Shown here: positions 1 through 33,003 of the stretch, piece by piece
Layout: every line of letters begins with the position of its first letter
Position numbering within the stretch: position 1 is the stretch's first letter
Assembly (NCBI GenBank): GCA_017434555.1
Contig: JAFRFB010000026.1
Coordinates: 1 to 33,003 of the forward strand
DNA length: 33,003 bases
Direction of reading: 5' to 3'
Source: Methanobrevibacter sp.
GTDB lineage: Archaea > Methanobacteriota > Methanobacteria > Methanobacteriales > Methanobacteriaceae
Position numbers and translations under genes: made by a program
The notes under the pieces: model-generated
Seen by the model: only the letters and a program-made list of their open reading frames with translations
What the model was told of the DNA's origin: nothing
Database searches by the model: none

Positions 1-170
1 AAGATGGTCTTTGTTTGATTAAACAGGTTTAAATTTTATATGGATTTATTCCTTTTTGAAATGAAGCTAATGTGTAATTTCAACTGATAACAACACCAGT
101 TTTACACATCAACATTAAATTTAAATAGTGGACAGTCCCAACTAATATTTTTTTTCATTTGATATAATAT
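1..170. other. Left flank, no gene recognised
   Basis: I see no convincing gene here. The minus strand has an 18-codon ORF starting near 159 that ends at once and lacks a supporting ribosome site. The left end of the TnpB element must lie here or beyond the window edge, but I could not find a clear subterminal hairpin to place it. No start of the secreted protein interrupted at 1523 can be read in this stretch in the matching frame. Confidence 0.4.
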
Positions 171-208
171 ATACTCGTCAAATGCTCTCTCTCACTTTCT
201 TTATATAA
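171..208 (+). promoter_or_regulatory. TATA promoter region of tnpB, shared with position 29.8 kb
   Basis: A TATA box (TTTATATAAT, 200-209) sits about 25 nt upstream of the ATG at 233, so the transcript would be nearly leaderless. A pyrimidine-rich block lies just upstream. By eye, the 37 bases at 171-207 match 32 of 37 bases of the minus strand at 29781-29817, also ending in TTATATA. Confidence 0.5.
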
Positions 209-232
209 TGGTTGTTTACTAATATATTAAAC

Positions 233-1402
233 ATGTCAAGAATCATTGATGAAAATAATTATTATGGGGGACAACAGGATGTAACTGAAGCAGTTAAGAT
301 TAGATTATATCCCACAGAAGAACAGGAAAAGAAAATTAATCAAAACATTGGTAATCGAGGTTTTATTTGGAACAAATTGCTTGGAAAAATCAAACACGAA
401 AACGTGAAACCAACACAAAAAAACTTAAACAAAATCCTAAATGAGCTAAAAATCAAATATCCATTCCTTAAAAAAAGCGAATCCAGCAGCAGACAACAAG
501 TTTACAGGGATCTTATAAAAGCATATAATAAACATAAAAAAGAAAAGAATGCAGGATTTCCCAAGTTCAAATCCAAGAAAAATCCAAATATCTCATTTAG
601 AATACAAGCAAACAACAATAACATCCACTTAAATGAGCGAAAAAACAGAATACAAGTACCCACTATTGGTAAAATCAAATTCAAAACAAGCAAAGAACAT
701 AAACAAAAAATACAAGAATCAAAAATCAACAACATAACAATAAAACTAGAAAACGGAATATACTACGGAATAATAAACATCAACACTAAACACAAGCCAA
801 TGAAAAAACAATATCATGCTGTAGGTATTGATATTGGCATCAGAAGACCATTAACATGCAGTGACGGTCTAAAAATGGAAGAATTAGATCTAACACAAGA
901 AGAAAAAAACATTAAATACTATCAACGCAAAATGAGAAAAAAAGAACCTGGAAGCAGACGTTATCGCATAGCCAAAGAAAAATACAATAAAGCAATGAAC
1001 AAAAAAATCAACAAGAAAAACGACCAATATCACAAAATCACACACCACATAGTAAAAAACAATGATATAATAGCACTAGAAACACTAAATATAAAAGGAT
1101 GGTTTAAAAATAAACGATGGGCTCCAAAATTACAGAGAATATCCTTATACGAGATAATGAGACAATTAAAATACAAATCCCAACAAAATAATCGAAAATT
1201 AATTCAAGTAGGAAGATTTTTCCCTTCAAGCCAAAAATGCAGCAACTGCGGATACCAATACACAGATTTAAAATTAGGTGAAGAAGAATGGATTTGTCCA
1301 GAATGTGGAAAACATCATGATAGGGACTTAAACGCGAGTATTAATATAAAAAATGAAGGATTAAGATTAATCCTAGAAGAAATAATAAAGACAATTCCCT
1401 GA
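233..1402 (+). CDS. tnpB: TnpB, RNA-guided nuclease of an IS200/IS605 (IS1341-group) element
   Basis: This 389-residue protein is full length for TnpB. The N-terminal half is basic and would bind RNA. The RuvC-like nuclease follows: the first acidic residue is in GIDIGI (D200), the second in ALETLNIKGW (E283) and the third in HDRDLNAS (D363/D365). A four-cysteine zinc finger (C336, C339, C355, C358) sits between the second and third. All catalytic positions are kept, so the protein looks active. In this family TnpB uses an omegaRNA from the element's right end to cut DNA and so retain the element. No tnpA transposase is present, so movement would need TnpA in trans. I chose ATG 233 over the TTG at 212 because the TATA box is about 25 nt upstream and the conserved fold starts near residue 19. 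Confidence 0.93.
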   Translation: MSRIIDENNYYGGQQDVTEAVKIRLYPTEEQEKKINQNIGNRGFIWNKLLGKIKHENVKPTQKNLNKILNELKIKYPFLKKSESSSRQQVYRDLIKAYNKHKKEKNAGFPKFKSKKNPNISFRIQANNNNIHLNERKNRIQVPTIGKIKFKTSKEHKQKIQESKINNITIKLENGIYYGIININTKHKPMKKQYHAVGIDIGIRRPLTCSDGLKMEELDLTQEEKNIKYYQRKMRKKEPGSRRYRIAKEKYNKAMNKKINKKNDQYHKITHHIVKNNDIIALETLNIKGWFKNKRWAPKLQRISLYEIMRQLKYKSQQNNRKLIQVGRFFPSSQKCSNCGYQYTDLKLGEEEWICPECGKHHDRDLNASINIKNEGLRLILEEIIKTIP

Positions 1403-1522
1403 TAGGGATTGTCATGGCCTGCGGTGCGCGGGTATCGGCTCGAAAGTATTAACATTTCGCTCAGTTAAAGTATGTTAAAAAATCGAGAATCCCCAACTTC
1501 TTAAAAGTTGGCGGAAGTTCAA
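1391..1522 (+). ncRNA. Candidate omegaRNA and right end of the TnpB element
   Basis: The stretch is clearly richer in G and C than its surroundings. A hairpin overlaps the tnpB stop codon (arms GACAATTCCCT and AGGGATTGTC, about 1390-1413). A second stands near the end (CCAACTT at 1493-1499 with AAGTTGG at 1505-1511). The element probably ends at TCAA (1519-1522), as right ends of this family often do, because signal-peptide codons begin directly after it. The RNA role is inferred from family knowledge. If correct, the guide would be the bases just past 1522. Confidence 0.6.
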
Positions 1523-2448
1523 TTTTACTACTGGTTGCAGTAGTTGGAATCGGATGCGTATCAGCAGCTGACAACACAACAGTCTGCGACAATGCAAATC
1601 ATATGGCAATGGCTCCACATGCCTTCCCAAATGAAAATTTAGACATTAATAGTACTGTAATCCGCGAAACTCCGGATGTACCATCCAACAGTTCAGACAA
1701 CAACACTACCTCAGGACCACAATTGGATATCAAAGGACCGAAAATAGGCGATCACTCAGTTATTAAAAACGGTCCAATTGTTAATAAAAACGACCTTAAA
1801 CAAGAACATTATTTAATCGTGTACAATCATTTCTTAAAAAACATGTTAAAATCAACAAATAATGAATTGACTCACGATATAGTGTGCAAATTGCTTTTAA
1901 GAATTTATAAGGACAACGATGCAGCCAAAACCAAAGACATTGCATACAATATATTAAAGAAAAACAATTTTGATTTATCTGCAGGTGATATAAATCACTA
2001 CTTCGATGCAATTTCAGGCAACTTGGATGACAAGCAATGCGCTAAATATTTCAACTGCAATAAAAACTTTTTTGATGATAACATAATTCATAAAAGATTA
2101 ATAGACTCAGACAAAATACAGGTATCTGATTCAATTTTAAAGAAATACGGTTCAGATTACGATGGAAGGATATTGGAGTTAATTCTAAAAGTTTTCCATG
2201 ACTACTCTGAAGGCGATGCAGTTAAAATCATTACAAAAATAGTCAATAATCGTGAAATAGAACATGTTAAGAAAGATGGTGTGAACTATTGCATCGATTA
2301 CGTTTATTCAACAGACATGACCAAAAAGATGCTCAATGACATGATCGATGGAAGATACGGTAATCATTACTTTTTCGAAATGAAAAAAATACAACTATCA
2401 AAAATAGCTAATGGCATATTGATTATACCGCTGCTCTTTCCTTTATAA
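1523..2448 (+). pseudogene. Secreted protein of unknown function, 5' end cut off by the TnpB element
   Basis: An ATG at 1603 could open a 281-residue ORF, but the frame runs open upstream and encodes a hydrophobic stretch (LLLVAVVGIGCVSAA) followed by DNTT, the core and cleavage region of a signal peptide. It begins exactly where the mobile element ends, so the original start and basic N-terminus are missing. The mature part has an acidic, Asn-rich linker, then a mostly helical, Lys- and Asp-rich region with a few cysteines and a hydrophobic C-terminus (ILIIPLLFPL). I recognise no domain. It may be silent, or read from 1603 as a non-secreted fragment. Two hairpins with T-runs follow. The mapping to a cut gene is inference; the signal-peptide codons are seen directly. 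Confidence 0.65.
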
Positions 2449-2471
2449 ATGTCTGGTTTCTTTAACCATTA

Positions 2472-2502
2472 AGTAATAATACTTTTATTATTACTTTTTT
2501 TT
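2472..2502 (+). terminator. Hairpin plus T-run after the truncated secreted gene
   Basis: Nine-base arms (AGTAATAAT and ATTATTACT) with a short loop are followed by a run of T. It lies 24 nt after the stop codon. Confidence 0.6.
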
Positions 2503-2507
2503 ATTTA

Positions 2508-2537
2508 TTTGTGGATCAGTTTCCACAAAACTTTTTT
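2508..2537 (+). terminator. Second hairpin plus T-run between convergent genes
   Basis: Perfect eight-base arms (TTTGTGGA and TCCACAAA) enclose a six-base loop and are followed by TTTTTT at 2532-2537. The T-run reaches the stop codon of the minus-strand phosphopantetheinyl transferase gene, so the site separates the two convergent units. Confidence 0.6.
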
Positions 2538-3178
2538 CAATCAAAATCATATGTAAGTGCATTGGAAGTGTATTTATCAAGTTTTTTTGTTTTAAAGTGT
2601 CCTGCGGATGCTAGTTTATATTCACCGACATCAAATAAGTTAAACTTAATATTTTCATCATTTTTTAGCTTTATATCATCATCAATGATTATTTCAAAGC
2701 TGTCCAAATCCAGATTGAATCCAAGACCTGTGTATTTCATATAGCTTTCCTTTAAAACCCAGTATCTGAAAAATTCATTTGAGGGATTGGAGGATTTCAT
2801 GATGTTTTCATATTCACTGTTGTAGAAGTAGTTCTTTGCTATGTTTAAATCGATTGTGGGGTCATTGTATTCAACATCAGCACCAATTTCCCTATCGGAT
2901 ATTGCACAGCAAACCATTTTCCCTGAATGGCTTACATTAAAGTAAACGTTTTCGTAATTGCAGATATATGCCTTGCCGTATTTTCCAGTTTCAAATTCGG
3001 GTTTTGTAATTCCCTCTTCATACAGTAAATTTTGAAGAAGCAAATACGCACCGCAGCTGAGCTTTTTGTCCTTTTCAAATCTGTAAAAATCAATTTTTTC
3101 CTTTCTTTTATCTGAAACCAGTTCATAACCCTTTTTCAAGTCAAGGTTTTCCACATTACAGTAAGCTATTCTAATCAT
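2537..3178 (-). CDS. Sfp-type 4'-phosphopantetheinyl transferase
   Basis: The 213-residue protein transfers the phosphopantetheine arm of coenzyme A to the conserved serine of carrier domains, which turns an apo-NRPS into its active form. The family signatures are present in order: NVSHSG (81-86), IGADVE (98-103, metal-binding acidic residues) and WVLKESYMK (140-148, with catalytic Glu and Lys). The length suits the Sfp/Gsp group rather than the short AcpS group. The gene overlaps the upstream phosphatase gene by 8 nt (start inside CATGATTAG), so the two are translationally coupled. The nearby NRPS, with five carrier domains, is the obvious client. Having it cotranscribed with a signalling phosphatase suggests that NRPS activation follows the same switch. 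Substrate range cannot be read from the sequence. Confidence 0.95.
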   Translation of the reverse strand: MIRIAYCNVENLDLKKGYELVSDKRKEKIDFYRFEKDKKLSCGAYLLLQNLLYEEGITKPEFETGKYGKAYICNYENVYFNVSHSGKMVCCAISDREIGADVEYNDPTIDLNIAKNYFYNSEYENIMKSSNPSNEFFRYWVLKESYMKYTGLGFNLDLDSFEIIIDDDIKLKNDENIKFNLFDVGEYKLASAGHFKTKKLDKYTSNALTYDFD

Positions 3179-5069
3179 GTCTATCCAAAAGCACTATGGT
3201 CATATCATCAAATTGATCGTTAGAGCCTGTAAATTCATCAATATCTTTCAACAGTTTATCAATTATTTTATTTTCAAAAGGATGACTGTTTAAAAAGTCA
3301 ATTAACTTGTCTTCACCATAAAACTCATCATTTGGATTTTTGGCATCGGTTATTCCATCAGTATAAACGATTATTCCTTTAGACATTTCTGTCTCTTCTT
3401 TTACAAATTCAAAGTCTTCCATAACTCCCAAAACAATTCCCGGACTGACTTTTAAAGGTTTAAATTTTCCATCTTCCATAATCAATGGTGCTTCATGTCC
3501 GGCATTGGAAAAAGTCAAATTATTCGTTTTGTTATTGTAAATTCCAAGCCATAATGTCACAAACATTAACTCCGAGTTATTTTCACATATCTGGTTATTG
3601 AGTAAATAGAGGACTTTTGAAGGATCTTTTTCGCTTTTAAGCAATTGCTTGATAATTGACTGGGCAACGGTTGAAAGTATTGCTGCAGGTATTCCTTTTC
3701 CTGAAGCGTCACCGATTACTATAGCTACATTATCATCGTCCAGTTCATAATAGTCATAAAAGTCTCCACCAACTTCTTTTGCAGGCTGGCTGAATCCAAA
3801 AATGGAATAGTTTTCTTTTTCTATGCTTCCGGTTGGAAGATTTGATTTTTGAATTTTCTCGGCAATACTTAATTCCGCTTCAATCCTATGCTTTTCACCT
3901 TCAATCTTGTGAATATTTTCAATATATTCGTTTGTATAATTGATTAAGGATGTGTAACTTCTGGCAAGCATTCCAATTTCGTCATCTTCATTAATATACT
4001 TCGAATAAACTTTAACCAATCCGTCTGATTCGATTCTATCTCCCTTTTTAATGAATTTTTCAATTCTCGAAAATGAAACAATCGGGTCGATTACATTATT
4101 TTCAATGTATTTCAGGACTAAAATGGATGGTATGAAATATATGATGAAAAGTATATCCATCATCAGGAAAACAAGTATCATGATTTCATCAATATTTATT
4201 GGGAGGTATAAATCTAGAGCGGTAATCAGTACCTCATCTGATGCGACAATATAACCTATAACCAGAATAATCAATGATGTTACAAGAAAGATGTTCATTA
4301 TTTTTTCAGGGATTCTGTTATATGGAATTCTTGTTATTTCTCTATTAATAGGCTTTGTCAGATATAAAACGAGCAATGCCATAATTATTAATATTTCTAC
4401 AATCATTATTCCTACATTTGATCCCAAATAAAAATCCGTTGCTCCTACAAAAAGTGTTGTGATAACCAATAATGCGCCAAGTATTTTATATGTCTTTTCA
4501 TTTAATTTTTCCTCATATTTTTCAGGAACATGGATAAAATCAATATATTTTGAAAGTAAAATTCCAATGATTCCGAATATGAATGCAGTATTGACAAAAT
4601 TAATGAAATATCTGACTCCAACTAGAAAAGAAATTTGTATGGTCTCCGGTTGAAATATATAGAAGAGTTTTTTATTTATCAGCGAATAGATTGCTGCACA
4701 TAACAGTATTATTCCAATGAATACAATCATTTCGCTGGTTCCGTTTAATTTTGGAGTCGTGATTATTTTTCTTGATTTGAACTTCTCATACCACAGTTTG
4801 TATGCTAAAGTGGCGATGAATAAACTTATGACTTCTGAGGTAATTGTTAAGCCTACACTGTATCCTCGGATAAAATCACATAGAGTATTTCCTAAAACCG
4901 CTCCCAGAGCACCATATGGTCCGAAAAGCAGGCCTGATATAAATAGTATTCCCAAATGGGGTGAATATCCTTCAGCAAAATTCTTGCTTATGGCAAAATA
5001 AAAAGTACCTAAATTAATTATAATCATTAATAGGAACGGTACTAATATTTTTTTAAGATTTTTATTCAT
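3171..5069 (-). CDS. Membrane-bound RsbU/SpoIIE-type PP2C serine phosphatase
   Basis: This 632-residue protein has about eight to ten hydrophobic segments in residues 1-320, a HAMP-like linker (about 320-385, ending in DEIGMLARSY), a short coiled coil (385-410) and a C-terminal PP2C/SpoIIE phosphatase domain. The metal-binding acidic residues are visible in GGDFYD (434-439), GDASGKG (453-459), YTDGITDA (569-576) and FDDM (620-623). In bacteria such enzymes dephosphorylate a STAS antagonist protein, which then captures the kinase. The STAS protein at 24992-25291 is the likely substrate. The membrane part looks like a sensor, but its signal is unknown. Its start codon overlaps the stop of the RsbW-like gene (TAATG), and its end overlaps the PPTase gene, so all three form one operon. 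Confidence 0.93.
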   Translation of the reverse strand: MNKNLKKILVPFLLMIIINLGTFYFAISKNFAEGYSPHLGILFISGLLFGPYGALGAVLGNTLCDFIRGYSVGLTITSEVISLFIATLAYKLWYEKFKSRKIITTPKLNGTSEMIVFIGIILLCAAIYSLINKKLFYIFQPETIQISFLVGVRYFINFVNTAFIFGIIGILLSKYIDFIHVPEKYEEKLNEKTYKILGALLVITTLFVGATDFYLGSNVGIMIVEILIIMALLVLYLTKPINREITRIPYNRIPEKIMNIFLVTSLIILVIGYIVASDEVLITALDLYLPINIDEIMILVFLMMDILFIIYFIPSILVLKYIENNVIDPIVSFSRIEKFIKKGDRIESDGLVKVYSKYINEDDEIGMLARSYTSLINYTNEYIENIHKIEGEKHRIEAELSIAEKIQKSNLPTGSIEKENYSIFGFSQPAKEVGGDFYDYYELDDDNVAIVIGDASGKGIPAAILSTVAQSIIKQLLKSEKDPSKVLYLLNNQICENNSELMFVTLWLGIYNNKTNNLTFSNAGHEAPLIMEDGKFKPLKVSPGIVLGVMEDFEFVKEETEMSKGIIVYTDGITDAKNPNDEFYGEDKLIDFLNSHPFENKIIDKLLKDIDEFTGSNDQFDDMTIVLLDRHD

Positions 5070-5443
5070 TATTCCACTTTTTTAATTATTTTCAAATGGT
5101 TTTGGCCATTTTCATAAGTATATGTTATTTCATCAGCATAATTTTTCGCAAGTAATATTCCAAGCCCTCCAACTTGAGCTTCGTCTAAGCTTTTTGGAGT
5201 TTCAGGATCTTCTTTTAAAGTAGGGTCAAACTGAATTCCATTGTCAATGAATTCTATTGTTAAATAATTCTCGGATTCTACATTGACAATAATATATTCT
5301 GCATTTGAATAATTAACTATATTTACGAAAATTTCTTCAACAATCAGTTTAAGCGTCATGTCTTTGTTTGGATAATGTTCCTCAATGAATTCATTAAGCA
5401 CATATAATTGTTCCAAATCCACTTTCAATTTCAATGAGTTCAT
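5069..5443 (-). CDS. RsbW-like anti-sigma-type serine kinase (HATPase)
   Basis: The 124-residue protein is a single GHKL ATPase domain of the RsbW/SpoIIAB size. The ATP-binding boxes are in order: N-box EEIFVNIVNYS (36-46), G1 DNGIQFDP (67-74) and G2 GGLGILLAK (92-100). In bacteria such kinases hold a sigma factor or phosphorylate a STAS partner. Archaea have no sigma factors, so here the partner must be something else. The gene is first in the operon with the phosphatase and PPTase. A TATA box just upstream leaves a very short leader. The name 'anti-sigma factor' would mislead here. Confidence 0.92.
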   Translation of the reverse strand: MNSLKLKVDLEQLYVLNEFIEEHYPNKDMTLKLIVEEIFVNIVNYSNAEYIIVNVESENYLTIEFIDNGIQFDPTLKEDPETPKSLDEAQVGGLGILLAKNYADEITYTYENGQNHLKIIKKVE

Positions 5444-5466
5444 GATTATTACTTATGTTATTTTGT

Positions 5467-5479
5467 TCATATATACCTT
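5467..5479 (-). promoter_or_regulatory. TATA box of the kinase-phosphatase-PPTase operon
   Basis: On the minus strand GGTATATATG lies about 25-35 nt before the ATG at 5443. It is the only good TATA element for the three-gene operon. Confidence 0.5.
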
Positions 5480-5549
5480 TTTTAATGATTTGAAAAATAA
5501 TCAATCGACAATATTTTGTATTCTTTTCCTAAATCAAATAGAATAATTT

Positions 5550-5575
5550 TATAGTATACTATAATATATATTAAT
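5550..5575 (+). promoter_or_regulatory. Palindrome overlapping the TATA region of the adhesin-like gene
   Basis: TATAGTATACTATA (5550-5563) is a perfect 14-base palindrome. It runs directly into a TATA-like stretch (ATAATATATATTA), about 30 nt before the likely transcript start and 60 nt before the ATG. It could be an operator, or part of the divergent promoter region shared with the kinase operon. Confidence 0.4.
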
Positions 5576-5621
5576 GTGTTTAATTTTTAGTTAAATCATG
5601 CTAATTTCATGGGGAGATATG

Positions 5622-7528
5622 ATGAATTCAAAGAAATGTTCGTTGATTGCTTTATCTGTATTTCTGATTTTGCTCGTATTTGTTTCATCAGCAAGCGCTG
5701 CTGATAGTGATAAAACAACAGAGTTATTATCAGCTGATGAATCAGTCAGCCTGTAAAATGATGATGTGCTCACATTAGATATTGTATCTGGTGACAATAA
5801 TGTTTTAGAAAATGCAAATGAAACTCAATTTCTGAATTTTGATGGTGCTGTGCCGGAAAGCTCAACTGGTGATGACGTTTTTTCCAAAGGCACAAATTCA
5901 CAACTAGGTGTATCCGCTTCTCCTAGTCCGGATAAGAAGAATTTAACGATTAACGCAACAGCTGATCCTATTTATGTTGATGATACTGCTATTGTTTTTG
6001 TCACCGGTTTGGAGAATGCTACTGGTAAGGTTTATGTTGATATCGGTTCCGTTGTTTATTTCGGCTATATCAATGAAGGTGTTGCCAGTGTTATTGTTTA
6101 TGGTGTAGTTGAAAATACTACTGCAAATGTAACTTATGACGGTGATGAAAATTATAATCCCGCTTCCACCAATGTTACAATTATTGTTTATCCTTTCCCT
6201 AAAATAGATACAAATATTTCTATTGTAGTTTCGGATGATTATGTAAGTGAAAGAAAAACCGTTAATATAAGATTTCCGGGTTCTTATGATATTGGGGGAA
6301 ATATTACAGTTATTTTAAACAATGAAAGTAGAACATTTGACATGAAAGATGCTGAAACTATTGCAATTATGGATTACTTCTATGTATTGGTTAGATATGC
6401 GAATTTAACGGTGGGCAATTATATTGTTGAAGCGTTTTATTATGGTGATGACCATTATCTTCCATCAAATGCAAGTGGTAAATTTTCAATATATCCTAAG
6501 GAAAACCTTACAATGAATATTAGTGCTTCTCCGGTTATAGAAGGTCAAAATGTTACTATTGATGTGGAATTAGTTAAAGATGCTATTGTTGCTAATGTTA
6601 CTGCCACTGTTGATGGTAAGAATTTCACTTTCAATGTTGTACGTTCTGATGTTAAAATCATCATCCCGGATTTGGCTGCCGGTAATTATACTGTTCCTGT
6701 ATCCTACTCAGGTAATTTTAAGTATAATCCTGTAAGCCAGGATGTAAACATTAGTGTTTTACCAAAACCGGATGTTAACATTGTAGCGGATAATGTAAGC
6801 AAATACTATGGCGGTTCTGAAAGATTTGTTGCAAACATATATGACTCAAATATGAATCCTATTGCAAATAAATCCGTAAATATTACCATTAACGGCGTTA
6901 CCTATACCAGAACTACCAATGAAAATGGTACTGCTAGTTTGGCTCTCAGATTAAACCCAGGACATATTATGTTACTACTCAGCTTGATGATGTTAGTGCA
7001 GACTCAACTGTAACCATATTGTCAACTATAGAAAGTGCAGATCTCACCAAATATTATAGAAACGAAACACAATTCACCGTTCAGGTATTTGGTACTGACG
7101 GTAAGGCTGTGGGTGCTGGTGAAAAAGTAACATTCAACGTTCACGGCATATTATACACACGTACAACCAACGAATCAGGCATTGCTAAATTGAACATTAA
7201 CCTTGAACCTGGCCAATACATTATCACAACAAGTTACAATAATTGCAATGTTTCAAATAACATTACTGTTTCACCTGTTTTAAACGCAAGTGACCTTTCA
7301 ATGAAATATATGGATGGATCTCAGTTTAAAGCTACTTTGCTTGACGGCCAGGGTAAACCTTGTGCAGGACAGAATATAACTTTCAATATCAATGGAGTAT
7401 TCTATGACAGGTTAACTGACAGTAACGGTGTGGCTAACTTGAACATCCGCTTAATGGTCGGTGAATATATTATTACTTCCAGTTACAATGGTTGTAATGT
7501 TGCAAATACAATAACTATTACTTCTTAG
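5622..7528 (+). pseudogene. Adhesin-like secreted Ig-repeat protein, broken by a stop codon and a frameshift
   Basis: The gene starts at ATG 5622 after a GGGGAG site, with a clear signal peptide (MNSKKCSLIALSVFLILLVF, then VSSASAAD). After 44 codons an in-frame TAA follows CTG, and the same frame then continues (NDDVLTLDIVSGD) to about 6960. There the reading frame shifts after LRLNPG; one missing base near 6960-6965 restores YYVTTQLDDVSADSTVTI and the rest to 7528. The repaired protein would be about 635 residues, made of Ig-like beta domains of 80-100 residues with recurring cores such as ITINGVTYTRTTNENGTA and LNIRLMVGEYIITSSY. The last three domains match those in the surface protein at 31.6-33.0 kb. 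The role in the family is cell-surface adhesion. Sequencing error is possible, but two independent lesions favour real decay. Confidence 0.8.
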
Positions 7529-7556
7529 TTGAGATTATTTCTCAGCTATTTTTTTC
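7527..7556 (+). terminator. Terminator of the adhesin-like pseudogene
   Basis: Eight-base arms AGTTGAGA and TCTCAGCT (one G-U pair) with a five-base loop are followed by a T-run. The arm overlaps the stop codon. It separates the adhesin-like unit from the NRPS. Confidence 0.65.
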
Positions 7557-7629
7557 TATTTTTTCATAATACTATTCAAAAAAATTTCATTTTATTATCA
7601 TTTAACGCTAATTTATGTACTTTCATAAC

Positions 7630-7693
7630 AAGATTTATTTATTTTAATAATCATAATTTTAAATGATTGTATAATTTATATGATAGTGATATT
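7630..7693 (+). promoter_or_regulatory. Candidate NRPS promoter and ribosome site
   Basis: An AT-rich TATA-like element (GATTTATTTA, about 7632-7641) would give a start near 7660. AGTGAT (7685-7690) lies three bases before ATG 7694, the same spacing as the strong GGAGGCGAT site of the STAS gene. This favours ATG 7694 over TTG 7667. Confidence 0.35.
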
Positions 7694-10600
7694 ATGATTG
7701 ATAATAATAAGAATTTTGAAAAACACTTTTTAAACCAAATTATGGATTTTGATGAGGCAACATTACTTAGCCCAAACCTTGGAGGCAGTGAAACTCCAAA
7801 ATTAGCCAAAAATGAATTTGAATTAAAATTTGATGAATTAGATGATTTTTGCAGTGAAAACCAAATATCAAAAGATATTCTCTTTTTAGCATGTGTCAAT
7901 ATTGCATTGAACAAGTTTAATTTCTCAGATAAAAACTTAATATTTCACGAAAACAATATCCCTTTCGCATGCGTTTTTGAAAATAGGGATATTTCAATTA
8001 AAGACTATTTCACCAAAATTAAAGAAATTTATGACGATAATTTAAGATACATCAACTGTCCTGTCGAAGGAATAATCAAGGATTATGGATTAAAGCCTGA
8101 ATTTTACTATTCATTCAACAAGGATTTGGATGTTGATTCCTTAAAATTCAAATATTCAACATATATGGACATTTTAGAAAGTGATGAAGGATTCATTTTG
8201 TCCATGTACTATAACAATCAATTATATTCACAATCATACGTCACTCTATTTTTGGAAAGCATACAAACAATCATAAATCATTTTGTTAATGAAGATATCA
8301 CTAAATTAACTCTATCAGACATATCACTTATAGAAGAATATGTAAATCTCCAGTTCGATGAAGTTGAACTTCCGTTTTTACATAAACGCTTTGAAAAGGT
8401 AGTTAATGAAAAACCTGATGATATAGCTCTTATTGCAAGTGACGCTACATTTACTTATACAGAACTCAACCAAAAAGCAAACCGTATTGCAAACGCCCTT
8501 ATTAAAAAAGGAGTCAGTCCAAAAAGCAATATTCTGGTAATGCTTCCAAGATCAAGTGATTTAATCGCATCAATGGTAGGTATTTTCAAGGCAGGATGCG
8601 CTTTTGTTCCTATTGATTTGGAATATCCGAAAGAAAGGATTAACTATATTTTTGAAAACAGTCAGGCTGACTACATTATTTCAGATAAAAGTGAAGGAAA
8701 TACCATAGATATTAAGGAACTGCTCAAAGAAGATGACGTTGAAAATCCTGACGTTGAAATGTCTCCTGAAGACTTGGTTTACATGATTTATACTTCAGGT
8801 TCTACCGGAAACCCTAAAGGAGTAATGATTTCACATAAAAACATATGTAATGAAATCAACAACCCTAAAACCGCTTACAGCAGCATATTATGTATTACAA
8901 CAATTTCCTTTGACGTAGCTATGGAGGATATTTTAACCTCTCTTGGTAATGGAATCAAGTTAATATTTGCCGATGACAGCCAGATTAAGGACATTCCTAA
9001 ATTAATCCAGTTAATTAATGAAAACCAACCTGAAGTAATGGATTTAACTCCATCAAGACTGGCTTCATATCTCGATGTCAATGCCTTCTGTGATGCCATT
9101 TCCTGCGTGAAATGTATGTTTTTAGGAGGAGAAGCATTCTCCACAAAAGTATATGAAACATTCAGAAAATACTCTGATGCTGTTGTCTATAACAGTTATG
9201 GCCCTACAGAAACTACAATCACTTCCAATAACAAGGTCATTACAGACATTAACGATATAACTGTAGGTTATCCTTTACCAAATTATATAACTGACGTAAG
9301 GGATATTGACGGAAAACTCTTGCCTTTCGGTGTAATGGGTGAACTGTACATCGGTGGTGTCGGTGTAGGTAAAGGTTACTACAACATGCCTGAAAAAACC
9401 GAAGAAGTATTCCTATCCATTAACGACATTCCATTTTACAGAAGTGGGGACTATGCAATCTCAAGAGAAGACGGTGAAATTGAGATTAAAGGAAGAATCG
9501 ATAACCAGATTAAGTTAAGAGGTTTAAGGATAGAAATCGGTGAAATCGAATCAAACATCAGCAAATATCCGTCAATAAAACAGGCGGCTGTTGTTATCAA
9601 AGAAATCAACAATAACGATCATTTATGTGCATATTATACTGCAGATGATAAAATCGATAAAAATGACTTAAAAGAATTCTTAAAAGACAGATTAACCAAA
9701 TATATGGTTCCGACTGCATTCATGCAGCTTGATGAAATGCCAAAAACTCCAAACGGAAAAACCGATTTGAAAGCATTGCCTCAGCCTAAATTGGATTTGG
9801 AAAATGAGGCTGCAGAAACAGAACTTGAACAAAAGTTATTCGATATCGCTTCTGAGTTATCAAATACTGATGAATTCGGTGTAACTGACGATTTATATGC
9901 AATAGGATTTACTTCACTTCTTTTAATGAAATTCAATGCAATAATCTATGAGGACTTTGGAGTTAACCTCGACATTGTTGAACTCCTGAATAATCCTACA
10001 ATCAGAAACATTGCAACCAGCATTGGAAACAATGAAGAGTCCGCAATTGATTTAAACGTTCTAATTGAATCTTCAAAAGATATTGAGTATTATCCGTTAA
10101 CTTCCAATCAGCTGGGTGTTTATTATGGATGCGCTCAAAATCCGGATGAAGCACAGTACAACCTTCCGGCAATGATAAGATTTGACAAGGATATTGATGC
10201 TTTAAAATTAAAAGAAGCTATTATTAAAACAATCAATGCATATCCTTATCTTAAAACCAGAATTGTTACACATGACGGTCAGCTGATGCTTAAACGTAAC
10301 GATTCAATTGAAATAGATGAAATTCCAATCGTTGAAGTAGACCAAATAACTACAGAAGAAATCGAAAAGGAAAATGTAGTAAGGTTTGAACTTCAGGAAA
10401 ACCAGTTATTCAGAGCTAAAATATATAATACTTCAACTGAAACAGTCCTATTCTTTGACATGCACCACATTATCACTGACGGTGAATCTCTAGATAATTT
10501 ATTCAATAACATTGCTCTTGCATATGAAGGCAATGAAATCGAAAAAGAGGCAATTGACGGTTATGTAAATGTCATGATTGAAAAATTGGATGAATCCAGT

Positions 10601-13600
10601 GAAGAATTTATCGCTTCCGAGAAATATTTCCATGACCAATTAACCCAGGAAGTTGATTCAACCATATTGACTCCAAACCTCAATGGAAATGTGGAAGAAG
10701 GTAAATTAAAATCATTATACAAAGACATTAACGTTGATTTAATTAAAGAATTCTGCTCAGAGATGAGAATTTCTCCTAACGTGCTATTTATGGCAGGTAC
10801 TATTTTAACGTTAAACAAATACACATTCTCAGATAAGACATTAATAACAACAATCTTCAACGGCAGATCTAATCCTAATTACTTCAATACTCAGGCATTT
10901 TTAGTCAAAACTATCCCTATACTTTCAATTAACGAGGACAGAAATATTACTGTAAGGCAATTGTTAACTCAAATGGATGAAATCTGGAAGGATTCAATTA
11001 AACACAGTAATTATCCATACACTAAACTTGCTGAAGAGTTCCAGTTGAAACCTGAATTCATGTATACATATAACAATTTGGATTCAGAAAAAATCCAGAT
11101 TTCAGGCAAGACCTATGAAGTTTCATATCTTGAATCACTTGAAACCAACTATAAAATTACTTTAGATGTTAATGAAAGTGAAGACAACTTGCAGCTATTC
11201 ATTTCATATAATGATCAGCTGTACAGTGAAGACTACATCAAAACTTTCCTCAATTCTATTTTAAACACATTAGCTCAATTCATGGAAAATGACATTGAAA
11301 AATTATTGATTAATGAAATCGAATTGAACAGAGATTATGAAATCCCTGTTTTCACGCCTGTTGAAAATCCGTTCATCCACAAACGCTTTGAAAAACAGGC
11401 TCTTGAAAATGCCGAGGGTACAGCTATTGTTGCATGTGACGATACATTGACCTATGCTGAATTCAACGAAAAGGCAAACCGTATTGCAAATGCACTTATC
11501 AAAAAAGGAGTCACTCCTGGAAATAACGTGTTGGTAATGCTTCCAAGGACAACTGATTTGATTGCATCAATTATGGGTATTTTAAAGGCAGGTTGTGCAT
11601 TCATTCCTATTGATTTGGAATATCCAAAAGAACGTATCGATTATATCTATGAAAACAGTCAGGCAGACTATATTATTTCCGATACTGATGACGACAATTC
11701 ATTAAACATTAGTGATTTGCTTAAAGAAGAAGATACTGCCAATCCGGATGTTGAAATGTCCAAAGATGATACTGCATACATGATTTATACTTCAGGATCT
11801 ACCGGAAACCCTAAAGGTGTAATGATTTCACATGAAAACATATGTAACCAGGTTCAAAACCCTAAATCAACATATGAAAGCCTTTTATGTCTTGCAACAA
11901 TTTCATTCGACGTATCCATAGATGATATATTGACTTCACTTTCAAACGGATTGAAACTGATATTGGCAAGCGATACCCAAATCAAAAACATTCCTGAATT
12001 AATCAAATTAATCAATGATGAAAAGCCTGAAGTTTCTGAGGTAACTCCTTCAAGACTTGCATCATATCTGGAAGTGGATGATTTCTGTCGTGCAATTGAC
12101 TGTTTGAAATGTGTATTTATGGGTGGAGAACAGTTCTCCACCAAAGTATTTGAAACATTCAGAAAATACTCCGATGCAGTTGTCTACAACAGTTACGGTC
12201 CAACAGAAACAACAATCACTTCAAACAACAAGGAAGTTACTGACGTAAATGACATAACTGTAGGTCCTCCTTTATACAATTACGTTACTGATGTAAGGGA
12301 TATTGATGGAAAACTCTTGCCTTTAGGCGTAATGGGTGAACTCTACATCGGTGGTGTCAGTGTAGGTAAAGGTTACTACAACATGCCTGAAAAAACCGAA
12401 GAAGTCTTCTTATCCATTAACGACATTCCATATTACAGAAGCGGAGACTATGCTATTGCAAGAAGCAATGGCGAAATAGACATTAAAGGAAGAATCGATA
12501 ACCAGATTAAGCTTAGAGGATTAAGAATAGAAATCGGTGAGATTGAATCCAACATTACAAAATATCCTTCAATTAAACAGGCTGTCGTTGTAATTAAGGA
12601 AATCAACAATAACGACCATTTATGTGCTTATTATGTTGCTGATGAAAAAATCGAAACAGCAAGCCTCAAAGAATTCCTTAAAGACAAATTAACCAAATAC
12701 ATGGTTCCAACAGCTTATACGCAGCTTGACGAGATGCCACACACTCCAAACGGAAAAACAGATTTAAAGGCTCTTCCTGAACCTGAATTGGATTTGGATT
12801 ATGTAAAACCTGAAAATGAAACCGAGCAAAAACTCTTTGATATTGCATCTGATTTAATTAACACTGACAAATTCGGAACAACAGATGATTTGTACACAAT
12901 AGGGTTCACTTCACTCATACTGATGAAATTCAACTCACTCATTTATGAGGAAATGCAGGTTAACTTAGACATTTCAGTATTATTCAATAATCCTACAATC
13001 AAAAAGCTTGCAAATGAGGTTGCCGGAACTTCCGATGATGGCTCCGATTTATCCGAAGTAATTGAAATGGCTAAAGGCATGGATTATTTACCTTTAACCG
13101 AAAACCAATTGGGTGTATACTATGAATGTATACAAAGCCCTGGTGAAATCAGATACACATTACCTACAACCATAAGGTTTGACAGTAGTGTTGATGCGGA
13201 TAAATTAAAAGAATCTGTTATTAAAGCTATTGAAACTCACCCATATCTTAAAACAAGAATCATCATGGACAGTGAAGGTGAAATAAAACAGAAAAGAAAT
13301 GACGATGCTCCAATTGATGAAATCGAAATTGTTGAAGTTTCTACCATCAGTGATGATGAAATCATAGAAAATGACGTAAGGCCATTTTCATTTGGTGATG
13401 AGCAGCTATTCAGATTCAAAATCTATAAAACTCAGGAAGATATTGTGCTTTTCTTCGATATCCACCACACAATTACAGACGGTGTATCTCAAATCAGCTT
13501 ATTTGATGATATCGCAAGCATTTATGAAAACAGGGAAATTTCAGAAGAGATCGTTGACGGATATACATACAGCCTTTTAGAAAGCTATCTTGTGGATTCC

Positions 13601-16600
13601 GACAAATATCGGGAAGCCAAGAGATTCTTTGATGACAAACTCTCACAGGAAATTGAGTCAACTGTGCTGACACCTAACTTGAACGGTAATCTGGATGAAG
13701 GTAAACTGAAATCAGTCACTGAGATAATTGACCCTAAAAACATCAAGGAATTCTGTAATGAAAATTCATTAAGTCAAAATGCAGTGTTCCTCTCAGGTCT
13801 TGCATTAAGTCTTAATAAATACACATTCTCCGATAAGACATTAATAACTACAATCTTTAACGGAAGATCAAACCCGTATTATTTCAATACTCAAGGATTT
13901 TTAGTAAAAACAATCCCATTAGTGTTCAATAATGAAAACAGGCAAGTCTCCATTAAGGAATTCATTAATTACGTTGATGAAACCTGGAAAGATACAATGA
14001 ACAACAGTATCTATCCATATACTAAAATTGCACAGGAATATCAGTTGAAACCTGAATTCTTCTTCACCTATCAGGAATTTTTAGAATCTGAAGACATTGT
14101 AATCGACGGCAAGGTCTATGAAGAAAAAGAATTGGTTAATGATGATATTATAGCAACTGAATATAAGATTAACTTCGACATATTCGTTTTCGAAGACAAT
14201 ATTGAGCTTAACATAGAATATAATGATGAACTCTACAGTGAAGAATACATTAAACAGTTCCTTGACTCATTTAAACTTGTTCTAAATCAGTTCATGGAAA
14301 ATGACATCAAGGACTTGATGATTTGTGATGTTGAGCTTGAAACTACAAAAGAATTGCCTACATTCACACCTGTAGAAACTCCGTTCATCCACAAGCGTTT
14401 CGAAGCGCAGGTTAGTGAAAACCCTCAAAACATTGCTCTTGTTGCAACCGATGCAACACTTACCAATGAGGAGCTTAACAAGAAGGCCAACCGTATAGCA
14501 AATGCACTTATCAAAAAAGGAGTGCAGGCCAAAAGCAATATCCTGGCAATGCTTCCAAGAGACAGTAATTTAATAGCCACAATCATAGGTATTTTAAAGG
14601 CAGGATGCACATTCATCCCGATTGACTTGGAATATCCTAAAGAACGTATTGACTACATTTACAGAAACAGTCAGGCAGATCATATCATAACTGTTGACGG
14701 AAAAGCAGACAATGCTTTAAATATATATGAACTGCTTGAAGAAGAGAATACAACTAACCCTGATGTTGACATCACTCCTGATGATTTGGCTTACATGATT
14801 TACACTTCAGGTTCCACAGGAAATCCTAAAGGTGTAATGATTGGTCATAAAAATGCATGTAACCAGGCTGAAGGAAACCCTAAATGCGAATACGACAATC
14901 TATTAAGTATTGCAACAATTGCATTCGATACATCCTTGGAAGATATCTTAACCGGTATTACAAATGGAATTAAGATAATCTTTGCTAACGATTCAGAAAT
15001 CAAAAACATTGTGGATTTAATTGCACTCATTAAGGAGCACAAACCGGAAGTTATGGAATTCACTCCTTCAAGATTACTTTCCTATCTTGAAATTGATGAG
15101 TTCTGTGATGTAATCGGCTGTGCAAAATGTATTGTCATGGGTGGGGAACAGTTCTCAGCAAAAGCATTTGACGGCGTTAAAAAATACACTGATGCTCACG
15201 TATACAACAGTTACGGACCGACCGAAGCAACAATCGCTTCAAACTATAAGGAAATTACCGATCCAAATAACATTACAATCGGTAAGGCTCTTAAAAACTA
15301 CGTGACTGAAGTAAGGGATATTGACGGAAAACTCCTGCCTCAAGGCGTAATGGGTGAATTGTACATCGGTGGTGTCGGTGTAGGTAAAGGTTACTACAAC
15401 ATGCCTGAAAAAACCGAAGAGGTATATCTCTCCATTAATGATATTCCATACTACAAGAGTGGGGATTATGCAATAGAGCTTCCTGACGGAGACATTGACA
15501 TTAAAGGAAGAATCGATAACCAAATCAAACTTAGAGGATTGAGAATCGAAATCGGTGAGATTGAATCAAGCATCAACAAATATCCTAATGTTAAACAGGC
15601 AGTTGTTGTAATTAAGGAAATCAACAACAACGACCATTTATGTGCTTATTTCACGGCTGAAGAGGAAATCGATAAGGATTCACTAAAAGAATTCCTCAAA
15701 GAAAGATTAACCTACTACATGGTTCCGACCGTATTCATGCAATTGGATGAAATTCCACAATTGCCTAACGGTAAGACAGATATAAAACGTTTGCCTGAAC
15801 CTAAACTTAAACTTGAAAACGTAAAACCTGAAAATGAAACCGAACAAAAGCTCTTCGATATCGTTTCAGGACTTATTGAAAACGACGGATTCGGAACAAC
15901 CGATGATTTATATGCCATAGGTTACACTTCCCTGACGTTAATGAAGTTAAACACATTGATTTATAAGGAAATGGACGTTAATTTGGATATTTCAGTACTC
16001 TTCAACAGCCCAACAATCAAAAAGCTTGCAGAAGAGATTTTAAATAACAGCGATCAAAAATCAGAGCTTAACGAACTTATTGAAATGTCTGAAACTATAG
16101 AATACTTCCCATTGACCGAAAATCAGTTAGGTATCTATTATGAATGTATGCAAAGTCCTGGTGAAGTCAAATATACAATGCCGTCTGTCGCAAGATTTGG
16201 AAATGATGTTGATGCTCAAAAGTTAAAAGAAGCTATTATAAAGACTGTTGAAGCACACCCATACATCAAAACAAGAATCATAACCACTGACGACGGTTCA
16301 CTAAAACAGTTCAGAGATGATGATGCTGAAATCGATGAAATAGAAATTGTTGACATTCCAGCCATAAGTGACGATGAAATCGCAGCAAATGACGTAAAGG
16401 CATTTTCATTCGGTGATGAACAGCTGTTCAGATTCAAAATCTATAAGACTCCTGAAGAGACGGTTATGTTTTCAGATTTCCACCACATAATTACAGATGG
16501 TGAATCACAGGGTCTTTTATTTGAAGATATTGCAAAAGCATATCAAAATGAAGCTATTGAAGAAGAAACAGTTAACGGATATGTATTCAGCCTTATTGAA

Positions 16601-19600
16601 AGCAGTCTTGAAAACAGTGAGAAATACGAAGCAGCCAAGAAATTCTTCGATGACAAACTTTCACAGGAAATCGAATCCACAGTTCTAACTCCAAACCTTA
16701 ACGGAAACCCTGATGACGGAAAAGTCGAATTAATCAGCGACTCATTTGACTCATCAGACATTAATGAATTCTGTAAGGTCAATTCAGTCAGTCCTAATTC
16801 ACTATTCATGTCCGCATTCATCCTGGCATTGAATAAATACACATTCAGTGATGAAACGTTAATTACAACAATATTCAATGGAAGAACTGATCCTAATTAC
16901 TACAACACTCAGGGATTCTTGGTAAAAACACTTCCTTTAGTATTGAAAAGCGAAAACAGACAGGAAAGCATCAGGAATTTCATCAAAGATGTGGACCAAA
17001 TGTGGATTGACACAATAAACAACAGCATTTATCCATATACAAAGATTTCAGAAGAATATCAACTTAAACCTGAAGTCTTCTATTCATTCCAGGAAGGTGA
17101 CGATTCAGAAAGCGTTGTCATAAACGATAAGGAATATGAATCCTATGAACTGAATGCAAGTGTGGCTACTGAATATAAAATAGATTTATCAGTATTCAAA
17201 AAAGATTCCAGTGTCGATTTGGACATGCTGTATAATAATGAGCTCTATTCAAAGGATTATGTCGAATTGTTCATGAATTCATTCAAGGTAACATTGAATC
17301 AAATCATTGAAAACGACATTGATGAATTCAGAATCTGTGACGTTGAGCTGGAAACCACAAAAGGATTACCTACATTCACTCCTGTTGAAAATCCATTCAT
17401 CCACAAGAGATTTGAAAAGCATGTTGAGGAAAATCCTGAGGGCATTGCTCTTGTTACAAGCTCAGATTCACTGACTTTCGATGAACTTAACAGAAAGGCA
17501 AACCGCATAGCCAACGGACTTATCAAAAGAGGAGTAAGACCAAAAAGCAATGTCCTGATAATGCTTCCGAGGACAAGCGATTTGATTGCTACAATTTTAG
17601 GTATTTTAAAAGCCGGATGTGCATTGATTCCTGTTGATATGGAATATCCTAAAGAAAGAATCGATTACATCTATGAAAACAGTCAGGCAGATTACATTAT
17701 TGCCAGTGAAACTACAGGAAATTCCCTTAACGTTAAGGAATTGCTTGAAGAGGAAAATGACATAAATCCTGACGTTGCAATTACCAAAGACAACCTGTCC
17801 TACATGATTTACACTTCAGGTTCTACCGGAAACCCTAAAGGTGTAATGATTTCCCATGAAAACGCATGTAACCAGGTTGAAGGAAATCCTAAATGCGAAT
17901 ATGACAATCTATTAAGTATTGCAACAATTGCATTCGACACATCACTGGAAGATATCTTAACAGGTCTTACCAATGGTATTAAGATAATCTTTGCAAATGA
18001 TTCAGAGATTAAAAACATTGTAGACCTGATTGAATTGATTAGAGAGTATCAGCCACAGGTAATGGAATTCACTCCTTCAAGGTTACTGTCCTATCTGGAA
18101 GTTGATGACTTCTGTGATGTAATAAAATGTGCCAAATGTATCGTTATGGGTGGGGAACAGTTCTCAGCCAAAGCGTTCAATGGCGTGAAACGTTATGCTG
18201 ACGCTGTTGTTTATAACAGTTACGGACCGACCGAAGCAACAATCGCATCAAACTATAAGGCAATCACCGATCCGGAAAACATCACTGTCGGTAAGGCACT
18301 TAAAAACTATGTAACAGAAGTAAGGGATATTGACGGAAAACTTCTCCCTCAAGGTGTAATGGGTGAACTGTACATCGGTGGTGTCGGTGTCGGTAAAGGA
18401 TACTACAACATGGAGGAAAAGACCCAAGAGGTCTATCTAACCATTAATGACATTCCTTATTACAGAAGTGGGGATTATGCAATAGAGCTTCCTGACGGTG
18501 AAATAGACATTAAGGGAAGAATCGATAACCAGATTAAACTTAGAGGTTTAAGAATAGAAATTGGTGAAATCGAATCAAACATTTCCAGATTCCCTGCAAT
18601 TACACGTAACATTGTTGTTATTAAGGAAATCAACGGTACCGAACACTTATGCGCCTACTTCACTGCTGATTCAGAAATAGACATCAAGCTATTGAAGAGA
18701 TATCTGAACAGTAAATTAACTAAATACATGGTTCCTACAGTATTCATACAGATTGATGAAATGCCTCAAACTCCAAATGGAAAAACTGATTTAAAAGCTC
18801 TTCCAGAGCCTTCATTGAATTTAAATCATGTTGAAGCAGAAACCGAAACTGAAAAGTTAATATTCAAAATAGTCTCTTCATTGACTGATGTTGAAGACTT
18901 CGGAGTAACTGACGATTTATACGCATTAGGTTTCACCTCTTTGACTTTAATGAAATTGAATTCACTGATTTACAATGAAACGGATGTCAATATTGAAATA
19001 ACTGATTTGTTCAACAGTCCAACTGTACAAAGCCTTGCAGATAAGATTGACAACAACATTGACACTCAGGTCGATTTGGATGAAGTTACAAAGACTGCTG
19101 AAAGCATGGAATACTTCCCATTGACTACCAATCAGTTAGGTATTTACTATGAATGTGCTCAAAGTGATGAAATAAAATACACTATGCCTTCAGCAATAAG
19201 GTTTGACAGCAATATTGATCCTGAAAAACTTAGGGCAGCTATTATTGAAACCATTGAAGCACACCCTTATCTTAAAACAAGAATTATCACTACTCCTGAA
19301 GGAGAATTGAGACAGAAAAGATGTGATGATGCTGAAATCGATGAGATTGAAATTGTTGAAATCGATTCAATCACAGATAGGGAAATAATGGACAGGGACA
19401 TTAAATACATTCCATTGGATGACAATCAGCTGTTCAGATTCAAAATATATAAAACTTCAATGGAAACAGTTCTTTTCCTTGATTTCCACCATATCATTAC
19501 AGACGGTGTTTCACAGGACCTTCTCTTTGAAGACATAATCAACGCCTACGAAGGAAAAGAATTGAATTCAGAAATCGTTGACGGATTTGTCTACAGCCTT

Positions 19601-22600
19601 ATCGAGCAGGAACTAAGCGACAATGAAGTCTCCAAAGCTTACTATCAAAATAAGTTTGCACAAGGTTTCGAATCCACAGTACTGACTCCAAACCTCAATG
19701 GAAATCCTGATGAGGCTAAAATCAAACTCATTGAAGATACGATGGACTCAACATTTGTAAGGCTTTTCTGTAAGGACCATTCAATAAGTCCAAACGTATT
19801 ATTCATGTCTGCAACATTTTTAGCACTCAACAAGTTCACCTTCTCTGACAAGGCATTGATAACAACCATTTTCAACGGAAGGTCAAACTCAAATTACTTT
19901 GACACTCAGGGTATGCTTGTTAAAACCCTTCCTCTCATGGTAAGTGGTGAAAACAGAGAAATGATGATTGAAGATTTCATTAAAGTTGTGGATAAAAGCT
20001 GGAAAGATTCATTAGTCCACAGCAATTACTCCTACACTACACTTTCCGAGGAATATCAGTTGAAACCTGAATTCTTCTACGCATATCACGGGGCATTCGA
20101 AGCTGACAATGTTGAACTTGAAGGCAAGACTTATGAAATGATTGACCTTGACGGTACCGTTGCAACAGACTATAAGATAAATATGGATGTATTCGATGAC
20201 GGCGAGTCAATAAGCCTTTACATTGAGTATAATGACCAAATCTATTCCGAAGATTATGTCACTAAATTCCTCAATGCCGTCAAACATATTCTCTTCCAGT
20301 TCTTCATTAATGACATGGACAAATTGAGAATCAGCGACATTGAACTTGCATCCAAATTCGAATTGGTTGAATTTGAAGAGGTCGTTAATCCGTTCCTCCA
20401 CAAACGTTTCGAAGCACAGGTCGAGAAAAAGGCTGATGAAATCGCTCTTGTTGCAGAAGAGAAATTAACATATAAAGAGCTTAACGAAAAGGCAAACCGT
20501 ATTGCAAACGCACTTATCAAAAAGGGTGTTAATCCGAAAAGCAATATTTTGATAATGCTTCCTCGTAACAGTGACCTGATTGCTTCAATAATCGGTGTAT
20601 TAAAAGCAGGTTGTGCATTCATACCACTCGATTTAAAGTTCCCTAAAGAAAGAATTGAATACATCTATGATAACAGTCAGGCAGATTACATAATAAATGT
20701 AGATGGCAGCACTATTAATTCCATTTCCATCAATGAATTGCTTGAAGAGACGGATGTCACAAATCCTGGTGTTGAAATTTCCAAGGATGACCTTTCATAT
20801 ATGATTTACACTTCAGGTTCTACTGGAAATCCTAAAGGTGTAATGATTTCCCATGAAAATGCATGTAACCAGGTTGAAGGAAATCCAAAGGCAGAATACA
20901 GTAATTTATTAAGTATTGCAACAATTGCATTCGATACATCCTTAGAGGATATTTTAACCGGTATTACAAACGGTATTAAGATAATATTTGCTAATGATGA
21001 TGAAATAAAAAGCATTGTTGAGTTAATAAGACTTATTAAACGTGAAGAGCCTGAGGTAATGGAATTCACTCCATCAAGATTACTCTCATATCTTGAATTT
21101 GAAGAGTTCTGTGATGTAATCGGATGTGCAAAATGTATTGTCATGGGTGGAGAGCAGTTCTCAGCAAAAGCATTTGACGGTGTTAAAAAATACTGTGATG
21201 CTCATGTATACAACAGTTACGGACCGACCGAAGCAACAATTGCGTCAAACTATAAGGAAATAACTGATCCTGAAAACATTACTATCGGTAAGGCTTTAAG
21301 AAATTATATAACTGAAGTAAGGGATATTGACGGAAAACTCCTCCCACAGGGCGTAATGGGTGAACTGTACATCGGTGGTGTTGGTGTAGGTAAAGGTTAC
21401 TACAACATGGAAGACAAAACCAGGGAAGTTTACCTTACAATCGACGATATTCCGTACTACAAGAGTGGGGATTATGCAATAGAGCTTCCTGACGGTGACA
21501 TTGACATCAAGGGAAGAATCGATAACCAGATTAAGCTAAGAGGTTTAAGAATTGAAATCGGTGAAATCGAATCCAACATTTCCAATTTCCCTAACATAAA
21601 ACAGAACGTTGTTGTAATTAAGGAAATACGTAACAACGAGCATTTATGCGCATACTTCACTGCAGAAGAGGAAATCAACAAGGATGAGCTTAAGGAATAC
21701 TTATCAGAAAGACTTACACAGTATATGGTTCCTACGGTCTTCATGCAGATAGATGAGATGCCGCAGACTCCAAACGGAAAAACTGATTTGAAAGCACTTC
21801 CTGAACCTAAACTCGAGTTCAATTACGTTGCTCCTGAAACCAAACTGGAACAGGCAATATGTGCTATATACTCATCAATATTGGATGTTGAAATTGTCGG
21901 TGCAGAGGATAACTTCTTTGAAATAGGTGGTACTTCACTTATCGCATCAAAACTTATCATTGAGCTTTTAAAACGGGATTATGACGTAAAATATGATGAT
22001 ATATTCAAAAATCAGACTCCAAGAAAATTGGCCAATTTCCTTTCTGGTGAAGGTATTTCAGATGACCTGGACGTTGACATCATTGAAAACTATGATTACA
22101 CTAAAATTGACAGTCTTCTTGAAGAAAACACCTTTGAAAACTTTGCAATGGGTGAAAATACGGCTCTTGGCAATGTCTTGCTTACTGGTGTTACCGGATT
22201 TTTAGGAATTCACATACTGTATGAATACATCAAGAATGAAACCGGAACGCTTTACTGTATGCTTAGAAAAGGAAGCTTTGACTCATGTGAAGAACGTCTA
22301 GCTGATTTGATGAATTATTACTTCGATGAGGACTTCACTGACCTTATAGGATCACGCATTATCCTTTCAGAAGGTGACATTACAAACGGTGATGACTTCA
22401 AGAAATTTGAAGACTATCCTATTGATACATTAATAAACAGTGCAGCTATCGTAAAACATTACACTCACGATGATTACATCTTCAGGGTTAATGTTGACGG
22501 TGTTGTTAACGGACTTGAATTTGCAGAGGCAAATAACATCAAATACGTTCAGATATCAACAACCAGTGTCATTGACGAGTATCTTGAGGATACTGATGTT

Positions 22601-23266
22601 TCTGATGTCGTATGTGATGAAAGAACACTGTATTGGGGACAGGATTTATCCAACAAATACCTGAACAGTAAGTTCCTCGCAGAAAGAATGGTGCTTGAAA
22701 AGGCTGTAAACGGTTTGGATGTAAAGATTGTCAGGGTAGGTAACCTTATGGCACGTTACTCAGACGGAGTCTTCCAAAAAAACTTCGATACCAATGCATT
22801 CCTCAACAACATCAAGGCCATTAAGAACTTGAAGGCGATAAATCCAAGTTTGGCCGGCGAAATTGTTGAAATAAGTCCTATCGATTACGTTGCAAAAGCA
22901 ACTCTTCTCCTGTCAACGGCACCGAAAGAATCAACTATTTTCCACTGTGAAAATGAGAAACTGATTCCTACTCAAAACATCATTGATGCATTGAATACAT
23001 TCGGATTTGACATTAGAAATGTTTCCTCAGAGGAATTCAAGGAAATCTATGAGCAGAACATGGATGAAAACATTCAGGGTATAATCACTGCCGATTTGAC
23101 ATTGGATGATTTGGACTTTGAAGACGACGGTGATGACGGCAACATTGTAAAAATGGATCAGACATTGGATATCCTTGATTCACTTGGATTTGAATGGCCG
23201 GTTATAGATGAAAATTATCTTAAACGCTTTATTGAACATTTAAATGAGGTAAATTATTTTGATTAA
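7694..23266 (+). CDS. Five-module nonribosomal peptide synthetase with terminal thioester reductase
   Basis: This 5190-residue enzyme assembles a peptide on phosphopantetheine arms in the cytoplasm. Order: a half condensation domain (1-220, without HHxxxDG), A1, T1, then four C-A-T modules, then a reductase. The C active sites HHxxTDG lie at 924, 1924, 2930 and 3932. Each A domain has YTSGSTGNPKG and YGPTE motifs. Carrier serines are at about 741, 1740, 2746, 3749 and 4748. The reductase has TGVTGFLG (4831-4838) for NADPH and YLNSK (Y4989, K4993). There is no epimerase or thioesterase, so a linear L-peptide released as an aldehyde or alcohol is expected. By eye the A-domain codes are DVEDFGSIT, DVDEFGSIT and DTEEVGSIA three times. 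The two acidic pocket residues suggest basic substrates such as Orn or Lys; that is inference. T1-T4 have GFTSL/GYTSL, whereas T5 has the usual GGTSL. MatE follows after 11 nt. Confidence 0.97.
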   Translation: MIDNNKNFEKHFLNQIMDFDEATLLSPNLGGSETPKLAKNEFELKFDELDDFCSENQISKDILFLACVNIALNKFNFSDKNLIFHENNIPFACVFENRDISIKDYFTKIKEIYDDNLRYINCPVEGIIKDYGLKPEFYYSFNKDLDVDSLKFKYSTYMDILESDEGFILSMYYNNQLYSQSYVTLFLESIQTIINHFVNEDITKLTLSDISLIEEYVNLQFDEVELPFLHKRFEKVVNEKPDDIALIASDATFTYTELNQKANRIANALIKKGVSPKSNILVMLPRSSDLIASMVGIFKAGCAFVPIDLEYPKERINYIFENSQADYIISDKSEGNTIDIKELLKEDDVENPDVEMSPEDLVYMIYTSGSTGNPKGVMISHKNICNEINNPKTAYSSILCITTISFDVAMEDILTSLGNGIKLIFADDSQIKDIPKLIQLINENQPEVMDLTPSRLASYLDVNAFCDAISCVKCMFLGGEAFSTKVYETFRKYSDAVVYNSYGPTETTITSNNKVITDINDITVGYPLPNYITDVRDIDGKLLPFGVMGELYIGGVGVGKGYYNMPEKTEEVFLSINDIPFYRSGDYAISREDGEIEIKGRIDNQIKLRGLRIEIGEIESNISKYPSIKQAAVVIKEINNNDHLCAYYTADDKIDKNDLKEFLKDRLTKYMVPTAFMQLDEMPKTPNGKTDLKALPQPKLDLENEAAETELEQKLFDIASELSNTDEFGVTDDLYAIGFTSLLLMKFNAIIYEDFGVNLDIVELLNNPTIRNIATSIGNNEESAIDLNVLIESSKDIEYYPLTSNQLGVYYGCAQNPDEAQYNLPAMIRFDKDIDALKLKEAIIKTINAYPYLKTRIVTHDGQLMLKRNDSIEIDEIPIVEVDQITTEEIEKENVVRFELQENQLFRAKIYNTSTETVLFFDMHHIITDGESLDNLFNNIALAYEGNEIEKEAIDGYVNVMIEKLDESSEEFIASEKYFHDQLTQEVDSTILTPNLNGNVEEGKLKSLYKDINVDLIKEFCSEMRISPNVLFMAGTILTLNKYTFSDKTLITTIFNGRSNPNYFNTQAFLVKTIPILSINEDRNITVRQLLTQMDEIWKDSIKHSNYPYTKLAEEFQLKPEFMYTYNNLDSEKIQISGKTYEVSYLESLETNYKITLDVNESEDNLQLFISYNDQLYSEDYIKTFLNSILNTLAQFMENDIEKLLINEIELNRDYEIPVFTPVENPFIHKRFEKQALENAEGTAIVACDDTLTYAEFNEKANRIANALIKKGVTPGNNVLVMLPRTTDLIASIMGILKAGCAFIPIDLEYPKERIDYIYENSQADYIISDTDDDNSLNISDLLKEEDTANPDVEMSKDDTAYMIYTSGSTGNPKGVMISHENICNQVQNPKSTYESLLCLATISFDVSIDDILTSLSNGLKLILASDTQIKNIPELIKLINDEKPEVSEVTPSRLASYLEVDDFCRAIDCLKCVFMGGEQFSTKVFETFRKYSDAVVYNSYGPTETTITSNNKEVTDVNDITVGPPLYNYVTDVRDIDGKLLPLGVMGELYIGGVSVGKGYYNMPEKTEEVFLSINDIPYYRSGDYAIARSNGEIDIKGRIDNQIKLRGLRIEIGEIESNITKYPSIKQAVVVIKEINNNDHLCAYYVADEKIETASLKEFLKDKLTKYMVPTAYTQLDEMPHTPNGKTDLKALPEPELDLDYVKPENETEQKLFDIASDLINTDKFGTTDDLYTIGFTSLILMKFNSLIYEEMQVNLDISVLFNNPTIKKLANEVAGTSDDGSDLSEVIEMAKGMDYLPLTENQLGVYYECIQSPGEIRYTLPTTIRFDSSVDADKLKESVIKAIETHPYLKTRIIMDSEGEIKQKRNDDAPIDEIEIVEVSTISDDEIIENDVRPFSFGDEQLFRFKIYKTQEDIVLFFDIHHTITDGVSQISLFDDIASIYENREISEEIVDGYTYSLLESYLVDSDKYREAKRFFDDKLSQEIESTVLTPNLNGNLDEGKLKSVTEIIDPKNIKEFCNENSLSQNAVFLSGLALSLNKYTFSDKTLITTIFNGRSNPYYFNTQGFLVKTIPLVFNNENRQVSIKEFINYVDETWKDTMNNSIYPYTKIAQEYQLKPEFFFTYQEFLESEDIVIDGKVYEEKELVNDDIIATEYKINFDIFVFEDNIELNIEYNDELYSEEYIKQFLDSFKLVLNQFMENDIKDLMICDVELETTKELPTFTPVETPFIHKRFEAQVSENPQNIALVATDATLTNEELNKKANRIANALIKKGVQAKSNILAMLPRDSNLIATIIGILKAGCTFIPIDLEYPKERIDYIYRNSQADHIITVDGKADNALNIYELLEEENTTNPDVDITPDDLAYMIYTSGSTGNPKGVMIGHKNACNQAEGNPKCEYDNLLSIATIAFDTSLEDILTGITNGIKIIFANDSEIKNIVDLIALIKEHKPEVMEFTPSRLLSYLEIDEFCDVIGCAKCIVMGGEQFSAKAFDGVKKYTDAHVYNSYGPTEATIASNYKEITDPNNITIGKALKNYVTEVRDIDGKLLPQGVMGELYIGGVGVGKGYYNMPEKTEEVYLSINDIPYYKSGDYAIELPDGDIDIKGRIDNQIKLRGLRIEIGEIESSINKYPNVKQAVVVIKEINNNDHLCAYFTAEEEIDKDSLKEFLKERLTYYMVPTVFMQLDEIPQLPNGKTDIKRLPEPKLKLENVKPENETEQKLFDIVSGLIENDGFGTTDDLYAIGYTSLTLMKLNTLIYKEMDVNLDISVLFNSPTIKKLAEEILNNSDQKSELNELIEMSETIEYFPLTENQLGIYYECMQSPGEVKYTMPSVARFGNDVDAQKLKEAIIKTVEAHPYIKTRIITTDDGSLKQFRDDDAEIDEIEIVDIPAISDDEIAANDVKAFSFGDEQLFRFKIYKTPEETVMFSDFHHIITDGESQGLLFEDIAKAYQNEAIEEETVNGYVFSLIESSLENSEKYEAAKKFFDDKLSQEIESTVLTPNLNGNPDDGKVELISDSFDSSDINEFCKVNSVSPNSLFMSAFILALNKYTFSDETLITTIFNGRTDPNYYNTQGFLVKTLPLVLKSENRQESIRNFIKDVDQMWIDTINNSIYPYTKISEEYQLKPEVFYSFQEGDDSESVVINDKEYESYELNASVATEYKIDLSVFKKDSSVDLDMLYNNELYSKDYVELFMNSFKVTLNQIIENDIDEFRICDVELETTKGLPTFTPVENPFIHKRFEKHVEENPEGIALVTSSDSLTFDELNRKANRIANGLIKRGVRPKSNVLIMLPRTSDLIATILGILKAGCALIPVDMEYPKERIDYIYENSQADYIIASETTGNSLNVKELLEEENDINPDVAITKDNLSYMIYTSGSTGNPKGVMISHENACNQVEGNPKCEYDNLLSIATIAFDTSLEDILTGLTNGIKIIFANDSEIKNIVDLIELIREYQPQVMEFTPSRLLSYLEVDDFCDVIKCAKCIVMGGEQFSAKAFNGVKRYADAVVYNSYGPTEATIASNYKAITDPENITVGKALKNYVTEVRDIDGKLLPQGVMGELYIGGVGVGKGYYNMEEKTQEVYLTINDIPYYRSGDYAIELPDGEIDIKGRIDNQIKLRGLRIEIGEIESNISRFPAITRNIVVIKEINGTEHLCAYFTADSEIDIKLLKRYLNSKLTKYMVPTVFIQIDEMPQTPNGKTDLKALPEPSLNLNHVEAETETEKLIFKIVSSLTDVEDFGVTDDLYALGFTSLTLMKLNSLIYNETDVNIEITDLFNSPTVQSLADKIDNNIDTQVDLDEVTKTAESMEYFPLTTNQLGIYYECAQSDEIKYTMPSAIRFDSNIDPEKLRAAIIETIEAHPYLKTRIITTPEGELRQKRCDDAEIDEIEIVEIDSITDREIMDRDIKYIPLDDNQLFRFKIYKTSMETVLFLDFHHIITDGVSQDLLFEDIINAYEGKELNSEIVDGFVYSLIEQELSDNEVSKAYYQNKFAQGFESTVLTPNLNGNPDEAKIKLIEDTMDSTFVRLFCKDHSISPNVLFMSATFLALNKFTFSDKALITTIFNGRSNSNYFDTQGMLVKTLPLMVSGENREMMIEDFIKVVDKSWKDSLVHSNYSYTTLSEEYQLKPEFFYAYHGAFEADNVELEGKTYEMIDLDGTVATDYKINMDVFDDGESISLYIEYNDQIYSEDYVTKFLNAVKHILFQFFINDMDKLRISDIELASKFELVEFEEVVNPFLHKRFEAQVEKKADEIALVAEEKLTYKELNEKANRIANALIKKGVNPKSNILIMLPRNSDLIASIIGVLKAGCAFIPLDLKFPKERIEYIYDNSQADYIINVDGSTINSISINELLEETDVTNPGVEISKDDLSYMIYTSGSTGNPKGVMISHENACNQVEGNPKAEYSNLLSIATIAFDTSLEDILTGITNGIKIIFANDDEIKSIVELIRLIKREEPEVMEFTPSRLLSYLEFEEFCDVIGCAKCIVMGGEQFSAKAFDGVKKYCDAHVYNSYGPTEATIASNYKEITDPENITIGKALRNYITEVRDIDGKLLPQGVMGELYIGGVGVGKGYYNMEDKTREVYLTIDDIPYYKSGDYAIELPDGDIDIKGRIDNQIKLRGLRIEIGEIESNISNFPNIKQNVVVIKEIRNNEHLCAYFTAEEEINKDELKEYLSERLTQYMVPTVFMQIDEMPQTPNGKTDLKALPEPKLEFNYVAPETKLEQAICAIYSSILDVEIVGAEDNFFEIGGTSLIASKLIIELLKRDYDVKYDDIFKNQTPRKLANFLSGEGISDDLDVDIIENYDYTKIDSLLEENTFENFAMGENTALGNVLLTGVTGFLGIHILYEYIKNETGTLYCMLRKGSFDSCEERLADLMNYYFDEDFTDLIGSRIILSEGDITNGDDFKKFEDYPIDTLINSAAIVKHYTHDDYIFRVNVDGVVNGLEFAEANNIKYVQISTTSVIDEYLEDTDVSDVVCDERTLYWGQDLSNKYLNSKFLAERMVLEKAVNGLDVKIVRVGNLMARYSDGVFQKNFDTNAFLNNIKAIKNLKAINPSLAGEIVEISPIDYVAKATLLLSTAPKESTIFHCENEKLIPTQNIIDALNTFGFDIRNVSSEEFKEIYEQNMDENIQGIITADLTLDDLDFEDDGDDGNIVKMDQTLDILDSLGFEWPVIDENYLKRFIEHLNEVNYFD
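14880..21500 (+). repeat. Near-identical A-domain blocks in modules 3, 4 and 5
   Basis: The adenylation segments near 14880-15500, 17880-18500 and 20875-21500 share long runs of identical DNA, for example around ATTAAGTATTGCAACAATTG and GGTGTCGGTGTAGGTAAAGG. Their substrate-pocket residues are the same. The five YTSGSTG motifs are spaced very evenly at about 3.0 kb. Modules 1 and 2 are related but differ in the pocket region. This shows recent duplication or gene conversion within the gene. Confidence 0.75.
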
Positions 23267-23277
23267 AGGGTGAATAT

Positions 23278-24960
23278 ATGAATTTTAAAATTGCAGACAG
23301 TAAATTTAAGGAACTTTTATTGCCGACACTGCTTATTGTCATGGCTTTAAACGTAAGCGCTGTTGTCGATTCATTTTTCGTCGGCGCTTACATAGGCAAG
23401 AATGCGGTTGCAGCATTGGAAGTTTTAGAGCCTATGATTTTATTGATAACTGTTGTGGAATGGCTTTTCGGACTTGGTGGTCAAATTTTAGCATTGAATA
23501 AAAAATCAGAATTTGATATTGAAGGAAGTAACCGTTACTTCACGGCATCAATTGCATCTTCTTTGGTTGTTTCATGTATACTTGCTTTTGTTTGTTTATT
23601 TTTCATGGACCCTTTAAGTAGTCTTTTAGGTGCTTCCCCAACTATAAAACCTCTTGTAATGGATTATTCACATGGATTGTATGGATGTTTCATCGTATCT
23701 ACTATTGCAGGGGTATTGGCCCAATATATTCGTGTGGATGGTCAGCCGAACTTTGCATCAGTGGTAATTATTGTAGCTAACTTAGTCAATGTATTTTTGG
23801 ACTTTGTATTTTTGGATTTGATGGGTTTAGGCATGGCTTATGCATCCCTTGCAACATTCATTGGGTATAGCGTAGGTATTATTGTATGTATAAAATATTT
23901 CCGTGATTCAAGAAGAACATTCAGATTTATCAAATCTGCACTTAAAATAAAAACCTGGGTTAAAACTACCTGGGAAATGACCAAAGTAGGGTTCCCTGGT
24001 GCAAGTATCGGATTTTTCGATTTGGTTTTCGTTTATGTATTGAATATTTTCCTTGTATCAACTTTAGGAGACACTGGATTAACTACATATATGGTATGTA
24101 TGGACGCATTGGTAATTGCAAGTATTATTGATATTGGAATTGCAGAAACGCTTACGTCTATTGTCCCAATTTATTATACAAAGCACGATTATGTTAATTT
24201 AAATCATTTGATTAGGACTTCGCTTATAATAACTGTAATTTTTGCAACGCTGTTTGTTGCTTTCCTGTGGATATGGCCTCAAGGATTTTTAGCCCTTTAC
24301 GGCTTTAATAATTCTGATATTGCAGGATTTATAATAAATGCACTTAGATTGTACTCAATATTCTTTGTCGCTTCAATACTTCCTAACATGCTGATATTTT
24401 ATTATGAAGCTATTGAAAGATCAACGATTTCAACAATATTTTCAATCATCTTCACTCTTGTGATGCCGTTGTCTTGCATATACCTCTTGTATCAGCTTAT
24501 AGGGTCTAATGGAATTTGGATAGCATTTACAGTTGCATCAATAATCACATTTGCTATCATTTTCGTAACTGTCATGGCAATTCAGAAAAGAGATAAAAAA
24601 TACAGCGGATTGTTCTTCATTGAAAAGGATTTGATTCCTAAAACCAGAAACTATGTACTTACAGACAATGATGTGGCTGCAAGAGAAGAATCATTACAGC
24701 ATCTTAAAAGTTTAAACGCTTCAGATGAGTTCTGTGATAATGTCAATAAGATGTTTGATGCAATCTTTGACACGAATGAACACGGTACCTATGTAGAGAT
24801 GCTGGTTATAGATTACGATGACAATGTCCACGTTGACGTCAAGTACGATGGAGAAAAAGAAAACCTTGAAATCATCAAAAAGAAATTCCCTGAAAATCTT
24901 TTCAAATATGCTGAGGTTTTAGGTTTTAACAATATTGAATATGTGATGGATAAAAGCTAA
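23278..24960 (+). CDS. MatE-family efflux transporter with an extra C-terminal domain
   Basis: The 560-residue protein has about twelve hydrophobic segments in residues 1-436, arranged like MATE multidrug and metabolite exporters, which use an ion gradient. It has a ribosome site GGGTGA and starts 11 nt after the NRPS stop, so the two are cotranscribed and the peptide is the likely cargo. The unusual part is a soluble tail of about 124 residues (437-560) that ordinary MATE proteins of about 450 residues lack. Its core (VNKMFDAIF, then YVEMLVIDYDDNVHVDVKYDG) parallels the helix-strand-strand order around the N-box and G1 box of the RsbW-like protein at 5069-5443, but the ATP-binding residues are not kept. 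A degenerate HATPase-like docking domain is my inference. Confidence 0.93.
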   Translation: MNFKIADSKFKELLLPTLLIVMALNVSAVVDSFFVGAYIGKNAVAALEVLEPMILLITVVEWLFGLGGQILALNKKSEFDIEGSNRYFTASIASSLVVSCILAFVCLFFMDPLSSLLGASPTIKPLVMDYSHGLYGCFIVSTIAGVLAQYIRVDGQPNFASVVIIVANLVNVFLDFVFLDLMGLGMAYASLATFIGYSVGIIVCIKYFRDSRRTFRFIKSALKIKTWVKTTWEMTKVGFPGASIGFFDLVFVYVLNIFLVSTLGDTGLTTYMVCMDALVIASIIDIGIAETLTSIVPIYYTKHDYVNLNHLIRTSLIITVIFATLFVAFLWIWPQGFLALYGFNNSDIAGFIINALRLYSIFFVASILPNMLIFYYEAIERSTISTIFSIIFTLVMPLSCIYLLYQLIGSNGIWIAFTVASIITFAIIFVTVMAIQKRDKKYSGLFFIEKDLIPKTRNYVLTDNDVAAREESLQHLKSLNASDEFCDNVNKMFDAIFDTNEHGTYVEMLVIDYDDNVHVDVKYDGEKENLEIIKKKFPENLFKYAEVLGFNNIEYVMDKS

Positions 24961-24992
24961 ATATTAATTATTTAGCTTTAAAATTCTTTTTT
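24956..24992 (+). terminator. Terminator after the NRPS-MatE operon
   Basis: Perfect eight-base arms GCTAAATA and TATTTAGC enclose TTAAT, and a T-run follows up to 24992. The first arm contains the MatE stop codon. The convergent STAS gene ends at the same place. Confidence 0.7.
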
Positions 24993-25291
24993 TACTGAAT
25001 ATCTAGGATATTATCTAATCCAGATACTTTAATAATGTCTTTTATCATATCTGGGGAATTAATGATTTTGAATGGTATTGATTGAGGTTGTAATTTCTTT
25101 TGTGTCATGATTAGGACTCTCAATCCTGCACTTGAAATGTATTCCAGTTTTTCAAAGTCAAGAATCAGTGAATCGAATTTTCCCATTTCATCGTTGATTT
25201 CATTTTCAAAATCCGGAGCAGTAACTGTATCAATCTGATTGTCTACTTTGATAGTTAATTCCTTATCATTATAAATTTTTTCAACATTCAT
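24992..25291 (-). CDS. RsbV-like STAS anti-sigma-factor antagonist
   Basis: The 99-residue protein is a lone STAS domain. The phosphorylation loop is visible as YISSAGLRVL (about residues 50-59), with the serine that RsbW-type kinases modify and RsbU-type phosphatases restore. In bacteria the unphosphorylated form binds the kinase and frees its target. The kinase and phosphatase partners are encoded across the NRPS at 3171-5443. It lies convergent to MatE and is monocistronic, with its own TATA box and one of the best ribosome sites in the window (GGAGGCGAT, three bases before the ATG). It completes the partner switch; the output in an archaeon is unknown. Confidence 0.93.
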   Translation of the reverse strand: MNVEKIYNDKELTIKVDNQIDTVTAPDFENEINDEMGKFDSLILDFEKLEYISSAGLRVLIMTQKKLQPQSIPFKIINSPDMIKDIIKVSGLDNILDIQ

Positions 25292-25294
25292 GTT

Positions 25295-25336
25295 ATCGCC
25301 TCCAATTAAATTTATGTAATATTTTTATTTATATAC
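25295..25336 (-). promoter_or_regulatory. Promoter and strong ribosome site of the STAS gene
   Basis: On the minus strand TATATAAAT (25327-25335) is followed by GGAGGCGAT (25295-25303) and ATG at 25291. The spacing allows a short leader with an SD site, unlike the leaderless look of several neighbours. Confidence 0.55.
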
Positions 25337-25393
25337 TTTCTTCAAATATTTCCTTGATTAATCTTAAATATTTTAATTTATATAAAAATATTG

Positions 25394-26041
25394 ATGATTA
25401 GAAGAATTTGCTTTTTTGTTTTAGGGTTATTTATCATGGCTTTTGGAGTCGCATTTTCAATCAAATCAACTTTCGGAACGACTCCCATCAGTTCAATAGC
25501 ATATTCCCTTGCATTGTGTACAGGCATTGACATTGGAATTACAACGTTCATTTTCAATGCCGCTCTGGTATTCATTCAGATGATTATTCTAAGGTCAAAA
25601 TTCAAAACTAAAAGATTGCTTCAGTTCATTAACTGTGTTCTATTCGGATATTTCACCAATGTGACATTATATATAGTCTATTCACTCAACATTCCAGATA
25701 ATCTCTTCATTAATATCCTATTGATTTTTTTAAGCATCTTTTTAATCGCTTTGGGAATTTTCATCTACATGCCGGCAGATATTGCGCCTTTGCCCGGTGA
25801 AGGATGCGTTGAATCAATAGCTATTGTTACAGGATGGAGATTTTCATCAATTAAGATTGCTTTTGACACAACCATGGTAATAATTGCATTTCTGATGTGC
25901 TTTTTCTTTTACACAAATCCCTTTGAAAGTGTCAATATCGGAACTGTGATTTCAGCAGTCATGGTGGGCTTCACATTAAGGCAAATTGCAAAATTATATA
26001 ATCAAGTGACTGGCAAAAATATAAATATTGTTAACAAATGA
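25394..26041 (+). CDS. YczE/YitT-like integral membrane protein
   Basis: The 215-residue protein has about five or six membrane segments. Residues such as GFTLRQIAKLY near the end, and FGVAFSIKSTFGTTPISSIAY near the start, look like the YczE/YyaS/YitT group of uncharacterised membrane proteins. From memory, yczE of Bacillus lies beside sfp and a lipopeptide synthetase and affects production, so its place two genes from an NRPS exporter is worth noting; a link here is only inference. It starts at ATG 25394 (a TTG lies one codon earlier) and looks leaderless, with AT-rich TATA-like sequence at 25361-25386. MptE starts 9 nt after its stop, so it may instead belong to that operon by chance. Confidence 0.7.
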   Translation: MIRRICFFVLGLFIMAFGVAFSIKSTFGTTPISSIAYSLALCTGIDIGITTFIFNAALVFIQMIILRSKFKTKRLLQFINCVLFGYFTNVTLYIVYSLNIPDNLFINILLIFLSIFLIALGIFIYMPADIAPLPGEGCVESIAIVTGWRFSSIKIAFDTTMVIIAFLMCFFFYTNPFESVNIGTVISAVMVGFTLRQIAKLYNQVTGKNINIVNK

Positions 26042-26050
26042 GGTAAAAAC

Positions 26051-26782
26051 ATGGAATTTGGTGAATGGAGTATATATTATAAAGAAATCCTAGATGATTT
26101 TGGATTCTCCCGTGAAGATGATGAAAAATGTGCTCAAGTATTAGATGAGATGTTGTCTGAAGAGGGCTGTTTAACGCTCGAAGATTTAAGTAAAATAGTA
26201 GGTTTTTCAGACAAGTTTATTGTATTCGGTGCAGGCCCATCACTCAAAGACCACATCAAGGACTTGAAGGAAAATTATGATTTAAGGGATTATGTCCTGG
26301 TTGCAGCAGACGGAGCTACAACTGCATTAATCGAGGAAAGAATTGTTCCGGACATTGTTGTAACGGATCTAGACGGAAACCTTGACGACATTTTACTTGC
26401 CAACTTAAAAGGAGCCAATGTTGTTGTACATGCTCACGGTGATAATCTGGATAAAATTGTTGGAATCACTCCATATTTCACAAATGTCCTTGGAACCACC
26501 CAGGCCCAGCCTTTAAGCAATGTATATAACCTCGGGGGGTTTACTGACGGTGACAGGGCATTGTTTTTAAGTGTGGCACTGGGTGCATCTGAAGTTATCC
26601 TTGCAGGAATGGACTTTGGTGAAATCGTAACCAAATACTCAAGACCAAACTTGCCAGACATTACAGGACCTGCCGATGAGGTTAAACGTAAAAAACTCCA
26701 GTATGCGGAGAAATTAACCGACTGGGTAATTGAAAATGAAAATGTTGAGATAATCAACTTGGTGACTGTTGATTCATCATAG
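26051..26782 (+). CDS. mptE: 6-hydroxymethyl-7,8-dihydropterin pyrophosphokinase, MptE type
   Basis: The 243-residue protein belongs to the archaeal DUF115/MptE family, which moves pyrophosphate from ATP to hydroxymethyl-dihydropterin in the synthesis of tetrahydromethanopterin, the C1 carrier of methanogenesis. The family signatures are visible: VFGAGPSLKDH in the first third, VVTDLDGNLDD in the middle, AHGDNLDK after it, and the DFGEIVTKYSRP segment near the C-terminus. The length is typical. It follows the membrane protein gene by 9 nt with a ribosome site (TGAGGTAA) that overlaps that gene's stop codon, so they are coupled. It is a housekeeping gene and bounds the NRPS region on the right. 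Confidence 0.88.
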   Translation: MEFGEWSIYYKEILDDFGFSREDDEKCAQVLDEMLSEEGCLTLEDLSKIVGFSDKFIVFGAGPSLKDHIKDLKENYDLRDYVLVAADGATTALIEERIVPDIVVTDLDGNLDDILLANLKGANVVVHAHGDNLDKIVGITPYFTNVLGTTQAQPLSNVYNLGGFTDGDRALFLSVALGASEVILAGMDFGEIVTKYSRPNLPDITGPADEVKRKKLQYAEKLTDWVIENENVEIINLVTVDSS

Positions 26783-26810
26783 TTTTGATGTTATCTCTGA
26801 CCTTAAACGG

Positions 26811-26840
26811 GAAGTTTCAATTAACTTCTCAACTTTTTTA
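26811..26840 (+). terminator. Terminator after mptE
   Basis: Arms GAAGTT and AACTTC with a six-base loop are followed by CTCAAC and a six-base T-run. Confidence 0.5.
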
Positions 26841-26972
26841 TAACATATTATTTAATAAATTAATTTTTCAATATATTTCCACTATATTTAATACTACTCT
26901 TTTTTCAAGCAAATATTTATTAATGAGATGCTAGAAAATTTTAAATAATATATACTTAACGGAGTTTTACTT

Positions 26973-28166
26973 ATGAATTTAACCATCGATGATTTTCCAG
27001 ACACACCATTTGAACCGGGAAGACCAGTTTCCCCATCAAATTTTAAGGGAAGAAGAAACGATTGCATAAAAATAATTCGGTATATTCCCGGGGTAATTAA
27101 AAAAGGCATGCCGGAACATTTTTTTATAACAGGTAAGCGTGGAATGGGCAAAACATCATTTATAAAATATGTTTCCCGCATAGCGGAAGATAACTTTCAA
27201 ATGATTCCGATACATTTCAATAATGGTGATGGAGTAACCCTTGATGAATTGATACTAAAATTAATTGAAAAATTATCTGAAGAGTTTGATAAAGGATATT
27301 GGGGTAAAAACTTTGTTGAAGGTTATTTAAAAAGAATACATGAAGTTAAAGTAGCCGGATTAGGATTTTCTCTAGAAAAACAAGAAAAATTAATACAAGA
27401 CATAAAAGGGAATTTTTCTAAATTATTAATAGAAATATGTAACAATTTTGAAAATAAAGGGATATTTTTCATAATTGATGATATAAATGGTTTATCTGAT
27501 AATTTGGAATTTACAAACTGGTATAAAAGCCTATTCGAATCAATACAATTTAATGAATATAATATTCCAGTAATATTTGTATTAATCAGTTATCCAAAAG
27601 AATTTGATAATCTTTGTTTAATAAATGAATCTTTTTCGAGAATTTTTAAATTGATTGAAATCGATAAACTTGAAAATGATGAGATAGAGGAATTTTTTAA
27701 ATCTTCCTTTGAAAATATGGGTTATAGATTTAAAAATGATAAGGCATTGGATGCAATGATATATTATAGTTGGGGAATGCCGTTGATTATGCAACAAATT
27801 GGTGAATCCGTATTGTGGAATATTTCTGATAATAAGACGATAGATGAAAAAACTTCAATAGAAGGGATATCTGATGCTGCAATAGAACTTGGAAATAAAC
27901 AAATTCGAGGAAAATTAAGGAAAATTAGAAGTGAACATTATGAAGATATCCTAATTAAACTAGCAAAGCATGGGGCAATGGAATTCAAAAAATCTGAAGT
28001 TTTGGACATTCTAAATGATGATGAAAAAAGAGTTTTTAATAGATTTTTACAAAGATCTAAAGAATTAGGGATAATAGAATCTATTGGGAGAGAAAAAAGC
28101 GGGGAATATGCTTTTGTTAATAGGTTATACTTCGCATATTTCTTAATTAAATCTTTAAATGTTTAA
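26973..28166 (+). CDS. AAA/STAND-like ATPase of unknown role
   Basis: The 397-residue protein has an N-terminal FKGR box (24-27), a Walker A motif GKRGMGKTS (54-62) and a Walker B stretch GIFFIIDDIN (163-172). An all-helical lid and a probable winged-helix region follow (residues 310-397, with FNRFLQRSKELGIIESIG). This layout fits the AAA_16 / archaeal Orc-like ATPase groups, which are often regulators or mobile-element proteins. No clear effector domain is seen. It has a weak GGAG site nine bases before the ATG. Its DNA looks more AT-rich and richer in AAA/ATA codons than its neighbours, which may mean transfer. Cdc6 follows after 170 nt, but no shared operon is evident. Confidence 0.75.
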   Translation: MNLTIDDFPDTPFEPGRPVSPSNFKGRRNDCIKIIRYIPGVIKKGMPEHFFITGKRGMGKTSFIKYVSRIAEDNFQMIPIHFNNGDGVTLDELILKLIEKLSEEFDKGYWGKNFVEGYLKRIHEVKVAGLGFSLEKQEKLIQDIKGNFSKLLIEICNNFENKGIFFIIDDINGLSDNLEFTNWYKSLFESIQFNEYNIPVIFVLISYPKEFDNLCLINESFSRIFKLIEIDKLENDEIEEFFKSSFENMGYRFKNDKALDAMIYYSWGMPLIMQQIGESVLWNISDNKTIDEKTSIEGISDAAIELGNKQIRGKLRKIRSEHYEDILIKLAKHGAMEFKKSEVLDILNDDEKRVFNRFLQRSKELGIIESIGREKSGEYAFVNRLYFAYFLIKSLNV

Positions 28167-28224
28167 TATCCCACCATACATAATGATATTTAAAAGAAAA
28201 ATATTGGATTAAAATGTTAAAAAA

Positions 28225-28277
28225 GACAGGAAATGGGTGTTGAAAAATAAACTCTAAATATCAACAAAAGTCCTGAC
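28225..28277. repeat. Two-arm imperfect dyad upstream of cdc6
   Basis: TGTTGA (28238-28243) and TCAACA (28261-28266) form a perfect inverted pair around an AT-rich centre. A second pair, GACAGGA and TCCTGAC, flanks them with one mismatch. It could be an autoregulatory or origin-type site for the adjacent Orc1/Cdc6. I see no family-standard ORB motif. Confidence 0.35.
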
Positions 28278-28336
28278 AAATTCCCTCTCATTAATAATGA
28301 ATAATTTTTTTAATAATTAAATACAAATTGAATACT

Positions 28337-29446
28337 ATGGGAATTGAAGATATATTAATGCATGATGAAAGTCTTTTTCAAAACATCAATGCATTTGATC
28401 CTGATTACTTGCCTCCAAACTATAATTATAGGGATACTCAAATGGAAGCAATGGCAATGGCAATAAGGCCGGCCATGCGTGGAGGACAGCCATCAAATGC
28501 AGTGGTGCTCGGTTCACCTGCAACCGGAAAGACAACAGCAATCAAAAAGGTATATGAACTTGTTGAAAAAAACACCGAAAAGGTAGTCTGCGTTTATATT
28601 AACTGTCAGCTGCACACTACAAGGTTCGGTATAATCTCACAAATCCATAAAAAGATTTTCGGATTTCTACCTCCGGAAACCGGTATTCCTTTTGCCAGAA
28701 TCTATGAAAAAATCATGCTTGAACTTCAAAGAAATGGTCAGTCATTAATATTGGCGTTGGATGACGTTAACTATTTATTCCAAAGTAATAATGCCAATAA
28801 ACTATTTTATGACATATTAAGGGCATATGAAGAATACGAAGGTGTAAAAACAGCGATTTTTGCAATATTATCTGATTTAGAATTCAAATATGCTTTTGAT
28901 AAGAATGTAAATACTGTCTTCATTCCACAAGAAATCACATTCCCACCTTATTCCTATTCTGAAATTGAAGATATCTTAAGGGATAGGGTCAATGCAGGTT
29001 ATTTTCCGGGCGTTTTAGGTGACGATATCCTGGAACAAATTGCAACTTACACTTTTGACAACGGGGACTTGAGAACCGGAATCAACCTTTTGAGAAGCTG
29101 CGGAAACATTGCAGAAGCCGATGCGTCCCGTGAAATAACACAGGAACATTTTGATAAGGCCATTGATTCACTGGTTTCAGTAAATGTCTCACAGATATTA
29201 TCTTCACTAACTGATACTGAAAGAAGCTTACTCAGATTAATCACCGAAAGCAAAGAAAACATTACTGCAGGTGAATTAGGTGATACATTTCGTAAAAAAG
29301 AAAAAATCAGCTATTCATCTTATGCCAGAACTCTTGATAAGCTGGAATTTTTAAGGTTAATAGATACAAAATATACAGGATCAGGGTCAAGGGGTAATTC
29401 ACGTGAAATAATCCTTAGATTCAACCCTGATGATTTCAGCATTTAA
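28337..29446 (+). CDS. cdc6: Orc1/Cdc6-family replication initiator
   Basis: This 369-residue protein binds replication origins and helps load the MCM helicase. The AAA+ core has Walker A GSPATGKTT (59-67) and Walker B LILALDDVNYL (137-147). The sensor-2 region with GDLRTGINLLRSCG and a C-terminal winged helix (about 290-369, with the YSSYARTLDKLEFL helix) match archaeal Orc1/Cdc6, and the length is typical. I chose ATG 28337 over TTG 28328: there is no ribosome site, and an AT-rich TATA-like stretch at 28305-28322 fits leaderless transcription at this ATG. Archaeal origins often lie beside such genes, but the flanks are short and I could not name origin repeats. Confidence 0.9.
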   Translation: MGIEDILMHDESLFQNINAFDPDYLPPNYNYRDTQMEAMAMAIRPAMRGGQPSNAVVLGSPATGKTTAIKKVYELVEKNTEKVVCVYINCQLHTTRFGIISQIHKKIFGFLPPETGIPFARIYEKIMLELQRNGQSLILALDDVNYLFQSNNANKLFYDILRAYEEYEGVKTAIFAILSDLEFKYAFDKNVNTVFIPQEITFPPYSYSEIEDILRDRVNAGYFPGVLGDDILEQIATYTFDNGDLRTGINLLRSCGNIAEADASREITQEHFDKAIDSLVSVNVSQILSSLTDTERSLLRLITESKENITAGELGDTFRKKEKISYSSYARTLDKLEFLRLIDTKYTGSGSRGNSREIILRFNPDDFSI

Positions 29447-29481
29447 CCTGCATATTTTAACGGAAGTTAGTTTTGTATCAA

Positions 29482-29548
29482 AATTAGATTATTGCAAGAT
29501 AACGCCCTTGTACTCATAGTTTTAAGGGTTTGGTATTATAATCTAATT
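29482..29548. other. Long imperfect hairpin between cdc6 and the small membrane peptide gene
   Basis: Perfect 11-base arms AATTAGATTAT (29482-29492) and ATAATCTAATT (29538-29548) enclose a smaller stem CCCTT/AAGGG (29505-29509 with 29524-29528). There is no T-run directly behind it on the plus strand. It may be a shared convergent terminator, a small RNA or a DNA cruciform. Confidence 0.4.
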
Positions 29549-29562
29549 ATACTTATGCCCAT

Positions 29563-29742
29563 CTATAACATGTATGGGTTTTGTGCTGTCGCAACGGAGA
29601 GCACAGATAAAAGTAACACTAAAAATACAGCGAGCGTTACCATGCAAACTTGAATATTTATGTTTGAATATAAAATTTCATCCATCAATGAAGTCTTTTT
29701 TCTTAAATCTGCTCTTTTTGCGGTATTGGTATTTTTGAACAT
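29563..29742 (-). CDS. Small single-span membrane or secreted peptide, unknown
   Basis: The 59-residue product has a basic N-terminal half, then a strong hydrophobic segment (33-52, VCMVTLAVFLVLLLSVLSVA) and only a few residues after a signal-peptidase-like ATA|QN site. ATG 29742 is favoured over the upstream ATG at 29781 because GTGAT lies four bases before it. A TATA element at 29781-29787 fits a promoter on this strand. I do not recognise the family. It could be a true membrane peptide, or the left-over signal-anchor end of a decayed adhesin-like gene. It is the only gene in the 29447-29835 gap. Confidence 0.5.
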   Translation of the reverse strand: MFKNTNTAKRADLRKKTSLMDEILYSNINIQVCMVTLAVFLVLLLSVLSVATAQNPYML

Positions 29743-29777
29743 AATAATCACATCACTATATTTAAGTTGTTTGATAA

Positions 29778-29817
29778 CCATATATAAGCAAAGAGCGAGA
29801 GAGCATTTGAAGAGTAT
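29778..29817. promoter_or_regulatory. Two-way TATA region for archease and the small peptide
   Basis: TATATAA (29781-29787) can be read on either strand. On the plus strand it would give a start near 29811 for archease. On the minus strand it suits the small peptide gene. The whole 37-base element recurs upstream of tnpB at 171-207 with five differences. Confidence 0.5.
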
Positions 29818-29835
29818 TCGGGCGAAGGTAAAATC

Positions 29836-30258
29836 ATGAAAAAATTTGAATATTTTGACGTTACAGCAGATATTGGCTTTTATGCATTCGGCAAAACTTT
29901 AAATGAAGCTTTTGAAAATGCCGGTCTTGCAATGTTTAACATAATATCAAATACAGGTAACATTGAACCTAAAAAATCAATAGAATTTGAAATAACCTCT
30001 GAAGACAAGGTATCTCTTCTATACGACTATTTGGAGGAATTATTGTTCTATCATGAGATTGAATTCATGTTATTCTCCGAGTTTGGCGTTCAAATCGATT
30101 GCAGCGGTGAGGATTATCATCTTAAGGCCATTATAAAAGGCGAAGATATTAACTGGGATAAACATGACAGGAATTGTGAAATCAAGGCAATAACGTTTCA
30201 TCAAATGGAAGTCAATGTCGGTGATGTTGTAGAGATGAAGGCTATTGTTGACTTATAA
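29836..30258 (+). CDS. Archease, RtcB ligase activator
   Basis: The 140-residue protein is the usual size for archease, which speeds the guanylylation and turnover of the tRNA-splicing ligase RtcB. Family hallmarks are the TADIGFYAFG start, with a metal-binding aspartate, the DYLEELLFYHE helix, the KAITFHQMEV segment and a C-terminal IVDL with the last metal-binding aspartate. A GAAGGT site six or so bases before the ATG and a TATA box 55 nt upstream give a short leader. rtcB is not in the window. Confidence 0.9.
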   Translation: MKKFEYFDVTADIGFYAFGKTLNEAFENAGLAMFNIISNTGNIEPKKSIEFEITSEDKVSLLYDYLEELLFYHEIEFMLFSEFGVQIDCSGEDYHLKAIIKGEDINWDKHDRNCEIKAITFHQMEVNVGDVVEMKAIVDL

Positions 30259-30263
30259 TTATT

Positions 30264-30272
30264 TATAAAATG
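30264..30272 (+). promoter_or_regulatory. TATA box of the small membrane protein gene
   Basis: TTTATAAAA lies about 22 nt before ATG 30290 with no ribosome site between them, which points to a leaderless transcript. Confidence 0.4.
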
Positions 30273-30289
30273 CGAATCAATATTATATC

Positions 30290-30607
30290 ATGAAAAGAAT
30301 AAAAACCACATCAAGATATTTTGAACAGATACTTGGAATTATAGGTTCATTTTTAAGCATAATTTCCGGATCATTCATATTGTTTATCAGAAGTGGAGGT
30401 CTTGAAGGAAATTCATTCATTGCACTTCTAGCTATTGCAGGTGCTTTTTTAGGCTTTGCTTCTTCTTTTTTCATAAAAAGGGATTTGGAATATGCTGGTG
30501 TAGGTTTCATAGTCGCTGCAATGCTTGTGTTGGTCGGAACATCACATGGAATTGTTGGCGCATTGCTGCTTTTGGCTGCAGGAATATCTGCACTATTCAG
30601 AAAATAA
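30290..30607 (+). CDS. Small membrane protein, DUF4064-like
   Basis: The 105-residue protein has three hydrophobic segments (about 14-34, 42-62 and 68-102), a basic N-terminus and FRK at the C-terminus. It resembles the small DUF4064-type membrane proteins common in methanogens and Firmicutes, but I cannot be sure of the family. Nothing in it suggests catalysis. It lies between archease and the CPBP protease, each apparently with its own promoter, so no operon role can be assigned. Confidence 0.7.
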   Translation: MKRIKTTSRYFEQILGIIGSFLSIISGSFILFIRSGGLEGNSFIALLAIAGAFLGFASSFFIKRDLEYAGVGFIVAAMLVLVGTSHGIVGALLLLAAGISALFRK

Positions 30608-30679
30608 TTCTTCATTTTTAAAAAATTTGATATCAGATATAGGAAAATGTATATTTTATTAAATTGAAATCTATATAAC

Positions 30680-31555
30680 ATGACAGAAAAAAATACAATA
30701 TCTGATTATATAACATTTCCAAAAACTTTTGAAAACTATAAGTGGTATAAACCGATTCTTGTTTTCATAGTTGGTTTTATAATATTTTTAATACTCTCAT
30801 CAGTGTTGGCACTTGTTTTTTATTTTGCATTCGGAACAAATTTCATAATGTCTATTATGAATGGCGGATATGAAGTGATGAATACTGTATGGGGTCAAAT
30901 TTTCACTGATTTGGGAGTCATTATATTGCTTCCGTCATTATACCTCGCTTCTAAAATCGTTAAAGACAGACCATTTTCCTCCTATGCTTCTTCACGTGGT
31001 GGATGGAATTTTAAATTATATCTTAAAGCTTTAGTAATTCCATTTGTATTTATTGTAATAGCTCAGGGCATAGATGTTCTTGTTCATGGGACAAAAGGAG
31101 TTGCTCATTTTTCAATACTCTTTTTAATCATAACTTTAATTTTGGTTCCTATTCAATGTATTACTGAAGAATTTGTATTCCGTGGATTAATTATGCAGGC
31201 TTTGGGCTCATGGTTTAAAATACCTGTTTTGGCAATTATTCTTCAGGCCATAATTTTTGCAGTGGTTCACGGATATAACAGCTTAGGGGTAGTTGAAGTA
31301 GGAATTTCAGGTCTTCTTTTTGGTATTTTAACCTGGAAAACCAATGGTATAGAGGTAAGTTCCGCATTCCATACAGCAAATAATTTAAGCATTGCTTTAT
31401 TCGTCATGTTTGGACTTAGTGCTACGTCTTCCACAATTGGCACATATGACTTCATATTTGCTATTGTTTTCGACTTAATACTCTTTGCAGTAATTTATGT
31501 TGTAGGTACAAAAACTAACTGGTATGGCGAAATCGAAGAATCTGTGGAAAATTAA
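30680..31555 (+). CDS. CPBP-family intramembrane protease (CAAX/Abi type)
   Basis: This 291-residue protein has about seven to eight membrane segments. The three CPBP motifs are present: TEEFVFRG with E163, E164 and R168; FAVVHGYN with H197; and SAFHTANN with H231. In this family the glutamate and histidines form the active site within the membrane. Relatives process prenylated proteins or are linked to bacteriocin self-protection, and the target here is unknown. No ribosome site precedes the ATG, and the gene is probably leaderless. A hairpin with T-runs follows the stop. Confidence 0.9.
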   Translation: MTEKNTISDYITFPKTFENYKWYKPILVFIVGFIIFLILSSVLALVFYFAFGTNFIMSIMNGGYEVMNTVWGQIFTDLGVIILLPSLYLASKIVKDRPFSSYASSRGGWNFKLYLKALVIPFVFIVIAQGIDVLVHGTKGVAHFSILFLIITLILVPIQCITEEFVFRGLIMQALGSWFKIPVLAIILQAIIFAVVHGYNSLGVVEVGISGLLFGILTWKTNGIEVSSAFHTANNLSIALFVMFGLSATSSTIGTYDFIFAIVFDLILFAVIYVVGTKTNWYGEIEESVEN

Positions 31556-31560
31556 GTATG

Positions 31561-31603
31561 TGATTATTCTTATGGATAATCATTTTTTATTCTTTTTTTT
31601 TTA
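31561..31603 (+). terminator. Terminator after the CPBP protease gene
   Basis: Seven-base arms TGATTAT and ATAATCA enclose an eight-base loop, followed by TTTTTT and a longer T-run. The convergent surface-protein gene ends 23 nt beyond. Confidence 0.65.
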
Positions 31604-31625
31604 AAAAATAAGAAATAGAGGATTG

Positions 31626-33003
31626 TTAGTCCTCTTTTGCGACAATTGTTATTTTATTTGAAATTACCGCGCCTTGGTATGCAGAAGTAATTATATACTC
31701 TCCAGGCATAAGTCTAATATTTAATTTAGCTATTCCTGAAGCGTTTGTGGTTCTGTAGTAGAACACTCCATTAATGTTCATTTCAATTGATGCTCCGGAC
31801 AATGGGTTGCCTTCACCATCGACTAGTTTTACATTAAAAGTGCTTCCATCTAAATAGGTCATCCCCATATCGCTTGCCATTAAAACAGGCAGAACTGTAA
31901 TATTATATGACATCATGAGTCCGGTCAGTGGATCGATAGCGGTAAGTATATATTCGCCGGGTTCTAGATTGATGTTTAGCTTGGCTATACCGTTTTCATT
32001 GGTTAATCTATCATAGAAAACACCATTAATGTTCATGGTAATGTTAACTCCGCTTACGGGATTGCCTTCACCGTCTATTAATATGATGTAGAACTGTGAA
32101 GCGTTTCTGAAGTATTTAACCAGGTTTTCTGCAATCAATGTTGGCAATACCTCAATGTTATTTTCGACTGTTGTGCCGTTGAATGTTGTTTTGATTGTGT
32201 AATTGCCCGGGTTTAGGTTGATTGCCATTTTTGCAGTTCCGTTTTCATCGCTGGTTCTTGTATAATTTACTCCGTTAATTTCAAATGTTACTTTAACGCC
32301 AATTGCACCGACATCCGCAATAAACATGGAATCGTTTTTATATATTTTAACCAAATCTTCGGTATAGATATCTAAATCAAATGCATAAACTTTTAAACAT
32401 ACTGTCCTGTTCAATGGTGCATAATCAATCCAATTTATGCCGTCTGCACTTACAAATGATACATTTTCCATGTAATGCTGCCTTGAATTGTTTTGTTGTG
32501 GGAGCACATTGTTTTTAAAGACTACTTTAAACACGTCATTTTCTTTAATCGGAATGTATTCATTTAACTTTATGGTTTTAAATCCTGCAAATTCGCTTGT
32601 ACCATTTTGGGTGAGTTTCAATTCATCATTGACATATACTTTAAATTCATAATCAACTCCAGTATCGTTAAAGTAAGTACCTACAGCACCTAAAAGGTTA
32701 TTTTTAACGGCTGTATATTCATTTGAGTAATATGTATAGTTTTCATTGAATCGATTAAGTCCCATAATGTCGGTTTGGTAATTGTATTTGTAATTTTCAG
32801 TATTTTCAATTATGAATGCTAAAGTATATGGGATTGAATATGTTCCATCCAGATCAGGTCCAAATAGTGAGGTGTCATAATATGAGATGTATGCGTATCC
32901 ATTATCGCCCCATGTATCGCCCCAACTGTTTTTCATTATCCAAGCACCGTCACCTGGTGGGGGACTATTGAAGTTATCTTTTGAATAGCTGTCGTCCCAG
33001 CCA
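31626..33003 (-). CDS. Surface protein: cysteine peptidase (C1A), lectin-like and Ig-like repeats; 5' end outside window
   Basis: The frame runs open to the window edge, giving the last 458 residues. An internal ATG at 32936 is not the true start, because the codons before it read GWDDSYSKDNF and GDGAWIMKNSWGDTWGD. That is the end of a papain-type peptidase domain with the Asn active-site loop; the catalytic Cys and His lie off the edge. A lectin-like domain follows (roughly the next 160 residues, with DYEFKVYVND and ENDVFKVVF). Then come three Ig-like domains with cores such as MNINGVFYDRLTNENGIAKL and LNIRLMPGEYIITSAY. The protein is probably secreted and attached to the cell surface. The last two domains are close relatives of those in the broken gene at 5622-7528, so the two genes share an origin or exchange sequence. 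Confidence 0.85.
   Translation of the reverse strand, partial: GWDDSYSKDNFNSPPPGDGAWIMKNSWGDTWGDNGYAYISYYDTSLFGPDLDGTYSIPYTLAFIIENTENYKYNYQTDIMGLNRFNENYTYYSNEYTAVKNNLLGAVGTYFNDTGVDYEFKVYVNDELKLTQNGTSEFAGFKTIKLNEYIPIKENDVFKVVFKNNVLPQQNNSRQHYMENVSFVSADGINWIDYAPLNRTVCLKVYAFDLDIYTEDLVKIYKNDSMFIADVGAIGVKVTFEINGVNYTRTSDENGTAKMAINLNPGNYTIKTTFNGTTVENNIEVLPTLIAENLVKYFRNASQFYIILIDGEGNPVSGVNITMNINGVFYDRLTNENGIAKLNINLEPGEYILTAIDPLTGLMMSYNITVLPVLMASDMGMTYLDGSTFNVKLVDGEGNPLSGASIEMNINGVFYYRTTNASGIAKLNIRLMPGEYIITSAYQGAVISNKITIVAKED

Follow-up and report, generated by a model that had tools for sequence, protein, structure and literature searches.

Why do anti-sigma kinases and their antagonists persist in archaea without sigma factors, and what could these proteins control beside a nonribosomal peptide synthetase (NRPS)? 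The question is raised by a locus on contig C9 of a Methanobacteriaceae genome that lies near Methanobrevibacter millerae in our exporter tree; the whole stretch of DNA analysed, 33,003 nucleotides, is called the window here. Both the regulation and the products of methanogen NRPSs have been described as unclear (PMC5467289). The cluster consists of the following features:

2537-3178, minus strand: PPTase (4'-phosphopantetheinyl transferase, priming of NRPS carrier domains; PF01648, 4.9e-14)
3171-5069, minus strand: membrane sensor and SpoIIE/PP2C serine phosphatase, RsbU/SiaA-like (PF07228, 2.3e-46)
4035-5069, minus strand: N-terminal membrane sensor part of the phosphatase, residues 1-345, possibly ECF S-component-like (AlphaFold2 and Foldseek)
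5069-5443, minus strand: stand-alone GHKL Ser/Thr kinase, RsbW/SpoIIAB-like, 124 residues (HATPase_c_2, PF13581, 3e-13)
7667-23266, plus strand: NRPS, 5199 residues, with 5 A, 4 C, and 5 T domains and a terminal NAD_binding_4 reductase
23278-24960, plus strand: MATE exporter, whole gene (PF01554)
23278-24612, plus strand: MATE exporter core (PF01554, 5e-19, two stretches)
24613-24957, plus strand: C-terminal tail of the exporter, 115 residues, predicted degenerate anti-sigma-factor (RsbW/SpoIIAB) domain (AlphaFold2, Foldseek, hhalign)
24992-25291, minus strand: STAS protein, RsbV/SpoIIAA-like (PF01740, 1.3e-13)
25130-25132, minus strand: codon of S54, the candidate phosphoserine of the STAS protein

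All six genes are real, and the arrangement described in the original prediction, with a kinase-phosphatase-PPTase operon on one side of the NRPS and MATE genes and a STAS gene on the other, is confirmed; its interpretation is partly supported and can be sharpened. The PPTase and phosphatase genes overlap by 8 nt and the phosphatase and kinase genes by 1 nt, the NRPS and MATE genes are separated by 11 nt on the plus strand, and the STAS gene is convergent with the MATE gene, with 31 nt between them. The only other STAS genes in the genome are that of a sister cluster on contig C81 and one large 434-aa STAS ORF, and the window STAS is therefore the matching partner of the kinase and phosphatase. 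In the sister cluster, phosphatase, kinase, and STAS (57%, 49%, and 53% identical between the two clusters for kinases, phosphatases, and STAS proteins, respectively) form one tight operon, with overlapping STAS and kinase genes; a 2194-aa NRPS gene and, behind it, a MATE gene run divergently from this operon. STAS and kinase genes are neighbors there, as in most relatives, so that the natural trio is contiguous and the position of the window STAS on the far side of the NRPS is an unusual bracketing. A search of the 5766-7528 region beside the window kinase found no STAS remnant; the expected site, between kinase and NRPS, is occupied by a Big_3_5 adhesin-like gene (plus strand) broken into two frames. 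A TnpB/Cas12f-like (OrfB_IS605) gene (212-1402, plus strand) also lies close to the cluster, near the contig start. Because the NRPS terminates in a thioester-reductase-type NAD_binding_4 domain (within 21400-23266, plus strand), its product is likely released as a peptide aldehyde or alcohol.

A similar arrangement in Methanobrevibacter ruminantium M1, pointed out beforehand, is real: clusters mru0066-0071, mru0351-0352, and mru0512-0516 contain NRPS, MatE, serine phosphatases, anti-sigma antagonist, anti-sigma kinase, and PPTase genes (Leahy et al., 2010, PMC2812497). The last domain of mru0068 is called a thioesterase in the text of that paper and a thioester reductase in its Figure S8 legend. 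The authors proposed regulation of expression and, unlike us, reported no domain in the MatE tail; the anti-sigma-factor fold of the exporter tail is what is new here relative to the 2010 description.

The kinase, STAS protein, and phosphatase are supported as a complete predicted partner-switching set, as had been claimed, with catalytic and acceptor residues intact in the window and in 72-131 relatives. The N-box E and N, the G1 D and G, and the G2 box GGxG are present in the window kinase and in 72/72 stand-alone relatives, all 75 STAS proteins keep an SS[AS]GL loop with a phosphorylatable serine, and the catalytic motifs of the phosphatase, including the aspartates, are conserved in about 128/131 relatives (about 98%). 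The window STAS scores 61.5 bits with TIGR00377, above the cut-off of that family, and the other two proteins fall far below the equivalog cut-offs of the classical systems (kinase, 23.5 bits vs 145 for RsbW; phosphatase, 45.7 bits vs 490.8 for SpoIIE). The best NCBIfam match of the phosphatase is SiaA (3.7e-13), although its score of 48.9 bits is well short of the cut-off, 700. The set thus resembles RsbU-RsbV-RsbW and SpoIIE-SpoIIAA-SpoIIAB of Bacillus in its PP2C phosphatase, its STAS protein with a conserved serine, and its GHKL kinase; it differs in having no sigma factor, in having an anti-sigma-type domain fused to an exporter, and in including a PPTase and an NRPS. A non-sigma output has a precedent in SiaABCD of Pseudomonas aeruginosa, which likewise combines a membrane PP2C phosphatase, a kinase, and a STAS-like protein, SiaC, whose direct binding activates an enzyme (PMC7647112, PMC8457831). 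However, the enzyme there is a diguanylate cyclase, the phosphorylated residue of SiaC is a threonine, and neither exporter nor NRPS takes part; Pfam scans found no diguanylate cyclase among the window cluster genes, which do not constitute a SiaABCD system.

The signal may enter through the membrane part of the phosphatase. Its AlphaFold2 model is confident (pLDDT 91.5, pTM 0.91), and its top five PDB neighbors by Foldseek are the ECF S-components RibU and ThiT (prob 0.63-0.97; TM-score by target 0.55-0.63; E 0.7-2.2), so a ligand-binding sensor is offered as a lead only. In three loci (L132:7574-9943, L133:13349-15559, and L162), phosphatase and kinase are fused into one protein.

What would such a switch act on? 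The absence of a sigma factor, which had made another target necessary, was borne out: a PF04542 search that was positive on bacterial controls returned a single match from the genome of the window, and this lay below cut-off (E 6e-4). Among the three targets guessed beforehand (exporter tail, NRPS, or transcription factor), the exporter tail turns out to be an anti-sigma-type domain itself. The window exporter is a MATE by its two MatE domains (PF01554) and its placement in the tree. Ordinary MATEs of this genome are 421-467 aa long and untailed, whereas those linked to synthetases are 559-605 aa long and tailed; for another two MATEs with a tail or part of one (C54 and C82), the stretch read contains no NRPS. 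An AlphaFold2 model of the window tail (pLDDT 94.1, pTM 0.87) was compared with the PDB by Foldseek, and ranks 1-17 were all SpoIIAB, UsfX, or RsbW (E from 2.4e-5), mostly crystallised with their STAS partner, and outranked every histidine kinase listed. A profile of 37 tails matched the window kinase by hhalign (prob 96, E 1.5e-9), and the A1 profile of the exporter tail gave 0.011-0.019 against SpoIIAB. Pfam gave no HATPase match when run on the window tail alone, and the homology is reached through relatives, profile, and fold: the tail of the C81 exporter, which aligns with the window exporter over its full length at 31% identity, matches HATPase_c_2 directly and also matches its own neighboring kinase (2e-5). 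The window tail is thus an anti-sigma-type domain, even in its degenerate form.

The tail has the RsbW/SpoIIAB fold without the nucleotide-binding and kinase motifs. Because the G2 box GGxG is never kept (0/46 tails vs 72/72 free kinases), the tails look like pseudokinases. The N-box and G1 are retained in most tails and lost in those of the window clade, and because these residues are gone, window-type tails may also have lost STAS binding. Purifying selection nevertheless acts on the tail, also in the degenerate window type, and in the closest relatives it equals or exceeds that on the core (dS is saturated in this comparison and the ratios are rough). Tail conservation is 75-80% among the closest window relatives, against 67-76% for the exporter core, and between L016 and L263/L265 tail identity is 84-86% against 62-63% for the core; in more distant window-type pairs (L141 and L144), however, conservation of the tail falls below that of the core. 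A tail that stays constant while the core changes is consistent with a shared partner, and under such selection it does not look like a remnant. In the single-contig genome G019, exporter and tail are split into two frames of 486 and 92 aa (L268:1818-3553).

A tree built from MATE cores, with the tail left out, places 38/38 tailed MATEs in one clade (support 98/90) that spans Methanobacteriaceae and Clostridia, and the window core groups with tailed MATEs only. The clade comprises an archaeal NRPS-linked group (n=25), an archaeal group linked to GH3 that branches within Clostridia, and further lines from Clostridia; on this topology, a single fusion event followed by spread between the domains of life would be the simplest reading. 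In the bacterial class around the clostridial contig L307, 25/391 genomes have a tail match at 1e-15, and 30/33 such matches lie in reading frames of 570-673 aa, identified as MATEs by size only. Searching plasmids by tblastn with an archaeal exporter returned mostly untailed MATEs, plus a tailed copy on the Selenomonas ruminantium plasmid pSRC2 (L276). There (10712-16387 and 22084-23316) a glutamate-cysteine ligase-like gene precedes the tailed MATE, and the plasmid also carries a 452-aa hypothetical, a short kinase-like ORF, and a protein that resembles methyltransferases and has STAS at its end, possibly another small-molecule cluster with this type of exporter. A partial parallel to the fusion is found in SLC26/SulP transporters (PMC8256260), which also bear a domain from the anti-sigma and anti-anti-sigma world; theirs is a C-terminal STAS, whereas here the kinase-fold partner is fused, to a MATE exporter. 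In the literature searched, whose coverage is incomplete, we found nothing relevant on MATEs with an anti-sigma or HATPase domain, on MATEs together with SpoIIE or STAS, or on exporter outputs of partner switches, and the tailed MATE appears to be an unrecognised transporter architecture of gut Clostridia and methanogens.

These observations make a partner-switching variant with exporter output probable. We give a probability of roughly 0.55 to a circuit that governs the export of small molecules and couples export to synthesis, rather than acting on transcription. The membrane phosphatase would sense a signal, perhaps a small ligand held in its S-component-like domain, and dephosphorylate the STAS protein, which we infer would then dock on the anti-sigma-like tail of the exporter. 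The tail would serve as a pseudokinase docking platform, standing where bacteria have an anti-sigma factor with its bound sigma factor, and docked STAS might open the exporter (or close it, if the sign is reversed) or hold it together with the synthetase, until the stand-alone kinase phosphorylates the STAS protein and so releases it from the tail. It is an even bet that, more specifically, a post-translational switch gates natural-product exporters through this fused pseudokinase, in a clade common to Clostridia and Methanobacteriaceae, with STAS shuttling between the exporter and a kinase that is sometimes carried by the synthetase, coupling synthesis and export. Such a circuit would give concrete, testable answers to two questions: why anti-sigma kinases and antagonists persist where sigma factors are lacking, in archaea, and how methanogen NRPSs are controlled. 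If the tail does gate export, the anti-sigma fold has been re-used as a transporter-control domain, and a general control point would exist for the peptides and amides that rumen and gut microbes secrete.

The most serious competitor, though an unlikely one, is that the synthetase is the main target, bound by STAS or kinase, and that the tail is only a membrane anchor, which would bring product formation to the exporter. GH3-family amide synthetases (PF03321) are accompanied by the same set in L121, L124, L125, and L128, and in L118 (13768-15903), L119, L120, and L198 the GH3 protein carries an intact kinase domain at its C-terminus (711 aa; GH3, 1.5e-63; HATPase_c_2, 3.5e-15), beside STAS and a tailed MATE; such fusions favor a synthetase target, as does the place of the PPTase in one operon with the window phosphatase and kinase. 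However, no NRPS seen in this analysis bears a kinase domain, and the tail sits on the exporter in nearly all clusters with either type of synthetase. Somewhat less likely still is that the tail dimerises with the stand-alone kinase, recruiting or inhibiting it at the exporter, and that STAS is a kinase substrate only. GHKL anti-sigma factors of the RsbW type form dimers, tail and kinase are homologous, and a mixed dimer with a tail that lacks the G2 box would have one active site. The trio gene nearest the exporter, however, is usually STAS (15/20 loci) and not the kinase (4), and in the Lachnospiraceae locus L277 STAS follows the tailed MATE by 12 nt while no kinase was recognised within 10 kb, both of which speak against this reading; the nearness of STAS also supports the proposed circuit.

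Partner switches usually end in transcription, and the trio might control transcription of the cluster through an archaeal regulator, leaving the tail as a passive remnant. Leahy et al. (2010) indeed assigned the M. ruminantium genes to environment sensing and control of NRPS expression (PMC2812497). We consider this improbable in view of the lack of any sigma factor match above cut-off, of the selection on the tail in the closest window relatives, and of the content of compact operons: none of L117 (NRPS-MATE-STAS-kinase-phosphatase), L125 (STAS-GH3-GH3-MATE-kinase-phosphatase), and L126 contains a recognised regulator gene. Neither does the bacterial cassette L307, which carries STAS, GH3, tailed MATE, phosphatase, and kinase genes at 35-62% identity to archaeal ones (STAS 62%, GH3 51%, MATE 45%). 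What these loci share is an enzyme that forms amides, or a small-molecule cluster, together with the exporter, and not a transcription factor.

Association with NRPSs holds at the level of genomes and is much looser at the level of loci. Among 139 genomes of the family, SpoIIE was found in 85, Condensation in 79, and a strong tail match in 73. SpoIIE and Condensation occur together in 73 genomes, singly in 12 and 6, and neither in 48 (Fisher p 4e-19); the corresponding counts are 70/3/15/51 for tail and SpoIIE (p 1e-20), which leaves three genomes with a tail and no SpoIIE, and 69/4/10/56 for tail and Condensation (p 2e-23), with relatedness ignored in all three tests. Because SpoIIE and Condensation co-occur in this way, the arrangement is more than chance. 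Around 119 phosphatase loci, by contrast, on contigs that are often short, a kinase lies within 5 kb of 76, STAS of 73, a PPTase of 47, an NRPS of only 35, and GH3 of 10 more, and several have no exporter or synthetase nearby. That mere neighbors without a functional link are involved, as this low count of NRPSs might suggest, is very improbable given the co-occurrence (p 4e-19 to 2e-23, relatedness ignored), operons conserved in both archaea and bacteria, and the fact that the tail belongs to the switch domains itself. The expected link between trio and NRPS thus stands for genomes, while at the level of loci the condition named beforehand as refuting it, a trio lying mostly away from NRPS genes, is partly borne out: the set is a dispersed, often trans-acting system and not an NRPS bracket as such.

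The genome of the window illustrates this, since only two trios against at least four tailed-exporter NRPS clusters (C9, C29, C81, and C86) imply some action in trans. A trio of its own for every NRPS cluster was considered and rejected, as C29, C74, C86, and C111 have none in the stretches read; on the tailed-MATE clusters C29 and C86, the trio must work in trans or not at all. Adjacent pairs of SpoIIE-type membrane phosphatases without the other parts are common, and several phosphatase sensors may feed one STAS-kinase pair; pairs with no kinase, STAS, or synthetase nearby are found in L138, L142, L143, L149, and L156. Near-identical NRPS/MATE stretches on two contigs of one genome (L022 and L023; G000:C86 and C126) are perhaps an assembly duplicate.

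Follow-up and report, generated by a model that had tools for sequence, protein, structure and literature searches.

The window, by which we mean the whole 33,003-nucleotide stretch of DNA analyzed here, comes from a Methanobrevibacter genome of 3.15 Mb. It carries a nonribosomal peptide synthetase (NRPS) gene followed by a gene for a MatE-type exporter, flanked on both sides by genes of the partner-switching families. The features relevant to this study are as follows.

2537–3178, minus strand: 4′-phosphopantetheinyl transferase (Pfam ACPS, 52.7 bits)
3171–5069, minus strand: membrane SpoIIE-type (PP2C) phosphatase (Pfam SpoIIE, 158.6 bits; hydropathy)
5069–5443, minus strand: free RsbW-like kinase (Pfam HATPase_c_2, 50.3 bits; alignment)
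7667–23266, plus strand: giant NRPS of 5199 aa (ORF), whose last 380 aa form the reductase-type end
23278–24960, plus strand: the whole MatE ORF, 560 aa, with its stop codon at 24958–24960
23278–24585, plus strand: MatE (MATE family) exporter core, residues 1–436 (Pfam MatE, 69 bits, two stretches)
24586–24957, plus strand: C-terminal RsbW/SpoIIAB-like tail, a probable pseudo-ATPase, residues 437–560 (profiles, AlphaFold2, Foldseek, VIA-align)
24739–24777, plus strand: relic of the N-box helix, residues 488–500 (alignment, residue tally)
24838–24855, plus strand: relic of the G1 box, residues 521–526 (alignment, residue tally)
24992–25291, minus strand: STAS protein of the anti-sigma antagonist type (Pfam STAS, 50.8 bits; NCBIfam ant_ant_sig over the cut-off)

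The MatE ORF begins 11 bp after the end of the NRPS, and the STAS gene converges on it from the other side with 31 bp between them. The phosphopantetheinyl transferase, the SpoIIE-type phosphatase and the RsbW-like kinase lie at the far side of the NRPS. The C-terminal end of the NRPS is presumably of the reductase type, a name that follows in part the Methanobrevibacter ruminantium M1 paper (PMC2812497). With the first 1100 aa and the last 380 aa of the NRPS as queries, similar ORFs were recovered immediately upstream of the MatE relatives. Two adjoining ORFs with bacterial Ig-like, adhesin-like repeats (5766–7528), possibly a single interrupted gene, separate the regulatory genes from the NRPS.

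The three partner-switching genes of the window retain the motifs of their families. In the alignment, the free RsbW-like protein has its N-box, G1 box and GGLG lid all intact, and a PDB sequence search with it gave weak matches (best E 0.073). The STAS protein keeps ISSAGL, and the serine (phospho-site) motif is kept in 36 of 36 cassette STAS proteins. In the phosphatase, a full phosphatase domain follows some ten TM-like segments. Since the ATP motifs of RsbW, the serine motif of STAS and the phosphatase domain are all kept, the usual RsbW/STAS/SpoIIE phosphorylation cycle could, as far as motifs tell, work in this organism.

The core of the MatE protein belongs to the MATE exporter family, with two MatE Pfam repeats over the cut-off and a predicted MATE fold. 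In the AlphaFold2 model of the full-length protein (pLDDT 88.7, pTM 0.87), the PDB matches were all MATE transporters down to rank 39. They included ClbM (PDB 4z3n), which we take to be a MATE exporter linked to a synthetase cluster; as there, a MATE fold stands here beside a peptide synthetase, but the matched ClbM chain, at 431 residues, is too short for a tail of the window type. The window's genome also encodes short MatE paralogues (ORFs of 421–467 aa) with no room for a tail, beside tailed ones of 559–605 aa. Two tailed matches in this genome (G000:C86:50–454 and G000:C126:6249–6653) have equal scores and both lie in 605 aa ORFs, reflecting either recent duplication or assembly redundancy, and in a 541-aa MatE (L241; G000:C54:15729–17351) a distant tail stops early.

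The initial annotation had described residues 437–560 of the MatE protein as an extra soluble domain, aligned by eye with the N-box/G1 region of the nearby RsbW-like kinase. Pfam placed its MatE domain in the core and nothing over the cut-off in the tail, where the gathering score of HATPase_c_2 was not reached; the tail alone gave a chance-level match to XPA_C (E 0.044), which we rejected. Relatives of the protein were more informative. In the paralogues L003 and L005, a tail is found at the same place with recognizable N-box and G1 motifs. The 138 genomes of the family contained matches to the window tail in 31 cases and to the L005 tail in 73. MatE-fused domains exceeded the Pfam HATPase_c_2 cut-off in six genomes (G127, G012, G126, G130, G010 and G102), in ORFs of 589–598 aa, as did that of L220, and the tail of L160 matched the SpoIIAB model. 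Used alone as a query at E≤1e-5, this intact L160 tail retrieved tails fused within ORFs some 580 aa long as well as free RsbW ORFs some 130 aa long. Its matches occurred in 69 of the 151 genomes of the phylum, none of them outside the window's family, which accounts for 138 of the 151. A PDB sequence match of an intact tail to PCNA (E 2.6e-4) was dismissed as spurious, as it consisted of three repeats of one weak 7.8-bit stretch.

We then compared the tails as profiles, after excluding two truncated proteins of 111 from the class counts. Degenerate tails (n=38) matched intact-type tails (n=60; a class defined by a loose motif) with 97.2% probability, or 96.3% without the membrane-proximal linker, as against at most 1.6% in column-permuted controls (n=30). 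The resemblance thus exceeds chance. Intact tails in turn matched free RsbW proteins (n=20) with 97.9% probability, and 97.6% when the linker was removed. Set directly against free RsbW, the degenerate tails gave no signal (0.1–0.3%), and the negative control of tail against STAS profiles gave at most 1.0%. Because the direct comparison is so low, the alignment by eye could not be demonstrated without the intermediates; through them, each of its three segments found its counterpart in the intact relatives, VNKMFDAIF aligning with AIEEMLVNI (the N-box helix), YVEMLVIDYD with TIDVIVKNN (a strand) and NVHVDVKYDG with NILVSIKDTG (a strand plus G1). By way of the intact tails, profile comparisons therefore confirm the sequence descent of the window tail from the RsbW/SpoIIAB (HATPase_c_2) fold.

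The fold had been open to disproof by structure prediction and a fold search of residues 437–560, which could have pointed to something unrelated to GHKL ATPases. The search returned anti-sigma kinases at the top. The AlphaFold2 model of the tail (129 residues, 23 alignment rows, pLDDT 82.9, pTM 0.79) has the elements strand, helix, helix, strand, strand, helix, strand, strand in this order. With Foldseek, the first 17 PDB matches were SpoIIAB, UsfX or RsbW, with E values from 1.4e-4 upwards and TM of about 0.5. VIA-align likewise had such proteins as its first ten entries, with Z from 11.5 down to 8.9 (the best at 2.8 Å over 112 residues), and the next entry had a Z of 7.6. As 21 of the 23 alignment rows came from intact-type relatives, the model is not independent of the homology argument. 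These results support a predicted GHKL fold of the anti-sigma kinase type for the window tail.

The claim that the ATP-binding residues are gone was also borne out. In the N-box, K491 takes the place of the base (catalytic) Glu and A495 that of the Mg-binding Asn; in the G1 box, Y523 replaces the Asp while G525 is kept, and the following loop and the ATP lid are deleted. All three of these residues, Glu, Asn and Asp, are absent in 18 of 18 members of the window's class. The sister degenerate class (n=20) keeps the Glu in one member, the Asn in none and the Asp in 18, and the full Glu/Asn/Asp/Gly set is kept in 47 of the 60 intact-type tails. A GGxG lid was found in none of 109 tails, as compared with 19 of the 20 free RsbW proteins, the twentieth being cut off. 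With K491, A495, Y523 and no lid, the window tail does not have the makeup of an active RsbW-type serine kinase, and its residues support its being a pseudo-ATPase. In a tree of the MatE core only, the two degenerate classes group together in a single clade with a support of 1.0; partial motif losses are seen in separate clades, for instance in seven proteins around L003.

Despite the lost site, the sequence of the tail has been kept. Within the window's class, the tail is 76.0% identical as against 71.2% for the core, is at least as conserved as the core in 131 of 153 pairs, and has a dN/dS of 0.113 as against 0.185 (37 pairs). In the sister class, the tail is less conserved than the core (60.9% versus 66.8% identity) and the dN/dS values are similar (0.153 and 0.165, respectively; 82 pairs). 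Judged from these ratios, the window-type tail is under purifying selection. A search with the core only (E≤1e-50) gave 129 matches in 64 of the 138 genomes; the tail was present in all of the 41 closest (at least 44% identity). Eight of the 129 core matches lay in ORFs shorter than 540 aa, some of which are located at a contig end or have a fragmented tail, and broken tailed copies were seen in G000:C82, G019:C1 and G058:C37. Tails lacking a MatE core occur at L115:3188–3580 and L116:9758–10051, in ORFs of 131 and 98 aa, respectively, which are fragments or stand-alone pseudo-kinases.

To describe the gene neighborhoods, we used 104 proteins (18 of the window's class, 20 of the sister degenerate class, 55 of the intact type and 11 of a last class), with loci ending at contig ends or at about 10 kb. 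MatE directly follows an NRPS with a reductase-type end in 16/18, 15/20, 39/55 and 0/11 cases, respectively. A STAS gene lies within about 10 kb of MatE in 3/18 and 6/20 degenerate loci and in 26/55 intact-type loci. Complete cassettes of NRPS, MatE::HATPase, STAS, RsbW and SpoIIE genes are present in L148, L157, L159, L163 and L164, and in many other loci RsbW and STAS diverge from the NRPS that precedes MatE. The tail's family is thereby linked to STAS, RsbW and SpoIIE genes. One locus (L114; G088:C16, 6348–9764) has a tandem pair of degenerate-tail MatE genes behind one NRPS. A scan of public contigs gave 33 loci, all from Methanobrevibacter, with patterns drawn from the region next to the membrane and the first part of the tail, which do not reach distant fusions.

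As the NRPS genes are long, the far side of the NRPS was also inspected for the degenerate loci. Both sides were in view in 13 of them; G000:C29 was excluded because its contig leaves 586 bases beside MatE, and G089:C3, G123, G070, G055 and G091 were not counted because an NRPS start was not visible there together with both flanks. Partner-switching genes adjoin the NRPS–MatE pair in five of the 13 (the window, G043, G057, G100 and G125:C48), and in one more (G040) the only such genes nearby belong to an intact cassette next door. The remaining seven loci (two in G113, and those of G019, G038:C2, G045, G075:C42 and G083:C2) had no STAS, RsbW or SpoIIE gene nearby. A tail far from any STAS/RsbW genes, which the initial annotation had named as a ground for refutation, is thus seen in these seven loci and speaks against a purely local circuit; genome-wide, however, a STAS hit was present in 31/31 genomes carrying the window tail type versus 61/107 others (Fisher 5.6e-7, ignoring phylogeny). 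For genomes with any tail, the figures were 72/76 versus 20/62 (1.3e-15, likewise ignoring phylogeny), and both counts include STAS domains of long ORFs. If the tail does bind STAS, then STAS must act in trans at the loci without it, and its presence in all 31 genomes is consistent with such action.

In a second context (L160, L171, L223 and L224; L218–L221), no NRPS was seen. The first four loci have STAS and MatE::HATPase genes, with RsbW and SpoIIE in all except L223, and GH3-type enzymes were found in L160 and L224, the two that were scanned. In L218–L221, MatE::HATPase, STAS and a protein of 712–720 aa stand in a row with SpoIIE genes alongside. The latter protein, in the two loci scanned (L218:7734–9869 and L220:7304–9463), is a GH3-family acyl-amide synthetase fused to HATPase_c_2 (57 bits) with the kinase motifs intact; L219 and L221 contain ORFs of the same length. 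The strongest hint that STAS may act on both the enzyme and the exporter is that each carries a kinase-type domain and that their genes flank the one for STAS. Another fusion, of a SpoIIE phosphatase to HATPase_c_2, adjoins phosphopantetheinyl transferases in L245:3578–5944 and L246:3352–5559. When plasmid records, a set apart from bacterial chromosomes, were searched for a bacterial MatE fusion, 80 matched the L160 MatE, one of them over 80% of the query; among the two of the 80 matches inspected for fusion, none was found in this longest one, an Ilyobacter plasmid MATE of about 454 aa (325907–327271) that is followed by a separate hypothetical gene.

On balance, we slightly favor a model in which the dead RsbW-type tail serves as a STAS docking site that switches the exporter of the adjacent NRPS product. 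In it, MatE would export what the neighboring NRPS makes and would offer unphosphorylated STAS a docking site in its cytosolic tail. The free RsbW kinase would phosphorylate STAS, and the membrane SpoIIE phosphatase, on receiving a signal, would remove the phosphate. Dephosphorylated STAS would then bind the tail and alter the activity of the exporter, presumably by either opening or closing it. A kinase-fold domain without the ability to phosphorylate but with a kept sequence is what a STAS receptor would be expected to look like, and STAS gating of the exporter is plausible. The gene arrangement supports a partner-switching module whose output may be small-molecule synthesis and export rather than a sigma factor, a kind of protein that is not known from archaea.

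The main rival to STAS docking is that the tail docks the synthetase, NRPS or GH3, so that the product is handed straight to the pump; the ATP site would then have been lost because this calls for no more than a binding surface. The degenerate-tail MatE gene starts directly after a reductase-ended NRPS in 31 of 38 loci, a tighter link than that with STAS, and tails occur in both the NRPS and the GH3 contexts. However, RsbW/SpoIIAB-type domains have STAS proteins and sigma factors as their known partners, and the Foldseek matches of the tail include structures of complexes of this type. In addition, the cassettes that hold intact-type tails also contain STAS, RsbW and SpoIIE, and some tails do not directly follow any NRPS, as in all 11 members of the last class. 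We consider synthetase docking unlikely. We give rather less credence to a tail that regulates the pump through a nucleotide, another ligand or dimerization, without STAS. Free RsbW-like proteins dimerize, and the ancestral tail probably bound a nucleotide, given that most intact-type tails keep the Glu/Asn/Asp/Gly set; against this, all members of the window's class have lost the three polar residues and the GGxG lid is missing from every tail.

Were the tail a functionless vestige in the course of being lost, one could understand the motif losses in separate clades and the few broken copies, yet its low dN/dS, its conservation above that of the transporter core and its retention in all of the 41 close relatives disfavor this reading, which we regard as very improbable. 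Descent from a kinase family would be in line with an active kinase or ATPase, an explanation made barely credible by the window protein's deleted lid and its lack of all three polar residues (Glu, Asn and Asp) of the ATP site. Returning to the preferred STAS-docking model, we note that loss of the ATP site together with strong conservation of the tail suggests that a sigma-factor switch may have been rewired in archaea to control a pump.

The module resembles bacterial SpoIIAB/SpoIIAA/SpoIIE and RsbW/RsbV/RsbU in comprising the same three families, whose free members retain their motifs, and the window tail is predicted to fold like the kinase partner of those modules. It differs from them in that its proposed output is not a sigma factor, that a second kinase-type domain is fused to the exporter, that sister operons also fuse such a domain to a GH3 enzyme, and that the fused domain of the window is dead by its residues. 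We class it as a variant form of the partner switch and do not count it among the active kinases. SulP/SLC26 transporters carry a fused STAS domain; there, as here, a transporter bears one half of a partner-switching pair, the STAS half in SulP/SLC26 and the kinase half, on an unrelated transporter fold, in the present case. In a literature search that covered a minority of subscription journals, no title or abstract opening described a MatE–HATPase fusion.

In M. ruminantium M1, NRPS genes lie near MatE, serine phosphatase, STAS and RsbW-type genes, for which export and regulation, the latter of NRPS expression, were proposed (PMC2812497); the portion of that account available to us does not mention the MatE domain described here. 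The regulation and products of such NRPSs were called unclear in the accessible part of another Methanobrevibacter genome paper (PMC5467289). Methanomicrobiales carry SpoIIAA/SpoIIAB/SpoIIE-like genes, and according to the portion of the account at hand, Archaea have no known bona fide sigma factor, and the sequence does not reveal what SpoII-type proteins target (PMC2686161). That portion describes no fused target, while the fused tails found here point to candidate ones, namely the exporter and the GH3 synthetase, which makes the question of the targets testable with purified domains.

Extending the argument to the family, we tentatively suggest, with somewhat less than even confidence, that in Methanobacteriaceae partner switching may have been rewired to small-molecule metabolism. 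RsbW-type domains on MatE (mostly pseudo-kinases) and on GH3 enzymes (with kinase motifs intact) would compete for one STAS protein, and a peptide or acyl-amide would have its synthesis and its export switched together, post-translationally, by the membrane SpoIIE sensor. If true, this would reveal the targets of archaeal anti-sigma proteins, and transport would be controlled by a kinase-fold domain turned into a pure receptor. The finding is also relevant to the uncharacterized peptides of rumen methanogens.
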